64,000 nt of DNA from the NCBI RefSeq assembly GCF_008014675.1, contig NZ_VOXD01000001.1, positions 62,001 to 126,000 on the forward strand. Direction: 5' to 3'. The notes below the pieces were generated by a model that saw nothing but the letters and a program-made list of their open reading frames with translations, had not been told where the DNA came from and made no database searches. The translations under genes and the position numbers were made by a program. Origin of the DNA: Neolewinella aurantiaca (lineage in GTDB: Bacteria; Bacteroidota; Bacteroidia; Chitinophagales; Saprospiraceae). Positions within the stretch are counted from its first letter, which is position 1, and every line of letters begins with the position of its first letter. Of the stretch, positions 1-64,000 are shown in pieces.

Positions 1-564
1 CTCGTTCTCTTCGGCGGCATTGTATTGATGATCACAGGCTGCAACAGCCTGGTGAGCCAAAACTTCGGCACTCATCGTTTGCGGACGCTTGATGTCACAG
101 AAGCGGACGCCCAGGCCATCGGTGAGGCAGATTTTATCGAGGTCGCAGGTGCAGTGATGGCTAAGGTGGCCGTTACGACCTCAAAGAAAGATTTCTGGGG
201 CAACACGACCGTTTGTCGCCCGCTGCTCAGTCCCGGACAGCAGCAAAGCCTGAACGCAGGAACCGCCATTGAAACTCAGCTCGTTGTCTGCTTCAAAACC
301 GAAGACCCGGCTTGCCACGAAGATCCTGCCTGCCTTCCGTACTCAGGAACCAGAGCCATCGGCCTGGTCGGTGAACCGCAAGACGCAGAACAACTGCTGG
401 CGCAGTTGGCCCAACATCAGATCAGGCTGAAGTCCCCGGTGGTCTTCCTCCAACTGGGAGAAAAACCAATGGCGTGGTACTGGAATTTGCTGATCTTTGT
501 CGGGGGCATCTGCCTGGCCTTTATTCCGGAGGCGATTCGTCATAACCGCAAAGCATCACCTTGA
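1..564 (+). CDS. Partial membrane protein, unknown function
   Basis: The reading frame is open from base 1, so the true start lies upstream; 187 residues are visible. The first visible residues (LVLFGGIVLMITGCNS) are hydrophobic and belong to an N-terminal membrane segment or signal. A soluble stretch of about 130 residues follows, with four cysteines (CFKTEDPACHEDPAC). A C-terminal membrane helix near residues 158-177 (WYWNLLIFVGGICLAFIPEA) is followed by a short basic tail. Two flanking helices with a loop between suggest an extracytoplasmic domain anchored at both ends. I do not recognise the family. The next gene, a lipoprotein, is 146 bp downstream on the same strand. Confidence 0.6.
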   Translation, partial: LVLFGGIVLMITGCNSLVSQNFGTHRLRTLDVTEADAQAIGEADFIEVAGAVMAKVAVTTSKKDFWGNTTVCRPLLSPGQQQSLNAGTAIETQLVVCFKTEDPACHEDPACLPYSGTRAIGLVGEPQDAEQLLAQLAQHQIRLKSPVVFLQLGEKPMAWYWNLLIFVGGICLAFIPEAIRHNRKASP

Positions 565-710
565 TTCTTTGTCTTTCATTGATACAACTTTTGCAATTAG
601 CGCAAACTCTCTTAAGGGAGATCGCTTCCCCCGGAAGTACAGCCTTGTTATTCACAATCCTTCCTCTAAAAGCGTTCTTCTGTTTACTTTCCCCCCAATC
701 AAAATCAACT

Positions 711-1274
711 ATGAAACAGTTTTTACTCTTTTCCCTGGCTCTGACCATTACGCTCTTCTCTGCCTGTGGCGACGACGATGATGTGAGCCCTCTTGTCTTC
801 ATCGGGAACCCCGATGGCTGGATGATCGAAACCATAGAGAGCGATTACCAGGCTCAGGCCGACGCTGCCATTGCGGGTGTTACCGACGAAGAGTTTGCGG
901 CCGCCGGCCGCACCCGCGCCGGGGTGGCCGCAGAATACGACTCTTTGGTAGCAATTGTGACCCTGGTTGAACCCTGCGATCAGGACGATGGCCTTTTCTT
1001 TTCCGTTGAGGGAGCAACCCAGTTGCTGCGTCGCTTTGAGATTTGCGAAAACGGCGACCTGAACGTCCTCGATGTGTTTCACGCCCGGGCTTATGCACTG
1101 AATGCCAGCGCTACAACGATCACCTTCAGGGATGTAACGGGGGCGAACCCGGTAGTGTACGACGTCGATGAACTGAGCGAAAACAACCTTAGTTTTAGCG
1201 GAACGCGTATGGTTTCCGATACCATTGTCGGAGACTTTTCCTACGATATTCAGTACAACCTGATCGCGAACTAA
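711..1274 (+). CDS. Small predicted lipoprotein, unknown function
   Basis: This 187-residue protein starts at the ATG of MKQFLLFS, which opens a clear lipoprotein signal. The hydrophobic stretch ends in LFSAC, followed by GDDDD, the acidic +2 region typical of surface-exposed lipoproteins in Bacteroidota. The frame is open further upstream, but that part would put charged and non-signal sequence before the signal peptide, so I chose this start. The mature part is acidic, contains two more cysteines (EPCDQDD, FEICENG), and ends in beta-rich sequence. No family is recognised. A strong hairpin just after the stop probably ends the transcript. Confidence 0.7.
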   Translation: MKQFLLFSLALTITLFSACGDDDDVSPLVFIGNPDGWMIETIESDYQAQADAAIAGVTDEEFAAAGRTRAGVAAEYDSLVAIVTLVEPCDQDDGLFFSVEGATQLLRRFEICENGDLNVLDVFHARAYALNASATTITFRDVTGANPVVYDVDELSENNLSFSGTRMVSDTIVGDFSYDIQYNLIAN

Positions 1275-1283
1275 AAACCTTCT

Positions 1284-1344
1284 GAGCTTCTGGGGCGGGC
1301 CAAAAGAACCGCGCGCAAGCCGGGAACTCCCGCCCCAGAGGCTC
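1284..1344 (+). terminator. Hairpin after lipoprotein gene
   Basis: The arms at 1284-1299 and 1329-1344 pair over 14 of 16 positions (GAGC/GCTC and CTGGGGCGGG/CCCGCCCCAG, with one 2-base mismatch). The loop is 29 nt. There is no T run, so it may act as a processing or Rho-dependent end rather than a classical intrinsic terminator. Confidence 0.55.
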
Positions 1345-1379
1345 GGGTTGGTTCCAATGTTGCACCGCAGGTGCAATTA

Positions 1380-1540
1380 TACCGGAACCAAAGTGGTTTG
1401 GGACTTTATCGCTTGTTATCGCGGCGTCTGGCGGCGTTGCTGAAAACCTTACCTGGCTCAGGCCAGGCGCGGCTTTCAGCGCCTTACCAGCCACCACGCT
1501 AACGGCGCGCTAATTGTTCCAAACCACTTCGTTTCCGGTA
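1380..1540. mobile_element. 161-bp miniature inverted-repeat element, copy 1
   Basis: This element is 161 bp long, begins TACCGGAA and ends TTCCGGTA. The outer 25 bp are near-perfect inverted repeats. It is flanked by TA on both sides (1378-1379 and 1541-1542), as expected for a TA target duplication. A second copy at 62689-62849 has the same length and differs at only five positions. There is no reading frame inside, so it must move, if at all, by a transposase encoded elsewhere. The TA target suggests an IS630/Tc1-mariner type of transposase (inference). The interior contains a hairpin with a compensatory base change between copies. It lies between the lipoprotein gene and bshB1. Confidence 0.85.
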
Positions 1541-1605
1541 TACCGTCGGGGAACCAAAAACCTTCAGCCGGCAAAAATCGTTTCTTTCCCTTTACCCCGT
1601 GCCTT

Positions 1606-2337
1606 ATGAAAGTAGATATTCTTGCCATCGGCGTCCACCCCGACGACGTCGAGCTCAGCTCCTGCGGAACCCTTCTTCGCCACGCCGATCTCGGCTATAC
1701 CTTTGGCTTGCTCGATCTCACCCGCGGTGAACTCGGAAGCCGTGGTACCGGCGAAATCCGAACCGTAGAAGCGTATAACGCTGCAAAAAAGATGGGCGCG
1801 AAATTCCGGGAAAACCTGGACCTGCCCGACGGGTTCATGACCTATAGCGAGGAAAACCTGCGCAAGATCATTACCGTTCTTCGCCGCTGCCAACCGAAGA
1901 TTGTTCTCGCCAATGCACTTGGCGACCGGCACCCGGACCACGGGCGCGCCGCCAAACTCGTTGCCGACGCCTGTTTTTATAGTGGCCTCGTTAAGATCGA
2001 AACCATCGGCGACGACGGCCAGCCTCAGGAGAAATGGCGCCCCGATGCTGTTTATCACTACATCCAGGACCGCAACCGGAAGCCTGATTTTGTGGTCGAT
2101 ATTTCGGCTTATATCTCTAAGAAAATGGAGTGTATCCGCTGCTACCGCTCTCAATTCGACGATCACGAATCCAACGAGTACAGCGCGGAGGTGAAGACAC
2201 CAATAAGCGGGAAAGACTTCATGGCTTTCATTGAAGCGAAAGGGCGCAGTTTAGGCCGCGAAGCCGGCTATGAATTCGCCGAGGGATTCGAAACCGCCCG
2301 GTATCCGGGCGTAAGCGATCTTTTTGACCTGAAGTAA
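1606..2337 (+). CDS. bshB1: Bacillithiol biosynthesis deacetylase BshB1
   Basis: This 243-residue protein matches the BshB1 branch of the LmbE-like deacetylases. These enzymes remove the acetyl group from N-acetylglucosaminyl-malate, the second step of bacillithiol synthesis, in the cytoplasm. The metal-binding motif HPDD is at residues 11-14, and the second motif, DRHPDH, is at about 107-112. The conserved segments LTRGELGSRGT and CYRSQF are also present. Length is normal for the family. It stands alone, with the neighbour downstream on the opposite strand. The other bacillithiol genes (bshA, bshC) are not in the window. The assignment is by family motifs; start codon ATG. Confidence 0.93.
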   Translation: MKVDILAIGVHPDDVELSSCGTLLRHADLGYTFGLLDLTRGELGSRGTGEIRTVEAYNAAKKMGAKFRENLDLPDGFMTYSEENLRKIITVLRRCQPKIVLANALGDRHPDHGRAAKLVADACFYSGLVKIETIGDDGQPQEKWRPDAVYHYIQDRNRKPDFVVDISAYISKKMECIRCYRSQFDDHESNEYSAEVKTPISGKDFMAFIEAKGRSLGREAGYEFAEGFETARYPGVSDLFDLK

Positions 2338-2394
2338 AGTCGTGCCAGGAGGCGATCCTTCGTACACCGTCAGAAAACCATCCGTTCAACTCTC

Positions 2395-2414
2395 TTTGCA
2401 CCCGCGTCCGCGCC
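2395..2414 (+). repeat. Dispersed 20-bp motif, forward
   Basis: One mismatch to the consensus TTTGCACCTGCGTCCGCGCC that recurs across the window. It lies between two convergent genes. Confidence 0.8.
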
Positions 2415-2420
2415 AGACAA

Positions 2421-3755
2421 TCACACGTTGCCGGTATTGCGCAAAGCCATCACGAGATCGGCGTAAGCCTGCTGCCAGCCCTGCCATCCGTACTCTTCCG
2501 CAAAACTGGAATTGTGCCACAGTAACATGAAGTCGCCTCCGAAGGGGCGGACGGCACTGGCCAGGTTTGTCGTGTAGGTGACGGCAGCTTCCGGGCCCAG
2601 CCCGAGGTAGTTTTTCAGCGTAACGTCCATCGCCACGAAGGGGTGAACCGTAAGACCGGTTGCTTCTTCTTTTTCGAGATCGTACCAGAAAAACGGCAGG
2701 TTGGTACCGGCCCGCCAACCGGCTTCATCGGCGTACCCCATCGTGTAGTCGTGGGTGATTCCCGCGCTCCGCAGGTCGCGATAGGTCGCTGGCAGCCTGA
2801 ATCGTAAAAAATGCTGGCGGGAATGCCGAACGGCCCGCCCGGTAAGTTTGGCCAGCCTTTCAACTTCTGTACGTAGAATTTCCGGGCTGTCGCTCGCCCG
2901 GTAGCTGGGGTGAATACCAACATCGTTCGTTGATGATAGCTCCCTGATCAATGCCTGCTGCGCAGCAGGAAGCGGGTAGGGATTGGGGTCTCTTCGGTCG
3001 GTGTTATCGGCCAGGAGCCAAAACCAGATCGGGTTCAGTGCCGCTTCATCAGGGCCCGGGGGCAGGTGCAGGGCATGCAGAATAGCAAGGCTTTGGTAGG
3101 GATCGCGCTCCGGCGAAGAGGTGAACCTCTTCCAGGCGCGGGCGGGATGACCGGTCAGCAAATCACGAAAGCCCGCGGCTGCGCCGCGGACGCCACGGTG
3201 CTGCCAGGCCCAGAGGATGTCTATGTCGTAGCTCGGTCGAAAGCGCCAGGGGTGGACTTTGGTGGGGGGAAGCTCCGGGAAAACTGTCCGTAGCTTATGG
3301 TCCAGAACCGCCGCCCATTCCCGAACGACCGGTCGGTGCAGGTACCCGTTCGTCCTGGCGTGGCTCTCCGCTGCGGGAAACCTGTTGTGAGCATCGGCAG
3401 CGAATGGCTGGTATTCCTCGTAGCGCGAGAGGGCGTAAAAGCAGCAGGCCAGGTAATCTGGTATTCCGTCAACCAGAAAAAAAGCGGGAACTCCGTCCTT
3501 GGTGCTTACCCGCAAGTCGTTTGTTTCCGGTGCTCCTCCGTGCAGGATCGGGTGCGCCGGCAGGCGTAAGTAGGTTTCGTCTTCGAAATCCACGGAAATT
3601 GATACTTTCGCCCCGCTTCCGGCCTTCTTCCAGCGGTCCGGGTCGGTCATCAAACGGAGATCGTAGCCCAGGTCCCGGCTGAGTTCCTTCAGCACGTAGC
3701 GCAACCGTGGGTGGCGGTGTCTGCTGAAAACGGGGATGACAGTGGGGGAGGGCAT
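2421..3755 (-). CDS. Polysaccharide deacetylase-like protein (DUF7033 type)
   Basis: This 444-residue cytoplasmic-looking protein without signal peptide fits a Bacteroidota family annotated as polysaccharide deacetylase, with an N-terminal DUF7033-like region (residues about 1-130). It is followed by a catalytic-like domain starting near PSYDIDILWAW, where the YDID motif takes the place of the metal-binding Asp of carbohydrate esterase 4 enzymes. Later conserved pieces are VGIHPSYRAS and RQHFLRFRLP. These resemble NodB-fold motifs (HPS, RxHFL), but I cannot confirm activity. Members often occur near surface polysaccharide genes; none are adjacent here. It is convergent with bshB1 and divergent from the next gene. 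Confidence 0.75.
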   Translation of the reverse strand: MPSPTVIPVFSRHRHPRLRYVLKELSRDLGYDLRLMTDPDRWKKAGSGAKVSISVDFEDETYLRLPAHPILHGGAPETNDLRVSTKDGVPAFFLVDGIPDYLACCFYALSRYEEYQPFAADAHNRFPAAESHARTNGYLHRPVVREWAAVLDHKLRTVFPELPPTKVHPWRFRPSYDIDILWAWQHRGVRGAAAGFRDLLTGHPARAWKRFTSSPERDPYQSLAILHALHLPPGPDEAALNPIWFWLLADNTDRRDPNPYPLPAAQQALIRELSSTNDVGIHPSYRASDSPEILRTEVERLAKLTGRAVRHSRQHFLRFRLPATYRDLRSAGITHDYTMGYADEAGWRAGTNLPFFWYDLEKEEATGLTVHPFVAMDVTLKNYLGLGPEAAVTYTTNLASAVRPFGGDFMLLWHNSSFAEEYGWQGWQQAYADLVMALRNTGNV

Positions 3756-3963
3756 AACGCTAAGGTAGGGGAACTTCCAGTGTTTTTACTATGCCGTTGA
3801 TGTTTCAATTGCTGTGTATGGTTCCTCCTTCGGGGTGAATGACGGTTACTCTTCGTCAAATTCAATTCGATTGTGTGAAACTTAACCTGTTCCAAATGCA
3901 ATACTGAGCCGGCTGAAAACATTTAATTAGCTGCCGCCTTCTATAATCCCCAGTCAGAAACAC

Positions 3964-5676
3964 ATGAATCGCCAATTACTAAGCTTTTTGCTTTTTATCG
4001 CCATTTTATCTACTTCCGTCACCCTTGATGCGCAGCGTCGTAACCGAAAAAACAGTGAGCCGGAGTGGCCGCCTCAACGTGCTTATGGCCGTACCACCCT
4101 CGGTAATGCGTTGCAGGACATTTTTCAACGGCATTACGATTTCTGCGGATTCACTAAAGCCGAGGGCAAACGTGATTACACACCACCTACCATCGAACGC
4201 TTTTTGGGTAAACGTACCCTGCGCACACGAGTGGAAAAAGCCGATATCAACGGAGGCAATCTGTTGAGTTACATTTTTACCGAAGATGAAACCGGTTACC
4301 CGCTGGAGATGATTCGCTACCGCGCAGATCAACTACTGTACAACGAAGCGGATGGAGTAAACCTTTTGCCCGAACCCCGGCCGGGATTTGATGCCTTCCT
4401 GCTAACGAAAAACTGTAGTGGTTTCCTCAAAGCAGCGCTGGACGGAGGCCTCAAACCTCCTTATTCCTCCTTCGGAACAGCTCTCGATACCGACAGCCGG
4501 CGCAACAGTACCGTGGTGGCAATGGCGGGTAGCTTCGTGAGTCCGCTCAACGAAATCCTGAACGCCAACGATGCCCGGACCACCGAGCTCATGGCGCGCC
4601 TCTGGCGCTTCTACCAGGATCACCCCGAATATGCCGGTAAGGCTTATTTCCTCACTCAGTTCGAAGGGGTTAGCCTTAAGCACCTGACGGATGCCGCCGA
4701 GGTTGCAAAGTCGGAACAAACCCTTGGTGTCAATGTAGCTATTCCTTTGGCCGGATCGATCAATACCTCCGTGAACCGCTCCCGCACAAGTGATAACACC
4801 TTTGGCGGTACCGACTGGGAGACCATCGTTTATACCGATTTTGCGGGCCCTTACCAACGTGACCGCCTCTTTGCCCGCTTGCCTTCTCCCCAGGATATTG
4901 AGAATTATTTCCGTAACACGCCCGTGGTAAGTGCTAATGGCCAGCCGATGCCATTACGGGAAGGGGGATCTCACCAGCACTCCGTCAACATCGACGGATT
5001 GCCCGCCGGCCTGGCCGGCGCTGGCTGGCGGATTGATAACCTCCGGGGTGGAGCCTACCGGGGCGCTCCTTCTCTTCAGGTAACTTCCCACGGCGATGCC
5101 GGTTTATCTTTTTCCGTAGATGGCAATACTTCTCCAGACCTGTTCCCCCAGGACCAGCCCGGAGCCATTGCGAACGTACCGCTTTACTACGAGTTGGTAT
5201 TGCCCGCCCGTGGCAATTTACCCGCTCTCCGCATTCCAGTCAGCCGCCGACTGCCAACGTCGATGCATCCACTTACGGATATGGCTGGTACACGCTTCGA
5301 GCTGCAGCGTAAAAACAACGGGCAGTACGCCTTCCGCTGGTACCTGACCCTTAATGTCAACGATACTGAAAACCCGCTCGATCCAACCGGGAAGTTCGAA
5401 GCCATCGAAATCACCGCCGGGTACCCCGACGACCCTGTCGATCTCCGCACGGTAGAAACTACTTTTGATCGTTTCCGCTCTACTATGACTGTCATACTGG
5501 AAACCAACTCCACCTGGCCACTTGACGTCATTGATGACCGTAATATGCGGACCCTGCCGTTGAAGCTGCAGACGTGCATGCCGGTGAAGGATGGATATAG
5601 CGTATGCCGTCGGCCCATCTCTACGCGCCTGGCGGTGCCCCGGATCCGGACTTATGTGCCGGTTAAGATTGATTAA
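3964..5676 (+). CDS. Secreted protein of unknown function
   Basis: This 570-residue protein has an N-terminal signal peptide (MNRQLLSFLLFIAILSTS, cleavage probably after LDAQ). The mature protein has no membrane helix. It starts with a basic stretch (RRNRKNSEPEW), then alternates helical and beta-rich segments. Three cysteines near the C-terminus (QTCMPVKDGYSVCRR and an earlier CGF) could form disulfides. No lipobox and no type IX sorting tail is visible, so it is probably periplasmic. I do not recognise the family. It is transcribed away from the deacetylase-like gene through a 208-bp shared upstream region and is followed by 272 bp without a gene. Confidence 0.7.
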   Translation: MNRQLLSFLLFIAILSTSVTLDAQRRNRKNSEPEWPPQRAYGRTTLGNALQDIFQRHYDFCGFTKAEGKRDYTPPTIERFLGKRTLRTRVEKADINGGNLLSYIFTEDETGYPLEMIRYRADQLLYNEADGVNLLPEPRPGFDAFLLTKNCSGFLKAALDGGLKPPYSSFGTALDTDSRRNSTVVAMAGSFVSPLNEILNANDARTTELMARLWRFYQDHPEYAGKAYFLTQFEGVSLKHLTDAAEVAKSEQTLGVNVAIPLAGSINTSVNRSRTSDNTFGGTDWETIVYTDFAGPYQRDRLFARLPSPQDIENYFRNTPVVSANGQPMPLREGGSHQHSVNIDGLPAGLAGAGWRIDNLRGGAYRGAPSLQVTSHGDAGLSFSVDGNTSPDLFPQDQPGAIANVPLYYELVLPARGNLPALRIPVSRRLPTSMHPLTDMAGTRFELQRKNNGQYAFRWYLTLNVNDTENPLDPTGKFEAIEITAGYPDDPVDLRTVETTFDRFRSTMTVILETNSTWPLDVIDDRNMRTLPLKLQTCMPVKDGYSVCRRPISTRLAVPRIRTYVPVKID

Positions 5677-5948
5677 TGCACAGCTCCATGGCAGTTACCC
5701 GGCCGCTTTCACCCCCGGTGAGCCGCCGGCAGTAGCGACCTCCGGTAGCGCAGCGCCTATGGCCACCGTACCGCGAGGATGTTTCTTCTGTTCTCCGCCG
5801 CAGGCGGAGGCCAGCCGCTGTGGTATCTCTTTGGACTTTGTTACGGGGCCATTTAACCTCCCGTATCAGCAATCCGTCGAAAAACCACTAACCAAATAAG
5901 ATTTATCCTTCTCCAGATCTTAGTTTTACCCGGAAAGCACCATTCTCT

Positions 5949-6710
5949 ATGTCAATCATAAAAATAAGTAACCTGCAAAAAGCCTACGGCTCAAAATCTG
6001 TACTGAGAGGTATAGACCTAAGTGTGGAAGCAGGCCAGATCATCGGTTACATCGGCCCTAACGGTGCGGGTAAGTCGACCACTATCCGCATCCTTGCTGG
6101 ATTGGACAAAAACTATACTGGTGATGTGGAAGTGCTGGGCTTTGACGTGAAGAAAGACCCAATGGAGGTCAAGCGGCGCATCGGGTATATCCCCGAAGCG
6201 GCCGAGATTTACGAGATGCTGACGCCGAAAGAATTCTACGAGCTTGTTGGTGGTCTTCAGGATTTACCGTGGGAAACCACCCAAAAGCGCGCCAGCCGCC
6301 TTCAGGAATACCTTGACCTGAAGTACAGCCCCGACCAGCGCATCGACACCTTCAGCAAGGGGATGAAACAAAAAGTGCTGCTCATCAGTGGCCTCTTGCA
6401 CGATCCCGACCTGATCTTCCTTGATGAACCCCTGGCTGGCCTCGATGCCAACTCCGTCATCCGGGTGAAGGATTTACTGCAACAGCTTACCGAACGTGGG
6501 AAGACCATTTTTTACAGCTCCCACATCATGGAAGTGGTGGAAAAGATCAGCGACCGCATCATCCTGCTCAACGACGGCAAGATCGCTGCCAACGGCACCT
6601 TTGCCGAAATCAACGCCCAGGCTCACAGCGGTAGCCTCGAGACCCTATTCTCTCAACTGACGGGCGGCTCCGCAGCCAGAACCGACTTTGACTTCACTGC
6701 TGATGAATAA
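5949..6710 (+). CDS. ABC transporter ATP-binding protein
   Basis: This 253-residue cytoplasmic ATPase has Walker A GPNGAGKST at residues 36-44, a signature FSKGMKQK, Walker B LIFLDEPLAGLD, and the H-loop YSSHIMEVV. The degenerate signature and the short C-terminal tail are typical of ABC-2 exporter ATPases (CcmA/NatA-like). The next gene, a large multi-spanning protein, overlaps it by 8 bp, so the two are almost surely translated together as one exporter. The substrate is unknown. It resembles GldA in overall organisation, but a better GldA candidate is encoded at 44021. Confidence 0.9.
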   Translation: MSIIKISNLQKAYGSKSVLRGIDLSVEAGQIIGYIGPNGAGKSTTIRILAGLDKNYTGDVEVLGFDVKKDPMEVKRRIGYIPEAAEIYEMLTPKEFYELVGGLQDLPWETTQKRASRLQEYLDLKYSPDQRIDTFSKGMKQKVLLISGLLHDPDLIFLDEPLAGLDANSVIRVKDLLQQLTERGKTIFYSSHIMEVVEKISDRIILLNDGKIAANGTFAEINAQAHSGSLETLFSQLTGGSAARTDFDFTADE

Positions 6711-8370
6711 GCTGTTCCTCTGGCTGGTAAGCCTGTTCAACCCCGTCTGGCGTAGTATCGGTGCCGATCCTAAAGCCATCTACCTCATACTAAAGGCCAA
6801 ACTCCTGATGGACGATCGGGGTGGCATGATGATGGGCCAGCGCCAGAAGCGCAAGAAGGGGATGGAGTATATGACTTTCATCTTCATCGGCATCTTCGGG
6901 TTGTGTTTGGTCGGGCTTTTTATGATTACGGAGCATTATGCGACTGCCGTCGGGTTAGGATTCAGTATGTGGGTTGCGTTCATTGGTATGATGCTGATTA
7001 CTGAAATGAGCGAAAACCTTTTCGATCAACGTGACCTCTACGTATTGCTCAGCCGACCAATCAACGATTTTACCCTGAGCATCAGCCGGATACTTCACAT
7101 TGCGGTGTTTGCCGGAAAATTTGGCCTCTGCCTTGGTTTGCCGACCCTGGTCTACCTCGCCGTTTTCGCCGGAGCCTGGCCCGCTTTCGTGTACTTTCTC
7201 CTCTCCATATTGACCATCGTTATCACCATGACGGGGACCCTTGTATTCTACCTGCTCCTGCTCCGTCATGTTGATTCAGCGAAGCTGAAGAAAATCGTTG
7301 GTTATTTTCAGATAGTGGCAACCTTCTTCTTTTTCATTGCCTACCAGTTGCCCAGCCTGATTGGCGACGTAAAGGTTCTGCAGAACATCGTAGTGGTGGG
7401 CAAACCGTTAGGGTTTACGTTTCCCGGGCTCTGGCTTGGTGGCTTGTACGAAGCGATGACAACAACGACGGCCAGTCCGTTGGCCTACGCACAGGGGCTT
7501 CTGGCCCTGATCGCCGCAGGTACAGGATTGTGGTTTTACATAAGGCAAAGCAGAGGCTACGCCGACCGTTTGCTGCAACTGCGCGTGGCAGGAGCAGAAA
7601 ACGCTGCTGAACCGCAAGGCACAACGAGCACTTCCGGTAGCAAATCTCCTGTCCGTGATTTTCTGGCGGGCTGGCTGACCCGGCCGAATCAGGAACGGGT
7701 GTCGTTCCGTTTTCACTGGAACGTGATGCTGCGGGATATGGGCTTCAAGCAGCGCACTTACCCTTCTTTGGTTTATCTGCCGGTCATCCTCGTTATCACC
7801 ATTTTCAGGGACGCATTTATGGGAGAGGAAGAATTTTCGTTGGGCGACGGAATGATGCTGATGCTGCTCTATTTTCTATTGTGGATATTGCTCATCCCTC
7901 TGGGCCAAACGAAGTACAGCGAAAATTACCGGTCAAGTTGGATATTTGAGGCAACGGCCAACCCATACCCCAACCGAATCTATTACGGCCAGTTCATGGC
8001 GGTTCTGGGCATGTTCTATCTCCCGATGGCCCTGCTGATTTACACCGCTGTTCTGATCTATTGGGGCCCTTCTCACTGGATCGACATCCTTCTGGCGATG
8101 GGCACTACGCTTCTATTTACCCTGGTCTATAACCAGACGGACAAGGACGCTCCTTTCTCCCGTTCGAAGGAAGACGCCAAATTCGGGAATATCGGACCTT
8201 TTTTACTGGTAGCCTTTCTGGGGAGTATCTTTGGTTTCGGGCACTGGGCGCTGCAACTTTTTCCTTACGTCCTGATGGCGGCTACAGTAGTGGTATGGTG
8301 TGTTTTGCTGGGTTGGATATGGTATTTGCGCAGAGATACAAACGGGGGCGCGGCCGCAGGTACATGGTGA
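6703..8370 (+). CDS. ABC-2 type permease, large
   Basis: This 555-residue protein begins at the ATG that overlaps the stop of the ATPase gene (ATGAATAA). An upstream TTG in frame would overlap further and is less likely. It has about 11-12 hydrophobic segments in two blocks, separated by a soluble linker (residues about 300-335, rich in Gly/Ser/Thr/Pro) and a cytoplasmic part beginning with RPNQERVSFRFHW. This two-block layout suggests a fused or unusually long permease rather than the common 6-helix ABC-2 subunit. It presumably forms a homodimer with the upstream ATPase. The substrate is unknown. The last codons coincide with a copy of the dispersed 20-bp motif. Confidence 0.82.
   Translation: MNKLFLWLVSLFNPVWRSIGADPKAIYLILKAKLLMDDRGGMMMGQRQKRKKGMEYMTFIFIGIFGLCLVGLFMITEHYATAVGLGFSMWVAFIGMMLITEMSENLFDQRDLYVLLSRPINDFTLSISRILHIAVFAGKFGLCLGLPTLVYLAVFAGAWPAFVYFLLSILTIVITMTGTLVFYLLLLRHVDSAKLKKIVGYFQIVATFFFFIAYQLPSLIGDVKVLQNIVVVGKPLGFTFPGLWLGGLYEAMTTTTASPLAYAQGLLALIAAGTGLWFYIRQSRGYADRLLQLRVAGAENAAEPQGTTSTSGSKSPVRDFLAGWLTRPNQERVSFRFHWNVMLRDMGFKQRTYPSLVYLPVILVITIFRDAFMGEEEFSLGDGMMLMLLYFLLWILLIPLGQTKYSENYRSSWIFEATANPYPNRIYYGQFMAVLGMFYLPMALLIYTAVLIYWGPSHWIDILLAMGTTLLFTLVYNQTDKDAPFSRSKEDAKFGNIGPFLLVAFLGSIFGFGHWALQLFPYVLMAATVVVWCVLLGWIWYLRRDTNGGAAAGTW
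8347..8366 (-). repeat. Dispersed 20-bp motif, reverse, in permease 3' end
   Basis: Four mismatches to the consensus. It encodes the Ala-Ala-Ala-Gly end of the permease. Confidence 0.55.
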
Positions 8371-8509
8371 GGTTAGAGGCATAGTTGTGCACCGGCCCGG
8401 GGCCAGGATCTTTGGCCGGGATGCCATTCGCAGGCACTCGGCTCAAATATTCCTGATACCTTTTGTGTAATGTTGAACAACGGATCATCCAGTACCTAAA
8501 ACACCCCAC

Positions 8510-10312
8510 ATGCGCTCACTACTTACCTTGCTTTTCATATCCGCACTTTGCACCTGCGCCCTCGCCCAGAAAACCATCAGCGGTTGCGTGGTCGGGGAGG
8601 ACAACGAACAACTTATTGGTGTATCAGTCTACGTCAATGGTTCTGCCGATGGGGCGGCGACGGGCCTAGACGGTTGCTTCTCCTTTGAGCAAAGAGGAGA
8701 TTCAGTCGCGTTGAAACTTACCTATGTTGGTTACGTGACACAGTACGCTGTTGCATACGCAAACAAGCCGCTGACGATTAAAATGAAACTTTCTCATGAC
8801 TTGCTTGACGAAGTTGTCGTCATTGGCTACGGTGAGTCCCGCAGAGAATCACCAAGTCGGAAGACAAGATCGGCCGCCGCGCCGTCGACGACCGCCGATT
8901 ACGCCCCCGTTGCCAGCCCGGATACCTACGAAGTGACTTACGAGCGGGTGGATGGTACATCCGACCTGGCCGCTGCGTCCACTCCCGATATTTCGGCCGG
9001 CCAGCTAACCGCCGGTGAAACCAATGACTTCGGCAAATGGGAACTCTGGACCGACATCAGCAAAGAAGACCTCTCCGAGTTTCGTGACATCTGGCAGTTT
9101 TACCCGGACAATCGTTACGCAACCCAACTCACTTTCCCGAACGGTCACCCTGCCGTTGACGTTCCGGTCAGGCTTGTCAACCGCTGGGGCCAAACTATTT
9201 GGTCGGCCCGTACCGATAACCGTGGCCGCGCCGAACTGTGGGCGGGCATGACCGGCGACAGCCTGACGCCCGCGTCGCAACTCACTCTTGTCGCCGAAGC
9301 AAGCGGTAAGACCTACTCCATTCCCGGAGCACAGTTGTTTCAGGATGGCCTTAACACCCTGGAATTGCCCCGGCAGTGCAATCAGCGCACTGAGGTCGAC
9401 ATCGCTTTCGTGGTAGATGCGACCGGAAGTATGGGCGACGAAATCCGCTACCTCAGCAGTGAACTTACCGACGTAATCAACCGCGCTCAGGCAAACCTCC
9501 CCGGCGCTGAGCTGAGAACCTCCGCCGTGTTTTACCGGGACAGTTCCGATGTCTACGTAACGATCCATTCCGACTTTACCGAAAAACCTGAGGCAACGGT
9601 TGGTTATGTCAAGTCGCAAGCACACGGTGGCGGCGGAGACCACCCCGAAGCGGTAGACGCTGCGCTCCAAACAGCGGTAGATTCGCTGGCGTGGCGCGAA
9701 GAAGCTGCCGCCCGTCTTCTGTTCCTGGTGCTCGACGCACCACCGCATCAGGATGAAACCAGTAGAAAAAGATTGCACGAGACCACTCGTCAGGCCGCAG
9801 AGAAGGGAATCCGTATCATTCCGGTCGTTTGTTCCGGTATGACCAAAGACGGAGAGTACCTCCTGCGCTCCGTTGCGCTGGCAACCAACGGAACCTACGT
9901 TTTTCTGACCGACGACAGCGGGATCGGTGGTAAACACCTGGCACCAACCACGGATAGTTACGAGGTTGAAAAGCTCAACGACCTGATGGTTCGCGTGATC
10001 GGTCAGTTCAGCGAGACCGAGTCCTGCGATGACCCCACCGACCTAAGTAGCCTCGAAGAAAACGTTCGTAAAAAAGGCGACTTGAGGCTAAAAGCTTTCC
10101 CTAACCCAACCCCGGGACCGGTAACGGTGAAGCTTCCGCGAAGCGAAGGATTATTGTCGGTTATCGATCTGAACGGTAAGTTGTTGCAGCAACTTGAAGT
10201 TACCGGCCGCCGACAAGAACTACAGCTGGGCGGCCTGGCGGCAGGTACTTATATACTAAGGTATGAGGACGGTGAAGAGAGTAGGGTAGTACGGATAGTA
10301 CTGACGCGCTAA
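8510..10312 (+). CDS. Secreted von Willebrand A protein with type IX sorting tail
   Basis: This 600-residue protein has five parts. The signal peptide ends in CTCALAQ. A carboxypeptidase-regulatory-like beta domain lies at about residues 20-95. A short segment LDEVVVIGYG is reminiscent of the start of a TonB-receptor plug. A linker and an Ig-like region (about 150-290) precede a von Willebrand A domain beginning VDIAFVVDATGSMGDE (about residues 298-313), whose metal site is D-x-T-G-S. The C-terminal 80 residues start FPNPTPGPVTVKL and contain GLAAGTYILR, a type A sorting domain for the type IX secretion system. It is therefore likely exported to the cell surface. The function is probably adhesion or binding; it stands alone. 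Confidence 0.85.
   Translation: MRSLLTLLFISALCTCALAQKTISGCVVGEDNEQLIGVSVYVNGSADGAATGLDGCFSFEQRGDSVALKLTYVGYVTQYAVAYANKPLTIKMKLSHDLLDEVVVIGYGESRRESPSRKTRSAAAPSTTADYAPVASPDTYEVTYERVDGTSDLAAASTPDISAGQLTAGETNDFGKWELWTDISKEDLSEFRDIWQFYPDNRYATQLTFPNGHPAVDVPVRLVNRWGQTIWSARTDNRGRAELWAGMTGDSLTPASQLTLVAEASGKTYSIPGAQLFQDGLNTLELPRQCNQRTEVDIAFVVDATGSMGDEIRYLSSELTDVINRAQANLPGAELRTSAVFYRDSSDVYVTIHSDFTEKPEATVGYVKSQAHGGGGDHPEAVDAALQTAVDSLAWREEAAARLLFLVLDAPPHQDETSRKRLHETTRQAAEKGIRIIPVVCSGMTKDGEYLLRSVALATNGTYVFLTDDSGIGGKHLAPTTDSYEVEKLNDLMVRVIGQFSETESCDDPTDLSSLEENVRKKGDLRLKAFPNPTPGPVTVKLPRSEGLLSVIDLNGKLLQQLEVTGRRQELQLGGLAAGTYILRYEDGEESRVVRIVLTR
8547..8566 (+). repeat. Dispersed 20-bp motif encoding a signal-peptide end
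   Basis: Two mismatches to the consensus. It encodes the LCTCALA end of the signal peptide, in the same phase as the copy at 13858. Confidence 0.75.
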
Positions 10313-10376
10313 AAGCCATGAAAACCGGCTCGCAAAAGAACAATGGTAAAAACTAGCAGATAAATAAAATAATGCT

Positions 10377-10384
10377 TACCTTTG
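10377..10384 (+). promoter_or_regulatory. -7 promoter box of rplU-rpmA
   Basis: TACCTTTG fits the Bacteroidota sigma-A -7 consensus TAnnTTTG and lies 28 bp before the rplU start. Confidence 0.65.
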
Positions 10385-10411
10385 CGCCCCAATAATAAAA
10401 TACATTTTCTA

Positions 10412-10723
10412 ATGTTTGCAATCGTAACCATAGCCGGTCAACAGTTCAAAGTAGAGGAAGGTCAGGAGATCTTCGTCCACCGGTTAGAAGCCAAAGCCGG
10501 CGATTCCGTCAGCTTCGACGGTGTACACCTCACCTCAGGTGATGCTGGTGTCACCGTTGGCACGCCGAACGTAAAGGGTTGGTCCGTAGGGGCAACCGTC
10601 ATTGATCACGTGAAAGGCGACAAAGTCGTTGTCTTCAAGAAGAAGCGCCGCAAGGGGTACCGCGTTAAGAACGGTCACCGCCAGCAGTTCACTAAGATCA
10701 AAATTGATTCCATCGCAGGCTAG
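10412..10723 (+). CDS. rplU: 50S ribosomal protein L21
   Basis: This 103-residue protein is full length for L21, starting MFAIVTIAGQQFKVEEGQE and ending with the conserved basic region FKKKRRKGYRVKNGHRQQFT. It binds 23S rRNA in the large subunit. The start chosen is the ATG 28 bp after the -7 box; a frame extending further upstream would run through the promoter. It is followed by rpmA in the usual order, with a hairpin in the 94-bp gap. L21 of many Bacteroidota carries a helix-hairpin-helix tail; here L21 has none and the tail is on L27 instead. Confidence 0.97.
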   Translation: MFAIVTIAGQQFKVEEGQEIFVHRLEAKAGDSVSFDGVHLTSGDAGVTVGTPNVKGWSVGATVIDHVKGDKVVVFKKKRRKGYRVKNGHRQQFTKIKIDSIAG

Positions 10724-10777
10724 TCACGGCCCGCACTCTTAATTTGTTCCCTTAACGGGGAGCATGAATAATTAACC

Positions 10778-10801
10778 CACTGACAATTAGCGTTGTCAGT
10801 G
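10778..10801 (+). promoter_or_regulatory. Hairpin between rplU and rpmA
   Basis: A perfect 9-bp stem (CACTGACAA/TTGTCAGTG) with a 6-nt loop ends 16 bases before the rpmA start. It has no T run. It may adjust rpmA translation or protect the processed mRNA; the role is inferred from position only. Confidence 0.5.
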
Positions 10802-10817
10802 CCATAAATAAAATACC

Positions 10818-11540
10818 ATGGCACACAAGAAAGGTGTAGGTAGTACCGATAACGGCCGCGACAGTAACAGTAAACGCCTTGGCGTTAAGCTCTTCGGTGG
10901 CCAGGTTGCCAAAGCAGGCAACATTATTCTTCGTCAGCGTGGCACCAAGTACCACCCCGGCGAGAACGTTTACATGGGCCGTGATTACACGATCCACGCT
11001 AAAGTAGACGGCAACGTTTCTTTCCGTAAGAGCTACCGTAACCGCATGTACGTTTCTATCGTACCTGAGGGAACCGAAGCTCCAGTTGTAGCTAAGCCGG
11101 CTCCAAAGGCCAAACCTGCTGCTAAGAAAGCTGCTCCAGCTCCAAAACCTGCTCCGGCTCCAGCTCCCGCTGAAGACACCACCGTGCAGGCTGCTGCTGC
11201 TATCCCGGCTGAAAAGCCAGCCGCTCCGGCAAAGAAGAAAGCTTCCGCTAAGATCGAACTGCCATCCGGCAAGAAGATCAAGCAGGACGATCTGAAGGTA
11301 GTAGAAGGCATCGGTCCTAAGATCGAAGGTCTGCTGCACGCTATCAACATTAAGACCTGGCGTGAACTCGCCGACGCTCCTGTGGAAACTGTTCAGAAAA
11401 TGCTCGACGATGCGGGACCCCGTTACCGCATTCACAGCCCGGCAACATGGGCTAAGCAGGCAGGTCTCGCTGCTGACGCTAAGTGGGCCGAACTGGAGAA
11501 ACTCCAGGACGAACTCGATGGTGGTAAGGAAGTAAAATAA
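10818..11540 (+). CDS. rpmA: 50S ribosomal protein L27 with C-terminal HhH extension
   Basis: Residues 1-85 are canonical L27 ([20 protein letters not shown], then [16 protein letters not shown]), the protein that reaches the peptidyl-transferase centre. Normal L27 ends near residue 85-90. Here it continues to 240 residues, through an Ala/Pro/Lys-rich linker (about 86-144) and a helical domain with the helix-hairpin-helix motif [13 protein letters not shown] (about 161-173). This ends in a charged helix. HhH domains bind nucleic acid backbones. Such a tail is known on L21 in other Bacteroidota; its presence on L27 is notable. No N-terminal cleavage site extension is seen. A strong terminator follows. 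Confidence 0.95.
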
Positions 11541-11564
11541 TCCGGATTAACCATCCCCTAAGGC

Positions 11565-11601
11565 AGCCCGGTTGAGCACTCGCTCAGCCGGGCTTTCTTT
11601 T
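11565..11601 (+). terminator. Intrinsic terminator of rplU-rpmA
   Basis: A 13-bp stem, AGCCCGGTTGAGC paired with GCTCAGCCGGGCT (one G-T pair), has a 4-nt loop and is followed by TTCTTTTG. Confidence 0.85.
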
Positions 11602-11935
11602 GTCTGGTAAGCTGATCCGACAGCAAGCCGGTTTGCCGGCTTGAGGCCTGCGTGGGAAGGAATTTGCAACAATAGAACGCCTGAGGCGTTTGCATAATCG
11701 TCACACGTCACCGCCCAAATTCTGGTTGACCCTACAGTTTATTTAAATTGGGAAGTGACTTAGGCTTGTCTAGGGCGGGCCTCAAAGCCTTTGACTTGTC
11801 AGGCTTCTGAACGCCGGTGCAAACCGGTTAGTAGGACAAGGGGATTACCGAACCAGGCCAGCTATCCCAACCATGTTCTTTTGAGGAGTCAAACCGCTCC
11901 GGGAGGGGCGTGTGGCATTTTTAAAACGATACGTC

Positions 11936-12013
11936 GCCTGTCACGTCTCTCCTCTCCCGAGGAGAGGGGCCGGGAGGGAGGGAGATTTGTGCATCTCGTT
12001 ATACCCCGAATCG
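11936..12013. mobile_element. Degenerate relic of the 111-bp miniature element
   Basis: About 75 bp are clearly related to the interior and right end of the 111-bp elements at 18121 and 61633, including CTCTCCCGAGGAGAGGGGCC and TGCATCTCG. The left terminal repeat and the target duplication are no longer recognisable. It lies in the 657-bp gap before the helicase gene, upstream of that gene's promoter. Apart from this relic, the terminator and the promoter, I see nothing coding in 11602-12045. Confidence 0.65.
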
Positions 12014-12045
12014 AACGCTGTCTCAGGCATTTGCTGATAAAAGCG

Positions 12046-12053
12046 TATCTTTG
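12046..12053 (+). promoter_or_regulatory. -7 promoter box of helicase gene
   Basis: TATCTTTG, followed by C, fits the TAnnTTTG box. A TTG lies roughly 20 bases upstream. It leaves a leader of about 140 nt before the start codon, which is long and could carry cold-shock type control. Confidence 0.55.
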
Positions 12054-12197
12054 CACCCGAATTCCGATGAGCGCGCCAAACGAAGGCCCGTGGATTACTG
12101 TCGGTCTTAGCGCCAAGCTGGCGTCAACTTTTCTTAAACCTTTGATCCTGAGCGTGTTGTAATCCCGCTGATCTCAAGGTTCTCCCCCTTTTACCAA

Positions 12198-13436
12198 ATG
12201 AGTAATAATCGTTCTGGTGGTGGCTCTGGCCGCCCCAACAACCGTCGTAAGAAATCTTCTAACGGCGGAGGCCCCAATCGCGGAGGCGGACAGCGCCGTG
12301 GTGGCGGTGGTCGTCGTTCCACCCACGTTTACAAGCCGATTGCGGCTGAACTAATGGTCCATGAGGCCGTCCCGATGAAAAAGGTTGAGTACATCTCCAA
12401 GACGGTTTACGCCGACTGGGACCTCAGCCCGAAGCTGAAAATTGCCCTCCGTAATGCGGGTTGGGTTCGTCCTACCCAGATTCAGGAAGAATCTTTTGCC
12501 AGCATCGTCGACCTGCGCGACGTGATGGGTATCGCGACTACCGGTACCGGTAAAACCGGTGCTTTCCTGATCCCCATCATCGATGCCCTGCTGAAGGATG
12601 AGCCCTTCCAGACGCTCTGCCTGGCGCCCACGCGCGAACTGGCCCTGCAGATCGAGGAAGAGTTCAAAACCCTTTCTAAAGGAACCACCTTCACTTCTAT
12701 CTGTCTGATTGGTGGACGGAACATCAATACCGACATTCAACGGCTCAAGCGCGACTACGATCTCGTAGTAGCCACTCCCGGCCGTCTCAAAGATTTGCAC
12801 CAGCAGAAGAAAATTGACCTCAAGCAGGCTTCTGTACTCATCCTCGACGAGTTCGACCGGATGCTGGACATGGGTTTTCAGAAGGACGTTATGTTCCTCG
12901 CCGATCAGATGGGCGAGCGCGACCAAACGCTCCTGTTCTCTGCAACCCTGGACAAGACCCAGAAGAAACTCATCGATCACTTCCTTACCGATCCGGTAAC
13001 GGTTGCTGTCAGCAGTGGCGAAGCCAGTGCTGAGCACATCAACCAAACGGTACGTTACGTCTCCGGAGACGAGAAGTTCGACGTTCTCATCGAGATGATG
13101 CAGGAACCAGAGCTGAAACGCGTACTGGTGTTTGCCGAAACCAAGCACCGGGTGAAGAAAGTGACCAAGAAACTGAACCAGGCCGGCATCAAAGCCGACG
13201 AAATTCACGGCAACAAAAGCCAGAACTACCGTCAGAAAGCCCTTAAGGCTTTCAAAAGCGGACAGATCAAAGCGCTTTGTGCTACCGACGTAGCGGCCCG
13301 CGGCCTCGATATCGATGACATCACCCACGTGATCAACTTCGAAGCTCCGACCGATTACGATGTGTACATTCACCGCGTTGGCCGTACCGGCCGTGCCGGT
13401 AAGACCGGAGAGGCGATTACTTTTGTTGATAACTAG
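12198..13436 (+). CDS. DEAD-box RNA helicase (RhlE-like)
   Basis: This 412-residue ATP-dependent RNA helicase begins with an unusual Gly/Arg/Asn-rich N-terminus (about residues 1-45, RGG-like repeats), likely RNA-binding. The core follows: Q motif RPTQIQEES, Walker A ATTGTGKT near residue 112, PTRELALQ, motif II DEFD near residue 217 in place of DEAD, motif III SAT, then RGLDIDD and HRVGRTGRAG in the second domain. The enzyme ends right after motif VI, with none of the usual basic C-terminal tail; the RGG region is at the front instead. It probably acts in ribosome assembly or RNA decay. A long palindrome starts four bases after the stop. Confidence 0.93.
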   Translation: MSNNRSGGGSGRPNNRRKKSSNGGGPNRGGGQRRGGGGRRSTHVYKPIAAELMVHEAVPMKKVEYISKTVYADWDLSPKLKIALRNAGWVRPTQIQEESFASIVDLRDVMGIATTGTGKTGAFLIPIIDALLKDEPFQTLCLAPTRELALQIEEEFKTLSKGTTFTSICLIGGRNINTDIQRLKRDYDLVVATPGRLKDLHQQKKIDLKQASVLILDEFDRMLDMGFQKDVMFLADQMGERDQTLLFSATLDKTQKKLIDHFLTDPVTVAVSSGEASAEHINQTVRYVSGDEKFDVLIEMMQEPELKRVLVFAETKHRVKKVTKKLNQAGIKADEIHGNKSQNYRQKALKAFKSGQIKALCATDVAARGLDIDDITHVINFEAPTDYDVYIHRVGRTGRAGKTGEAITFVDN

Positions 13437-13439
13437 AGT

Positions 13440-13595
13440 CTTGTCAAATAGATTTCTGCACCTCAGGCGCTGGTGGATTTTTGTAGCTGACCAGGCGAAC
13501 AAATGCTTGCATAGCCTTAACTACGGAAGTATTTGTTCAACGACGTCAGGTACGAAAAGACGCCGCGGATGAGGTGCAAGAATCTGCTTTACAAG
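13440..13595. repeat. 156-bp imperfect palindrome, apex family copy 1
   Basis: The two halves are self-complementary over nearly their full length. For example, the ends CTTGTCAAATAGATT and AATCTGCTTTACAAG pair with few mismatches. The apex reads CTTGCATAGCCTTAACTACG. The same apex (CTTGCATAGCC) occurs in a second palindrome at 17871-18033, whose arms have a different sequence but still pair with each other. Both begin within a few bases of a stop codon. It could be a miniature element, a transcript-stabilising hairpin, or both. Confidence 0.75.
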
Positions 13596-13635
13596 GCACT
13601 CGTGCACTGACAATCGGGTTCTACCGATCGTTATG

Positions 13636-13672
13636 TTCCCCCGTTGACTATTAGTCGGCGGGGGAATTTTTT
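13636..13672 (+). terminator. Intrinsic terminator after helicase gene
   Basis: A 14-bp stem (TTCCCCCGTTGACT/AGTCGGCGGGGGAA, one mismatch) with a 3-nt loop is followed by TTTTTTA. Confidence 0.85.
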
Positions 13673-13820
13673 ATGGCGCGGGCGCCGGATGCAGAGTAGG
13701 TTCCGGGGCAAGGATTTGACTGATAGGTAAAACCCTTGTGCAAATGGTTCGAGGAGGAAGGTACAGGATAGATATGTCGTCCGGAATCCCCTACATTAAC
13801 CCTGCTAAAACTTCACCTCA

Positions 13821-15605
13821 ATGCTACGCTTCTTTGCCTTGCTCCTCCTGACTTTCTTTTGCACCTGCGTCCGCGCCCAGATAAGCCAGACCGGTGAACT
13901 CAAAAAATGGCACAAGGTTACCCTCACCATAGATGGCCCCGAAGCAGAAGAAGAGGGCCGTTTGAATCCTTTTTTGCACTACCGCCTCAACGTCACTTTT
14001 CGTCACGATTCGGCGACCTACGTAGTGCCAGGCTACTTCGCCGCCGATGGCAACGCTGCCGAGACCAGCGCCACCAAAGGAAACAAATGGCGTGTACATT
14101 TTGCACCGGACCAAACGGGAGTCTGGAGCTACGAAGTCAGCTTCCGCGCCGGGTCCAACGCTGCCGTCTCCGAACTGCCAAATTACGGTGAGCCCGTACG
14201 GCCACTCGACGGCATGCGAGGCAAGCTCACCATTGCTCCAACCGATAAAAAAGGACCTGATCTGCGCGGTAAAGGGCGCTTGCTCTTTCACGGCCGCCAG
14301 TATCCCGTTTGGGCGGAAACCGGAGAGGTTTTCCTCAAAGCCGGAGCCGATGCACCCGAAAATCTGCTCTCTTACCGCTCCTTCGATGGTACATTTCATG
14401 ACGATGGCTACGGCGATAATTGGATCAAAGACTGGGCTCCACACCTGAAGGATTGGCAAGCCGGTGACCCCACCTGGCAGGATGGAAAGGGCAAGGAAAT
14501 TATCGGTGCCGTAAACTACCTGGCGAGCAAGGGAATGAACGCCTTCTCCTTCCTTACCCTGAACATTGCAGGAGACGATAAAAACGTTTTCCCTTACATT
14601 AATTACCACGACTACCAGCGCATGGACGTAAGCAAACTCGCGCAATGGGAAATTCTTTTCGAGCACGCCTCGCGAAAGGGAATGTTTCTGCATTTCAAAA
14701 TGGCTGAAGTAGAAAACCAGTCATTGCTCGACAATGGAGACCTTGGCCCACAGCGTAAACTTTACTACCGCGAACTCATGGCCCGCTTTGGTCATCACCT
14801 CGCCCTGAACTGGAACACAGGCGAAGAGAACGGTCGCTGGAACAACAATTATCCACCCGACTGGCAAACGACCACCCAGCGCCTGGCCATGGCCCGCTAT
14901 TTTTACGAGAACGATCCTTACCGTCACCACGTGGTAATCCATAACGGCCAGAGTTTTTACGACCTGCTCGGTCGTGAGAGCAAGTATTCGGGCTTATCCC
15001 TCCAGACCAACCGGGCTGATTTCGCGAACGTTTACCCCGCCATCAGGCGCTGGCTTCGCCTCGCCCAAGAAAACAACGTGAACTGGGCTGTTGCCATCGA
15101 TGAACCCGGAGATGCGCAGCACAGTCTTGTTCCCGACGCGGATGATCCTGACCACAATCTCGCCCGGCAGAACGCACTGTGGGGTGCCTTCATGGCCGGT
15201 GCCTGGGGCATTGAGTGGTACTTCGGGTACAAACACGAGCATTCTGACCTGAGCTGCGAAGACTGGCGCAGCCGCGACGCGATGTGGGACCAGAGCCGGT
15301 ATGCACTCGAGTTCTTCCGGCAGGCCAACCTTCCTCTCGCGGAGATGGTGCCCGCTAATGACCTCACACCGGATGGGAACGACTGGGTGCTGGCTGGTGG
15401 CGGTAAATATGTCGTTTTTATGAAGCAAGGACCTAAGACAGCCACGACTTTGAAGATTGCTGACGGGAATTACAAAATTCAATGGTACAATCCCCGGAAG
15501 GGCGAATTTGTAGTGCGTGGGAGTCAATCTGTTACGGGCGGAGAGATGACCGTTACTGCTCCTCCCCGGGAAGTTGAAAAGGACTGGGTTTTGCTGGTAG
15601 AATAG
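13821..15605 (+). CDS. Secreted DUF5060 glycoside-hydrolase-like protein
   Basis: This 594-residue protein has a signal peptide ending CTCVRAQ. An N-terminal beta domain (about residues 25-135; GELKKWHKVTLTIDGPEAEE) matches DUF5060. A central region resembles the (beta/alpha)8 fold of DUF4038/GH140-like proteins (GMNAFSFLTLNIAGDDKNVF; LNWNTGEENGRWN; NWAVAIDEPGDA). The C-terminus resembles the putative collagen-binding domain found on such proteins (GGKYVVFMKQG to EVEKDWVLLVE). These proteins are thought to act on complex polysaccharides, but the substrate is unknown here. No sorting tail is seen, so it is probably periplasmic. The signal peptide codons include an exact copy of the dispersed 20-bp motif. 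Confidence 0.82.
   Translation: MLRFFALLLLTFFCTCVRAQISQTGELKKWHKVTLTIDGPEAEEEGRLNPFLHYRLNVTFRHDSATYVVPGYFAADGNAAETSATKGNKWRVHFAPDQTGVWSYEVSFRAGSNAAVSELPNYGEPVRPLDGMRGKLTIAPTDKKGPDLRGKGRLLFHGRQYPVWAETGEVFLKAGADAPENLLSYRSFDGTFHDDGYGDNWIKDWAPHLKDWQAGDPTWQDGKGKEIIGAVNYLASKGMNAFSFLTLNIAGDDKNVFPYINYHDYQRMDVSKLAQWEILFEHASRKGMFLHFKMAEVENQSLLDNGDLGPQRKLYYRELMARFGHHLALNWNTGEENGRWNNNYPPDWQTTTQRLAMARYFYENDPYRHHVVIHNGQSFYDLLGRESKYSGLSLQTNRADFANVYPAIRRWLRLAQENNVNWAVAIDEPGDAQHSLVPDADDPDHNLARQNALWGAFMAGAWGIEWYFGYKHEHSDLSCEDWRSRDAMWDQSRYALEFFRQANLPLAEMVPANDLTPDGNDWVLAGGGKYVVFMKQGPKTATTLKIADGNYKIQWYNPRKGEFVVRGSQSVTGGEMTVTAPPREVEKDWVLLVE
13858..13877 (+). repeat. Dispersed 20-bp motif, exact copy
   Basis: Exact TTTGCACCTGCGTCCGCGCC. 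It encodes the last residues of the signal peptide of the DUF5060 protein. Confidence 0.9.
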
Positions 15606-15673
15606 AATGAAGGCGGCAGGGATCGTACCTTGTAGGCTCAAAGCGCCTGCGGGCGTCTGAACCAACGACGAAA

Positions 15674-15976
15674 ATGAAGATTTCTCACACCAAGCATACA
15701 CTGAAAAAACTGGAAACCCTCGCTAAAGAACTGGGCTACAAAGTCCGGTACGAGAAGGGCAATTTCCAATCGGGTTACTGCCTGGTTGAGCACCAGCGGG
15801 TAGCTATCGTGAATAAGTTTTTTGATACGGAAGGAAGAATCAATGTCTTACTCGATATCCTGAGTTTTTACCGTCAGAAACCGGACGAAACTGCTCCCGA
15901 GCTGGATGATACATCCGCCAAATTATGGAAAGAACTCAAGCCGTTTCTGGGCATCAGGGATGCGGAAGAAGAGTAA
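15674..15976 (+). CDS. Small conserved cytoplasmic protein, unknown function
   Basis: This 100-residue protein has no signal or membrane helix. It starts MKISHTKHTLKKLETLAKEL and has a helix, a beta hairpin (YKVRYEKGNFQSGYCLVEHQ) and helical segments at the C-terminus. The GNFQSGYC and INVLLDIL pieces look like a conserved small Bacteroidota family, but I cannot name it. It lies 68 bp after the DUF5060 gene on the same strand and converges with the next gene. Start ATG; coding use is similar to its neighbours. Confidence 0.7.
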   Translation: MKISHTKHTLKKLETLAKELGYKVRYEKGNFQSGYCLVEHQRVAIVNKFFDTEGRINVLLDILSFYRQKPDETAPELDDTSAKLWKELKPFLGIRDAEEE

Positions 15977-15999
15977 ACATGAGCCTTTTTTCAAAAGGT

Positions 16000-16548
16000 T
16001 TAATCAACGATTAGTTTCAGCTTTGCACGTTGATACCCTGCGGATTTGAAAGATTTCACCTCCGGGATTTCTTCGCCCTCATGAGGCTGGTTGCCGGTAG
16101 TGCGGACTGCTTTTTCACTTCCGCTTTGGATCGAATACAGCAGGTGGTCGCCCCGGTGTTCAACGTTTGAAACGAGGTAGGTGCCCATGACGGTAAAAAC
16201 ACTCTGGTAGACATTGCCGAGGTAATAACCATCGAGAAGGATGGTGTTCTGTTCGTCGCAGACCCAATGATGGGGCCCGTCGGGGCCGCGGGTGATCAGG
16301 TAGTCCCGTTTGCCGGCTTCTTTATCTTTGCCGTAGATGATGGTATACGTGTAGGTGCTGTCGTTGACAGGCAAAATGTGTAATTCCATCGGGACGCTTT
16401 GCGCGAAACCTTTGGCGTTGTAAATTTCGAGCGTACCGCCCCATTTTCCGGTGAAATCATCAGGGAAAGCTGGCAACGCTTCGGGCTGAGCACCCAGAAC
16501 AGGAGCGAATACAAACAAAAGACAGAAGAGGCGGAGACGCAGGTGCAT
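16000..16548 (-). CDS. Secreted protein of unknown function
   Basis: This 182-residue protein has a signal peptide (MHLRLRLFCLLFVFAPVLG, cleavage after GAQ). The mature part is beta-rich, with FTGKWGGTLEIYNAKG at the start. This resembles the lipocalin-like or calycin-type pattern of small periplasmic proteins that begin with a GxW motif. It contains an early GPDGPHHWVCDEQNTILLDG region. There is no lipobox or sorting tail. I cannot assign a function. The gene converges with the 100-residue protein gene, 23 bp apart. Its first codons overlap a diverged copy of the dispersed 20-bp motif. Confidence 0.7.
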   Translation of the reverse strand: MHLRLRLFCLLFVFAPVLGAQPEALPAFPDDFTGKWGGTLEIYNAKGFAQSVPMELHILPVNDSTYTYTIIYGKDKEAGKRDYLITRGPDGPHHWVCDEQNTILLDGYYLGNVYQSVFTVMGTYLVSNVEHRGDHLLYSIQSGSEKAVRTTGNQPHEGEEIPEVKSFKSAGYQRAKLKLIVD

Positions 16549-16813
16549 GGTACGTTTTTTAGAAAAGCCAAGTTAGGCCATAGCACAGTGTAACCTAAAT
16601 TTCATCGCCTTTTTCGCGGCGTCTTTTGCGGCCTGACTGCGTTAGGAGAATCCTCATTTAGCTACAGCTAAACTCCGGTTTTCCGCCTTGTCAGCCTCCA
16701 AAACCCTCCAGCGCAAAAGATCCACAAACTTAGGTTACACCGTACTGGTTATCGCCGTTTCTAACCGGAAACAATGCGCTGGCGGGGCAAACGAAGTTTG
16801 CCTGAACCTGGAC

Positions 16814-17263
16814 TTACTCTTCGAACAGAATAACCCTTGCTGTATCAGCGGGACCAACCAAACGGAGGTTACTCGGTAAGGCGCCGGGGGTGAGGTAGTC
16901 TGACAAATCGAACGTAAACGTTTTGAAGGCAATCGCCTGGCAGATGGATGCGCCGTCGGGCAGTTGCCGGTCGAGGATGAAGCGAGCGTTGGTCTGGGTA
17001 GGAATGCTTTCGGCTACTGCTCCGTCGGTGACCAGTTCTGCAGTCCAATCGTCGGGGTTGCAGCCGGTGGCGCTCACCTCGATACTCAGGCAGGTTCCCT
17101 CGGTTGAAATGTCCGCTAGGGCAAAAGCGTCTCCGGGGTCAAGGCCATCGGTGCTGCTCAGGATTTCGATATAGGGGCCGCAATCGGATACCGGGCGGTT
17201 GTCTTCATCGTCGGAGCAAGAGGTTAAAAAGAGAAACAGCAAAAACATAAAAAACAACTTCAT
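16814..17263 (-). CDS. Small predicted lipoprotein
   Basis: This 149-residue protein has a lipoprotein signal (MKLFFMFLLFLFLTSC) and an acidic stretch directly after the cysteine (SDDEDN), the pattern linked to surface exposure in Bacteroidota. The mature part has four further cysteines (DCGPYI, GTCLSIEV, GCNPDDW, ASICQAI), likely paired as disulfides, and a beta-rich composition. No family is recognised. It is separated from the next minus-strand gene by 265 bp and is divergent from gldC. Confidence 0.72.
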   Translation of the reverse strand: MKLFFMFLLFLFLTSCSDDEDNRPVSDCGPYIEILSSTDGLDPGDAFALADISTEGTCLSIEVSATGCNPDDWTAELVTDGAVAESIPTQTNARFILDRQLPDGASICQAIAFKTFTFDLSDYLTPGALPSNLRLVGPADTARVILFEE

Positions 17264-17395
17264 CAGGATGGGATTTGATTGTTCAGACGGATCGTTGAAG
17301 CATAACGTTGGTCCTGCGGCGGTTTATTCCGAAGAAAAAACAGGCTTTTGCTTCAACAAAAGGACTGTAGTGGTGGAGCTTACATCAAAACACAC

Positions 17396-17415
17396 TTTGC
17401 ACCTGCGTCAGCGCC
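17396..17415 (+). repeat. Dispersed 20-bp motif, forward
   Basis: One mismatch to the consensus. It lies between the lipoprotein gene and gldC. Confidence 0.8.
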
Positions 17416-17488
17416 TGACCGAAAAGCAATGTTTTGTAATTGTCCTGCAATGAAATACTACTTTACGGGGTAGTTAGATTGTAGCCCG

Positions 17489-17496
17489 TACCTTCG
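17489..17496 (+). promoter_or_regulatory. -7-like box before gldC
   Basis: TACCTTCG, one base from TAnnTTTG, ends 16 bp before the start codon. Confidence 0.45.
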
Positions 17497-17512
17497 CCGA
17501 AAATTTAGAGTA

Positions 17513-17872
17513 ATGGCTAAGGAAGTAGTGAAAAAACGCAGCAAGATCACCGTCGAAGTGGGCCTCAACGCCGAGCAAATGCCGGTAGAAATGAAATGGG
17601 GGGCCACCGATAAGCCCGGCCCGGCGGAGGGCTGTAAGGGAATGCTGCTCAGTTTGTTCAACGAACAAACCAAAGAAACGATGAAGGTCGACCTGTGGAC
17701 CAAAGAAATGCAGGTCGTGGAAATGGACCGCTTCATGTACCAGACGCTGCGCGGTCTGGCCGATACCTATTTCAAAGCTACGGGCAACAAAGAACTGGCC
17801 AATCAGATGCAGCAATTTGTGTTCTATTTCGGTCAGGCTACGGGGGCAATCCCGAAGCAGGGAGATGTATAA
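17513..17872 (+). CDS. gldC: Gliding motility protein GldC
   Basis: This 119-residue cytoplasmic protein matches GldC: KRSKITVEVGLNAEQMPVEM at the start, then W-x-A-TDKPGPAEGCK, LSLFNEQTKETMKVDLWTKE, and MDRFMYQTLRGLADTYFKAT. GldC is a small protein accessory to gliding and type IX secretion in Bacteroidota, with unclear biochemistry. Length is normal. It stands alone rather than next to gldB. A long palindrome begins within its last codon. Confidence 0.92.
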   Translation: MAKEVVKKRSKITVEVGLNAEQMPVEMKWGATDKPGPAEGCKGMLLSLFNEQTKETMKVDLWTKEMQVVEMDRFMYQTLRGLADTYFKATGNKELANQMQQFVFYFGQATGAIPKQGDV

Positions 17873-18033
17873 GAGCTTGTTCGGGTTTTGCCTTCTGGCT
17901 GATTGCTGACAAATTTGATGCTGAACGACGAGCAAGAAACTTGCATAGCCGTAGCTATGGAAGTTTTGAGCGAAGAAGTGCAGCATTAAATTTGGCGCAA
18001 GCAAGCCGAAGTGTTAAACCCAAACAAGCTCTT
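17871..18033. repeat. 163-bp imperfect palindrome, apex family copy 2
   Basis: The ends AAGAGCTTGTTCGGGTTT and AAACCCAAACAAGCTCTT pair with one mismatch. Pairing continues inward (AAATTTGATGCTG with CAGCATTAAATTT) to an apex reading CTTGCATAGCCGTAGCTATG. The left end overlaps the gldC stop codon. The apex is shared with the palindrome at 13440-13595, while the arms differ. Confidence 0.78.
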
Positions 18034-18120
18034 AGAATCATACTACTGGACATTTTTGGTTCCCCCTCCGCTGAGCCTTAGGCGAAGCTTGCTGGAGAGG
18101 GCGGAGGGTGAGGTGGAAAA

Positions 18121-18231
18121 GTGTGTATCACGAGATGCACGGATCCCCCTCTCCCCCGGCCCCTCTCCTCGGGAGAGGGGAGACGTGACAAGCGGCAAGT
18201 TCGTGATAGTAGTGCATCTCGCGATACACAC
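18121..18231. mobile_element. 111-bp miniature element, copy 1
   Basis: This 111-bp element has 20-bp terminal inverted repeats (GTGTGTATCACGAGATGCAC and its near complement, one mismatch). It is flanked by the 9-bp direct repeat GGTGGAAAA at 18112-18120 and 18232-18240. The interior has a strong hairpin around CTCTCCTCGGGAGAG. A second, inverted copy at 61633-61743 has its own different 9-bp duplication. The element encodes nothing and must depend on a transposase elsewhere. A 9-bp duplication occurs in several IS families, so I do not name one. Confidence 0.88.
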
Positions 18232-18270
18232 GGTGGAAAATCAAAAGATGTCCAATAGTATATCTTAGAA

Positions 18271-18278
18271 TACATTTG
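18271..18278 (+). promoter_or_regulatory. -7 promoter box of LytTR gene
   Basis: TACATTTG matches TAnnTTTG and lies 43 bp before the TTG start codon. Confidence 0.5.
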
Positions 18279-18321
18279 TAGATTTAGGGTCCCTTTTAAC
18301 AACTTTCTAAAATCGGCCCGT

Positions 18322-19179
18322 TTGTTTTCGATCCTTCGTCAGCCTTATCCGCCGCCCGTTGTTTCGGCGGCAAAAGCATTGCTCGTCAGCGTTGGGCTGG
18401 GGGCGTTTGTTGCCCTCTTTTTGATCGTGTTTAAACCCTTCGGGACCGATCGTGCCCCTATCCCGAATCTGAACCTCTTCCTGGGTGGTTACGGATTAGT
18501 CATAGCTTTGGTGACCTTTTTCCCGACCTTTTTCTTCCCGCGCATCTGGCCGAAATTGTATACCGACGAACGGTGGACGGTAGGGTGGCAGTTGGTTTTT
18601 ACATTTTTTACCGTAGCGCTGGGCATCACTGCTTCCTATTTTTACCTTATGTTGACCGGAGGAGAATACCACCTGCGGGATTACCTTTATTTTTTCCGCA
18701 ACGGGCTGTTGGTTTCCAGTTTCCCGATAGTCATCATTACACTGCTGGATTATATCCGGAAGCTCCGTAAGTACGAGGGGGGAGCCAGGTCCGCAAATAT
18801 GGCGGAGCGGCCAGCCGTGCCTCCGGCACGGGAGATCGTTACGCTGAGCGACGACCGTGACCGTCCCGAAATCAGCCTCGAAGCCGGACGGATATGGTGC
18901 TTGCACAGCGACGGGAACTACGTCGAGGTTTGGTCCCGCAACGATTCCGGCGCGTACGAACGAACATTGATCCGGAATACGCTGGCCAAACTGAGCAAGC
19001 AACTGCCTTCCGGCGCCTTTGTTACCTGCCACCGGTCGTGGGTAGTAAATCCGGCTCTGGTTGAGTCCGTGACGGGCAACGCTCAGGGCTATCGTCTGCA
19101 CCTGACGGATGCGCCCGTTGTAGCGGTTGCGAGGGGCCGTTCGGAGCTCGTTTTAGCGAGGCTGAAGGTTGGTGCCTGA
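18322..19179 (+). CDS. Membrane-bound LytTR-family transcriptional regulator
   Basis: This 285-residue protein has four membrane helices in residues about 17-150 and a C-terminal LytTR DNA-binding domain (about 185-285; SDGNYVEVWSRND, RNTLAKLSKQLPSGAFVTCH, HRSWVVNP). Such membrane LytTR proteins sense an unknown signal and bind direct repeats in DNA. The start is taken as TTG, because the frame has no ATG before the first helix and the -7 box sits 43 bp upstream. Four 20-bp repeats lie just after its stop, before the CPBP protease gene, and are its likely target. It probably regulates the next gene, itself, or both. Confidence 0.85.
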   Translation: MFSILRQPYPPPVVSAAKALLVSVGLGAFVALFLIVFKPFGTDRAPIPNLNLFLGGYGLVIALVTFFPTFFFPRIWPKLYTDERWTVGWQLVFTFFTVALGITASYFYLMLTGGEYHLRDYLYFFRNGLLVSSFPIVIITLLDYIRKLRKYEGGARSANMAERPAVPPAREIVTLSDDRDRPEISLEAGRIWCLHSDGNYVEVWSRNDSGAYERTLIRNTLAKLSKQLPSGAFVTCHRSWVVNPALVESVTGNAQGYRLHLTDAPVVAVARGRSELVLARLKVGA

Positions 19180-19211
19180 CGACACATTTTAGCATTCTGC
19201 TGGTAAATACC

Positions 19212-19291
19212 CGTGCATTTCGTCCCTAAAGGGTGAATTTGAGCCCATTGTCGTGCATTTCGGCCCGGTGTCGTGCACTCCGGCCCAAGAC
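19212..19291 (+). promoter_or_regulatory. Four phased 20-bp repeats, likely LytTR binding site
   Basis: Units start at 19212, 19232, 19252 and 19272. Units 1, 3 and 4 share CGTGCA followed by a CG-TCCC or CGGCCC block (unit 3 reads CGTGCATTTCGGCCC); unit 2 is degenerate (GGTGAATTTGAGCCC). The exact 20-bp period, about two helical turns, puts all units on one face of the DNA, the usual arrangement for LytTR dimers. They lie between the LytTR gene and the CPBP gene, 62 bp before its start. Confidence 0.75.
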
Positions 19292-19352
19292 TTAAAAAAT
19301 GTCGGTTATACCCCTTTGATTTGTAGCATCGCTTCACTCAAACACCCCTGTC

Positions 19353-20189
19353 ATGCGAACTGCTACTACTGCAAATACTACTCCTGTTATTACCAATAAA
19401 GTAATCCTGTCGCTCATCATTCTGGCCACTTACTTTGCGGGGCAGTTCGGCTCCGGCTGGCTGTCTCCTCTATATCGCCATTTGCTCGCTGATCAGAGCG
19501 ACGCGACCCGTAACGTAATTTGGAACGTCCTCTATTACGGTCTGATTCCGCTCATCGCAACGGTGCTGCTGTTCGGTTTCAGGAATACACCTTCCGCGCT
19601 TGGGCTGGACAAGGGCCTGGCTAAAGGCTTCAAAGTCGCTTTTCTCGTCACCTTACCAATGCTTATCGGATACGCTGTTTGTTCGGGGTTCACGATCAAC
19701 ATCAGTGCTAACAATTTCTACTACGGTTCGATCTCGGCGCCCATTTTTGAAGAACTGTTCTTCCGGGCTTTCCTTTTTGGTTTGCTGTACCGCTACGCAG
19801 GGTGGGGGATGGTGCCCGCAACGATCCTCGATGCATTTGTTTTTGGCGTTATCCACATCAGCCAGGGAGATGACTTTGCCTCTTCGGCTTCCGTTTTTGC
19901 CGTTACCTCGGCGGGGGCAGTCTGGTTGAGCTGGATGTACAAAGAGTGGGACTGGAACCTGTGGTTGGTCGTATTCCTGCACGCCTTCATGAACCTGTAC
20001 TGGATGTTGTTCGATATGGCCGACAACGCTGCTGGTGGCCTTTGGGCCAACGTATTCCGGGTAGCGACGATCGTAGCTTGCGTTGTCTGGACGAATAGAC
20101 GTATAAAACAGGCGCGGACGCAGGTGCAGGAATCGGAAAAGGCACACGACGTGCTCGCCCCGAAGGCATTTGCCGGAGCAATTTCGTAG
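19353..20189 (+). CDS. CPBP-family intramembrane protease
   Basis: This 278-residue protein has about eight hydrophobic segments and the CPBP (Abi/CAAX-like) motifs: EELFFRAF with the paired glutamates at residues about 133-134, FGVIHIS (His about 166) and FLHAFMN (His about 210). These form the metal site in the membrane. CPBP proteins of bacteria process or handle peptides, and some are linked to bacteriocin immunity; the substrate is unknown. A LytTR regulator and its probable binding repeats lie directly upstream, so expression is likely controlled by that regulator. The charged C-terminal tail contains a copy of the dispersed motif. Confidence 0.85.
   Translation: MRTATTANTTPVITNKVILSLIILATYFAGQFGSGWLSPLYRHLLADQSDATRNVIWNVLYYGLIPLIATVLLFGFRNTPSALGLDKGLAKGFKVAFLVTLPMLIGYAVCSGFTINISANNFYYGSISAPIFEELFFRAFLFGLLYRYAGWGMVPATILDAFVFGVIHISQGDDFASSASVFAVTSAGAVWLSWMYKEWDWNLWLVVFLHAFMNLYWMLFDMADNAAGGLWANVFRVATIVACVVWTNRRIKQARTQVQESEKAHDVLAPKAFAGAIS
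20111..20130 (-). repeat. Dispersed 20-bp motif, reverse, in CPBP gene
   Basis: Two mismatches, both at the outer end. It encodes QARTQVQ in the protein tail. Confidence 0.75.
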
Positions 20190-20369
20190 ATTTTTTGCCT
20201 CGTTTGGATTTTTTTGTAATGGGAATGGCCACCCAACCGATTGCATTTTTACCGGGTCAATATCTATTCAGTTTCATTGCCTACCTTCGGGAATCATGTA
20301 AATTCTGCCCGGGTCAGAGAGGTGCTTTTTCCCTTTCTCTCCGGCACAAACAAACCACCCGATTCAAAT

Positions 20370-21680
20370 ATGGCCTACTTTAAAGATATTCCCCGGATCC
20401 GCTTCGAGGGCAAGGAGAGTGATAACCCGTTTGCGTTCAAGTTTTACGACAAGAACAAGGTTGTTGCAGGCAAAACAATGAACGAGCATTTTAAATTCGC
20501 GATGGCCTGGTGGCATACGCTGAGAAATACCGGAGGAGACCCCTTCGGGCCCGGAACCGCCCAGTATCCCTGGCTCGGAGATAATGATCCCGTACAGGAG
20601 GCCAAAAATGCAGTAGACGCCGGCTTTGAGGTGATGGACAAGCTCGACCTCGACTACTTCTGCTTCCACGACGTAGACCTGCTCGACGAAGCCGGTGCCG
20701 ACCTGGACACCTACGGCCGTCGCCTGGAAGAAGTAACCGACTACCTGAAACAGAAGATGGAGGCCGAAAACCGCAAGGTGCTCTGGGGTACAGCCAACCT
20801 GTTCAGCAACCCACGTTACATGAACGGTGCCAGTACCAACCCTGATTTCGACGTGGTAGCTTACGCCGGTGCACAGCTTAAGAACGCAATCGATGCAACC
20901 ATCAAGCTCGGGGGCGAAAACTATGTATTCTGGGGCGGCCGCGAAGGCTACATGAGTTTGCTCAATACCGACCTTGGCCGCGAGGTAGACCACATGGCCC
21001 GCTTCCTTACCATGGCCCGCGACTACGCGCGGCAGCAGGGCTTTACCGGTACTTTCTTCATCGAGCCCAAGCCGTTCGAGCCGAGCAAGCACCAGTACGA
21101 TTTCGACTCCGCAACCGTTGCCGGGTTCCTGCGGAAGTACAACCTGATGGATGACTTCAAACTCAACATCGAAGTAAACCACGCCACTCTGGCCCAGCAC
21201 ACCTTCCAGCACGAATTGGCGGTAGCCGTGTCTGAAGGCCTCCTGGGCTCCATCGATGCAAACCGCGGAGACTACCAGAACGGCTGGGATACTGACCAGT
21301 TCCCCACCAACGTACCCGAACTTACCGAGGCAATGCTTGTCATCCTCGAAGGAGGAGGCCTTCAGGGCGGAGGAGTGAACTTCGACGCAAAAACGCGCCG
21401 CAACTCAACCGATCTGGCCGATATTTTCCACGCCCACATCGGTGGTATGGATGCTTTCGCCCGCGGACTGCTGGCAGCCGATAAGATTCTCTCGAGCAGC
21501 AAGTACAAGGAAATGCGTGAAGAACGTTACGAATCCTTCAATGCGGGCAACGGTAAAAAATACGAAACCGGAGAAATGACCCTGGAGGAACTGGCTAAAA
21601 TCGGCCGTACGCAGGGTGAACCGCAGCAAACATCAGGTCGTCAGGAGCTTTACGAAAACATCCTGACGCAGTACAGTTAA
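20370..21680 (+). CDS. xylA: Xylose isomerase
   Basis: This 436-residue enzyme converts xylose to xylulose (and glucose to fructose) in the cytoplasm. Active-site motifs are present: FHDVD at residues 99-103 (His/Asp pair), IEPKPFEPSKHQYD with the catalytic Glu and Lys, and the metal-binding SIDANRGDYQNGWDTDQFP. Length is normal for the class II enzyme. The start is the ATG of MAYFKDIPRI; the frame extends upstream but that part does not match the family. It is not next to xylulokinase or a transporter. A terminator follows. Confidence 0.96.
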   Translation: MAYFKDIPRIRFEGKESDNPFAFKFYDKNKVVAGKTMNEHFKFAMAWWHTLRNTGGDPFGPGTAQYPWLGDNDPVQEAKNAVDAGFEVMDKLDLDYFCFHDVDLLDEAGADLDTYGRRLEEVTDYLKQKMEAENRKVLWGTANLFSNPRYMNGASTNPDFDVVAYAGAQLKNAIDATIKLGGENYVFWGGREGYMSLLNTDLGREVDHMARFLTMARDYARQQGFTGTFFIEPKPFEPSKHQYDFDSATVAGFLRKYNLMDDFKLNIEVNHATLAQHTFQHELAVAVSEGLLGSIDANRGDYQNGWDTDQFPTNVPELTEAMLVILEGGGLQGGGVNFDAKTRRNSTDLADIFHAHIGGMDAFARGLLAADKILSSSKYKEMREERYESFNAGNGKKYETGEMTLEELAKIGRTQGEPQQTSGRQELYENILTQYS

Positions 21681-21740
21681 TTTCTGAAAGCATAAAGGCC
21701 TCAGGCCTTCTGGTGAGAATTCCTGATCTACTCAGCTGAA

Positions 21741-21784
21741 AAGCCGTCAATCGTTTCCTTCCGGTAATGATTGGCGGCTTTTTG
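21741..21784 (+). terminator. Intrinsic terminator after xylA
   Basis: A 12-bp stem (AAGCCGTCAATC/GATTGGCGGCTT) has a 16-nt loop and is followed by TTTTTG. Confidence 0.8.
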
Positions 21785-21839
21785 TGTTTGGTCCAAAAAA
21801 ATCGTAGCTTTCTCCTGTCGATGCTACTGCAACGACCCG

Positions 21840-22637
21840 ATGAATAAGCCGATCATGATAGATTCCGTATCCAATTACTGCCACCGGTGGTGTGAACGCT
21901 GCCCGTTCACCAGCCGCTGTAGTCTGGTTGCTTTTAGCGAAGAGCACATGTCGTCTGACCAACGGGAGAGACCCGGTACATTGCCAGCTTCCTTCCCGGC
22001 GCTCAGCGGTAAATTCAGCGAATTTCTGGGCCGGCTCGAGCTCAACCTGCAAAAGTATCGCAACAGTTTGTCGGTGATCGGCTACGGGGCCCGCGAAGAG
22101 TACCCGCGGCCAACCGGTATGTCGCGCAAAGCGCTGGGAGAACTCAGCATGACGGTAATGTTGGAGCTAAGAGAACTGCGCAAAGGGAAGTGGGTCCCTG
22201 ATTATCTGAGATCGCCGGATTTCGGACAGGCCGATGTTCAGGCTTTTCGCGAATTGAACTGGTACCTGGGCATTCTTGGCCCCAAATTCCGCAGGGCTGT
22301 CCTGGAGAAGCCATATTCCGGCCCGGTCGATCTGGATGCTCACAAGACTGCCCGGCTTACGCACATAATTCTAGCCCGAATGATTGCTGCAATAACGGTT
22401 TTGATTGAGGTTCACGGCAGGGAGGCTTACGACGACCTGCGCACCATCCTCGAGGACTGTCTCCGTTTACTCGCTGGCATCCGCTCGCTTTTTCCGGAAG
22501 CCTATTTATACCACCGGCCCGGCTTCGATGATCCGGCAGAGCGTGGTTTCCTGAAGGTGTTCTACGAAGAGTGCCCTCCCGTCGACCCGTTCAAGGACGG
22601 AACCTGGAGCCCGGGCGGCAGGGCGCCATCGGCATGA
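21840..22637 (+). CDS. Uncharacterised protein with N-terminal cysteine cluster
   Basis: This 265-residue protein starts at the ATG of MNKPIMID. A longer frame begins inside the xylA terminator and is unlikely. Near the start is a four-cysteine cluster, CHRWCERCPFTSRC (residues about 14-27), with C-x3-C-x2-C-x6?-C like spacing that could hold zinc or an iron-sulfur centre. The rest is mostly helical and without membrane segments. No family is recognised. It stands alone between xylA and the nicotinamidase gene. Confidence 0.7.
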   Translation: MNKPIMIDSVSNYCHRWCERCPFTSRCSLVAFSEEHMSSDQRERPGTLPASFPALSGKFSEFLGRLELNLQKYRNSLSVIGYGAREEYPRPTGMSRKALGELSMTVMLELRELRKGKWVPDYLRSPDFGQADVQAFRELNWYLGILGPKFRRAVLEKPYSGPVDLDAHKTARLTHIILARMIAAITVLIEVHGREAYDDLRTILEDCLRLLAGIRSLFPEAYLYHRPGFDDPAERGFLKVFYEECPPVDPFKDGTWSPGGRAPSA

Positions 22638-22747
22638 AAACCCCGGCGGAGCAGGGAAATTCCTTAGCCTGTCAAGATGAGTAGCAACAATCAGACCGTG
22701 TGCAGACGTTAATCCTGCCATGTTCCGTTAATTCGCACCCCGTTTGG

Positions 22748-22767
22748 GGCGCGGACGCAGGCGCAAC
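22748..22767 (-). repeat. Dispersed 20-bp motif, reverse
   Basis: Two mismatches. It lies upstream of the pncA promoter. Confidence 0.72.
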
Positions 22768-22812
22768 AGACGTTTTTTCAGGAGCAAAGTTTGGACTACG
22801 GCGGTAGTCGTT

Positions 22813-22820
22813 TATCTTTG
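22813..22820 (+). promoter_or_regulatory. -7 promoter box of pncA
   Basis: TATCTTTG fits TAnnTTTG and ends 22 bp before the start codon. Confidence 0.65.
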
Positions 22821-22842
22821 CTTTAAATTTAAACTAAGTATA

Positions 22843-23454
22843 ATGTACGCTCCTAATATTGCCCTCATTCTAGTAGACCTGCAGGTAGACTTTATGCCAA
22901 CGGGTATGTTGCCCGTAGCCAAAGCAGATACCATCATCCCCGTGGCCAACGCGCTGATGCAGGATTACCGGACCATTATTGCCACTCAAGACTGGCACCC
23001 GGGCAATCATGGCTCCTTTGCGGCTAACCACCCCTGGCGAAAACCGGGGCAGGTAATTGAACTCCATGGCCTGCAACAGGTATTGTGGCCCATCCACTGC
23101 GTTCAGAATAGCTGGGGAGCTGAGTTTGTCGAAGGTCTCGATACAGACCGGATCACCAAAGTGTTTCAGAAAGGAACGGATCCGGAGATTGACAGCTACA
23201 GCGGCTTTTACGATAATGGTCACCGCAAATCCACCGGAATGGCAGAGTGGCTGCGCGAACATGGTATCGACGAGGTACACGTTTTAGGCGTTGCGACAGA
23301 CTACTGTGTGAAGTTCACCGTTCTGGATGCCATCTCTGAGGGTTTCAGTACCACCTTGCTGAAGAATGCTACCTACGGCGTCGACCTTATGCCCGGTGAT
23401 GTAGACCGGGCTATCGAAGAAATGAAGGAAGCCGGAGCCCGGATACAGGCGTAG
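22843..23454 (+). CDS. pncA: Nicotinamidase
   Basis: This 203-residue cytoplasmic enzyme hydrolyses nicotinamide to nicotinic acid for NAD salvage. It begins MYAPNIALILVDLQVDFMP, with the catalytic Asp in DLQVDF. The metal-site segment DWHPGNHGSF follows, and the nucleophilic cysteine sits in VATDYCVKFT (Cys about 155). Length matches PncA. The start is the ATG placed 22 bp after the -7 box; the frame is open further upstream through the promoter, so the longer form is unlikely. Confidence 0.95.
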   Translation: MYAPNIALILVDLQVDFMPTGMLPVAKADTIIPVANALMQDYRTIIATQDWHPGNHGSFAANHPWRKPGQVIELHGLQQVLWPIHCVQNSWGAEFVEGLDTDRITKVFQKGTDPEIDSYSGFYDNGHRKSTGMAEWLREHGIDEVHVLGVATDYCVKFTVLDAISEGFSTTLLKNATYGVDLMPGDVDRAIEEMKEAGARIQA

Positions 23455-23713
23455 ATAAACAATTTAGATGCGAATTATCGGTACTCACCTTTGTCATCAG
23501 GTAGAAGGGTAGGGCGGAAGGAATTTGTCTTATGCCAGCGCAGGGATAATGTCTGAATGGAAGATTTGGCTGAATTTTAAGGTTTTTGGCGTTCGTTAAC
23601 GGTTCGGTAAGCAATCGCCTCTTAAAAGTCAAAACGCGGTTAAACGGTCACGAAATGTTGGAAGCAGGCCCCTGAAGCCCCGTACTTGCAGTCATAATAA
23701 ATGTCCAACTGCT

Positions 23714-24274
23714 ATGAAATATTCGATCTCACTCTCCGCCGTACTTGTTGTTCTGGTAACCTTGTTTTCGCCAACGGCACAGGCCCAGCGCCCTAACAAT
23801 CCTTCTACTGCTGAGACGACAACCTCTACTGCCCCTACCCGGGCAACGTCGACCCGGACTACCCGCCCGAGTGCTAACCGTGGTACAACTACCCGCACTT
23901 CTACCGCAACCCGTGGAAGCCGTACGAGAACGAGCACGACGCCACGGCCGAATACGAATACCACGCCCAGCCCCAATACGAACAACCCGAACTACTGCCC
24001 TCCGGGAGGCAACGCCCGCACCAGCAACGTAAATACCCGAAGCAATGGGCGCAGCGGTTCGATTTTTGGTACCCGTACTAGTGTCCGCCGGTCGGTTCCC
24101 AACGCACGGAGCACCAGCAACGCCCGTAACCAGAGCAAGTCTGAGCGCCGTTCGGCCGAGCGTGTGGTAACGAGCTACGATGATGTTTACAATGGTTTCA
24201 GTACGAAAGCCGTTGAAGCCGATAAGGCAAAAGCTACCGCCAGCCGAAGCAACCGCGGAGGCAACGGGAAATAA
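23714..24274 (+). CDS. Secreted Thr/Arg/Asn-rich low-complexity protein
   Basis: This 186-residue protein has a signal peptide ending PTAQA. The mature part is highly biased: Thr, Arg, Ser, Asn and Pro make up most of residues 26-150, with repeated T-R-T and N-T patterns. It contains a single cysteine (NYCPPGG). The C-terminus is more ordered (RRSAERVVTSYDDVYNGFST). The high positive charge suggests binding to polyanions such as DNA or acidic polysaccharide outside the cell, but this is only inference from composition. It is followed by a clear terminator. The 259 bp before it contain nothing I can name. Confidence 0.7.
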   Translation: MKYSISLSAVLVVLVTLFSPTAQAQRPNNPSTAETTTSTAPTRATSTRTTRPSANRGTTTRTSTATRGSRTRTSTTPRPNTNTTPSPNTNNPNYCPPGGNARTSNVNTRSNGRSGSIFGTRTSVRRSVPNARSTSNARNQSKSERRSAERVVTSYDDVYNGFSTKAVEADKAKATASRSNRGGNGK

Positions 24275-24324
24275 CAAGAACAATAATCCCAATTTTCTTT
24301 AAGTCATTCCTCTTAGTATTCTTC

Positions 24325-24360
24325 GGCTCGTTACCTCAGGGTAACGGGCCGTTGTTTTTT
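24325..24360 (+). terminator. Intrinsic terminator
   Basis: An 11-bp stem, GGCTCGTTACC paired with GGTAACGGGCC, is followed by GTTGTTTTTT. Confidence 0.8.
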
Positions 24361-24528
24361 GCCGTAGGGGAAATGCTTTGGTGTCTCCGCAGGCATTAAC
24401 GTTTGCGGCAACGGACTGTAACACGGAGGGAAAGATGTTGGTCACCTCTTTTGACCGGTCAGGCACCAGGGGGGCTGTGAACTGGTTTTCCGGAGCCAAC
24501 AGGGTAGGGTGAGAGCCACCAACCATAT

Positions 24529-24548
24529 TTGCACCTGCGTCCGCGCCC
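24529..24548 (+). repeat. Dispersed 20-bp motif, exact copy
   Basis: Exact TTTGCACCTGCGTCCGCGCC in the 505-bp gap before the TPR gene. Nothing else besides the terminator is seen in that gap. Confidence 0.9.
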
Positions 24549-24779
24549 CGTGAGAGTTTCAGGGGAACTCTGGCGGCGGTACGAAACAAGAATTCTGCCT
24601 GATTCTTACTACCTTGAACCAGCGTCAGTTGTATCATTGCGCAAACGACTCTGCATTTGGGGTATTTTCTTTGCTTGATCAGTCCCGCTACTTGTTGGAG
24701 AGGGCCGGGAACAGAGAAGGTACTTATGTATTTAAGCAGTGTGATGATTTTATTATTTGCCCGATAAGCTCACCCAACA

Positions 24780-27083
24780 ATGGATACACCTTCCCTCTTT
24801 CAGAAACTATGGTCACGAAAAGTACCTCAGTACCTGGGGACCTACCTCGCAGTCGGGTTCGGGTTTCTGCAGTTTCTTGAGTTCATTTCCAGAAGGTTCG
24901 ACCTGAGCGACTTCTGGGTAGATGCTTATCTGTTACTCTGGCTATGCTTGCTCCCGGCGGTAAGTTTGCTGATATACTACCGCGGGTTACCACAAGGGGG
25001 CAAAGGCAAGCATTGGAAAACAGGAATGATTATCGTTAATGTCGTGCTCGGCTTGCTGCTGCTTGCCTTTATTCCCGATCATTCTGATTCTCTTGTGGCT
25101 ACCGAGACGGTCACCGCAATTGACGAAGCGGGAACACCTACCCAACGAACGATACCTTCCGCTACTACCGTGCAGCGTATTGCAGTATTCGAATTCCTGA
25201 ACGACAAAGACGATGAAGCTTCAGGCTGGTGGGGAACTGCTTATTCATTGTTACTCACCGATATTCTGCATCAGCGACCCGAAATTCTGGTGAAAAACGT
25301 GCGGAGCCTGAACCGCTATTATAGCCTGTACGAAGTGCCGCTTTTCAGCCGGATCAACCTTGCCACCCAGCGTAAAATTGCGGAACGGGCTAATACGGAT
25401 TACTTCGTCCGGGCAGAATACAAAGCTTCTGAAGATAATTACGAAATCAGTGGCAGCCTCTACCGGACCAGCGACGGTAAGGAGGTGAAGCACCTCGGAA
25501 CTGCAACCGATGATCCATTTGTAGCAATCGATAACATCAAAGACCAGATATTTGACTTTCTACCTCCTCCGGTAGTATCCGACGATGTAGTGACCAACCT
25601 GCCCGCTTCTGCACTCATCACCGACAATGTGCGTGCGCTGGAATTTTTCGCCAAAGGGAATATTGCCTTCAGTACTAACCCGGGCGATCTGCCCCCTTCA
25701 GTGGCCCACTTCAGAAAATCGGTGGAAGCTGACCCGAGTTGCGCTCCTTGTCTCTACGAACTGGCCGACAAACTCTACGGCCTCGGAAAAACAGATAGTG
25801 CGCTGACCATGATCACTAAGGCGACCAAACTCGCAGAAGTGCTTCCCGAACGGGAGCAGTTTGGCTACAAAAGAGTATTGCTGAATATTTCCGGGCAGTA
25901 TGAAAACAGCATTCGGCTCACGGAATACGCCAATAAATTGTACCCTTATGAGTATTGGCCGTACAGCGGTTTGGTAGGCTACTGCGAAACCAACTACGGG
26001 GTAGATTCGGCCATTGTACTGATGAATAAAGCGGCCATGCTTTCGGACCGGGAGGCTGCACTGAACAAACTCTACGGGTTGTACATGAAGTCTGACCAGT
26101 TTGAAGAGGCAGAAGAAGTCATCAGGCAATTGGACGAAAAATACGCCAACAAAGAAGAGACTCAGCGCCGCTATGCCGGTTATTACTTCCGCACAGGGCA
26201 AATGGATAAAGCAAGGTCTGTGCTCCAGGATATGATGGCCACAGACCCAACTAATCTGGAACTTTCCACTCAGCTTGCTGAAATGGAAATTAATGCCGGC
26301 TATTACGAGAACGCTGGGCGCATAATCAAAGATGTATTCAAACGTGCAACGAACCGGGCAGATTCGACGCAGGCCTGGAATTATCGCGTGAGGATATCCG
26401 CTAACAGCGGCCGTATCAGAGACGCACTCAATGATTTGGAAGCTTACGAGAAGTTCATCAGCCAGGAGGCACCCGTAAACGTAATTCTGCTTCAGGATTA
26501 TAATACGAAGATGGACTATGCCAGCCGGCTAGAAGACCCAGACCCTTTTATCGAAAGAATTAACCGGCAAATAGCCCCGTACCGAAGCGAATACCTTGAA
26601 GCATATGAATGTTACGCTTTGATCCTTCGGGTGATGAGAGGAGGTAAACCAGATGGGGTTGAAGATGCCCTTGCTTCATGCCATGACTTACTCGCGGGTA
26701 TGGGGAATTCTGCGGTTGAATTGGAACACATAGCGAACTTAATCGCAGAGGAGAATTATTCTGCTGTCGCCGACATGATTGATAACCGGTTGGAAAACGG
26801 AACAGAGATACTGCAGCCAGAGGTTTACATCAGGATTCAACGACTTGCGGGACGCATGGACCGGGCCGGGGAGTTACTGGACGCCCAGCTTAGAGTGATG
26901 CCAAACGACCCCGGTCTTTTGTTAGAAAAAGTAAAGTTGCTGGTGGCTCAGGCGAATATGGAAGAAGCTAAGGCACCATTACAAAGCGTCTTGTCGACCT
27001 GGAAAGACGCCGATGAAGATTTTTACCCGCTTCAGGAAGCAAAAACTTTAGCCGAAAAGCTTAACTTATCTCCCGCCAGCTGA
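24780..27083 (+). CDS. Membrane-anchored TPR-repeat protein
   Basis: This 767-residue protein has three N-terminal membrane helices (about residues 17-33, 46-66, 80-98). A domain at about 128-265 starts VQRIAVFEFLNDKDDEASG and resembles the N-terminal region found in adenylate-cyclase-like and TolB-like TPR proteins. From about residue 285 to the end there are degenerate tetratricopeptide repeats (for example VAHFRKSVEADPSCAPCLYELADKL). No enzymatic domain is seen, so it is probably a scaffold or sensor. The next gene begins 34 bp after its stop, with a domain like those of conflict-system effectors; the two are probably one operon. Confidence 0.8.
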   Translation: MDTPSLFQKLWSRKVPQYLGTYLAVGFGFLQFLEFISRRFDLSDFWVDAYLLLWLCLLPAVSLLIYYRGLPQGGKGKHWKTGMIIVNVVLGLLLLAFIPDHSDSLVATETVTAIDEAGTPTQRTIPSATTVQRIAVFEFLNDKDDEASGWWGTAYSLLLTDILHQRPEILVKNVRSLNRYYSLYEVPLFSRINLATQRKIAERANTDYFVRAEYKASEDNYEISGSLYRTSDGKEVKHLGTATDDPFVAIDNIKDQIFDFLPPPVVSDDVVTNLPASALITDNVRALEFFAKGNIAFSTNPGDLPPSVAHFRKSVEADPSCAPCLYELADKLYGLGKTDSALTMITKATKLAEVLPEREQFGYKRVLLNISGQYENSIRLTEYANKLYPYEYWPYSGLVGYCETNYGVDSAIVLMNKAAMLSDREAALNKLYGLYMKSDQFEEAEEVIRQLDEKYANKEETQRRYAGYYFRTGQMDKARSVLQDMMATDPTNLELSTQLAEMEINAGYYENAGRIIKDVFKRATNRADSTQAWNYRVRISANSGRIRDALNDLEAYEKFISQEAPVNVILLQDYNTKMDYASRLEDPDPFIERINRQIAPYRSEYLEAYECYALILRVMRGGKPDGVEDALASCHDLLAGMGNSAVELEHIANLIAEENYSAVADMIDNRLENGTEILQPEVYIRIQRLAGRMDRAGELLDAQLRVMPNDPGLLLEKVKLLVAQANMEEAKAPLQSVLSTWKDADEDFYPLQEAKTLAEKLNLSPAS

Positions 27084-27117
27084 TTCGTACAACACTGGTT
27101 ATCAAGTTCAAAACGCA

Positions 27118-27816
27118 ATGAATAAGTCAGAAAAACGCCGTTATCTCAGCCTCATCGCTGCCGAGCAAATCGACGAAACTATTGACCAACTAAAAGCGGC
27201 CATTGCGCCCGACCATCCGGAATACAAGCGGGTGGTTCAGTTGGAGAAGCGTTTCCGGGAACTTGGGGAAAGAATCGATCTGGGTACGCTCAATGCAGAG
27301 GACGTCAGCCGGATTCGTAGCCGGATCAGCGGTGGTCTGGGGGATATCGTCAGGGAATACGAACCCAAAACTGCGGCCGCGGCACCTACAGAAAGCAAAA
27401 CAGATAAACCGGTTTTCAAACTGGACCTGCCCGAAGAGAAGAAAGAGAAACCCAAACTGGACCTGAAAACCATCGGCTACCACGGCGAATTGGATTATGC
27501 TGGCTCCCCGACGAAGAAGGAACAAACCGTCAACCTGCTTAAAGCCTACGGCGCGGCGTACCATACCGCCCGCGAAGCCGTAAAAAAGGCGGGGATGGAA
27601 ATGGTAAGCGGAGACCGGGACGGCGGGCGCATCGAAGCGGCCATCGCACCAACCGGAACGGGGGGCTACGGAGAGAAAATCCTGATGTGGCTGACGCCAC
27701 TCGACGGCAGCACCACCAGGGTACACGTAGTGGTCGACTCTCAGTTGCCTACTCTGGCTTTCGACTTCGGACGGAACAAAACGAAGTTGGGGATTCTGGT
27801 GAGCTACCTGCGGTAG
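27118..27816 (+). CDS. Protein with EAD11-like N-terminal domain
   Basis: This 232-residue cytoplasmic protein has residues 1-80 (MNKSEKRRYLSLIAAEQID, then RFRELGERIDLGTLNAEDVS and IRSRI) that follow the pattern of effector-associated domain 11. These are small helical adaptor domains known from NTP-dependent conflict and signalling systems of multicellular bacteria. A charged linker (about 80-125) leads to a C-terminal alpha/beta domain (about 130-232, ending GRNKTKLGILVSYLR), perhaps DUF1499-like. I do not recognise its function. It follows the TPR membrane protein at 34 bp and may form a signalling pair with it. The EAD call is by eye and needs profile support. Confidence 0.72.
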   Translation: MNKSEKRRYLSLIAAEQIDETIDQLKAAIAPDHPEYKRVVQLEKRFRELGERIDLGTLNAEDVSRIRSRISGGLGDIVREYEPKTAAAAPTESKTDKPVFKLDLPEEKKEKPKLDLKTIGYHGELDYAGSPTKKEQTVNLLKAYGAAYHTAREAVKKAGMEMVSGDRDGGRIEAAIAPTGTGGYGEKILMWLTPLDGSTTRVHVVVDSQLPTLAFDFGRNKTKLGILVSYLR

Positions 27817-27834
27817 CTTGCCGCGGGTGGGCGA

Positions 27835-28854
27835 TCAACTAACACCTTGCAAAACCTCGATGACCCGGTCCACCATCTCGTCGGTTACTCCGAGGTGGGT
27901 GGTAAACCGTACCATTTGCGGACCGAAAGCAACGGCCTGGATGCCGTGTTCGGCGAGGGTCTCCAGAAAGTCGGCAGCCATGAGTTCGCCGGCAAGGTGA
28001 AAGATACAGATGTTGGTTTCCGTCTTTTCGACAGCGGCGACGAAGGGTAGGGGAGCGAGGGCTTCGGCCAGACGACGGGCGCGGGCGTTGTCGTCGGCCA
28101 GGCGTTCGACGTGATGGTCGAGGGCGTAGATTCCGGCAGCAGCGAGGTAGCCGGCCTGCCGCATACCTCCGCCGATGACTTTGCGGTAGCGGCGTGCGCG
28201 GTCGATCAACTCCTGCGGACCGAGCAGCAGGCTACCCACCGGAGCACCGAGACCCTTGCTCAGACAGATGCTGATGGTGTCGAAGAGGTTGCCCCATTCA
28301 GTGGGGCTCTCTTTTGTTTCTACCAGTGCGTTGAACAGGCGGGCACCGTCGAGGTGTACTGCTAATCCGGAGGAACGGGCCTCCTGCACCAGCGTCCGCG
28401 CCTCATCGATAGTATAGATGGATCCTCCGCCTTTATTGCAGGTATTCTCGATCACGAGCAGTTTGCTGATGGGCAACCAGTCGTAACGCGGCTTAACGGC
28501 TGCGGCTACCTGGCCGGGCAGGATCTTGCCGCGTTCACCTTTAATGAGATTGAGACTCACGCTCGACAGCATACTGTACACGCCGCCTTCGTACTGATAA
28601 ATATGACTCTTCTCTTCAGCGATAACTTCGTCGAGGGCCACAGTATGGCATTTGATGGCGAGTTGGTTCGTCATCGTACCTGAAGGGCAAAAAAGAGCAG
28701 CCTCCATTCCGAACCGCTCTGCGGCCACGGTTTCCAGTTGGTTAACGGTCGGGTCCTGGCGGAAAACATCGTCACCAACTTCAGCGGAGAACATTGCTTT
28801 CAGCATTGCCCCGGTGGGCTTGGTAGCGGTATCGGAGGTAAGGTTTATCTGCAT
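27835..28854 (-). CDS. ltaE: Low-specificity L-threonine aldolase
   Basis: This 339-residue PLP enzyme cleaves L-threonine or allo-threonine to glycine and acetaldehyde. It starts MQINLTSDTATKPTGAM, the typical N-terminus. HLDGARLFNA contributes the Asp that contacts the cofactor, and CLSKGLGAPVGS contains the PLP lysine near residue 200. Length is normal. It lies downstream of msrA on the same strand with a 16-bp gap, suggesting an operon. It converges with the EAD-like gene, 18 bp away. Confidence 0.93.
   Translation of the reverse strand: MQINLTSDTATKPTGAMLKAMFSAEVGDDVFRQDPTVNQLETVAAERFGMEAALFCPSGTMTNQLAIKCHTVALDEVIAEEKSHIYQYEGGVYSMLSSVSLNLIKGERGKILPGQVAAAVKPRYDWLPISKLLVIENTCNKGGGSIYTIDEARTLVQEARSSGLAVHLDGARLFNALVETKESPTEWGNLFDTISICLSKGLGAPVGSLLLGPQELIDRARRYRKVIGGGMRQAGYLAAAGIYALDHHVERLADDNARARRLAEALAPLPFVAAVEKTETNICIFHLAGELMAADFLETLAEHGIQAVAFGPQMVRFTTHLGVTDEMVDRVIEVLQGVS
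28383..28402 (+). repeat. Dispersed 20-bp motif inside ltaE
   Basis: Three mismatches to the consensus; it reads antisense to the gene. Confidence 0.6.
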
Positions 28855-28870
28855 GGGCGGAAAGGTAGAA

Positions 28871-29446
28871 TTACTTCCTCAACTCCGCAAATTGCTTGCG
28901 GAATTTCCCCACTTTAGGAGTTATCACAAAAGAGCAGTAACTGTTGCGGTTGCCCACTTTGTTGTAGTAATCCTGATGGGAATCCTCGGCGGCGTAGAAG
29001 ATATCGAGCGGAATCAGTTCGGTAACCGCCGGTGCGCCGTAGAGGTCAGGAACCGTGTTGGCCATGATGTCTTCAGTAATCGCTTTTTGCTCGTCGGTGG
29101 TGTAGAAAACAGCACTGCGGTACTGAGGACCACGGTCGTTGCCCTGCTGATTGGGCGTGGTTGGGTCGTGGGTGGCAAAGAAAACTTCGAGAATCTGCCG
29201 GGTGGAGATGACGGAAGGATCGAAGTCGACAAGGATAACTTCAACGTGGCCACTTTGCTTTGTGCAAACTGCCTCGTAATTGGCGGTCTCTTCGGGGCCA
29301 CCGGAGTAGCCACTCACTACGCGCTTTACTCCTTTCAGTTCCACAAACACGGCTTCGGTGCACCAGAAGCAGCCGCCACCAAGAACGATGGTTTCGTGGG
29401 TGGAGGTATTATTAATGTCTTTTACTACTTCTGCAAAATGTGCCAT
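28871..29446 (-). CDS. msrA: Peptide-methionine (S)-S-oxide reductase MsrA
   Basis: This 191-residue enzyme repairs oxidised methionine. The catalytic motif GCFWC is at residues 25-29. YSGGPEETANYEAVC and GHVEVILVDFDPSVIS follow, as in MsrA. Resolving cysteines are not obvious at the C-terminus. There is no signal peptide, so it is cytoplasmic. It is the first gene of a likely two-gene unit with ltaE and is divergent from the methyltransferase-like gene. Confidence 0.95.
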   Translation of the reverse strand: MAHFAEVVKDINNTSTHETIVLGGGCFWCTEAVFVELKGVKRVVSGYSGGPEETANYEAVCTKQSGHVEVILVDFDPSVISTRQILEVFFATHDPTTPNQQGNDRGPQYRSAVFYTTDEQKAITEDIMANTVPDLYGAPAVTELIPLDIFYAAEDSHQDYYNKVGNRNSYCSFVITPKVGKFRKQFAELRK

Positions 29447-29557
29447 GATCAGGGGGTTGTTTATTTAACGTTATAACCGATTAGTACGGGTAGAGTTTGC
29501 CGAAAACAGAGAGTTGTTAAAGACTGTTTGCAGGAGCAGGACATATTTCTTTTACCG

Positions 29558-29577
29558 GGCGCGGCCGCAGGTGCATT
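29558..29577 (-). repeat. Dispersed 20-bp motif, reverse
   Basis: Three mismatches. It lies in the divergent region between msrA and the next gene, just before a -7 box. Confidence 0.68.
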
Positions 29578-29600
29578 AAAAGGGTATGAAGGCCAGAACG

Positions 29601-29608
29601 TACCTTCG
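29601..29608 (+). promoter_or_regulatory. -7-like box before methyltransferase-like gene
   Basis: TACCTTCG ends 5 bp before the ATG, implying an almost leaderless mRNA. Confidence 0.45.
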
Positions 29609-29613
29609 TCCAA

Positions 29614-30600
29614 ATGAATGAATTACACCTCATTACCGACACGATACTGGAAACTTCTTCCACCCCCAGAGAACTGATGACAGTTTTGCATGAGTTCAAA
29701 GATTTGTTGTTCCATCTGACCGAAATCAAGGGTGTTGGCGAGAAGTACCGGAACGACATTAGTACGGAGGCCGGCCTGGCCATAGGGACCGAATGGGCCG
29801 CCCGCTGCGTTGACGACGTGTACCGCTCGGTGAAATTTATTCGTGGAGTTCATCAGGCGATCAACGACCGCCTGGCCGTAGCGCCAGGGCAGCCGGTCCA
29901 ATTACTTTACGCCGGGACGGGCCCTTTTGCTACCCTGGTACTTCCCTTGCTGACGCGTTTCAGTCCGGCTGAATTGCAATTGACGTTAGTGGAAATCAAC
30001 GAGCTGAGCATTACCGCACTGCGGCGACTCTTTTCTTATCCGGAGTACCACGACTACGCCCGGGCTATTATTCAGAGCGATTGTACCACAGTCGAACTGC
30101 CGGATTGGGAGACCTACGATATTCTGCTGACTGAAACCATGCAGTATGCGTTACAGCGCGAGCATCAGGTTCCGCTCACCCTGCACCTGATCTCTAAACT
30201 CCGAAAAGACGTTGTGCTCATACCTCAGGAAATCAGGGTAGGACTCGCGGCCGTAAACCCGACCATTGAGCGCGAAGACTGGGAGATCACGCCTTATTCA
30301 TGCTTATTGTCGCTTACCGCCGCCGGGCTCAGTAGCCCCGGAGCGAGCAATGGCAAGCCGGGTACGGCAGACGCTCCGCACGAACTTTTACTGCCCGCCC
30401 GCCCTGAGGTGCGGGGCAGCCTCGCGTTCACGACCGACATTCACGTTTACGGCGGCGAGCACCTGGGCTTCAATCAAAGCGGACTCACCGTCCCTAGGAT
30501 TATTTACTCCGACGGAGGAGGGGAGGAAGACCGCACTTTCCGGTGGCACTATGGTTTCACGCCCGAACCTGGCCTGGTGTGGCAGATGGAGGAAGCCTGA
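29614..30600 (+). CDS. SAM-dependent methyltransferase-like protein
   Basis: This 328-residue cytoplasmic protein has a helical N-terminal region (residues 1-85) before a Rossmann-like core. The core starts LLYAGTGPFATLVLPLL (motif I, GTGP), followed by LTLVEINELSITALRRL (motif II, with the acidic residue that would bind the SAM ribose) and YDILLTETMQYALQREHQ, similar to the double-E loop region of protein arginine methyltransferases. The C-terminal part is beta-rich. The substrate is unknown. A stretch of Gly/Ser/Ala near residue 235-250 looks like an inserted loop. It could be a non-catalytic relative. Confidence 0.68.
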   Translation: MNELHLITDTILETSSTPRELMTVLHEFKDLLFHLTEIKGVGEKYRNDISTEAGLAIGTEWAARCVDDVYRSVKFIRGVHQAINDRLAVAPGQPVQLLYAGTGPFATLVLPLLTRFSPAELQLTLVEINELSITALRRLFSYPEYHDYARAIIQSDCTTVELPDWETYDILLTETMQYALQREHQVPLTLHLISKLRKDVVLIPQEIRVGLAAVNPTIEREDWEITPYSCLLSLTAAGLSSPGASNGKPGTADAPHELLLPARPEVRGSLAFTTDIHVYGGEHLGFNQSGLTVPRIIYSDGGGEEDRTFRWHYGFTPEPGLVWQMEEA

Positions 30601-30626
30601 GCGGAGCGCGAGCCACAAAAACCGAG

Positions 30627-30730
30627 GGCGCGGCTGCGGGTGCAAAGAAAGTTTTGCTGACGCAGAAAGCGCGGCCAGAAAGACGGCGGGTCAGTATCCT
30701 TCAACCGTATTTTGCACCTGCGTGCCCGCC
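30627..30730. repeat. Inverted pair of the dispersed 20-bp motif
   Basis: A reverse copy at 30627-30646 (three mismatches) and a forward copy at 30711-30730 (two mismatches) face each other across 64 bp, forming an inverted repeat after the methyltransferase-like gene. The same layout, with 61 bp between, is seen at 53229-53329. Confidence 0.75.
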
Positions 30731-30799
30731 AGCAACTGATCTGTACGAATGCAGGTGTTTGGGCTGAACACACAGGCTCTGTTTCAGGTTACCGCAGGG

Positions 30800-31981
30800 A
30801 TGAACAAGCCTACTTACGATATACTGATTATCGGCTCGGGGCCCGCGGGAGCGACCGTTGGCCGGTTTGCTGCTGCTGCCGGACTGTCCGTATTACTGGT
30901 CGATAAAAAGCAGGAGCTGGGGGCTCCTATTCAATGCTCCGGAGCGGTGAGCAGACACGCCCTTGAACACGTTGGAATCCCGTTGGACTCTGAATTTATT
31001 CTTGAAGCCATCTACGGGTTCGCGATCTACGACCAGTCCGGTGCTTCCACGAAAATTGATTACCGCAAACTAAAAGCCGACGAATACGGCGAAGGAAAGG
31101 GCCGCAAACCACTCGGCTATGTAGTGGACCGCCGCCGTTTCGATCGCTTCCTGATGACTCAGGCTGAACGGGCCGGCGTAGAAACATGGCTGAAAACAGA
31201 AGGGTTGGGGTACGAGCCTACGGCAGATGGCCGGTGCGATGTTCATCTCCGCCGGTTCAACGAAGAGATCACCGTAAGCTGCAAAGTACTCGTTGGGGCC
31301 GATGGCCTGATGAGTCAGGTCGGTAAATGGGCGGGCTTACAAACCCACATTAAAATCACTGAACTGGCCGGGTGCCTCCAGTTCATCGTCGATAAAGTCA
31401 AAACGGAAGGACTGCTCGAGATCGTTACCGGACACGAGTGGGCGCCTGGTGGTTACGCCTGGGTATTCCCCAAAGGCCACGGGTACGCCGAAATCGGGTT
31501 GGGGGTGATCCCAACCCTTACCGACAAGCCGGCGCGCTGGCATCTCGACAAGTTCATAAAGGATTCTTTTTTCAAAGAGAGGTTCAAAAACAGCAGGATT
31601 CTGGAAATACAAGGTGGAGGTGTACCCCTTTCTGCCCCGTTGAAAACGCAGTATGCCGACAATATGATCCTGGTAGGAGATGCCGCCCGTCATGTCAATC
31701 CGGTTACGGGAGGAGGCATTCATACGGCGCTGGCCGGAGGGAAGATTGCTGCGGACTTTCTGATCAGGCACCTTTCCGGAACGGAGCAGGAAGATTGCTC
31801 CGCAAACCGCTTGAAAGGGTACCAGGATGCGTGGCTGGAAGCCCTGGGGAATAAAATGTGGAAGCTTTACCATACTAAAACGAAGGTGTTTCAGCACTCT
31901 GACGTAGCAACCCGCGACCGTGAACTCTACGCCACCATGTCGGACTATTTTGATCCTGACTCTGAATACAAGAAGATATGA
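30800..31981 (+). CDS. Geranylgeranyl reductase-family flavoprotein
   Basis: This 393-residue FAD enzyme starts MNKPTYDILIIGSGPAGATV, with the dinucleotide-binding GSGPAG at residues 12-17. IQCSGAVS, the GYAWVFPKGHGYAEIGLGV segment typical of geranylgeranyl reductases, and GDAARHVNPVTGGGIHTAL, the second FAD motif, follow. These enzymes saturate isoprenoid chains of archaeal lipids, chlorophyll or menaquinone. The next gene, a ferredoxin, overlaps by 4 bp, so it is the probable electron donor, as in some archaeal systems. The bacterial substrate is unknown; menaquinone or carotenoid is plausible. An upstream in-frame start was rejected, since the family begins at this ATG. Confidence 0.88.
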   Translation: MNKPTYDILIIGSGPAGATVGRFAAAAGLSVLLVDKKQELGAPIQCSGAVSRHALEHVGIPLDSEFILEAIYGFAIYDQSGASTKIDYRKLKADEYGEGKGRKPLGYVVDRRRFDRFLMTQAERAGVETWLKTEGLGYEPTADGRCDVHLRRFNEEITVSCKVLVGADGLMSQVGKWAGLQTHIKITELAGCLQFIVDKVKTEGLLEIVTGHEWAPGGYAWVFPKGHGYAEIGLGVIPTLTDKPARWHLDKFIKDSFFKERFKNSRILEIQGGGVPLSAPLKTQYADNMILVGDAARHVNPVTGGGIHTALAGGKIAADFLIRHLSGTEQEDCSANRLKGYQDAWLEALGNKMWKLYHTKTKVFQHSDVATRDRELYATMSDYFDPDSEYKKI

Positions 31982-32226
31982 GCAAGCCACAACCTGTTAT
32001 ATTCGATATTGGCTGGAACGCTTGTATAAATTGCGGTGCCTGCGTTGCAATTTGTCCGCAGGAAGCTGGCTTCATCAGTCCCTTCGATACTATTGCTGTC
32101 GATCGGCCTTGCGACATAGCGTGTCTTTTGTGCGAAAAGATTTGCCCGGTGGATACGATCACTCACACAATCGTTGGAAGTGAGGAATTCCGTGATTTTT
32201 CTGAAAAAAAGGCGGGGAAATCCTAA
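31978..32226 (+). CDS. 2[4Fe-4S] ferredoxin
   Basis: This 82-residue protein has two cluster motifs: C16-x2-C19-x2-C22-x3-C26-P, and C45-x3-C49-x2-C52-x3-C56-P, where the first spacing of the second motif is one residue longer than usual. Each would hold a 4Fe-4S cluster. The start codon overlaps the stop of the reductase gene (ATGA), so the two are translationally coupled. It most likely feeds electrons to that reductase. The charged C-terminus (EEFRDFSEKKAGKS) is not part of the fold. Confidence 0.9.
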   Translation: MSKPQPVIFDIGWNACINCGACVAICPQEAGFISPFDTIAVDRPCDIACLLCEKICPVDTITHTIVGSEEFRDFSEKKAGKS

Positions 32227-32323
32227 AATGTATCTGGTGGGATCAATCGGCACCGCAAAAACGGAAAAGCCTACCATTCCCTAAACAGGTTAAACCTTAA
32301 CCTTTAGCTGCTGATATTAGTGG

Positions 32324-32331
32324 TATTTTTG
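32324..32331 (+). promoter_or_regulatory. -7 promoter box of porP-adhesin unit
   Basis: TATTTTTG, followed by C, fits TAnnTTTG and lies about 190 bp before the porP-like start, giving a long leader. Confidence 0.5.
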
Positions 32332-32521
32332 CAGCCGTTTGTTAGGACGTCATTCCTGGTCATGCTTCCCCGATCCTGAATGAATGTGTACCAAAAAAAC
32401 AGTTGTTAACATCATAAAGGCGCCTTGATCCCGTTACATTCGCACAGGACACTCACACGTCCGGAGCGTTTTTGAAATACGTAATCCCATGCCCGGTCTG
32501 CCGGGACGCAAAAATCTGTTT

Positions 32522-33484
32522 ATGAAGTACACCCGACTCGCTGGTCTGGGGTTGGTGTTTGCCCTAATGTGCGGCAGTACCCTCTTTGCTCAACAATTAT
32601 CACTTTTCACGCAGTATCGGGAGAATGCCACTCTGATAAATCCTGCGGCGATGGAAAGCGACTATCTCACCTCCGAAGGAGACTATAACATGACCTTCGG
32701 TGCGAACTATCGCCGCCAATGGGCAGGTTTAGAGAACACTCCTGAAACACAATCTATCCGATTCTCCTACGTGAATAACCGCCTGAGCGGGGCTACGTTT
32801 TCTGCTGGCGGCTACCTGCTCAACGATCAGACCGGGCCTACGGGGTATACCGGCTTTTACGGTAGGGTAGGAACCATTCTTGGTCGTAACCCGGAGTACG
32901 CAGGCATCAGTGTCGCCCTTTCGGCTGGCTACGTTGGCTACCGGGTCCGGAGCAGCGAGCTGATCGTTCGCGATCAGGGCGATGGCCTGACGGGCGTTGA
33001 CCAAAGCCAGAGCCACCCGGATCTTGGTCTGGGCATTTATGCCTACAACTATGTTGGCAACGACCACATGCTTTACGGCGGTATTTCCGTGCCACAATTG
33101 TTAGGTTTTGACCTGACGTACCAAAATGACAACGGAGAATTTAGTATCCAGCGCCTGCGCCACTACTATGGTATGGCAGGGTGGTACTGGTTCACCGGCC
33201 AGGATAGCTACCTTGAATTAAGCAGCTGGGTGAAGTACGTTGAGGGCGCGCCTCTGAACGCCGATCTTTCTGTTCGCTACCAACTCCCCAGTGCCCCTTA
33301 TATGGGTATGGGATTGAGTACTGCCGGTAATTTTCATTTCGAGGCAGGTATCAATGTCGGTCAGTCTTACAACTCGGACACCAATTTCCGGATTGGCTAC
33401 GGTTATGACTATTCCTTCAGCAGTTTCGGCCCAAGTGTAGGCAGCACCCACGAACTTCAAGTGGCGGTCTCTCTGGCCCGCTAA
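32522..33484 (+). CDS. PorP/SprF-family type IX outer-membrane protein
   Basis: This 320-residue protein has a signal peptide (MKYTRLAGLGLVFALMCGST, cleavage after FAQ). The N-terminus then carries the family pattern QLSLFTQYRENATLINPAAM, NMTFGANYRRQWAGLENTP and regular amphipathic beta strands ending with VSLAR, consistent with a 14-strand-like barrel. PorP/SprF proteins help deliver or hold particular type IX cargo at the surface and are often encoded beside that cargo. Here the giant CHU_C protein starts 64 bp downstream, its likely partner. The start chosen removes an upstream in-frame stretch that would precede the signal peptide. Confidence 0.9.
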   Translation: MKYTRLAGLGLVFALMCGSTLFAQQLSLFTQYRENATLINPAAMESDYLTSEGDYNMTFGANYRRQWAGLENTPETQSIRFSYVNNRLSGATFSAGGYLLNDQTGPTGYTGFYGRVGTILGRNPEYAGISVALSAGYVGYRVRSSELIVRDQGDGLTGVDQSQSHPDLGLGIYAYNYVGNDHMLYGGISVPQLLGFDLTYQNDNGEFSIQRLRHYYGMAGWYWFTGQDSYLELSSWVKYVEGAPLNADLSVRYQLPSAPYMGMGLSTAGNFHFEAGINVGQSYNSDTNFRIGYGYDYSFSSFGPSVGSTHELQVAVSLAR

Positions 33485-33548
33485 TTTGCCAACAGCAACC
33501 TGTATTCATATTTATAACATCCCACGGACTATCTCAAGCTTAATACCA

Positions 33549-36500
33549 ATGCGGTACTTATACCTCGTTTTTGGCCTGCTTTGCGGCGCATCCGCTTTCG
33601 CTCAGACCTCTAACTCAACCACCTTCATCCTTCCAGACGTTGAAGGCGACAATAATGCTGAAGTTTGTCTGCCGGTTACGGCAATCAACTTTTCATCCGG
33701 CGTAGAGTTCAGCTTTGCGCTGCAATGGACACCGCCTCAGGATGGTGGCGCGCTTACTTTCAACCGTGTCGACCTTAGCAACAGTGCACTGCCCAATCTG
33801 GATATGGATGATTTCAACCTGACCGACTATGTTGCCGCCGGTTTAATCACGGTTCAGTGGGGTAACTACGAAAACGGTGAGAGTTGTGAAGATCGTGATG
33901 GTACAGTAACGCTTGATGATGGAGAAATTCTTTTCGAAGTATGTTTCCAGGTTTCCGGAGCTATTGCCACCAATCACCCCGTTGAGTTCTTTAACCTGCC
34001 CGACGACCCCTTTACCGCCGAAGATGAATCGGTAGATATCATTTTCAACAAACCACCACAGTGTAACACCGGAAACGATGCTTTTCCTGGTAACAGCGGC
34101 GGTTCGGTAACCGTGGGCGTTAAGCCTTTTAAAGTAACAGTTGAAGAACCAGACGGAATCTTCCTTCCCGGAGATGTGGTTTGTATGGATGTAGTAACTG
34201 AGTCTGGCTTTGAAAATATCAAAGCTTTTCAGGTCGGTCTGAACTTCGACAGTACTATTCTTCGCTCGGTCTCAGTGGACGTTAATACCAGTTTGCCGCA
34301 GCACAGCAACTCTACTTACCAATTGTACGAAGGAACCAGTGTGTTTGGGGTTTGGGCTCCTTTCGGTGTCGCAGCACAGAATCTTCCAGAGGGTACGACT
34401 TTATTCACAGCCTGTTTCGAAGTAATCGGAGAGTGTGCTGAGAGAACGGACGTAATTGTCGATGACGTTGAGATCATAAACCCATCTACCGGAGGAACTT
34501 TCCGTGCTTTTCTGGAAGCGACCTCTGAGGCGAACCCTAACGATGTAGTTATTCCCGTAATCGGTGATGGATTTCGCTTCATCATCGATAACTGTAACCC
34601 TGACGGGTTCGATGTCGTTGTGGACTGCCCTGACGTTGAAGTAAACTTTGGCGATACTGAGGTATGTGTATTGTTCAGAGCCGGCGATGATTTCAGCCGG
34701 ATGACAGATATTGACTACCTCATCAACTGGGATCCGACCGTACTTGAATTTGACCGCGTTGACCAGCGGAACCCAACAATGAATATTGATGCCGGCAACA
34801 ACGGAGACTTTGAATACGACCGTACCGGAGACGGAGTACTTGGCTTCGACTGGTCTGCCAACGGCAGCTCTTTCGTAAACCTGAACGAGGGAGACGTTAC
34901 TTTCGCGGTATGTTTCAACGCCATTGGTTTTGGAGGGACGAGCCCGATTGTAATCTCTGACTGGCGCAACGAAATTGAGTCTCGTGACGGTTTTTTCGAC
35001 GGTCTTAATCCTACCAACTGTGCAGTTACCGTACAGCAACCGGACGGTGTGGCTGTCTCGTTTGAAGACGAGGGCTTCACCAGCACCGCTGATAACTGTA
35101 CGGACATTACCGTCACCGGGTTTTCGGAAGTTACGGGCTTCACCCTTTACGTTTTCGCTCCTGATGGTACACTCGATTACCGTAGCTTCACTTCTGTTAT
35201 TCCTGGCGTAACCGCAGTAGAAATATCTCCTGGCCTGTTGCAGCTTACATACCCTGCCGGAAGTCCTGAAATCACTATTCCGGACGGAGGGGTTCTCGGT
35301 ACCACTTGTTACCGTGCTCAGGAAACGGCTGCTCCCGGAGATTGTACAGAATTCGGTCTTGCAGACCCTACCTTCATCGGAAGTATGGTCTTCACTACCG
35401 AGAGTGGCACCAACTCCGTAGAGGTGGAAGCGTTCAACGCCGAGGCGTGTGTGCTCTTTCCCAATGGATTCGGTCTCATCGTCGGTGATGCAGAAGGAGT
35501 AATCAACGATGAGCTCTGTGTGCCGGTAAGCGTCACCCGTTTTACGGACGTAACGCGCGTTGCCGCAGCCTTTGAGTTCGACCAGATGGCACTGAGTTAC
35601 GAATCTGTAACTCTTAACGGTAACTGGCCAGGACTTACTATTACGGATTTTGAAATATCCAATGCGGGCCTGGGGGTAATCAATCTCAACTGGTCCTCTC
35701 CCACGCCAGTCGGCGAATTTATCGCCGACCTCGATACCGTTCAGGTCTTCGAAATCTGCTTCACCACCGGCGCCGAGGATGGCTGTACCGAAGTAGAACC
35801 AGTTGACGGTTCGGTTCCTGCGGTTGTAACGGCTGCCGGAGAAGGTTCCATCATCTACCGCACCGGAGAAGTATGCCTCATGGATCGCCTGGAACTTATC
35901 AGCATCACTGCTGTCGACGCGAGCTGTGCTGGCGAAGATGACGGTATGATTATTTACGAGGTAGCTCCTCGACCAAACAACGAAGACATTACTATCCGAA
36001 CGGATAACCCTGTACGTTTCAGCAGCGACGGGACCGTGGGAGGCCTCCTGCCCGGTGTAACGAACTATGTTCTTTACAACGCAAGCGGGTCGGTCCGGCT
36101 GGAAGGCTCCATCACAATTGGAGTTAACCCAGACAATGCCGCTGTTGCTGATGCGGGCGATGACGGACAGCTGTCTTGTGGTGAAAACCCATCTGCCCTG
36201 ATCAATGGCCGCAACATCATTGGCGAAACGTATTCCCTCTTTATTGTCAATTCCGATGGAGTGAGCACCCGCTTTGTCTCTGACGGAGATGTAAACGGTG
36301 GCAGCTTTGTAACCCTGGTCAACGACCCGGGAACTTACATCGTGGAAGTAACCAGCGAAGCCGGATGTACGGACCGCGACACTGTAATCATCGCTCCGGC
36401 CAGCAACCCGATTGCTGACGCCAACGACGATGGCGATGTAGCCATCAACTGTGAACCGGGAGGCACAATGCTGACCTGTGATGGTTCCAGTGAAGGCAAC

Positions 36501-39500
36501 AATGTTACCTACCTGTGGGAAAGGGTTACTATCATGGGAGAAGTGATCGCAGCCGTGGGTAACACCTGTACCGTCAACGTTACCGACCCCGGTCGTTACC
36601 GCCTAACCGTTACATTCGCTGACCTGGGCTGTTCTGAAACCGATATGGTAATCGTGAGCGACGAAAATGACCTGCCGAACAGTACGCTGTCTGGCCAGGA
36701 GCAACTTAATTGTGACGGCAGCCCAGCGGTACTTTCCGTAGGCCCCGCCGAAGAGAATGTTGTCTACACCTGGACACAGCTTGGGTCCAATGCCCCGATT
36801 TCGGCTGGCCCAACTTACACGACCGATCAGTTGGGCACTTACGTTGTCCTCCTTCAGGATACCACAACCGCATGTACCGTAAGTGACACCGTTGAGGTAA
36901 TTCCGAGTGTAGGTGTGCCGTCAGTAACCTTCCCCGCCGATCAGACGATCAGCTGTAATCCTGATACCACCGTGCTGCAGGCTTCGTATACCAATACCGT
37001 CGATGGCAGCACGCGCTACGCATGGTCTTCTGATGATGGCGGACGCGTAGTAATTACGGACCTCAGTCTCCCGAACCCCCGTATCACCAGAGCGGGTACC
37101 TACAAAGTGGTGATCTCTAACGGAGCATGTCGTGACAGCGCTACCGTTACGGTAGGCGAGCCAGCCTTGCCAAGGGTAAGAGCGGGCGACGACGATACAC
37201 TGCTTTGTACCGAAGATTATCAGCTGACTGGTGATGCGATGAGCCTCTCTGGTAACTCCGTCAGCTACCAGTGGTTTTCCGAAGGCGTTCCCGTACCGAT
37301 GGGCTCAGCGGCTTCGGTTGTCGTTAACCAACCGGGTACTTACGTCCTCGAGGCTACCGATGAAGTGACCGGTTGTGTCGGGATGGATTCAGTAGTATTG
37401 CTGGCCCCAACCGGATTCCCGGAATACACGCTTGCGGATACCATCGGTGGCCTGGGCTGTGACCCAACCACGGTGACCCTCCGAATCCAGGGTGAATCCG
37501 TTGCCGGGTATGACCTTGTCTGGACTGACCCACTTGGCGTTGAGATCGGAACCACCAGCACCGTTTCAACCGGTGAGCCAGGAACCCACTTCATCTCTGT
37601 TACCAATCCTGCATCTGGCTGTTCGGTCGTGGATTCAGTGATCGTGATCGACGATGGGACGGATACTCCCTTTGTTTCTTTCCGTCAGAATACGCTCGAC
37701 ATTACGTGTGAATCCGGTCGCGCCATCATTGATGCTTCAGGATCTTCTCAGGGAAGTAACATAGAGTATATCTGGAGCAATGTTACCGATGGAGAAGAGC
37801 CCGCAACACAAAACAACGATACCCTCAGGGTAGGAACTGCCGGTACTTACCGTCTTACCGTTGTGAATCTGGTAAGCCAGTGTAGCAGCTCCCGCGACGT
37901 AGTGGTTACTGACTCAAGGGTATTCCCTGAAGTAGAAGCCGTTGAGGGCATGACTCTGGACTGCGATCTGCGCATGACTACTATCGGAATCAACATTCTT
38001 GATCAACCGAACGATTACACCATTCAATGGACTGGCGGTAACCCGGATGTGGTTCTGCCACGCGATACAAACCGTATCGTTATTACCGAAGGTGGAACCT
38101 ACAACGCGGTGGTTATTAATCCTACCACCAGTTGTGTTACTATCGTTCCTATTCAGGTAGAAGACCTGATCGACAGCATAGCGACGCTTTCCATTATGGA
38201 ACCCGACAGCTTTGACTGTAACAACACGACCATCACGATCGATGCTTCAGAGACCGAACTCAACAATGCTGACCCTTCAGGCATCGTATGGTCCAGTTTC
38301 GATGGCAACAACATCACACCGGCCAGTGGCTCTCTGATCGTTTCAGTAGATGGCCCCGGAGACTATGAGCTTGCCGTTACCGACATCTCTGGTTGTACCA
38401 TTCGCGACACCGTTACCGTAGTGGCCGCCAATGATACACCGTTCGCTCAGGCGGGAGAACCGCAGGAAATCGAATGTGGTGAAATGCTTCAGCTCGACGG
38501 ATCAGGAAGTACTCCTGACCCGGTACCCGGTATTCTTTACGAATGGACTGCGAGCAACGGTGGTAACATTCTTGAGGGAGGAGAAAACAGCGTAATGCCT
38601 TTCGTCGATGCTCCGGGAACTTATACCCTTGTGGTTTCCAATCTGAATAATGGCTGTGCTGACACTTCCGTAACAACAGTTACCCTAAGCACACAAACCG
38701 CTGCTGATGCCGGAAACGACCGTACATCCTGTGATCCTACCGTAGTAGTAACCGGTAACCTTCCCGGAGGTACAACGGGTGAATGGACTGCGTTCAACGA
38801 TGAGAACTCCACTTGGTCGGCAGAGGGAGATATGGCTACCGTAACTGAAATAGGCGACGGACTCTCGCTGGTATGGACGCTGTCTGCCGGACTAGGTTGT
38901 GAAAACTATAGCGCTGATACAGTTTTTGTCGGCCCCGAAGAAACGCCCGTTGCCAACGACGATGTGCTTACCCTCGGTGGAGACGATAATATTGGCACTA
39001 TAGACCTCAAAGACAACGATCAACGTACCGGTACGGTAACCATCAACCTGCTTAACGAGCCGGCCTTTGGGGAAGTATTGTCTAACCTTAACGGTGAAAT
39101 TACTTTCGAGGCTCCGATCGGTTTCAACGGTGAAACCACCATCGACTACGAGATTTGCAGTACCATTTGTGATAACCTGTGTTCTCAGGCTACGCTCACG
39201 ATTTTCAGTGATGCAGACGGTACCGAGCCAACGGTTTACAATGCGATCACTCCTAACGGAGACGGAATGAACGAACAGTTCATCTTCACCAAGTTGCAAC
39301 GTAACCCTGAGGACTTTCCGGATAACGAACTTATCATCTTTAACCGATGGGGAGATATCATCTACGAAGCCAAGCCTTACAACAACGATTGGACCGGCGA
39401 GAACAATAGTGGTGGCATGGTGCCCGAGGGAACTTACTACTACATCCTGCGTCTCAACGTTGGTGAAGGAGACATCATTCGCGGTGATGTTACCGTGATC

Positions 39501-39506
39501 CGGTAG
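33549..39506 (+). CDS. Giant adhesin with cohesin-like and Ig-like repeats, CHU_C tail
   Basis: This 1985-residue secreted protein has several parts. The signal peptide ends in SAFAQ. About five cohesin-like beta units run from residue 25 to about 780 (for example VCLPVTAINFSSGVEFSFAL, later VCVPVSVTRF-like). A SprB-like unit (ITAVDASCAGEDDGMI) follows, then about eleven Ig/PKD-like repeats starting with a DAG-like segment and one early cysteine (AGDDGQLSC, AGDDDTLLC, AGEPQEIEC). A Big_9/cadherin-like unit (ANDDVLTLGG) precedes the gliding-motility C-terminal domain (YNAITPNGDGMNEQF, FNRWGDIIYE, VPEGTYYYILRL). The tail targets it to type IX secretion, type B. It pairs with the upstream PorP/SprF. 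Confidence 0.9.
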   Translation: MRYLYLVFGLLCGASAFAQTSNSTTFILPDVEGDNNAEVCLPVTAINFSSGVEFSFALQWTPPQDGGALTFNRVDLSNSALPNLDMDDFNLTDYVAAGLITVQWGNYENGESCEDRDGTVTLDDGEILFEVCFQVSGAIATNHPVEFFNLPDDPFTAEDESVDIIFNKPPQCNTGNDAFPGNSGGSVTVGVKPFKVTVEEPDGIFLPGDVVCMDVVTESGFENIKAFQVGLNFDSTILRSVSVDVNTSLPQHSNSTYQLYEGTSVFGVWAPFGVAAQNLPEGTTLFTACFEVIGECAERTDVIVDDVEIINPSTGGTFRAFLEATSEANPNDVVIPVIGDGFRFIIDNCNPDGFDVVVDCPDVEVNFGDTEVCVLFRAGDDFSRMTDIDYLINWDPTVLEFDRVDQRNPTMNIDAGNNGDFEYDRTGDGVLGFDWSANGSSFVNLNEGDVTFAVCFNAIGFGGTSPIVISDWRNEIESRDGFFDGLNPTNCAVTVQQPDGVAVSFEDEGFTSTADNCTDITVTGFSEVTGFTLYVFAPDGTLDYRSFTSVIPGVTAVEISPGLLQLTYPAGSPEITIPDGGVLGTTCYRAQETAAPGDCTEFGLADPTFIGSMVFTTESGTNSVEVEAFNAEACVLFPNGFGLIVGDAEGVINDELCVPVSVTRFTDVTRVAAAFEFDQMALSYESVTLNGNWPGLTITDFEISNAGLGVINLNWSSPTPVGEFIADLDTVQVFEICFTTGAEDGCTEVEPVDGSVPAVVTAAGEGSIIYRTGEVCLMDRLELISITAVDASCAGEDDGMIIYEVAPRPNNEDITIRTDNPVRFSSDGTVGGLLPGVTNYVLYNASGSVRLEGSITIGVNPDNAAVADAGDDGQLSCGENPSALINGRNIIGETYSLFIVNSDGVSTRFVSDGDVNGGSFVTLVNDPGTYIVEVTSEAGCTDRDTVIIAPASNPIADANDDGDVAINCEPGGTMLTCDGSSEGNNVTYLWERVTIMGEVIAAVGNTCTVNVTDPGRYRLTVTFADLGCSETDMVIVSDENDLPNSTLSGQEQLNCDGSPAVLSVGPAEENVVYTWTQLGSNAPISAGPTYTTDQLGTYVVLLQDTTTACTVSDTVEVIPSVGVPSVTFPADQTISCNPDTTVLQASYTNTVDGSTRYAWSSDDGGRVVITDLSLPNPRITRAGTYKVVISNGACRDSATVTVGEPALPRVRAGDDDTLLCTEDYQLTGDAMSLSGNSVSYQWFSEGVPVPMGSAASVVVNQPGTYVLEATDEVTGCVGMDSVVLLAPTGFPEYTLADTIGGLGCDPTTVTLRIQGESVAGYDLVWTDPLGVEIGTTSTVSTGEPGTHFISVTNPASGCSVVDSVIVIDDGTDTPFVSFRQNTLDITCESGRAIIDASGSSQGSNIEYIWSNVTDGEEPATQNNDTLRVGTAGTYRLTVVNLVSQCSSSRDVVVTDSRVFPEVEAVEGMTLDCDLRMTTIGINILDQPNDYTIQWTGGNPDVVLPRDTNRIVITEGGTYNAVVINPTTSCVTIVPIQVEDLIDSIATLSIMEPDSFDCNNTTITIDASETELNNADPSGIVWSSFDGNNITPASGSLIVSVDGPGDYELAVTDISGCTIRDTVTVVAANDTPFAQAGEPQEIECGEMLQLDGSGSTPDPVPGILYEWTASNGGNILEGGENSVMPFVDAPGTYTLVVSNLNNGCADTSVTTVTLSTQTAADAGNDRTSCDPTVVVTGNLPGGTTGEWTAFNDENSTWSAEGDMATVTEIGDGLSLVWTLSAGLGCENYSADTVFVGPEETPVANDDVLTLGGDDNIGTIDLKDNDQRTGTVTINLLNEPAFGEVLSNLNGEITFEAPIGFNGETTIDYEICSTICDNLCSQATLTIFSDADGTEPTVYNAITPNGDGMNEQFIFTKLQRNPEDFPDNELIIFNRWGDIIYEAKPYNNDWTGENNSGGMVPEGTYYYILRLNVGEGDIIRGDVTVIR

Positions 39507-39527
39507 CAAAAAGGATGCCCGGTATTA

Positions 39528-39590
39528 AGACCGTTAGCAGTCAGGAGAAGGCATTTTGCCGGTATTCTGACCGCTAACGGTCTTTTTTTG
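39528..39590. terminator. Intrinsic terminator of the porP-adhesin unit
   Basis: A 17-bp stem (AGACCGTTAGCAGTCAG/CTGACCGCTAACGGTCT, one mismatch) has a 22-nt loop and is followed by TTTTTTTG. Confidence 0.88.
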
Positions 39591-39628
39591 CTCGGTAGCA
39601 GGTGCAAAGTAAGGACGGGGGTAACGGG

Positions 39629-40330
39629 TCAGTTTCCCCAGCAGCCCGATAGTTCGCGTGCGTGCATCAGTATGCGTTCCCGTTCAGTCGACCCGGGGGC
39701 AATGTCGAGTTCAATACCATGTTTTGCTGAATAGGTGTGCCGCAGGTAGGTAAGCATCGTTTCCGTCGGGAGATTGCCCTCCTCCCATTCGTACCGGAGC
39801 CAGGGGATATGTTCGCAGCGCTTGCCGAAGTCCGGCTCTGTATCCAGAATCAGCATAACCGTAGGTCTTGTATCTCTGAAGGTGATGTCTTCGCCGTATC
39901 GACTTGCCAGGTGGGCGACGATAGAATCGCGCACGGCACTGTCCCGCAGCAAGTCTGTCGTCATCCTCTTATTGGCTTCTTCCGTCATCAGTTTTACCAA
40001 TTCGGCCTGGGCGAGTTTTCGCCTTGCGGTGGCATCCGCCGAAGGGACGGGGAAGCCGTACAGGTCGAGGTAGTTGTCTACTGCCATACGTAAGCGGGCA
40101 TTGCAGCTGAGCGTACTGTCCCGCAGTGCGAGGTGTTCGGCCGATTCCCAGCCGTGGGCAAGTATCACCGGCCCGGACCGCTGCACCAGTTCCTGGTGCA
40201 TTTCCCGGATGGTATCGAAAAAGGCAGCGTGGTCTCCGGGCGTTTTTAGCATGGTGGGGTTCGGGGTTTGAGCCTGCACGAAGTGACCAACGGAACAGGA
40301 GAGGACGAAAAGCAAGGTAAATCGGAGCAT
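39629..40330 (-). CDS. Secreted protein of unknown function
   Basis: This 233-residue protein has a signal peptide (MLRFTLLFVLSCSVGHFVQA). The mature protein is helical and charged, with three cysteines (SCNARLR, KRCEHIPW, SGCWGN). It has neither a lipobox nor a type IX sorting tail. The segment PTVMLILDTEPDFGKRC looks like a beta strand plus acidic loop but I recognise no family. It converges with the adhesin gene, sharing the terminator region, and is followed upstream by fabI on the same strand after a separate terminator. Confidence 0.68.
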   Translation of the reverse strand: MLRFTLLFVLSCSVGHFVQAQTPNPTMLKTPGDHAAFFDTIREMHQELVQRSGPVILAHGWESAEHLALRDSTLSCNARLRMAVDNYLDLYGFPVPSADATARRKLAQAELVKLMTEEANKRMTTDLLRDSAVRDSIVAHLASRYGEDITFRDTRPTVMLILDTEPDFGKRCEHIPWLRYEWEEGNLPTETMLTYLRHTYSAKHGIELDIAPGSTERERILMHARELSGCWGN

Positions 40331-40495
40331 GAGGTTTCAGTACTTGGTGCTTTTTGGAACGGTCTGTCGGGGAACAGAAGTACGTCGGTAAATTCCGGAG
40401 GCGGCATTATTTTGGCCGGAGAGCGCGGCCGTGGAAACCTTCCCTGCACCTGCTGCCGAGCCTCATGGTCTTGCCGATCGTCCGAAGGGGCACGC

Positions 40496-40527
40496 AAAAA
40501 GGGTCAGCTAGCAATGCTAACTGACCC
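40496..40527 (-). terminator. Intrinsic terminator of fabI
   Basis: On the minus strand, a 12-bp stem (GGGTCAGTTAGC/GCTAGCTGACCC, one G-T pair) has a 3-nt loop and is followed by TTTTT (the A run at 40496-40500 on the plus strand). Confidence 0.85.
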
Positions 40528-40556
40528 TTCCGGAATACGCTGAACCAGCGAATGGT

Positions 40557-41357
40557 TTACTCGAGGAGTTTCGGGTTCATACCCATGTTGGAGAAGCCTC
40601 CGTCGTGGTAAAGGTTCTGCATCGTTACGTAGCGGGTGAGGTCGCTGAACATAGTAGCGCAGAAGTTGGCACAGTCTTCAGCCGGAGCGTTGCCCAGGGG
40701 GCTCATGTTGTCGCCGTAGCCGAAAAACTCGGTGAAGCCGGGGATGCCCTTGCCCGCCGTGGTCATTGTTGGTGACTGGCTGACGGTATTCACGCGAACG
40801 TGGTTCTTCTCGCCAAAGTGGTAACCGAAGCTACGTGCGAAGCTTTCGAGGAGCGCCTTACTTTCGGCCATCTCTCCGTAATCGGGGAAGACGCGTTGAG
40901 CGGCGATGTAGGAGAGGCCCAGAATACTGCCCCATTCGGCCATATGATCACCTTTATAAAGCACCTGACACATCTTATGGAAGCTAATCGCACTAATGTC
41001 GAAGGTCTTCTGCATCCAGTCGTGGTTGAGGTTGGTGTAGTCCTTCTTTTTACGGACGTTGACGCTCATGCCGATGGCATGAAGAACGAAGTCGATCTTA
41101 CCTCCCAGGATTTCCTCCGATTTGGTGAAGAGGTTTTCCAGATCTTCGATGCTGGTTGCATCGGCGGGGATCACCTCTGCTCCGATACCGGCAGCGAGTT
41201 CCTGTAGTGCGCCCATGCGCAGGGCTACCGGGGCGTTGGTGAGCGTAAATTTCGCGCCCATCTGATGACAAACATCAGCAATTTTCCAGGCGAGAGACTG
41301 ATCGTCGAGCGCGCCGAAAATGACACCGCGTTTGCCGGCTAGTAGTTGGATGGCCAT
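40557..41357 (-). CDS. fabI: Enoyl-ACP reductase FabI
   Basis: This 266-residue NAD(P)H-dependent enzyme performs the last step of each fatty-acid elongation cycle. It starts MAIQLLAGKRGVIFGALDDQ and has the FabI cofactor site, IDFVLHAIGMS, and the catalytic Tyr-x6-Lys in YGEMAESK. PAEDCANFCATMFSD near the C-terminus is typical of the family. It is a monocistronic gene with its own -7 box upstream and terminator downstream. fabD is located elsewhere in the window. Confidence 0.95.
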   Translation of the reverse strand: MAIQLLAGKRGVIFGALDDQSLAWKIADVCHQMGAKFTLTNAPVALRMGALQELAAGIGAEVIPADATSIEDLENLFTKSEEILGGKIDFVLHAIGMSVNVRKKKDYTNLNHDWMQKTFDISAISFHKMCQVLYKGDHMAEWGSILGLSYIAAQRVFPDYGEMAESKALLESFARSFGYHFGEKNHVRVNTVSQSPTMTTAGKGIPGFTEFFGYGDNMSPLGNAPAEDCANFCATMFSDLTRYVTMQNLYHDGGFSNMGMNPKLLE

Positions 41358-41402
41358 TGGGTTGGTCTTTTAGTTTGTTAGTCTTTACTAAGATTTGAGC
41401 CG

Positions 41403-41411
41403 GCAAAGGTA
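41403..41411 (-). promoter_or_regulatory. -7 promoter box of fabI
   Basis: On the minus strand, TACCTTTGC fits TAnnTTTG and lies about 45 bp before the fabI start. Confidence 0.6.
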
Positions 41412-41540
41412 CGTTGGATCGCTGGTTCTTTGGCTTGTTGGCTTGTGCTCAAATGAACTACCTGTTTTGCGGGCCGCCGGTGGAAGAATATTCAGCATTC
41501 AGGCAGCACGATAGCGCCGCCCGAATGCTGAACACACAAT

Positions 41541-43190
41541 TTACCTCCAGGCTTTGTAAGCGTTGATGAGCCCGTTGGTGCTGGAGTCATGCGCCGCTAC
41601 TTTCGCATCATCTTTCAACTCGGGTAGGATTGCTTTAGCGAGTTGCTTACCCAGTTCCACGCCCCACTGATCGAAGCTGTAGATATTCCATACGATGCCC
41701 TGTACGAAAATTTTGTGCTCGTACATCGCGATCAGCTGACCGAGCACATAGGGCGTTATCTTGCGTACGAGGATGGAGTTGGTCGGGCGGTTTCCGTCAA
41801 ATACCTTGAAGGGTACGAGCTCGGCAATTTCCGCGTCGGATTTTCCGGCGGCCTTAAGCTCTTCGGTTACCTGGCGCGCGGTTTTACCGTTCATAAGGGC
41901 TTCCGTTTGAGCGAAGAAGTTACTCAGCAGGATGGAGTGATGGTCTCCGATCGGATTATGCGAGGACGCAGGTGCAATGAAGTCACACGGGATGAGTCGT
42001 GTTCCCTGGTGGATAAGCTGGTAAAAAGCGTGCTGGCCGTTGGTGCCGGGCTCACCCCAGATGATGGGACCGGTTTGGTAGTCAACGGGGTTCCCGTTGC
42101 GGTCTACGCTCTTTCCGTTAGATTCCATATTGCCCTGCTGGAAGTAAGCGGGGAAGCGGTGCAGGTACTGATCGTAAGGAAGTATGGCTTCGGTTTCTGC
42201 GCCGAAGAAGTTGGTGTACCATACGCCGATGAGGGCTAGTTTGGCAGGGATGTTTTCCTCAAGTGGTGCATGGCGGAAGTGCTCGTCCATGCTGTACATC
42301 CCGTCGAGGAGCTCAATGAAGTGATCGAAGCCGACAGTAAGGGCGATGCTCATGCCGATGGCACTGGATAGGGAGTAGCGTCCGCCGACCCAGTCCCAGA
42401 AGCCGAAGATGTTCTCTTCGGCGATCCCGAATTCTTTTACGCCTTCGATGTTGGTAGACAGTGCGGCAAAGTGCAGCGCGACGCTTTCTTCGCTTCCGCC
42501 GTGATCATAGAACCACTGGCGGGCACTACGGGCGTTGGTCATTGTTTCCTGGGTGGTGAAAGTCTTCGATGCCACAAGGAACAGCGTTGTTTCAGGGTCT
42601 ACCTTCTTGAGTACTTCGGCCAGGTGAGTACCATCGATGTTGGAAACGAAGTAAACCTCCCGACCCTCGATCCAGTAAGGTTTGAGGGCTTCGGTGACCA
42701 TCACCGGGCCGAGGTCCGAACCACCGATGCCGATGTTTACAACCTGCGTCAGTTCCTTCCCGCTGTAACCGGTCATCTTCCCGGAGTGAATTGCTTCGCA
42801 GAAATGCCGCATGCGCGTGAGCACATCGTGCACCTGAGGCATCACATCCTTACCGTCTACCATAATTTGCCCCTTACCCCGGTTACGAAGCGCAACGTGC
42901 AGTACCGAACGGCTCTCGGTGCCGTTGATCATTGCACCGGAGAACATCTTTTCGGTGGCTTCCTTTACGCCGCAGTCTTCGGCAAGACGGTAAAGGATGT
43001 CCAGTGTTTCCTGAGTGATAATGTTCTTGGAATAGTCGAGGAGGATGTCCTCGAAAGTCTGACTGTAATTCTTGAAACGCTCAGGATCCTGAGCGAAGAG
43101 GTCTTTTAAATGGCGCCCTTCCATTTCGTGAGCGTGCATTTCGAGTTCCTTCCAGGCGAGGGTAGAGGTGGGGTCTGTGTTTGGTAGCAT
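41541..43190 (-). CDS. pgi: Glucose-6-phosphate isomerase
   Basis: This 549-residue enzyme interconverts glucose-6-phosphate and fructose-6-phosphate. Signature segments are present: [33 protein letters not shown] with the catalytic Glu and His, and [13 protein letters not shown]. Length is that of the long bacterial Pgi. It supports glycolysis and links to xylA and pckA in this window. It is monocistronic. A copy of the dispersed 20-bp motif lies in the codons for the conserved IAPASSHN segment. The 830 bp beyond its start hold its promoter region and a separate plus-strand transcript. Confidence 0.96.
41959..41978 (-). repeat. Dispersed 20-bp motif inside pgi
   Basis: Three mismatches. It lies in a conserved coding segment (FIAPASSH). 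Confidence 0.6.
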
Positions 43191-43483
43191 TTTATTGGGT
43201 AATTTTTATTTGAAATGTGCTCTAATGGGTACAAGCAGGACCTGAAATTGTGCGGAGCAACGGTGTGTTTCGTGCAAAATGTTCCCGCTGCGGGCTTTTC
43301 AGGGTACGCCCGGACGATAGTCAGCCGGGAAGAATAGTACCGAAAATCAAGAAAAGGTAAAGATGTCGGATAGGAAAGAAACGGATAGCCTTTTTCGTCT
43401 AAAGTTTCAGACAAAAACCTGTCGTTTTCCGACTGTCCGCTAAAATATTCCGTACGGTGTTGTAAAATAGCAGTTTATGTCTG

Positions 43484-43491
43484 TATCTTGC
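43484..43491 (+). promoter_or_regulatory. -7-like box of putative ncRNA
   Basis: TATCTTGC resembles TAnnTTTG, with a TTG at 43460-43462 as possible -33 element (21-bp spacing). Confidence 0.45.
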
Positions 43492-43664
43492 AATTGCGTT
43501 AGAATTTAAGAATATACGGGCAAATCCATTTTTGTTTGCCACAGGTAATGTGTCAGGAAAACGTTGATCTCGTTAATGGAGAGTTCATAGAAGCTAAGCA
43601 AAGGCCAGACCTGCTTGCTGCAACGTCCTGATTCATATGCCTTCTCTCATGAGACCAGAGTAAC

Positions 43665-43705
43665 CTACTGAATTGCCCGCTGGCTGCCGGCGGGCAATTC
43701 AGTAG
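43665..43705 (+). repeat. 16-bp perfect inverted repeat
   Basis: CTACTGAATTGCCCGC pairs fully with GCGGGCAATTCAGTAG across a 9-nt loop. It forms the most stable internal hairpin of the putative RNA. Confidence 0.8.
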
Positions 43706-43792
43706 TGTTGTCAATACTACTGAAGAGTTTGTTTTTATTGTCAAATACTATGAATGACGATTTTTAGTTGTCCACGTATGAAATGCGTTAGA

Positions 43793-43824
43793 GGGGGGCC
43801 GAGCGACCGGCGCCCCCTTTTTTT
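43793..43824 (+). terminator. Intrinsic terminator of putative ncRNA
   Basis: A GGGGG/CCCCC based hairpin with a short GC-rich top is followed by seven T. Confidence 0.82.
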
Positions 43825-43957
43825 GTACAGTAATCTTTGTGATTTTGCGTATCTCCGAGCTCTTGCAGTACTTCATTATTGCGACTCGCTCCTGGCCGAT
43901 TTGTGAATTAGAGTATGATTGGGCAGGTAACAGACAACTGAGGGAAGATGTAAACGT

Positions 43958-43965
43958 TACTTTTG
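43958..43965 (+). promoter_or_regulatory. -7 promoter box of gldA
   Basis: TACTTTTG, followed by C, fits TAnnTTTG, about 55 bp before the gldA start. Confidence 0.6.
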
Positions 43966-44020
43966 CGCCCTCTGAGTGTCAACTCTTTGGTATCGAAAGA
44001 CTACAACCGGCCTTTTATCT

Positions 44021-44932
44021 ATGTCAGTAATCGTAAACAACCTCACCAAAATATACGGCGATCAACGTGCCCTGGACGGGATCAGTTTTGAAGCTCCTGC
44101 CGGGCAAATACTGGGTTTTTTGGGTCCTAATGGAGCAGGGAAGACCACCACGATGAAAATTTTGACGTGCTACCTCAGCCAGTCTTCCGGGAGTGCCTCG
44201 GTCTTTGGGCACGATGTAGAGACCGACAGTCTGGAAGTGCGCAAGCTGGTCGGGTACCTCCCCGAGCATAACCCACTGTACAAGGATATGTACGTCCGGG
44301 AATACCTGGCTTTTGCCGCCAGGGCCAACAAACTCCCGAAAGCAAAAGCACGAATTGAAGAGTTGATCGAAATGACGGGACTCGGCCGGGAAAGCCATAA
44401 ACTGATCGGCGCGCTCTCGAAAGGGTACCGCCAAAGGGTAGGGCTGGCTCAGGCCATGCTTCATGACCCCAAAGTGCTCATCCTCGATGAGCCAACCAGT
44501 GGTCTGGATCCTAACCAACTGGCCGAAATCAGAACCCTCATAAAAACACTGGGTAAAGAGAAGACCGTCATCTTCAGCACGCACATCATGCAGGAAGTAC
44601 AGGCTCTTTGCGACCGGGTGATCATAATCGACCGTGGCCGTCTCGTTGCCGATGACCCAATTGAGCGGTTGAAACAGCGCCTGTCGGGAGACTCTTCTTT
44701 GCTGGTTACCTTTGACCGGGCGGTGGATACCGCAAAATTGAGCCAAATCAAAGGCGTAGCGCGGGCGGTAGCCAACCCTGTCGCTCCGGATTACCGTCTT
44801 TACCTAAGTAATAAGGCCGATGCCCGGGCGGAAGTATTCCGCTTTGCGGTCGATAACCAACTGGTTTTGCTCGGTCTGCAGCAGGAAGACCTGAGTGTGG
44901 AAGAAGTATTCCGGGCATTGACCAAACAATAA
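44021..44932 (+). CDS. gldA: Gliding-associated ABC transporter ATPase GldA
   Basis: This 303-residue ATPase starts MSVIVNNLTKIYGDQRALDG, with Walker A GPNGAGKTT at residues 35-43, the signature LSKGYRQR near 136, Walker B VLILDEPTSGLD, and the GldA-type C-terminal domain ending SVEEVFRALTKQ. GldA works with GldF and GldG in an ABC transporter linked to gliding in Bacteroidota. The partner gldF lies 731 bp downstream after one unknown gene. gldG is not seen in the window. The start at ATG 44021 is preferred over an upstream in-frame one lacking a promoter. Confidence 0.9.
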   Translation: MSVIVNNLTKIYGDQRALDGISFEAPAGQILGFLGPNGAGKTTTMKILTCYLSQSSGSASVFGHDVETDSLEVRKLVGYLPEHNPLYKDMYVREYLAFAARANKLPKAKARIEELIEMTGLGRESHKLIGALSKGYRQRVGLAQAMLHDPKVLILDEPTSGLDPNQLAEIRTLIKTLGKEKTVIFSTHIMQEVQALCDRVIIIDRGRLVADDPIERLKQRLSGDSSLLVTFDRAVDTAKLSQIKGVARAVANPVAPDYRLYLSNKADARAEVFRFAVDNQLVLLGLQQEDLSVEEVFRALTKQ

Positions 44933-44948
44933 ACGAGACCGTCATCCA

Positions 44949-45599
44949 ATGAAAATAACTTTACTTAGTGTATTTACCTGCCTTGCACTTGGCCTTTGTG
45001 CTCAGGCCAATCTCGATGCTGAATTCCGGTTCCCGGAAGGAGTGTACCTCAGCCATGCCTCACTGCTGGCAAACGAACCGGACCTGAAGTGGGAGGCGAT
45101 CGACGGAGAGATGGTACAACTGCCCGAAGACTTTCGTGTCCAGATTGCGGACTACGGCTATAAGGACGTTCGGATAAATGCGGATATAATTCCCTATGCC
45201 ATCAGTCTGGACGGTTTACCCTACCTCTTCGTGAAAAAGAACAATGAGCGGGGCTACTACGAATTTGCCGGCTTGAGGGTATTAGGTACCCTGAGTACGA
45301 TTCGTTATGATACAACGATCACCACCCGCCGGCTGATGAAGGCATACAATCCGGCCAATGGTCAGCCTTTCCGTCAGGCTTATGTTGAACGCGAAAAAAC
45401 CGTGCCGCTCAACAAGATACTGGACCTGCGCTCCGGCGCCCTGTACCCGTTTGATCAACCTACACTACTGCTGCTTTGCGCAGAAGATGAAGAGTTGGTT
45501 ACCGCACTGAAAGTTACTGACCCGGCAGATGAGCAAATGCTTTTGCGTGCGCTGAAACTATACGATGACCGCCATCCGTTATCTTTGCCGCTTCGTTAG
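44949..45599 (+). CDS. Secreted protein between gldA and gldF
   Basis: This 216-residue protein has a signal peptide (MKITLLSVFTCLALGLC, cleavage after AQ). The mature part has no membrane helices, a beta-rich middle (EGVYLSHASLLANEPDLKWE; FVKKNNERGYYEFAGLRVLG) and a helical C-terminus. No lipobox with the right spacing and no sorting tail is seen. I do not recognise it. Its position 16 bp after gldA and 64 bp before gldF suggests the three are one operon and may make it an accessory of the transporter, but this is inference only. Confidence 0.7.
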   Translation: MKITLLSVFTCLALGLCAQANLDAEFRFPEGVYLSHASLLANEPDLKWEAIDGEMVQLPEDFRVQIADYGYKDVRINADIIPYAISLDGLPYLFVKKNNERGYYEFAGLRVLGTLSTIRYDTTITTRRLMKAYNPANGQPFRQAYVEREKTVPLNKILDLRSGALYPFDQPTLLLLCAEDEELVTALKVTDPADEQMLLRALKLYDDRHPLSLPLR

Positions 45600-45663
45600 T
45601 CAGGCCGGGTAACGAGAACGTCAAACGGGCGATTGCGCCTGTTTCCAAGCTTAAAAGACACCA

Positions 45664-46395
45664 ATGTTAGCTATTTACACCAAGGAAATCAATGCATTTT
45701 TCTCTTCCCTGATCGGCTATATCGTGATTGCGGTATTCCTGTTGGTGATGGGGTTCTTCATGTTTGTTGTGCCGGATTCGAGCCTGCTCCGGTTCGGCTA
45801 CGCGAGCCTGGGCCCGTTTTTTACCTTAGCTCCCAACGTTTTGACTTTCATCATTCCGGCCATCTGCATGCGGGCGTTTGCTGAAGAAAAACAAACCGGA
45901 GCGATCGAACTGCTGGTGACCCGGCCACTGCGGGACATCGAGATCGTGATGGGGAAATTCCTGGCTTGCCTGACCCTGGTCGTGATTGCTTTGGTACCAA
46001 CGGTGCTTTACTACTATACCATTTACCAACTCGGGGCTCCTGTCGGGAATATCGACGCGGGAGGAACCATCGGGTCATATCTTGGGTTAGTGTTTTTGTC
46101 GATGTCTTTTGTTGCGATCGGTCTTTTTGCCAGTTCGCTCACCAGCAACCAGATTGTTAGTTTCCTGCTAGCTCTGGCTCTGTCGTTCTTTTTCTACTTC
46201 GGCTTCGATCTGGTAGCTTCGATTCCTGGCTTCGACGGTCGTCCGGCCCTCTTCATTGAATCGATAGGCATGCAGGCGCACTTCCGCTCGCTGGGCCGTG
46301 GACTGATCGACAGCCGCGACGTAGTTTACTTCTTCAGTATGACCGCCTTCTTTGTGCTGCTCACGGTACTCAACCTCGAGCGGCGGAAATGGTAG
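45664..46395 (+). CDS. gldF: Gliding-associated ABC transporter permease GldF
   Basis: This 243-residue membrane protein has six hydrophobic segments and the ABC-2 features of GldF: MLAIYTKEINAFFSSLIGYI at the start, AEEKQTGAIELLVTRPL in the first cytoplasmic loop, and RDVVYFFSMTAFFVLLTVL near the end. It pairs with GldA. In most gliding Bacteroidota gldG follows gldF directly; here the next gene is fabD on the other strand, so gldG must be elsewhere or absent. Confidence 0.9.
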   Translation: MLAIYTKEINAFFSSLIGYIVIAVFLLVMGFFMFVVPDSSLLRFGYASLGPFFTLAPNVLTFIIPAICMRAFAEEKQTGAIELLVTRPLRDIEIVMGKFLACLTLVVIALVPTVLYYYTIYQLGAPVGNIDAGGTIGSYLGLVFLSMSFVAIGLFASSLTSNQIVSFLLALALSFFFYFGFDLVASIPGFDGRPALFIESIGMQAHFRSLGRGLIDSRDVVYFFSMTAFFVLLTVLNLERRKW

Positions 46396-46463
46396 GTAGT
46401 TTGGTTTGCCGGAACAGTTCGCCCGGAAGGTGAACCGTTCCGACAAATCAACTGCACGAGCCG

Positions 46464-47345
46464 TTAGCTCAGTTGCTCGACGTTCAGAGAACGGTCGACC
46501 TTGCGGATCAGACCGGCAAGGATCTTTCCTTTACCGCCTACTTCCACGAAATCAGTCAGGCCAGCGGCCTGCATGTTCTGGATCGTTTGTGTCCACCGCA
46601 CGGGGCTGGTGAGTTGAGCGATCAGTTTTGCTTTGATTTCGTCGGGGTCGGTGCTGGGCTTCGCGTCTGTGTTTTGGTATATTTCGCAAGCCGGCGGCCG
46701 AAAGCGTGCCTCCTCGATGGCAGCGCGAAGGCGGTCCTGAGCCGGTTGCATCAGCGGGCTATGGAAGGCTCCGCCTACGGGCAGTGGCACTACGCGGCGG
46801 GCACCGAGATCGGTCAGGATCTTAGCTGCTTTTTCAACACCTTCCACTGATCCGGAAATTACGAGCTGGCCGTTGGTGTTGTAATTGGCGGGAACAACCA
46901 CCTCCTCGATAGCTGCACATGCATTTTCGATGATGTCATCGTCCAGCCCGAGAACTGCAGCCATGGTGCCGGGAACAGCTTCCGTCGCCTCCTGCATTGC
47001 GAGTGCACGCTCAGCTACAAGCCGCAGAGCGGAGGGGAAGTCGAGCGCTCCTGCTGCCACTAGCGCCGAGAACTCACCCAGACTGTGACCTGCCACCGCG
47101 GTTGGTTGTTCAATGTCGTCGTTGATCAGGTAAGTGATTGCTGAATGGCAGAAGATCGCCGGTTGGGTGATCTTGGTTTCGCGCAGTTCCTCTTCAGAAC
47201 CGGTAAACATCACTTTGGATAGCTCGTAGCCGAGAACGTCGTCAGCCTGCTTAAACAGGGCCTGTGCCTCCGGGCTGAGGTCGTAAAGATCTTTACCCAT
47301 GCCGCTGAACTGGGCGCCCTGGCCGGGGAATACATATGCTTTCAT
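46464..47345 (-). CDS. fabD: Malonyl-CoA:ACP transacylase FabD
   Basis: This 293-residue enzyme loads malonyl onto acyl carrier protein. It starts MKAYVFPGQGAQFSGMGKDL; GHSLGEFSAL contains the catalytic serine, GGAFHSPLM the catalytic histidine, and VEVGGKGKILAGLI is the family C-terminal segment. The start is the ATG before KAYVFPGQG; an upstream in-frame start lies across the promoter box. It is monocistronic. Confidence 0.95.
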   Translation of the reverse strand: MKAYVFPGQGAQFSGMGKDLYDLSPEAQALFKQADDVLGYELSKVMFTGSEEELRETKITQPAIFCHSAITYLINDDIEQPTAVAGHSLGEFSALVAAGALDFPSALRLVAERALAMQEATEAVPGTMAAVLGLDDDIIENACAAIEEVVVPANYNTNGQLVISGSVEGVEKAAKILTDLGARRVVPLPVGGAFHSPLMQPAQDRLRAAIEEARFRPPACEIYQNTDAKPSTDPDEIKAKLIAQLTSPVRWTQTIQNMQAAGLTDFVEVGGKGKILAGLIRKVDRSLNVEQLS

Positions 47346-47381
47346 AAATCTAGGTTGTTTTGGTCTTTGGAATAGGGAAGG

Positions 47382-47390
47382 GCAAAAGTA
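47382..47390 (-). promoter_or_regulatory. -7 promoter box of fabD
   Basis: On the minus strand, TACTTTTGC fits TAnnTTTG, 36 bp before the fabD start. Confidence 0.6.
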
Positions 47391-47516
47391 ACAAAGCGAA
47401 GCGGTACGGACTTGTTCAATTCCCAAGGGGCATATCTTAGGCCAGCCGAAGCTGCTGCTCTAACATATTATTGTAATAGTTGCCATTCAGCGTCCTTCAG
47501 CCCCGTCGGTGTATCC

Positions 47517-47524
47517 TACCTTTG
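47517..47524 (+). promoter_or_regulatory. -7 promoter box of DUF423 gene
   Basis: TACCTTTG ends 5 bp before the ATG, so the mRNA is probably almost leaderless. Confidence 0.55.
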
Positions 47525-47529
47525 CTGGT

Positions 47530-47931
47530 ATGAAAAACCTCCTCCGATTAACAGCGCTTCTTGGCGCGCTTGCCGTGGCTATTGGCGCCTTCGGCGCCCA
47601 CGGTCTTAAGGAAATGGTGAGCGCGGAATACCTGGAAACTTTCCGAACGGGTGTGACGTATCAATTCTACCACGTTCTGGCGATGGGCGGCGCGATTGCG
47701 CTCTCTGCCTTGCCTGGTATCAGTCACCACCGGCTGCGGCAGGCGGTATGGTGTTGGGCCGTTGGTATTTTGCTGTTCTCCGGATCGCTCTACCTGTTGA
47801 GCCTCCGCGAGGTCATCAGTATTCCTGTGGCGGTACTTGGCCCGATCACCCCGTTGGGCGGATTATTTTTTATCGTTGGTTGGGTGCTGCTTTTACTCGC
47901 TCCCAGCCGTAATTTTGGCGCCGATGCGTAA
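47530..47931 (+). CDS. DUF423 inner-membrane protein
   Basis: This 133-residue protein has four membrane helices and the DUF423 N-terminus: LGALAVAIGAFGAHGLKEM, followed by TFRTGVTYQFYHVLAMGGAI and ITPLGGLFFIVGWVLLL. The function of the family is unknown. The next gene starts inside its last codons (8-bp overlap), implying translational coupling with the nucleotidase-domain lipoprotein. The start is the ATG after the -7 box. Confidence 0.9.
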   Translation: MKNLLRLTALLGALAVAIGAFGAHGLKEMVSAEYLETFRTGVTYQFYHVLAMGGAIALSALPGISHHRLRQAVWCWAVGILLFSGSLYLLSLREVISIPVAVLGPITPLGGLFFIVGWVLLLLAPSRNFGADA

Positions 47932-48673
47932 CCTGATATACCTCCTTCTCGCCCTTACTGCTTTCAGCTGCCGGGGCCCACTTTATTCTCCGACGGTTCA
48001 ACCCCGTTATTATAAAGTTACCGATAAAATTGAAGCAAACGAGGCGGGGCCGCAGGTGCAAAATATGGTTGAGACCATCGCTCCGTACAAAGCCCAGCTC
48101 GACGCGAAAATGAACCGCGTTCTCGCTACCGTGGAAACACCTTTGGTCAAAGGTGCTCCCGAGAGCACCCTGGGCAACTGGTCAGCCGACCTCCTTGCGG
48201 CTGCAGCCTCGGCCAATTACCCAAACACAAACATTGCTTTTGCGACGATGAACCAGGGCGGCATCCGCGTGTCCGGGATCGGAGCCGGCCCGCTGATCGT
48301 CTCCGAAATCTACGAACTAATGCCCTTCGACAACACCCTGGTGTTGATGGAGCTCAGCGGAAAAGAACTTCGCGAATTCATCAGTCACATCGTCAACTCC
48401 GGCGGATGGCCGGTAAGCAGCGGGCTTGCGGTGCACAGGAAGGCTAGTGGCCTAACCATCCGCATTCAAGGGCGCCCTCTTGCCGATGAAGAGCGGTATA
48501 CTATTGCCCTGCCTGATTATGTCGCAGGAGGCGGAAGCAACTCCACCATGCTTAAAGACAAAGAGCGGACCGACTCCGGCTTGCTCATCCGTGACCTCCT
48601 CATCGAATACGCAGGTAAAATCTCCGAACCCATCAACGTAGTAGTCGAAGGACGGCGGATGAGACTGGAATAG
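47924..48673 (+). CDS. 5'-nucleotidase C-terminal domain lipoprotein
   Basis: This 249-residue protein begins MRNLIYLLLALTAFSC, a lipoprotein signal, so it is membrane-anchored outside the cytoplasm. The rest matches the C-terminal substrate-binding domain of UshA-like 5'-nucleotidases: APESTLGNWSADLLAAAA, NQGGIRVSGIGAGPL, YELMPFDNTLVLMELSGKEL and DYVAGGGSNSTML. The metallophosphatase half is encoded by the next gene, so the usual two-domain enzyme is split in two. A copy of the dispersed 20-bp motif lies in the codons for AGPQVQ. Confidence 0.88.
   Translation: MRNLIYLLLALTAFSCRGPLYSPTVQPRYYKVTDKIEANEAGPQVQNMVETIAPYKAQLDAKMNRVLATVETPLVKGAPESTLGNWSADLLAAAASANYPNTNIAFATMNQGGIRVSGIGAGPLIVSEIYELMPFDNTLVLMELSGKELREFISHIVNSGGWPVSSGLAVHRKASGLTIRIQGRPLADEERYTIALPDYVAGGGSNSTMLKDKERTDSGLLIRDLLIEYAGKISEPINVVVEGRRMRLE
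48043..48062 (-). repeat. Dispersed 20-bp motif in nucleotidase-domain gene
   Basis: Two mismatches to the consensus. Confidence 0.7.
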
Positions 48674-48746
48674 GAAGAAGAACAATTCTCCCACCTCCGG
48701 TTCAGACGCTTCTGGTACTGATTCTCTACCTCCTAATTTCTACAAT

Positions 48747-49664
48747 ATGCCAACGAGAAGATTTTTCCTGAAAAAAGCCGCCGTCGGCGGAGGACTGTTG
48801 ATGTTGCCGGGGCTGGCTTCCGCTTCGTCTTTGATGAAAGGGGTGCCCAGGCTAACCATCCTGCACACCAACGACTGGCACAGTCGTATCGAGCCCTTCC
48901 CCGACGATGGCGGGCGAAACGCCAACCAGGGCGGCGCCGTTCGTAGAATGAGGCTGATCAGCGAAATCCGCGCCACTGAGTCTAATGTGCTCTTACTGGA
49001 CAGCGGAGACATCTTTCAGGGGACGCCTTATTTCAACTTCTTCGCCGGCGAGCTGGAGATGAAGTTGATGAGCCAGATGGGCTACGATGCCGCAACCATC
49101 GGTAACCATGATTTCGACGGAGGAATGGAAAACCTGGCCACGCAGATGAACCACGCCAGCTTTCCGATGCTTTCGGCGAATTACGACTTCACGGGGACGC
49201 CCCTCGCCGGAATGACGGAACCTTATAAAATCTTCAGGAAAGAGGGAATAAAAGTGGGGGTTTTCGGGTTAGGGATCAAGCTCTCCGGTCTGGTTCCCGA
49301 TGAACTGTTCGGAAAGACCCAGTACCTCGACCCCCTGGCCCGTGGCAACGAAACGGCCCGGATACTCCGGCACAAAGAAAAGTGCGATCTGGTTATTTGT
49401 CTGAGTCACTTAGGCTACAAGTATCGTAACGACGATGAGGTAGACGACATCGACCTTGCCTCTTCATCCAACGACATCGACATCATTCTGGGAGGACACA
49501 CCCATACTTTTCTCAACGAACCAACCCTCGTAAACAACCAGCAAGGTGACCCGGTGATCGTGAATCAGGTCGGATTTGCCGGCCTCAGGCTCGGCCGGAT
49601 GGATATAACCTTCCCCGGAGACTCCAAGCGCCGATGCGTCGCTTGCAATAATTTGCGGGTATAA
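48747..49664 (+). CDS. Tat-exported metallophosphatase (5'-nucleotidase N-domain)
   Basis: This 305-residue protein starts MPTRRFFLKKAAVGGGLLM, a twin-arginine signal, so it is exported folded. The metallophosphatase motifs are complete: HTNDWHSR, DSGDIFQG, GNHDFDGG and GGHTHTFL. The C-terminal substrate-binding domain of UshA enzymes is missing and is supplied by the upstream gene, 73 bp before. The pair probably releases phosphate from nucleotides or similar compounds in the periplasm. The last residues (KRRCVACNNLRV) look untypical and could result from a small change near the end. Confidence 0.88.
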   Translation: MPTRRFFLKKAAVGGGLLMLPGLASASSLMKGVPRLTILHTNDWHSRIEPFPDDGGRNANQGGAVRRMRLISEIRATESNVLLLDSGDIFQGTPYFNFFAGELEMKLMSQMGYDAATIGNHDFDGGMENLATQMNHASFPMLSANYDFTGTPLAGMTEPYKIFRKEGIKVGVFGLGIKLSGLVPDELFGKTQYLDPLARGNETARILRHKEKCDLVICLSHLGYKYRNDDEVDDIDLASSSNDIDIILGGHTHTFLNEPTLVNNQQGDPVIVNQVGFAGLRLGRMDITFPGDSKRRCVACNNLRV

Positions 49665-50006
49665 ATTTGGGTTTAATCGCGTCCTGCTTATGACAAAATT
49701 GCCGATCCGGGGGTTAGACGTATGACAAAAATAATTCTGCCGAAATAAGCAGTGTTTTACTTGCGCGTGTGCTGTGTTTCTCCCCATATTTGCCGTCCGT
49801 CTGAACAACACAGACGATGAGAATCACACCGACCTGCGCTTGTTCCGCTCTCCACCACAGGGCCGCTGAAGGAACAAATGCCGACCCCGCGGAATTGCGG
49901 TTCCCGTTTTATTGTAACTTACTGAACTACGCAATTTTATTTATTAACTGACCGGCATTAACCCCGCCGTGATTGGAACACATCTACTGTGCAACTGGGA
50001 TACAAA
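49665..50006. other. Region upstream of dnaA, no origin signal seen
   Basis: This 342-bp gap has no reading frame of interest. I looked for DnaA boxes (TTATCCACA and close forms) and found none. AT-rich sequence occurs only in the last 50 bp. The replication origin is therefore probably not here, though diverged boxes cannot be excluded. Confidence 0.5.
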
Positions 50007-51443
50007 ATGGATCATACCTCTATCTGGAACAACTGTCTGCAGAACATTCGGCAAAACGTCGACCCCCAAAGTTTTCAGACTTGGTTCGCCCCGATACGCC
50101 CTGTTGCTTTGCAACAGAATGAACTCACGATCCAGATCCCCAACCGCCTGTTCTACGAATGGCTGGAGGAGCACTATGTCGATGTCCTGAAATCGAGCCT
50201 TCAGCAAGCTCTCGGAACTACTGGTCGACTGCAGTACCGCATCAGTCCTTCCCGTGGTGAGGGGAGAAGTGGCGCCCCAGCGCAAAACGGTGCTGCCAAA
50301 AGCGGTAACAAGAACACGAGTGCTCCTGGCCCACGTCCTGCTCCTGGCAATCCTTTCGTTATTCCTGGTGTAACCCGTCCCCGTATCCCGAGTAATCTGG
50401 ACACACGCTACACTTTCGATAACTTCATCGAAGGAGACTGTAACAGCCTCGCGCGTAACGCAGCCAAGGCGGTGGCCGATAACCCCGCCAACACGGCCTT
50501 CAATCCACTGGTGATTCACGGTAACGTAGGGTTGGGTAAAACGCACCTCCTGCAGGCCATCGGTAACCACATCACACAGAAGTTCCCCAATAAAGCGGTG
50601 CTGTACGTGAGTACCGATACCTTCACTAATCAACTGGTCAGCTCCATCGGAAGCAACACCACCAACGATCTGGTCAATTGGTACCAGAACGTAGACGTTC
50701 TGCTGGTCGACGATATCCAGCAACTCGTAAAGCGCAAGAAAACGCAGGATGTGTTCTTCAACCTGTTCAACGTGCTGCGCCAAAACAACAAGGCTGTTGT
50801 AATGACCTGTGACCGCCCGATCATTGAACTCGACATCGAAGAGCGGCTGCGCAGTCGCTTCCAGTGGGGCTTGAGTGCCGACCTGAGCATGCCGGCCCTG
50901 GAAACCCGGATGGCTATCCTCAAATCCAAAGCCGACAGCACTGCGGTGGACATCCCCGCCAACGTAGCCGAGTTCATCTGTTTTCATATTCAGCACAACA
51001 TTCGTCAGCTGGAGGGTGTGCTCAATAACCTGGTTCTGCACAAAGGAGTACTTGGTGATGGGCAGGAAATTGACCTCAAACTCGCCAAAGAAGTACTCAA
51101 GAACTTCGTTACTGAGATCAACAAAGAAGTGACACCGGATGTGATCCAGCGTACGGTTGCGGATTATTACAACCTCGAAGTCGAAAACCTTGCCTCTGCG
51201 ACCCGTCGCCGTCAGGTTGTGCTGGCCCGGCAGATCAGTATGTTCCTGGTGAAACAGTACACCGAAGAGAGCCTCAAGTCTATCGGGCGGATGTTCGGTG
51301 GCCGCGACCACTCAACGGTGCTCTACTCCATCAAAACGGTTAAGGATCTGATGGAAACCAACGACGAAATCCGGAAATCGCTCAGCGAACTCGAGCGTAA
51401 GATCCGGATTGGCCGGGGCGAAGGTTCCGACATGGACTTCTAA
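50007..51443 (+). CDS. dnaA: Chromosomal replication initiator DnaA
   Basis: This 478-residue initiator starts MDHTSIWNNCLQNIRQNVDP (domain I). A variable linker rich in Ala/Gly/Pro (about residues 95-130) leads to the AAA+ domain, with Walker A GNVGLGKTHL near 172-181 and Walker B VLLVDDIQQL. The DNA-binding domain IV contains GRDHSTVLYSIKTV. Length is normal. The start chosen is the ATG at the conserved N-terminus; an in-frame start 18 bp upstream is possible. It has no dnaN neighbour, as often in Bacteroidota. Confidence 0.96.
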   Translation: MDHTSIWNNCLQNIRQNVDPQSFQTWFAPIRPVALQQNELTIQIPNRLFYEWLEEHYVDVLKSSLQQALGTTGRLQYRISPSRGEGRSGAPAQNGAAKSGNKNTSAPGPRPAPGNPFVIPGVTRPRIPSNLDTRYTFDNFIEGDCNSLARNAAKAVADNPANTAFNPLVIHGNVGLGKTHLLQAIGNHITQKFPNKAVLYVSTDTFTNQLVSSIGSNTTNDLVNWYQNVDVLLVDDIQQLVKRKKTQDVFFNLFNVLRQNNKAVVMTCDRPIIELDIEERLRSRFQWGLSADLSMPALETRMAILKSKADSTAVDIPANVAEFICFHIQHNIRQLEGVLNNLVLHKGVLGDGQEIDLKLAKEVLKNFVTEINKEVTPDVIQRTVADYYNLEVENLASATRRRQVVLARQISMFLVKQYTEESLKSIGRMFGGRDHSTVLYSIKTVKDLMETNDEIRKSLSELERKIRIGRGEGSDMDF

Positions 51444-51477
51444 GAACGGTCTTTCCGCTGATCAAGACAGGACGTGC

Positions 51478-51497
51478 CCTGCACCCGCGTTCGCGCC
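51478..51497 (+). repeat. Dispersed 20-bp motif, diverged copy
   Basis: Four mismatches. It lies between convergent dnaA and the serine hydrolase gene. Confidence 0.5.
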
Positions 51498-51503
51498 TCC
51501 TTT

Positions 51504-53132
51504 CTACCGAAGCGCCGGTAACAAATGCTCGCTCAGTATCTGACCGGCTTGCCAGTGTGCGTAAGGCTTATTGTAAGCTGTTGCGGTGATTATGATGACC
51601 ACGTTGAGCTCTTCGATCATTACAATTTTATTGCCGCCGTTGCCACTTGCGTGAGCATAGGTGTAGGTAGTTCCTTCACTTTCGATGGCATCGTGCCAGA
51701 AGAGGTAGCCGTAATGGCCGCCTTTTTCGTCGTTCCTCGCTACCTGAGGCTGCAGGCTTATTGTGGCCCAATCTGCAGGGAAAATACCTTTTCCACCATC
51801 AAGGTATAACTGGCCAAAAGCGGCGAGTGACAGGGCTGACATCTTCAGGCTCCCCGCAGTATTGCCAACGCCCGTGGGGGTGTACTGCCACTTCTGATCA
51901 GTGATGCCCAGCGGGGTAAAGAGCTCCTTTTCGGCGTACGCTTCGAGCCCTCCGGGAAGTGTTTGCTGTAAGATGTCGCCCAGCAGAACGGTTCCGGCAG
52001 AGCAATAGCTCCAGCCTGAATCTTTTCGGGCCGGGAGGTCGAGGACGAACTTTGCCCAGTCGTCGGTAACGTACATTTTCTCTTCTTGTCCCGGAGAGTC
52101 GGGCCGACTGTCGTTGCTGTCGAGACCAGAAGTCATCGTGAGCAACTGATGGATGGTGGTACCGGATTTGAGAGGCGATGGGTTGGCAAATTTGCTGAGG
52201 TCGTAGAAGTCAGAGATCGGTTGGTTAACGTCCTTCAGGTGACCGTCTTTAAGGGCAAGGCCGGTTACTGCGCCGGCGAAAGATTTACCAACCGATCTGG
52301 TGTCATGAAGTGTACCACGGTCAGCGCCGTTGAAGTATTCTTCGAGGAGAATTTCTCCGTTCTTGAGCACGACCACACTTGTGATGTTGCTGAACTGGCC
52401 GCGGGCAATTTTTGCGTTCATCGTTTTTACCGGTTCGCCCCGCAGGGGCTCAGCAGCGACTGGGAACCGATCGGTAGCGGCGATGGGGTGTACGGCGACA
52501 TCGGTTGGGCTCACTTCCGGAAGTTGGGCAACCACCCGGATACTGCCGCGGGCAATCAGTGGCCCGGTTTTGAGGTCTTCAGCCTGGAGGTAAGGACGCA
52601 CTTCGATGGTGAGGTTGTGAACTCCCTGGCTCAGCGCGGCCTCGCCGCCGCCGAGCTTCATGAATTTGACCCATAAAAAGCGTCCCCAGTGGTCTTGTTC
52701 CTTCTCGCCGAACCAGGGGATGCCGAAGACGGTGGCTTCGTTTTTATAGTCGCAGGAACCGGCGCCGGTCTGGAGGTTGTAAACGTAGGTTTCTTGCCCG
52801 TCGACCAGAAAAGTGAACTGAAAGCTTCCCGCGGCGCAGAGCTCTTCGACGGTCATTTCCGGCGCCAGATCGTGGAGGTAAGACGTGATGGTTTTGTCCA
52901 GAAACATCCGGGCGTTGAACTCGGTCGCTTCGTTGAGGTGAAGGGTTGTGATGAAGTCTTCGGGGCCGAAGTCTTCGTAGTTGACCCAATCGTTGAAGAA
53001 GCGGATTTGTCCTATTTGCCCCTGGTGGAAATCATCGATGATTTCGCCGCGGCTGAGCTCGAGGGGCAAAGAAGGGGATTGCTCCGTGCATGCTGTTAGC
53101 AGCAGGAGGGGGAAGAGTAGGAAACGGTACAT
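51504..53132 (-). CDS. Serine hydrolase lipoprotein, beta-lactamase (class C) fold
   Basis: This 542-residue protein has a lipoprotein signal (MYRFLLFPLLLLTAC). The first half (about 30-210) is an extra beta-rich region of unknown role. The second half is a serine hydrolase of the penicillin-binding/class C beta-lactamase type, with SVGKSF (S-x-x-K) near residue 280 and SYCSAG in place of the usual Y-x-N. HASGNGG takes the place of K-T-G. These substitutions fit the esterase or peptidase branch more than a true beta-lactamase. It probably acts on the outer face of a membrane. It converges with dnaA. Confidence 0.85.
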   Translation of the reverse strand: MYRFLLFPLLLLTACTEQSPSLPLELSRGEIIDDFHQGQIGQIRFFNDWVNYEDFGPEDFITTLHLNEATEFNARMFLDKTITSYLHDLAPEMTVEELCAAGSFQFTFLVDGQETYVYNLQTGAGSCDYKNEATVFGIPWFGEKEQDHWGRFLWVKFMKLGGGEAALSQGVHNLTIEVRPYLQAEDLKTGPLIARGSIRVVAQLPEVSPTDVAVHPIAATDRFPVAAEPLRGEPVKTMNAKIARGQFSNITSVVVLKNGEILLEEYFNGADRGTLHDTRSVGKSFAGAVTGLALKDGHLKDVNQPISDFYDLSKFANPSPLKSGTTIHQLLTMTSGLDSNDSRPDSPGQEEKMYVTDDWAKFVLDLPARKDSGWSYCSAGTVLLGDILQQTLPGGLEAYAEKELFTPLGITDQKWQYTPTGVGNTAGSLKMSALSLAAFGQLYLDGGKGIFPADWATISLQPQVARNDEKGGHYGYLFWHDAIESEGTTYTYAHASGNGGNKIVMIEELNVVIIITATAYNKPYAHWQAGQILSEHLLPALR

Positions 53133-53228
53133 GGTTGGGCTTTGTTTTTTGCGTTGGGTTTAGTCTGTGGGAGAGTAGGATACAGGGAAGTCAATAGCGT
53201 TGCTTATCCTGTTGCGGTTGTTGCATTG

Positions 53229-53329
53229 GGCGCGGCCGCAGGTGCAAGGGACGCAGCAACGAAGGGTTGATCCCTGATCTTTTGCTCCTTCTGTTCCTGT
53301 AAACCCTGCTTTGCACCGGCGGCCGCGCC
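53229..53329. repeat. Inverted pair of the dispersed 20-bp motif
   Basis: A reverse copy at 53229-53248 and a forward copy at 53310-53329 (two mismatches each) face each other across 61 bp. They can pair over 18 of 20 positions. They lie between the two minus-strand genes, where they might also work as a transcript end. Confidence 0.8.
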
Positions 53330-53340
53330 CGGAAAAATGG

Positions 53341-54141
53341 TTACTGGGAAACGGTGTCGTGCTGCATCGTTTGTATCACGTTCTGTAAGCTGTCGATTAT
53401 CCGATTTGCTTCATTCTTATCGAACTCGTCTTCCGACGGAACTGCTCCGGAAGCACCATAATTTGACCGGATTTTTTCCTTTGCGTTCAACTGAGAGAAT
53501 TCCATGTCAGGAACGCTGGGGCTGTCGTATAGTACCTCCAGCCGTTCCACGCTTCCGGTTACTTTATTTGCGTACTTTCTGTTCCGTAGAAGGAGGTCCC
53601 GCGCGTCAACCTCAATCCGCCCCGGGGAAAGATTAACCAATTCCAGAAAGTGAAACTTAAGCGGACCTTCGGTTGCGAAAACGGGCAATAAGGCTGTACG
53701 GCGGTCCTCCAGAATACAGTTGATGCGCATGCGCCCGCTGCCGTGCCGGTTCAGGTTGACCCGGATTTCGACCAGTTCTTGTAGCCGTACCGGCTGCTTA
53801 AAAGCTGGCTCAAAATGGCCTTCCTGCTGGCTCAGGGAAATCAGGTCTAGAGCCGTTGCCGGGCCCCGGGCAATAACCTCCTTTCCTAAACCGGTATCAT
53901 GGATGATCCGGAAACCGGCGTTGACGTCTACCCGGGAAATGAATCCTTCCGAAAAGCGACGCTCCACCGTTTTCTCGGCCGTTGCGTCTACAGGCTTGTC
54001 GAGACCGTCGATGAATTCTACAACCTGAGGGTGTTCCGCTCCAGCTTCATAAAATGAAGCTTCCGGACGGAAGCCGAACAGGTAGTCTACGGCAAACATG
54101 GCCGCAAAGGCGCCAAAGTATAGTAAAGCTGAGATTTTCAT
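53341..54141 (-). CDS. Exported protein in GntR-ABC operon, GIN-like
   Basis: This 266-residue protein has an N-terminal hydrophobic segment (MKISALLYFGAFAAMFAVDY) acting as signal or anchor. The middle (DVNAGFRIIHDTGLGKEVIA to RQELVEIRVNL-like strands) resembles the repetitive beta pattern of head-GIN/DUF2807 proteins. The C-terminus is charged and helical. Function unknown. Its start codon overlaps the stop of the GntR gene by one base, so it is the last gene of the operon with the regulator and the ABC transporter. Confidence 0.68.
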   Translation of the reverse strand: MKISALLYFGAFAAMFAVDYLFGFRPEASFYEAGAEHPQVVEFIDGLDKPVDATAEKTVERRFSEGFISRVDVNAGFRIIHDTGLGKEVIARGPATALDLISLSQQEGHFEPAFKQPVRLQELVEIRVNLNRHGSGRMRINCILEDRRTALLPVFATEGPLKFHFLELVNLSPGRIEVDARDLLLRNRKYANKVTGSVERLEVLYDSPSVPDMEFSQLNAKEKIRSNYGASGAVPSEDEFDKNEANRIIDSLQNVIQTMQHDTVSQ

Positions 54142-54512
54142 TAGTTATCTGTTTCAGGGTTAGGATTTAGCATTTGAATAAGTTCTTCGGTGTCAATGCC
54201 GAGTAGGTCCAGCGTTCGCCGGAAACGTGGTAACTCCTCTTCAAGAAAAACCGAACGCCGGAGCGCGACGGCGGCTTTATGGCCGGTTGAAGAGACAAAG
54301 AAGCCCAGCCCTCTGCGCGTCTCGATGATGTTGAGGTCCTTGAGGTAGTCGTAGGCGTGCATTACGGTGTTTGGGTTCACCCCGACTTCCATCGCCAACT
54401 GACGAACGGACGGAATTTTCTCGCCATTGCTCCATATTCCCGCGAGCACCTGTTCGATGCCGAAGTCTGCAATCTGCCGGTAAATACCCTGGTTGGTTGG
54501 TTGAATTTGCAT
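54141..54512 (-). CDS. GntR-family regulator, YtrA type
   Basis: This 123-residue protein is short, as in the YtrA subfamily: a winged-helix DNA-binding domain (GIYRQIADFGIEQVLAGIW, then PSVRQLAMEVGVNPNTVMHAY and RRGLGFFVS) followed by a small C-terminal helix for dimerisation. YtrA-type regulators usually repress an ABC transporter operon in which they lie, and here the permease and ATPase genes are directly upstream (2-bp gap). The effector is unknown. Confidence 0.9.
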   Translation of the reverse strand: MQIQPTNQGIYRQIADFGIEQVLAGIWSNGEKIPSVRQLAMEVGVNPNTVMHAYDYLKDLNIIETRRGLGFFVSSTGHKAAVALRRSVFLEEELPRFRRTLDLLGIDTEELIQMLNPNPETDN

Positions 54513-54514
54513 GG

Positions 54515-55333
54515 CTAGGTTGTTTTTCGGGTGAGCGCGAAATAGGCAGCAGCAAGCATCATTAGCGCAAATACCAACTGAGCGAAGGGGTAAAGGCTTT
54601 GGTCGGGATCGTAGGCGACCCTGACTGTGGTCCGGGGCGCTTCGGAGAGTTGAAAACTCTGGTCGCTGAGCCCGACTACACTCTGGTCAAGCATGGCCGT
54701 AGCGGTGTAAGGAATGTTGGCTACATCCGAAATAGTAGAGTAGGTCAGGTTAAGATAAAGGATGACGGCTCCTATAATTCCTACTAAGACAAAACCTACT
54801 TTTTTCCCGTAGGCAATGGAGGGGAACAACCAGGCGATGCAAGTCGCTGCGTGAGCAAGCCAGCCAATGATGAGGGCCTCCCACAGGTATACCGGAGCCG
54901 GTAGAATGAACGCCTCCGGGGCCATCATGCATGCTGCCATGGTTAGTAATAATGGAGGAAGAAGCGTGGTCAGGGGGGCATAAACAAAGTACAGTAACGT
55001 CATTGCCGCAAATCTTTCAGCGTTGGAAAGTGGCAGGGTCAGTGTTCTGATAGTCTGATTTTCTTCTTTGAACCAATTGTTATAAAGTGTTCCGCTTATG
55101 ATCAGGCCACTGATCCAACCTGCAATCGCAATTGTGATGTTCAGCGTCTGCGGGTCCCAAAAGAGGTATTCTTTTCGGAGAACACTGATCACTCCGTTGT
55201 TTGAATCGTTATTAACTAACAGCCCCAGGATGAAGCTGCCAATGAGGATGCTGACAGACAAGAGGTAGTTGCGCAGGTTCAGCTCGGCAATCGCTACACG
55301 GCAAGCCAGGTAAATTCGTTTTAATGAGCTCAT
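54515..55333 (-). CDS. ABC transporter membrane subunit
   Basis: This 272-residue protein has six hydrophobic segments (YLLSVSILIGSFILGLLV, IAIAGWISGLIISGTLY, and so on). Its start overlaps the ATPase stop by 4 bp. The general layout is that of ABC-2 permeases in GntR-controlled exporters. The first cytoplasmic loop contains FKEENQTIRTLTLPLSNAER, which resembles the loop of such permeases. The substrate is unknown. Confidence 0.82.
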   Translation of the reverse strand: MSSLKRIYLACRVAIAELNLRNYLLSVSILIGSFILGLLVNNDSNNGVISVLRKEYLFWDPQTLNITIAIAGWISGLIISGTLYNNWFKEENQTIRTLTLPLSNAERFAAMTLLYFVYAPLTTLLPPLLLTMAACMMAPEAFILPAPVYLWEALIIGWLAHAATCIAWLFPSIAYGKKVGFVLVGIIGAVILYLNLTYSTISDVANIPYTATAMLDQSVVGLSDQSFQLSEAPRTTVRVAYDPDQSLYPFAQLVFALMMLAAAYFALTRKTT

Positions 55334-56187
55334 GCCTGAAAGTTTTTGGTGTTAAGGTCGAAGCCCGGCTGCGGAAGTCCGCCATCGGTAAGGGCCAGGT
55401 AGAGGGTTTCCAGATCGAAGGCGGCGTTGCCCTGGCGGCCATCGGCATGGACGGTCAGCCAGCCGCCGGGAACCCGTCGGGCGTAGCCTTTATCACCGTA
55501 GGGCAGGGGAGAGGTGGTGAGGTTGAAGCTGTAGAATCGTTGGGCCAGCTCCAGAGGCAGGTGAGCGTGAATTTTGCCATCGTTGAGTACCAACACGTGA
55601 TCAAGCACGGGGGCAATCTCGCTCAGCAAATGGGTCGCGATAATGATGGTTTGCCCCGCTTCCGTGCCGGCAATCAGTGTACGCCGAAACTGGTCTTTTC
55701 CCTGAATGTCGAGGCCGGTGGTCGGCTCGTCGAGGAGTAGTATCTGGGTTCTGGTGGCGAGGGCAAAGGCAAGCTGGGCACGGCGCTTTTGCCCGAAGCT
55801 GACTTTATCCAGCGGCTTGTCCGGATCCGCCCGGAAGTCACTCAGTGTTTCCAGAAAGAGCTGGTTGTTGAAATTGGGGTAGAACGGACCGTAGTAGGCG
55901 GCAATCTTGCGCGGCGTCCACTTGGGGAAGAAGGGCTCGCTGGGCAGAAAGTACAGCCGTTGGAGAAGGTCTAAGGGGCGATCAGACGGGGTCTGGCCCA
56001 GCACGCTGATGTCTCCCTTAGAGGGGAACTGTAGCCCGGCGATGAGCTTCAGGAGGGTGGTCTTTCCTTCGCCGTTTGGGGCGCAGAGCCCGGTGATGCC
56101 GGATTGGCTGATGGTAAGGTCGACTCCGTTCAGGATGTCCTGACCGCTGCCGTAATTGTGGTGTATCGAATTTGCCTGGAGGATCAT
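55330..56187 (-). CDS. ABC transporter ATP-binding protein
   Basis: This 285-residue ATPase is the first gene of the operon. Walker A is APNGEGKTT at about residues 36-44 (Ala instead of the first Gly). The signature is degenerate (VSFGQKRR) and Walker B is ILLLDEPTTGLD. The H-loop is IATHLLSEI. The C-terminal 70 residues are an extra domain that ends FDLNTKNFQA. It works with the membrane protein encoded directly downstream. The order ATPase, permease, GntR, exported protein suggests regulation by the GntR. Confidence 0.88.
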   Translation of the reverse strand: MILQANSIHHNYGSGQDILNGVDLTISQSGITGLCAPNGEGKTTLLKLIAGLQFPSKGDISVLGQTPSDRPLDLLQRLYFLPSEPFFPKWTPRKIAAYYGPFYPNFNNQLFLETLSDFRADPDKPLDKVSFGQKRRAQLAFALATRTQILLLDEPTTGLDIQGKDQFRRTLIAGTEAGQTIIIATHLLSEIAPVLDHVLVLNDGKIHAHLPLELAQRFYSFNLTTSPLPYGDKGYARRVPGGWLTVHADGRQGNAAFDLETLYLALTDGGLPQPGFDLNTKNFQA

Positions 56188-56409
56188 TGTTTGGGTGTAT
56201 TAGTGAAGTAATACAGTGCAATAGTCGGGCGGGCAATCCTAAGGAACAAGTAATGAGCTGCGTTATCGACGAACGACAACTTTTTGTGGACGAAAAACGG
56301 GGTCGATGGATGCAGGGCTGGGATACTGTAAGTTCTACGCGTCCCCGGGGTTGCGTGGTTGACGAGACCTTCCCGCCAGGTAACATCCCCAATACCTCGT
56401 TTCTGATCT

Positions 56410-57060
56410 TTATTCAGGCAGAGGATCGGAGAGGGTGATGTGGCCACGCCCGAGCCGCAGGATGCCTTCTTCTTCAAGCCGTTTCAGAATGCGCGACATT
56501 CCTACGCGGGAAGCCCCAAGGTCTTCCGCCAGGGCTTCGTGGGTGACCGTCAGGTCGTTGTTCCCACTGATGATGGCGATGTCCCGCAGGTAGGCCGTGG
56601 TCCGTTCCTCCAGCGGGAGGAAGGCTAATCCTTCAAAAGCCGCTAGCATTGAGTCGAATTTGAGCTGAAAAGACAGCAGGGTGAACTCGTTCCAGCCGGC
56701 AAAGTGACGGGTGTAATAGTAAACCCGTTCCACCGGAATCATGACAATGTCGGTTGCCGTAATGGTTTTTGCCCTGACTTTACTGGTCTCCCGTTTGAGG
56801 CAGGAACTCAGCGTCATTGCGCAGGTTTCTCCCGGCCGCAGAAAGTACAGGAACAGATCGTTGTCCTCCTCGGTGTGGCGGACAACCTTTAGGCCGCCCT
56901 TGCTGATGAGTGGAATGTGATCGATGTATTGCCGGTCCGTCAGAATCGTCTGTCCGGCGGGCAGGGATTGCAGCAACCCGTGCTGCACAATATCGTCGAT
57001 CAAATTATCCTGTCGGATGTCGGGCAGGTGCTTCTTTAGGTATTCTGCGGTGAGGTTCAT
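56410..57060 (-). CDS. Crp/Fnr-family transcriptional regulator
   Basis: This 216-residue protein has an N-terminal cyclic-nucleotide-like beta-roll (about residues 20-115; SLPAGQTILTD, FLRPGETCAMTLSSC) and a C-terminal helix-turn-helix (VTHEALAEDLGASRVGMSRILKRLEEEG). There is one pair of cysteines close together (CAMTLSSC) but no Fnr-type cluster. It is divergent from two small membrane-protein genes, one DUF2892, that it probably controls. Such a pairing with DUF2892 is common in Bacteroidota. Confidence 0.9.
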   Translation of the reverse strand: MNLTAEYLKKHLPDIRQDNLIDDIVQHGLLQSLPAGQTILTDRQYIDHIPLISKGGLKVVRHTEEDNDLFLYFLRPGETCAMTLSSCLKRETSKVRAKTITATDIVMIPVERVYYYTRHFAGWNEFTLLSFQLKFDSMLAAFEGLAFLPLEERTTAYLRDIAIISGNNDLTVTHEALAEDLGASRVGMSRILKRLEEEGILRLGRGHITLSDPLPE

Positions 57061-57152
57061 TTTGCTAATGTAATCAGGGTTACATAAGCTTTTTGTGGCT
57101 AAGCAGACCTTTGTCGTAGTGCTGCTAAACGTGCATCATCAACTTCCCAACT

Positions 57153-57269
57153 ATGACTCCGGTAAAAGAATGGCCCTTGTGGCAAAAACTGATCCTTCTC
57201 TGTCTGGTTTGCGTTGGTCCCGCTTTTTGTATTGCGCTGATTATCGAATCATTATCCCACCTTAAATAA
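57153..57269 (+). CDS. Very small membrane protein
   Basis: This 38-residue protein starts MTPVKEWPLWQKLILLCLVC and is mostly one hydrophobic helix with a short hydrophilic end. It has an ATG, ends 6 bp before the DUF2892 gene and lies divergent to the Crp-type regulator, so a role in the same unit is plausible. It is too short for homology by eye; the main support is its hydrophobic composition and placement. Confidence 0.5.
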   Translation: MTPVKEWPLWQKLILLCLVCVGPAFCIALIIESLSHLK

Positions 57270-57275
57270 GTAATT

Positions 57276-57482
57276 ATGACCCTCAATATGGGAAAAGCAG
57301 ATCGCATCATCCGCCCATTGCTCGCCATCGTCTTCATCGCGCTCTACTTCACCGGAACCGTAACCGGTACGGTAGGGATTGTACTTCTGGTGCTGTCTGC
57401 GGTATTCCTCCTGACCAGTCTTGTGGGAGTTTGTCCACTCTACAGCCTGTTGGGCATCCGGACTTGCCCGGTAAAGAACTGA
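57276..57482 (+). CDS. DUF2892 membrane protein
   Basis: This 68-residue protein has two membrane helices (IIRPLLAIVFIALYFTGTV; GIVLLVLSAVFLLTSLVGVC) and the family pattern with start MNMGKADRIIRP-like and the end VCPLYSLLGIRTC, where the paired cysteines are conserved. The function is unknown, but it is often near rhodanese or redox genes. It is divergent from the Crp/Fnr-type regulator. A strong terminator follows. Confidence 0.88.
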   Translation: MTLNMGKADRIIRPLLAIVFIALYFTGTVTGTVGIVLLVLSAVFLLTSLVGVCPLYSLLGIRTCPVKN

Positions 57483-57513
57483 TCTCCGGTTATTACTGCA
57501 GACTAGTTAAAAT

Positions 57514-57557
57514 GCGCCACCCCAATCCGAACGGATGGGGTGGCGCGTGGTTTTTTT
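57514..57557 (+). terminator. Intrinsic terminator after DUF2892 gene
   Basis: A stem GCGCCACCCCAATCCG/CGGATGGGGTGGCGC is followed by a seven-T run. Confidence 0.88.
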
Positions 57558-57599
57558 ACGGTTATTTATGACTTTAGTGGCTGTGCCGGTCCAACCAAC

Positions 57600-57619
57600 A
57601 TTGCACCGGCGTTCGCGCC
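57600..57619 (+). repeat. Dispersed 20-bp motif, forward
   Basis: Three mismatches. It lies just beyond the stop of the 3-hydroxybutyryl-CoA dehydrogenase gene. Confidence 0.62.
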
Positions 57620-57623
57620 ACGT

Positions 57624-58508
57624 TTACCGGAAACTTCCGCTAACGACGAGTTCTTTTCCTCCACCGGAGTAATCATAGAACCCTTCTCCGGATTTACGAC
57701 CGAGCTTACCGGCCATGACCATATTGACCAGTAGCGGGGAAGGTTGGTGGTGAGCTCGTCCGAAACCGTCCTTCATTACGTTGAGGATGGCCAGGCAGGT
57801 GTCGAGGCCGATGTAGTCGGCCAGTTGCAGCGGACCCATCGGGTGCGCCATACCGAGTTTCATTACGGTGTCGATTTCTTCGACACCAGCCACGCCTTCA
57901 AATAGGGTAGTAATGGCCTCGTTGATCATTGGCATCAGAATGCGGTTGGCTACGAAGCCGGGGTAATCGTTCACCTCGGTAGGGGTTTTGCCGAGTTCGC
58001 GGCTCAGGTCCATCACCAGTTTTGTGGTGGCATCGTCGGTGGCGTACCCACGGATGACTTCCACAAGTTTCATGACGGGAACGGGGTTCATGAAGTGCAT
58101 CCCGATTACCTTTTCGGGGCGCTTGGTCGCCGCTGCTATTTTGGTGATACTAATGCTGGAGGTATTGGTGGCAAGAGGCGCGGCCGCAGGTGCAAGGGAG
58201 TCTAACTGAGCAAAAATTTTGAGTTTGAGGTCTACATTCTCCGTAGCGGCTTCGATGACGAGGTCGGCTTTACCAACTCCTTCGGCAAGATCGGTGTAGC
58301 CAGCAATGCGGGCGAGCGTTGCGTTCTTGTCGTCTTCGGTGATCTTTTCTTTTCTCACAATCCGGTCCAGACTGGATGCAATGGCGGCAATGCCGCGGTC
58401 TATGGCGGCCTGATTGATGTCGTTCAGGCTAACATTATGACCGGCAGCGGCGAAGACCTGGGCGATGCCTGCTCCCATTTGTCCGGCGCCTATTACTGAT
58501 ATATTCAT
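57624..58508 (-). CDS. 3-hydroxybutyryl-CoA dehydrogenase
   Basis: This 294-residue cytoplasmic enzyme oxidises 3-hydroxyacyl-CoA with NAD(P). It begins MNISVIGAGQMGAGIAQVFA, with the Rossmann GxGxxG at residues 7-12. GMHFMNPVPVMKLVEVI contains the catalytic His, and ANRILMPMINEAI and GPLQLADYIGLDTCL follow. Length is that of the stand-alone enzyme (Hbd/PaaH type). A copy of the dispersed motif lies in the codons for APAAAPLA. It stands alone. Confidence 0.94.
   Translation of the reverse strand: MNISVIGAGQMGAGIAQVFAAAGHNVSLNDINQAAIDRGIAAIASSLDRIVRKEKITEDDKNATLARIAGYTDLAEGVGKADLVIEAATENVDLKLKIFAQLDSLAPAAAPLATNTSSISITKIAAATKRPEKVIGMHFMNPVPVMKLVEVIRGYATDDATTKLVMDLSRELGKTPTEVNDYPGFVANRILMPMINEAITTLFEGVAGVEEIDTVMKLGMAHPMGPLQLADYIGLDTCLAILNVMKDGFGRAHHQPSPLLVNMVMAGKLGRKSGEGFYDYSGGGKELVVSGSFR
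58177..58196 (-). repeat. Dispersed 20-bp motif inside dehydrogenase gene
   Basis: Two mismatches. It encodes LAPAAAPL on the minus strand, where the family usually varies. Confidence 0.72.
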
Positions 58509-58671
58509 TGTGGTGGTGGTTTGGTTAGTTGAACTGCAAGGTCCGAAAAAAAATGGCCATCCGGTAAAGGGTGATGGAGTTTCGCAGAGGAGTTGGCTTG
58601 TAAGTCTGTTCGCCGGAGGTAAAAGCGGCCGTATTGGCGGGGGAGTTTTACCCGGGCTTGAAGACTGCCGG

Positions 58672-59205
58672 TTACGAAATCCACTTCACCTCCTCGATAC
58701 CTCCCCGCTGCGCCAGGTACCGGCCCAGCACAAAGAAGTAATCACTAAGGCGGTTGAGGTAAACGACGATGCTACGATCCATTTCCACTACTTCGGCGAG
58801 CTCGACGGTGCGGCGCTCAGCGCGGCGGCAGACGGTCCGGCACAGGTGTGCGTAGCTGAGTACGGGGGCTCCTCCGGGCAGGATGAAGTGTGTCATTTTA
58901 GGCAGCGACTCGTTCATGGCGTCCATTCGTGCTTCGAGGTTGGTGGCGGCGTCTTCGGGTAGTTGGTACGCCTGGCCCGGCCGGTCATCGGCCATTGCGG
59001 CCCCAAGGGCAAAAAGGTGGTGCTGCTGGGCCAGGAGTTCTGCGCTGATGGCGTCGTCTTCAACGTGGTCGCGGAGCAGACCAACGAAAGCGTTGAGCTC
59101 GTCTACTGTTCCGTAAGCTTCCACCCGCGGATGCGCTTTACTGAGGCGTTTTCCTGAGTATAGTCCTGTCTGGCCTTCATCGCCGGTTTTGGTATAGATT
59201 TTCAT
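58672..59205 (-). CDS. Cob(I)alamin adenosyltransferase, PduO type
   Basis: This 177-residue enzyme makes adenosylcobalamin from cob(I)alamin and ATP. It begins MKIYTKTGDEGQTGLYSGKR; the ATP-binding segment is GDEGQTGLYSGKR, and YGTVDELNAFVGLLRD and CRTVCRRAERRTVEL with NRLSDYFFVLGRYLA follow. Length is normal for PduO. The start is the ATG at 59205; a longer frame upstream starts with residues unlike the family. Nearby cobalamin genes are not seen. Confidence 0.94.
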   Translation of the reverse strand: MKIYTKTGDEGQTGLYSGKRLSKAHPRVEAYGTVDELNAFVGLLRDHVEDDAISAELLAQQHHLFALGAAMADDRPGQAYQLPEDAATNLEARMDAMNESLPKMTHFILPGGAPVLSYAHLCRTVCRRAERRTVELAEVVEMDRSIVVYLNRLSDYFFVLGRYLAQRGGIEEVKWIS

Positions 59206-59378
59206 GCAGGTGTAACGTGATTTTCTCCGCTTGGGTTGCGGTGTCAACTCCCTCGTTTGGTGGTTTGCTCTGGTCTGGTTTTCAGCCGGACGGGGAAACT
59301 GTATGAGCTTTAGATAGTGTATTTTCGGGGATAAGTCGGATCGCAGGTTTTTCTGTATCGCTGCTCATTCAACCTTCT

Positions 59379-59398
59379 TCTGCACCTGCGTTTGCGCA
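59379..59398 (+). repeat. Dispersed 20-bp motif, diverged copy
   Basis: Four mismatches. It lies in the 318-bp divergent region between the adenosyltransferase gene and pckA; besides the motif and a promoter box, I see nothing there. Confidence 0.5.
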
Positions 59399-59441
59399 AA
59401 AGGAATTGCCCTGATTTTAAACATCGTATCGGCCACGCTGG

Positions 59442-59449
59442 TTACCTTC
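59442..59449 (+). promoter_or_regulatory. -7-like box before pckA
   Basis: TACCTTCG, one base from TAnnTTTG, lies 74 bp before pckA. Confidence 0.42.
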
Positions 59450-59523
59450 GCATCAGATTCATGGGGCACCACCACCATCATTGGCCTCGAATCCTGTTTT
59501 TGTGCACTTAACCAAGTCAATCA

Positions 59524-61092
59524 ATGCAACACCCAAATTTGAAGGAGAATCTTTCGGTCTCCGCACTCGTTGAAGCAACCATTCGCACCGATCAGGGGCA
59601 CCTCTCCGATACCGGCGCACTGATCGTTAACACCGGGAAATTCACCGGCCGTTCTCCATTGGATCGTTTCATCGTCGAAGACGATATCACCCGCGACGCT
59701 GTCGACTGGGGAAAGATCAACCAGCCCATAGCGCCGAATTACTACGACGCCCTGGAAAGCAAAATCCTGGCTTACGCCCAGGAACGCGACACGGTTTACG
59801 TCCGCGATGCTTACGCGTGTGCCAGCCCGAAGTACCAGATCAAAATCAAGGTTTACACCGAGCAGCCGTGGCAAAACCTCTTCGCCTACAATATGTTCCT
59901 CCGCCCCGACGGCGAAGTGCATAAGAACCTGAAGACGGACGAATGGACCATCCTTGCCTTCCCCGGTTGCATGGCCGATCCGGCCATCCACGGTACCCGC
60001 CAGGAGAACTTCAGCATCATCAACTTCTCTAAGCAAACCATTATCATCGGAGGTTCTGCTTATACCGGAGAGATCAAGAAAGGGATTTTCTCCGTGCTGA
60101 ACTTCGTGTTGCCTACCGAACGCAACGTACTCAGCATGCACTGCTCGGCCAACGTTGGTACCAAAGGCGATACTGCCCTGTTCTTCGGCCTTTCCGGAAC
60201 GGGTAAAACGACCCTGAGTAACGACCCCGACCGTCGCCTGATCGGCGACGATGAGCACGGCTGGAGCCAGGCAAATGTTTTCAACCTCGAAGGAGGATGT
60301 TACGCGAAGGTGATCGACCTCTCTGAAACCAAAGAGCCTCAGATCTACAAAGCCATCCGCTACGGTGCGATGCTGGAAAACATCGACCTCAAGGAAGATG
60401 GCCACACCCCCGACTACGAGAAGAGTACGATCACGCAGAATACCCGCGTGAGTTACCCGATCTACCACATCGATAACATCATGTACAACTCGCGTGGTGA
60501 TCTGCCCCGCAACATCTTCTTCCTTACCTGCGACGCCTTTGGCGTACTGCCTCCCATCAGCCGCCTTACACCGGAGCAGGCAATGTACCACTTCATCTCT
60601 GGCTACACCGCCAAGATTGCCGGTACGGAAGCAGGCATTACCGAACCACTGGCCACCTTCTCGGCCTGCTTCGGTGCACCTTTCATCCCGCTGCACCCGA
60701 CCAAGTACGGCGATATGCTAGGCAATAAACTGAAAGAAGCCGCCGCCGAAGGTAACCCGATCAACGTTTGGCTCGTCAACACCGGTTGGTCCGGCGGTGC
60801 CTACGGCACCGGGTCGCGGATGGAGCTTACTTACACCCGCGCAATGATTAAGGCCGCTCTTACCGGCGCCCTCAACGATGTCGAGTTTCACGAAGAACCT
60901 TTCTTCGGCCTGTCGATTCCGCGTACCTGCCCGGATGTGCCGAACGCGATCCTCAACCCACGCGATACGTGGCGCAACGAAGAAGAGTACGACGCTACCG
61001 CTAAAAAGCTTACCGACCTCTTCAATAACAATTTCCAGGTCTTTGCTGACGCAGCCGATCAGGCCGTTATTGATGCAGGTCCGAAAGGTTAG
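59524..61092 (+). CDS. pckA: Phosphoenolpyruvate carboxykinase (ATP)
   Basis: This 522-residue enzyme converts oxaloacetate and ATP to phosphoenolpyruvate, the entry step of gluconeogenesis. It starts MQHPNLKENLSVSALVEATI. NTGKFTGRSPLDRFIVED and GGSAYTGEIKKGIFSVLNF follow, then the kinase P-loop GLSGTGKTTLSND near residues 222-234. DDEHGW and the C-terminal NTGWSGGAYGTGSRMEL are also present. Length is normal for the ATP-type enzyme. It stands alone, with a very strong terminator after it. Confidence 0.96.
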   Translation: MQHPNLKENLSVSALVEATIRTDQGHLSDTGALIVNTGKFTGRSPLDRFIVEDDITRDAVDWGKINQPIAPNYYDALESKILAYAQERDTVYVRDAYACASPKYQIKIKVYTEQPWQNLFAYNMFLRPDGEVHKNLKTDEWTILAFPGCMADPAIHGTRQENFSIINFSKQTIIIGGSAYTGEIKKGIFSVLNFVLPTERNVLSMHCSANVGTKGDTALFFGLSGTGKTTLSNDPDRRLIGDDEHGWSQANVFNLEGGCYAKVIDLSETKEPQIYKAIRYGAMLENIDLKEDGHTPDYEKSTITQNTRVSYPIYHIDNIMYNSRGDLPRNIFFLTCDAFGVLPPISRLTPEQAMYHFISGYTAKIAGTEAGITEPLATFSACFGAPFIPLHPTKYGDMLGNKLKEAAAEGNPINVWLVNTGWSGGAYGTGSRMELTYTRAMIKAALTGALNDVEFHEEPFFGLSIPRTCPDVPNAILNPRDTWRNEEEYDATAKKLTDLFNNNFQVFADAADQAVIDAGPKG

Positions 61093-61095
61093 GTC

Positions 61096-61163
61096 TTAAA
61101 CGGGTTGAGTCCTCAAAGCGCGAAGTTTCTATCGCGCTTTGGGGCTCAACCCGTTTAATTTTT
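61096..61163 (+). terminator. Intrinsic terminator of pckA
   Basis: A two-part stem (TTAAACGGGTTGAG/CTCAACCCGTTTAA enclosing CTCAAAGCGCGA/TCGCGCTTTGGGG) is followed by TTTTT. Confidence 0.9.
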
Positions 61164-61418
61164 ATTCTTTGTTTGCTGTTTTTTTTCCTTCCACCGAGCG
61201 TTTTTGCGCTCTAGTGATCCCTCTGCCCGCCAGGTCGAATAACCTATTGCTAAGCCCGCCACAGACCAAAGGGCCAGTTCTGATTTCCACTTGCCACCAT
61301 AAAAGTCAGGGTTACTTCTGGATTGCAGAAAAACCATAAAGACAGCAAAAAACGGAGCGAAAAGCAATATCGACCGCCAAGGCGCGTCGGTAATGTAGGT
61401 TTTAATCCAGGGTTTCAT
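61155..61418 (-). CDS. Small two-helix membrane protein
   Basis: This 87-residue protein starts MKPWIKTYITDAPWRSILLF and has two hydrophobic segments (SILLFAPFFAVFMVFLQS; LALWSVAGLAIGYSTW). It ends with a charged segment (ERKNARWKEKKQQTKNKN). The ERKNARW motif is shared with the interrupted gene at 61613-61990 (DRKNARWEERR), so the two are paralogues. Function unknown. Its end overlaps the T-rich tail of the pckA terminator. Confidence 0.72.
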   Translation of the reverse strand: MKPWIKTYITDAPWRSILLFAPFFAVFMVFLQSRSNPDFYGGKWKSELALWSVAGLAIGYSTWRAEGSLERKNARWKEKKQQTKNKN

Positions 61419-61474
61419 GTTTTTTGAAACGTGCTGTAATGATCGTTAGTTGATTGCCCCCGATGGAAATGTCT

Positions 61475-61582
61475 TCACAACTCTGGCCAGGTCCGCGCAG
61501 CGGGATCGATGGGAGCAGGGTAAAAGATAAGGTAAAGGGCCAGCAGAATCGACAGGCCGAGAATTATTTTCTTGATGGGCAT
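61475..61582 (-). CDS. Very small membrane protein
   Basis: This 35-residue protein starts MPIKKIILGLSILLALYLIF, one hydrophobic helix followed by PAPIDPAARTWPEL. It has an ATG and lies between the two small membrane-protein genes on the same strand. Support is from composition and position only. Confidence 0.5.
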   Translation of the reverse strand: MPIKKIILGLSILLALYLIFYPAPIDPAARTWPEL

Positions 61583-61612
61583 GAAGGGAAGATAGGTTAC
61601 ATTCCCTGATCA

Positions 61613-61990
61613 CTACACAATTTCATCGTTTCGTGTGTATCACGAGATGCACTACTATCACGAACTTGCCGCTTGTCACGTCTCCCCTCTCCCGAGGAGA
61701 GGGGCCGGGGGAGAGGGGGATCCGTGCATCTCGTGATACACACCATCGTTTCTCCTTTCTTCCCAGCGGGCGTTTTTCCGGTCAATGAAGTCCTTCGACC
61801 TACAGATGGTAAACGACCAGAATACCCCAACCACCAGCCAGAATAAAAAGTCAGCGTACCATGCATCTTCTGCGACTCCAAATTCAGGAATGAATGACGA
61901 CAGACAGGTAGCCAGAACGGCAAATCCCAGGCTACGGTAAACGACTTTTTTCCACGAAATTTCTTCGATTTTTGCTATCCGAATTTCCAT
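61613..61990 (-). pseudogene. Small membrane-protein gene interrupted near its end by a miniature element
   Basis: The gene begins MEIRIAKIEEISWKKVVYRS and has two membrane helices. After the codons for ARWEERRND the 111-bp element enters. Removing the 111 bp plus one copy of the 9-bp duplication restores a frame ending NDEIV and a stop at 61613, giving 85 residues. As it stands, translation runs into the element and stops at 61676 with 104 residues. The last few residues are the only ones lost, so the protein may still fold. It is a paralogue of the 87-residue protein at 61155. Confidence 0.72.
61633..61743. mobile_element. 111-bp miniature element, copy 2
   Basis: This copy has the same length and 20-bp terminal inverted repeats as the one at 18121, in inverted orientation, and the repeats are perfect here (GTGTGTATCACGAGATGCAC). 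It is flanked by the 9-bp direct repeat CATCGTTTC at 61624-61632 and 61744-61752. The duplication differs from the one around copy 1, proving independent insertion. It lies inside a small membrane-protein gene. Confidence 0.9.
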
Positions 61991-62023
61991 GTGTCAGAAT
62001 TTGATGTCTGGGACGTATACAAA

Positions 62024-62194
62024 TTACCGGGTGGCGAAGTTCAATAAAAAAGGAGTGAGCGGAATGTTTTCCCTGGTTCGGTAGCCTTCTTCGAAAACCA
62101 GCTGGCACCTCTTTCGGGGCTCCGGATTTACCTTCAGCGTAATGCTCATGCCGTCTTCTGAAAAGATGAAATCTTCAGCTCTCAGGATGTGCAC
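62024..62194 (-). CDS. Possible small protein or gene remnant
   Basis: From a GTG codon, 56 residues can be read (MHILRAEDFIFSEDGMSITL, then a beta-rich part, ending LLNFATR). The frame has no ATG at a better site, and upstream codons run to a stop 100 bp earlier. It lies 33 bp before the interrupted gene on the same strand. It could be a small gene or the end of a lost one. Confidence 0.35.
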   Translation of the reverse strand: MHILRAEDFIFSEDGMSITLKVNPEPRKRCQLVFEEGYRTRENIPLTPFLLNFATR

Positions 62195-62308
62195 GGGCCC
62201 TAAGGGGCCGATGCCGTGCGAACGCTTAGCGGGATTCGTGAGGGCGGAATTCGTGTGAGTGGTGGTTTTTTAACAGGTCGTTCAACTGAGCTGTTTTTTA
62301 CCAAACCC

Positions 62309-62359
62309 TGCATCCTGCGTGCGCGCCGAATGGCTTTTTTGGCGAGAACGCAGGATGCA
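62309..62359. repeat. Inverted repeat related to the dispersed motif
   Basis: TGCATCCTGCGT and ACGCAGGATGCA pair perfectly over 12 bp around a 27-nt loop. The sequence resembles the dispersed motif with one extra base (GCATCCTGCG for GCACCTGCG). It lies just after the end of the next minus-strand gene. Confidence 0.6.
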
Positions 62360-62369
62360 AAGAAGGTTT

Positions 62370-62898
62370 TCAGACAAGATGGTCGGCAATGGCCCGCTCC
62401 TGCGGTTTCTGAAAGATCTTTTGAATGCGGGGTTGCAGGAACCAGATACCGACGGGCCAAAGAATGAATAAAATGAAAAGAGAGAGCCAGCGCCGGTGCC
62501 CTTCTGCCCGCATCAGTAAGCTGGCTAAAACTCCGTAGACCACCAAGCGAGGGATAAACCATGTGCCCAGGATTAGCATCACCGAAAACCAGTAACTGGT
62601 CTGGTTTGGAACGGTACTTGCGCCACCGAGAGACTCACTTGCCTTGATCGGAGGCACATCCATTGCAAAGACCAACAGTTGCCATATATACCGGAACCAA
62701 AGTGGTTTGGGACTTTATCGCTTGTTATCGCGGCGTCTGGCGGCGTTGCTAAAAACCTTACCTAGCTCAGGCTAGGCGCGGCTTTCAGCGCCTAACCAGC
62801 CACCACGCTAACGGCGCGCTAATTGTCCCAAACCACTTCGTTTCCGGTATAATAAGAGCAAGTGTCGCTGTAGCGATCAGCCATGAGATCCAAAACAG
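62370..62898 (-). pseudogene. Membrane-protein gene broken by the 161-bp element
   Basis: Removing the 161-bp element and one TA joins two open stretches in one frame across the site: LFWISWLIATATLALI continues directly as IWQLLVFAMDVPPIK. The result is one hydrophobic helix followed by two more helices. The stretch directly follows the stop of the gene at 62899 in the same frame. So one ancestral protein of about 200 residues, now interrupted by a TGA codon and by the element, is likely. At present only the part after the element could be translated, from a TTG or ATG. Confidence 0.65.
62689..62849. mobile_element. 161-bp miniature inverted-repeat element, copy 2
   Basis: This copy has the same length as the one at 1380. 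Five of 161 positions differ. It has TA on both sides (62687-62688 and 62850-62851). Its terminal repeats are better preserved than those of copy 1 (23 of 25 positions). Two of the five differences, at 62764 and 62773, are partners in an internal hairpin (a G-C pair became A-T). Confidence 0.88.
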
Positions 62899-63159
62899 TC
62901 ACTTTAGCCAGGCTTTGGGTTCAATGAGATGCAATAAGTACCGGCCAAGTGTAACTGCCCACAACTGGAAGATCACGAGGCCAGTTCCCAGGCCAGCAAA
63001 TACCAATACCGTAGCAACATCTTCTCCATAGCTTGGCTCACTTCCTGCGACAAGCAAGACGACAATGATACAGACAATGCCCAGTAGGAATGACAGAATG
63101 GGTAAACCTGCAGTAATGAAAAAAAATTTCCAGGCACGGAACGTCAGTAATCGTTTCAT
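62899..63159 (-). CDS. Small membrane protein, probably first part of a broken gene
   Basis: This 86-residue protein starts MKRLLTFRAWKFFFITAGLP and has two membrane helices (ITAGLPILSFLLGIVCIIVV and VFAGLGTGLVIFQLWAVTLG). After its TGA the same frame continues as a hydrophobic helix up to the inserted element, so the stop may be a nonsense mutation rather than the original end. An in-frame extension upstream (MWGCRIGSGYLHA) is unlikely as a start, since it overlaps the next gene's end region. Confidence 0.6.
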   Translation of the reverse strand: MKRLLTFRAWKFFFITAGLPILSFLLGIVCIIVVLLVAGSEPSYGEDVATVLVFAGLGTGLVIFQLWAVTLGRYLLHLIEPKAWLK

Positions 63160-63184
63160 CGCATGAAGGTAACCAGATCCAATT

Positions 63185-64000
63185 CTACATCCCCACAAAC
63201 TCTACCACCTCAAGGCCGTAGCCTTCCAGCCCAATGCGGTTACGCGGGCTGTTGCTGAGGATGCGAAGCTTGGATACCTTAAGGTCGCGCAGAATCTGCG
63301 CACCGATCCCGAAATCCCGTTGGTCCATACTGGCGGGCTGAGAGAGCTTGGCGGCCTGGCCGTCCTGCATCCGGCTTTTCAAGAGCCGGAGACCGGCAAT
63401 GATCTCGCTGCCATCCTGATGAGGGCGCATGAAAAGCAGAATACCACTACCGGCTTCGCTGATTTTCTCCAGCGGGCCGTGCAGCCCGGTACTGTAACCA
63501 GACAGGAGGCTGTGCAGCAAATCGCGGCTGCTGGTACTGCTGTGTACGCGGGTAAGTACGGGCTCGTCCTGCAGCCACTCACCGTGGGTGAGGGCCAGGT
63601 GAACGTCGTTGTTGGTTGTTTGGCGGTAAGCGTAGAGCTTGAATGGCCCGTAGCGGGTTTCGAGGTCCATGCTGAATTCGCACTCAACGAGCCGCTCCGT
63701 TTGCAGGCGGTAGGCGACGAGGTCTTCGATGCTGATGATTTTCAGGTCGTGCTCTTTGGCCAGTTCGATGAGGTAAGGCAGGCGGGCCATTTCTCCGTCG
63801 GGCTTGAGGATTTCGACGATTACTCCGGCGGGGTAGAGGTTGGCCATCCGGGCGAGGTCTACAGCCGCTTCGGTGTGTCCGGTTCTGCGCAGAACGCCAC
63901 CTTTGACGGCGCGCAGCGGAAAGACGTGCCCGGGGCGGGTAAAGTCAGTCGGCTTGGCGGAGTGCTCGGTCATCCGGCGGATGCAGGTAGCACGATCGTA
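63185..64000 (-). CDS. ribB: 3,4-dihydroxy-2-butanone-4-phosphate synthase with degenerate RibA domain, partial
   Basis: The gene enters from the right edge; its start is beyond the window. The visible RibB part (DRATCIRRMTEHSAKP, RPGHVFPLRA, GGVLRRTGHTEAAVDLARM, YPAGVIVEIL) is intact and makes the four-carbon unit of riboflavin. The second half has the fold pattern of GTP cyclohydrolase II (LTRVHSS, DQRDFGIGAQILRDL, RIGLEGYGLEVVEFV). It lacks the three zinc cysteines normally found after VRVHSE (here VHSSTSSRDLLHS) and the EGRGIGL segment. It is therefore probably active only in the RibB step, with another protein supplying RibA. Confidence 0.88.
   Translation of the reverse strand, partial: YDRATCIRRMTEHSAKPTDFTRPGHVFPLRAVKGGVLRRTGHTEAAVDLARMANLYPAGVIVEILKPDGEMARLPYLIELAKEHDLKIISIEDLVAYRLQTERLVECEFSMDLETRYGPFKLYAYRQTTNNDVHLALTHGEWLQDEPVLTRVHSSTSSRDLLHSLLSGYSTGLHGPLEKISEAGSGILLFMRPHQDGSEIIAGLRLLKSRMQDGQAAKLSQPASMDQRDFGIGAQILRDLKVSKLRILSNSPRNRIGLEGYGLEVVEFVGM

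Follow-up and report, generated by a model that had tools for sequence, protein, structure and literature searches.

A long, dialected motif with alternating orientation is abundant in one genus of Bacteroidota

What is the 20-bp motif that recurs through a 64,000-nucleotide stretch of the Neolewinella aurantiaca genome (hereafter the window), and what might read it? An earlier note made from the letters of the window had listed 21 copies and likened them to DNA uptake sequences or other architecture motifs. We found that all 21 positions hold a copy, 17 at up to three mismatches and four (8347, 16530, 51478 and 59379) at four mismatches (Table 1). Both exact 20-mers described there are real, but the second starts at 24528 and not at 24529. 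Three further, weaker matches at up to five mismatches lie at 3053, 39589 and 40443. The motif is beyond chance in the window, as had been claimed, with 0 matches in 100 dinucleotide shuffles, and an Rfam search of the window returned no family reaching its gathering score.

Table 1. Copies of the motif in the window (G008 is a relative of the source genome)
Feature	Position	Strand	Mismatches and context
Motif copy	2395..2414	+	1 mismatch; between ORFs
Motif copy	8347..8366	-	4 mismatches; 3' end of ORF 6688-8370
Motif copy	8547..8566	+	2 mismatches; just within start of ORF 8510-10312
Motif copy, exact	13858..13877	+	Just within start of ORF 13821-15605
Motif copy	16530..16549	-	4 mismatches; 5' end of ORF 16000-16548 (-)
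Motif copy	17396..17415	+	1 mismatch; intergenic; G008 intergenic counterpart without a site
Motif copy	20111..20130	-	2 mismatches
Motif copy	22748..22767	-	2 mismatches; aligns with a copy in G008
Motif copy, exact	24528..24547	+	Between ORFs
Motif copy	28383..28402	+	3 mismatches; within ORF 27835-28854 (-)
Motif copy	29558..29577	-	3 mismatches; intergenic; aligns with a copy in G008
Motif copy	30627..30646	-	3 mismatches; left half of close '-+' pair
Motif copy	30711..30730	+	2 mismatches; right half of close '-+' pair
Extra motif copy, absent from the earlier note	39589..39608	-	4 mismatches
Extra weak motif copy, absent from the earlier note	40443..40462	+	5 mismatches
Motif copy	41959..41978	-	3 mismatches; within glucose-6-phosphate isomerase gene
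Motif copy	48043..48062	-	2 mismatches; in gene; gapless and common to G008
Motif copy	51478..51497	+	4 mismatches; intergenic; aligns with a copy in G008
Motif copy	53229..53248	-	2 mismatches; left half of close '-+' pair; G008 without counterpart
Motif copy	53310..53329	+	2 mismatches; right half of close '-+' pair; one unaligned + site in this gap of G008
Motif copy	57600..57619	+	3 mismatches; between ORFs
Motif copy	58177..58196	-	2 mismatches; within ORF 57624-58508 (-)
Motif copy	59379..59398	+	4 mismatches; between ORFs

Markers of Bacteroidota type were present, namely a GldF match above the cut-off and a T9SS sorting domain. ORF 8510-10312, which carries a motif copy near its start, combines a SusC-like N-terminal stretch with a T9SS sorting domain, and the longest site-free gap of the window holds a motif-free ORF of 2006 residues (33486-39506).

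The motif reaches far past the window, and the observation is confirmed at the scale of the genome and the genus. Across the whole assembly of the source genome (G000, 6.0 Mb), the 18-base core TGCACCTGCGTCCGCGCC at up to two mismatches gave 669 forward and 681 reverse matches, whereas the same core reversed without complementing gave 0 forward and 0 reverse. The total of 1,350 is far above expectation, copies lie on many contigs rather than on one, and the balance of orientations noticed in the window holds genome-wide. A weight matrix placed 154 sites in 459.5 kb of G000, one per 3.0 kb, in line with the density of about one per 3 kb given before, and 0 sites in an order-2 Markov resample; extrapolation gives about 2,000 copies per genome. 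Among 60 genomes searched (G000 included), all 21 members of the genus hold core matches, from 4 to 1,522 per genome, while 8 of the 39 genomes outside the genus hold one or two matches, so that high motif counts are limited to one genus. We recognised no description of such a motif in Bacteroidota in the portions of the literature at hand (PMC1939737 and PMC8459023 among it, otherwise the starts of abstracts).

An alignment of 142 sites revealed that the motif is longer than 20 bp. It is roughly 28 letters long. The aligned sequence leads from a pyrimidine tract (pyrimidine-rich from -19 to -13) through AA(A/C)C (-10 to -7), a C (-3) and (T/C)T to TGCACCTGCG[T/G]CCGCGCC and an A-rich tail (+21 to +24). 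The sub-type with GCGGCCGC in the centre that had been suggested turned out to be mainly a position where T and G vary freely (65 T, 62 G, 16 C and 11 A among 154 sites), but a weak sub-type is possible; G at this position goes with C two bases further on (p = 2.7e-5, uncorrected for the 45 columns). The site looks bipartite, as the length of the spacer from the CACCTGCG half to the GCGCC half is not constant but varies within a few bases. Its information content is about 32 bits against the 12.5 required for locating the sites, with matrices scored on the same sequence from which they were built.

Other members of the genus carry the motif as dialects. Searching de novo, without a prior motif and with shuffled controls that gave 0 to 2 sites, we found GGCACCCGCGACCGCGCC in G019, TTTTACCTGCGCTCCGCCGCCAAAA in G001, TCCCGCGCTCCGGCGCC in G007, GCTCCCGCGTNCCCGCC in G004 and TTTGGCTAACAAAGTAGCAATG in G011, and an apparent dialect, judged by eye, in G014 (CACCTGCG[G/T]CAGCGCC). 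The matrices for G004, G007 and G013 are poorer, and no clear motif emerged from that for G013. Matrices of the G000 and G019 types find each other's sites, and so do those of the G001 and G007 types, with hardly any overlap between the two groups; G002, G006, G015 and G018 seemingly hold both groups, with few sites. When every matrix was run against every sample, the G011 type was nearly exclusive, with 42 sites in G011, 1 in G019 and 0 elsewhere. We take the G011 motif to belong to the same system as that of G000 since density and spacing agree; the letters do not carry this. Six further genera of the family (G021, G023, G025, G028, G033 and G035), sampled at 20 to 100 kb each with low power in the 20-kb samples, yielded no similar motif, and other repeated words were present in the G025 sample. 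A separate tandem array was seen in G001 (L130, 3700-5550), with units of about 93 bp and the palindrome GGAGCTCC.

Copies occur in genes and in gaps, as the window had suggested. With genes called by a purpose-made scorer, genes contain 70 of the 154 G000 sites and gaps 83, with 1 on an edge, in sequence that is 84% coding. One of the six frame/orientation combinations was never used among the 70 in-gene sites, and the peptides encoded there include GADAGA, ARTQVQ, APASAP and CTCVRAQ. We compared in-gene copies with orthologs at 45% identity or more in 134 comparisons, which share genes and hence are not independent, and set aside 26 further cases outside the alignment. Gapless alignments made up 95 of the 134 (65 against a copy-free ortholog and 30 against an ortholog with a site); the remainder comprised 18 with small gaps, 12 with a deletion and 9 with an insertion of at least five residues in the copy-bearer. 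For the copy in the glucose-6-phosphate isomerase gene, eight orthologs are gapless at that place, and three of these also score as sites. Among the 35 orthologous gaps examined, a G000 site occurs in 6, a site of the relative in 5 and both in 4; in three of them (22748, 29558 and 51478) the two copies are aligned between diverged flanks. With in-gene copies mostly gapless and aligned copies persisting between diverged flanks, most copies thus come about by substitution, and they can be retained; the motif is mostly not an inserted repeat.

A clear orientation bias relative to genes was not seen among the 154 sites: in gaps between tandem genes, 26 sites have the same orientation as the genes and 21 the opposite, and within genes the numbers are 32 and 38. 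An RNA function is disfavoured by this, and a transcription terminator does not fit either, given also the share of copies in genes. Sites in gaps lie nearer the gene that their 3' end faces in G000 (60 of 86) and G019 (40 of 56), but not in G011 (6 of 17). We also considered a strand bias by replichore, as two G019 contigs seemed all-forward, but the sampled stretches were mixed; likewise, a KOPS-like strand skew within a replichore was not found, with 57 + and 59 - sites in G019 and mixed 20-kb samples along contigs.

What is new here is the arrangement of the copies, whose neighbours alternate in orientation and which avoid others of the same orientation below about 2.5 kb. In three contiguous pieces of G000, 116 neighbours were opposite and 35 the same (n = 151, p = 2.4e-11), and the counts were 86 and 35 with gaps below 1 kb left out and 92 and 31 by plain string match. 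G019 gave 76 opposite to 29 same, or 48 to 27 with gaps below 1 kb left out, which is weak (p = 0.02). G011 (26 to 12), G001 (16 to 5) and G004 (16 to 5) have smaller sets, in which alternation was not significant once gaps below 1 kb were left out, and G007 does not follow the rule (7 opposite, 8 same). Within about 2.5 kb, G000 had 14 same-strand pairs against 61 expected, with corresponding values of 7 against 34 in G019, 3 against 14 in G011, 0 against 4.4 in G001 and 3 against 6 in G004; in G007 they were not depleted (4 seen, 3.4 expected). Unlike same-strand pairs, pairs of opposite orientation were not depleted in G000 or G019, and in G000 we counted 28 '+-' pairs against 32 expected and 41 '-+' pairs against 32. 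Below 200 bp, 13 of the 14 G000 pairs are '-+', which an upstream footprint would explain.

The overall spacing of G000 copies is mildly even (CV 0.79), with most copies single and about 3 kb apart and a density of about one per 6 kb on each strand; for the other genomes, gaps were measured in pieces of 20 kb or less, which lowers the CV. Short-read assembly could hardly hide direct repeats alone, since 28 bp is shorter than the words normally used and the effect on inverted copies would be the same. We applied the same counts to two known motifs. Uptake cores in 313 kb of Aggregatibacter segnis had 102 opposite and 95 same neighbours (73 and 90 without gaps below 250 bp), same-strand CVs of 1.05 and 0.98, and a depletion of same-strand pairs only up to about 520 bp (12 pairs against 31.7 expected). 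Chi in 350 kb of Escherichia coli had 45 opposite and 52 same neighbours, with gap CVs of 1.00 on the + strand and 1.37 on the - strand.

Phage contigs carry the motif as well. The exact 19-mer was found in 16 IMG/VR stretches (L246-L261), of which 13 hold at least two matrix sites scoring at least 20. Over 145.8 kb they contain 37 host-type sites, the 17 exact matches used for selection and 20 more, in a set that was picked for holding an exact copy, leaves motif-free phages outside the count and includes several near-identical stretches, mainly in two groups. A PHROGs scan of ten proteins from five stretches returned matches that included tape measure, tail fibre, terminase and helicase, and among another ten proteins, two (L247 and L248) gave a match to phage integrase. 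When viral contigs were scanned for the G001, G011 and G019 dialects, 34 of 35 stretches had a single matrix site or none, and only L288 had two.

Looking for machinery, as the earlier note had advised for com and pil genes, gave a divided answer: ComEC (PF03772) is present in 21 of 21 genus genomes, but a PilT/PilB-type ATPase (TIGR01420, the sole pilus family searched) was matched in 0 of 21. The same model matched 13 of 14 control genomes, 5 of them above the cut-off, and the pilus motor is rare in relatives too, with 6 weak matches in 60 genomes and none above the cut-off. ComEC also occurs in 16 of 19 other genomes, and the RecB/AddB-type nuclease domain PDDEXK_1 (PF12705) is not specific, being found in the 21 genus genomes and all 24 others (45 of 45). 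Y1 transposases, with one to seven genes per genome, were found in 20 of 21 genus genomes; the exception is G018, an assembly of 880 contigs in which the gene could be missed and in which the core matches 1,046 times. At five of ten Y1 loci (each about 3.3 kb long), one of four matrices tried scores a site at 20 or more, which is not above the general density. None of these four candidates names the reader, given that genomes outside the genus have ComEC and the nuclease just as often and that relatives, too, rarely have the pilus motor.

Our best reading, which we put forward tentatively and with less than even confidence, is that the motif is a genus-specific, dialected and polar signpost for self, or for a stop or switch, that is met by a DNA-translocating machine. 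What the data show is the motif itself, its dialects, in-gene copies without gaps, the orientation rule in G000 and G019 and the presence of copies on phage contigs; a polar mode of reading, a mover, a reader protein and a function are what we infer. The site comprises approximately TTGCACCTGCG, a short spacer and CCGCGCC, with the pyrimidine tract and AAAC upstream and the A-rich flank downstream, and its copies arise mostly through point substitution and retention, not insertion. It would be read on DNA, not RNA, in one orientation. Each strand holds its own spaced set, the two strands being otherwise nearly independent. A machine moving along DNA would respond only to the first correctly oriented site that it meets; a second site in the same direction close by would be redundant and lost, while an opposite site would serve traffic from the other side. 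Such a response predicts both the same-strand repulsion and the independence of the strands. On the other hand, it predicts neither the spread of dialects as such nor the excess of close '-+' pairs. The likeliest job would be either to signal self, or a stop or switch, on the chromosome to a helicase-nuclease that processes DNA ends, like Chi but far longer, or to act as a polar barrier for a loop extruder.

Chi sequences, of 5-8 bases, are polar DNA-level signals that are useful in both directions, and phages can profit from carrying them. The motif would resemble the Chi of RecBCD/AddAB as a proposed polar DNA-level signal that is also phage-borne, but it is long where Chi is short, and E. 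coli Chi, the best-known signal of the polar sort, has no per-strand spacing in 350 kb, so that a Chi-like role alone does not predict the spacing. CTCF sites at animal loop anchors offer an analogy, being polar and forming close outward-facing pairs, but for convergent copies of the motif no distance was strongly preferred in G000 or G019. That the motif belongs to an undescribed class of chromosome signals, which would be long, dialected, polar, phage-borne, arranged in two separately spaced strand sets and read by a translocating machine to mark or organise self DNA, is a possibility that we consider less likely than not.

A signal for DNA uptake, as first suggested, would have an outer-membrane receptor bind the motif and ComEC import one strand, with biased uptake accumulating copies and dialects separating species. 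To our knowledge, the families with genome-wide dialected uptake motifs number only two, and both take up DNA by means of pili. Like the USS of Pasteurellaceae and the DUS of Neisseriaceae, the motif has more than 1,000 copies on both strands, in genes and in gaps, in dialects and alongside ComEC, and its mostly gapless in-gene sites suit this origin too; dialects of the Neisseriaceae DUS are named in the title of PMC3630211. The motif is, however, longer than these signals and bipartite, and the absence of a match to a pilus ATPase in the genus counts against uptake. In favour of uptake is Riemerella, also of the Bacteroidota: according to the consulted part of PMC8459023, its transformation requires ComEC, DprA, ComF and RecA together with four proteins that lack homologues among known machines, and the list does not include a pilus gene. 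Uptake signals of A. segnis share the same-strand depletion at short range, but they do not alternate. An uptake drive would predict the dialects and the origin by substitution, yet it would offer no clear reason for repulsion that is confined to one strand. The comparison with uptake sequences thus stands for copy number, strands, substitution origin, dialects and ComEC, and fails for the motor and the arrangement; an architecture motif or another polar signal at the DNA level fits at least as well. We regard uptake as possible, though less probable than not, and place the moving-machine reading slightly ahead of it.

The remaining explanations are weaker. Non-polar binding by an abundant nucleoid-associated protein, with sites retained for chromosome compaction, would account for the genome-wide and mildly even distribution and for the sites kept at some orthologous gaps, but non-polar binding does not predict spacing limited to copies of one orientation, and 32 bits are far above the need, which makes it rather improbable. 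We regard it as improbable, too, that the same-strand spacing is a by-product of direct repeats deleting the intervening DNA and being purged while inverted ones are not. Only same-orientation pairs are depleted, as this would require, and A. segnis shows a short-range form of the effect, but there it ends near 520 bp, and spontaneous deletion between repeats of 20-28 bp is too rare for selection to see over 2.5 kb. Least probable is that the motif is a REP/RAYT-type element, short and mobile, which the Y1 transposases move: their presence in nearly all genus genomes, the many copies and the close inverted pairs would agree with it, but the in-gene copies are numerous and mostly gapless against orthologs with few insertions, most copies are single, and the Y1 genes are few and were not found in the fragmented G018 assembly.

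A dialected motif is present in Bacteroidota where the PilT/PilB-type motor was not found, and its arrangement follows a rule that the tested uptake and Chi motifs do not show. Either way, something new would result: an uptake system whose specificity is polar, or a polar signal of the chromosome. The dialects offer a direct route to a coevolving reader protein, and any iterated motif can be tested cheaply by the same strand-by-strand spacing statistic.

Two other repeats were met in the window. A stretch of about 166 bp (16581-16750) recurs in dozens of places in the relative G003 at about 82% identity and is an interspersed repeat family separate from the motif. Some 40 bp within 18147-18198, which differ from the motif, recur in some ten places in the relative G008 at 82-90% identity.
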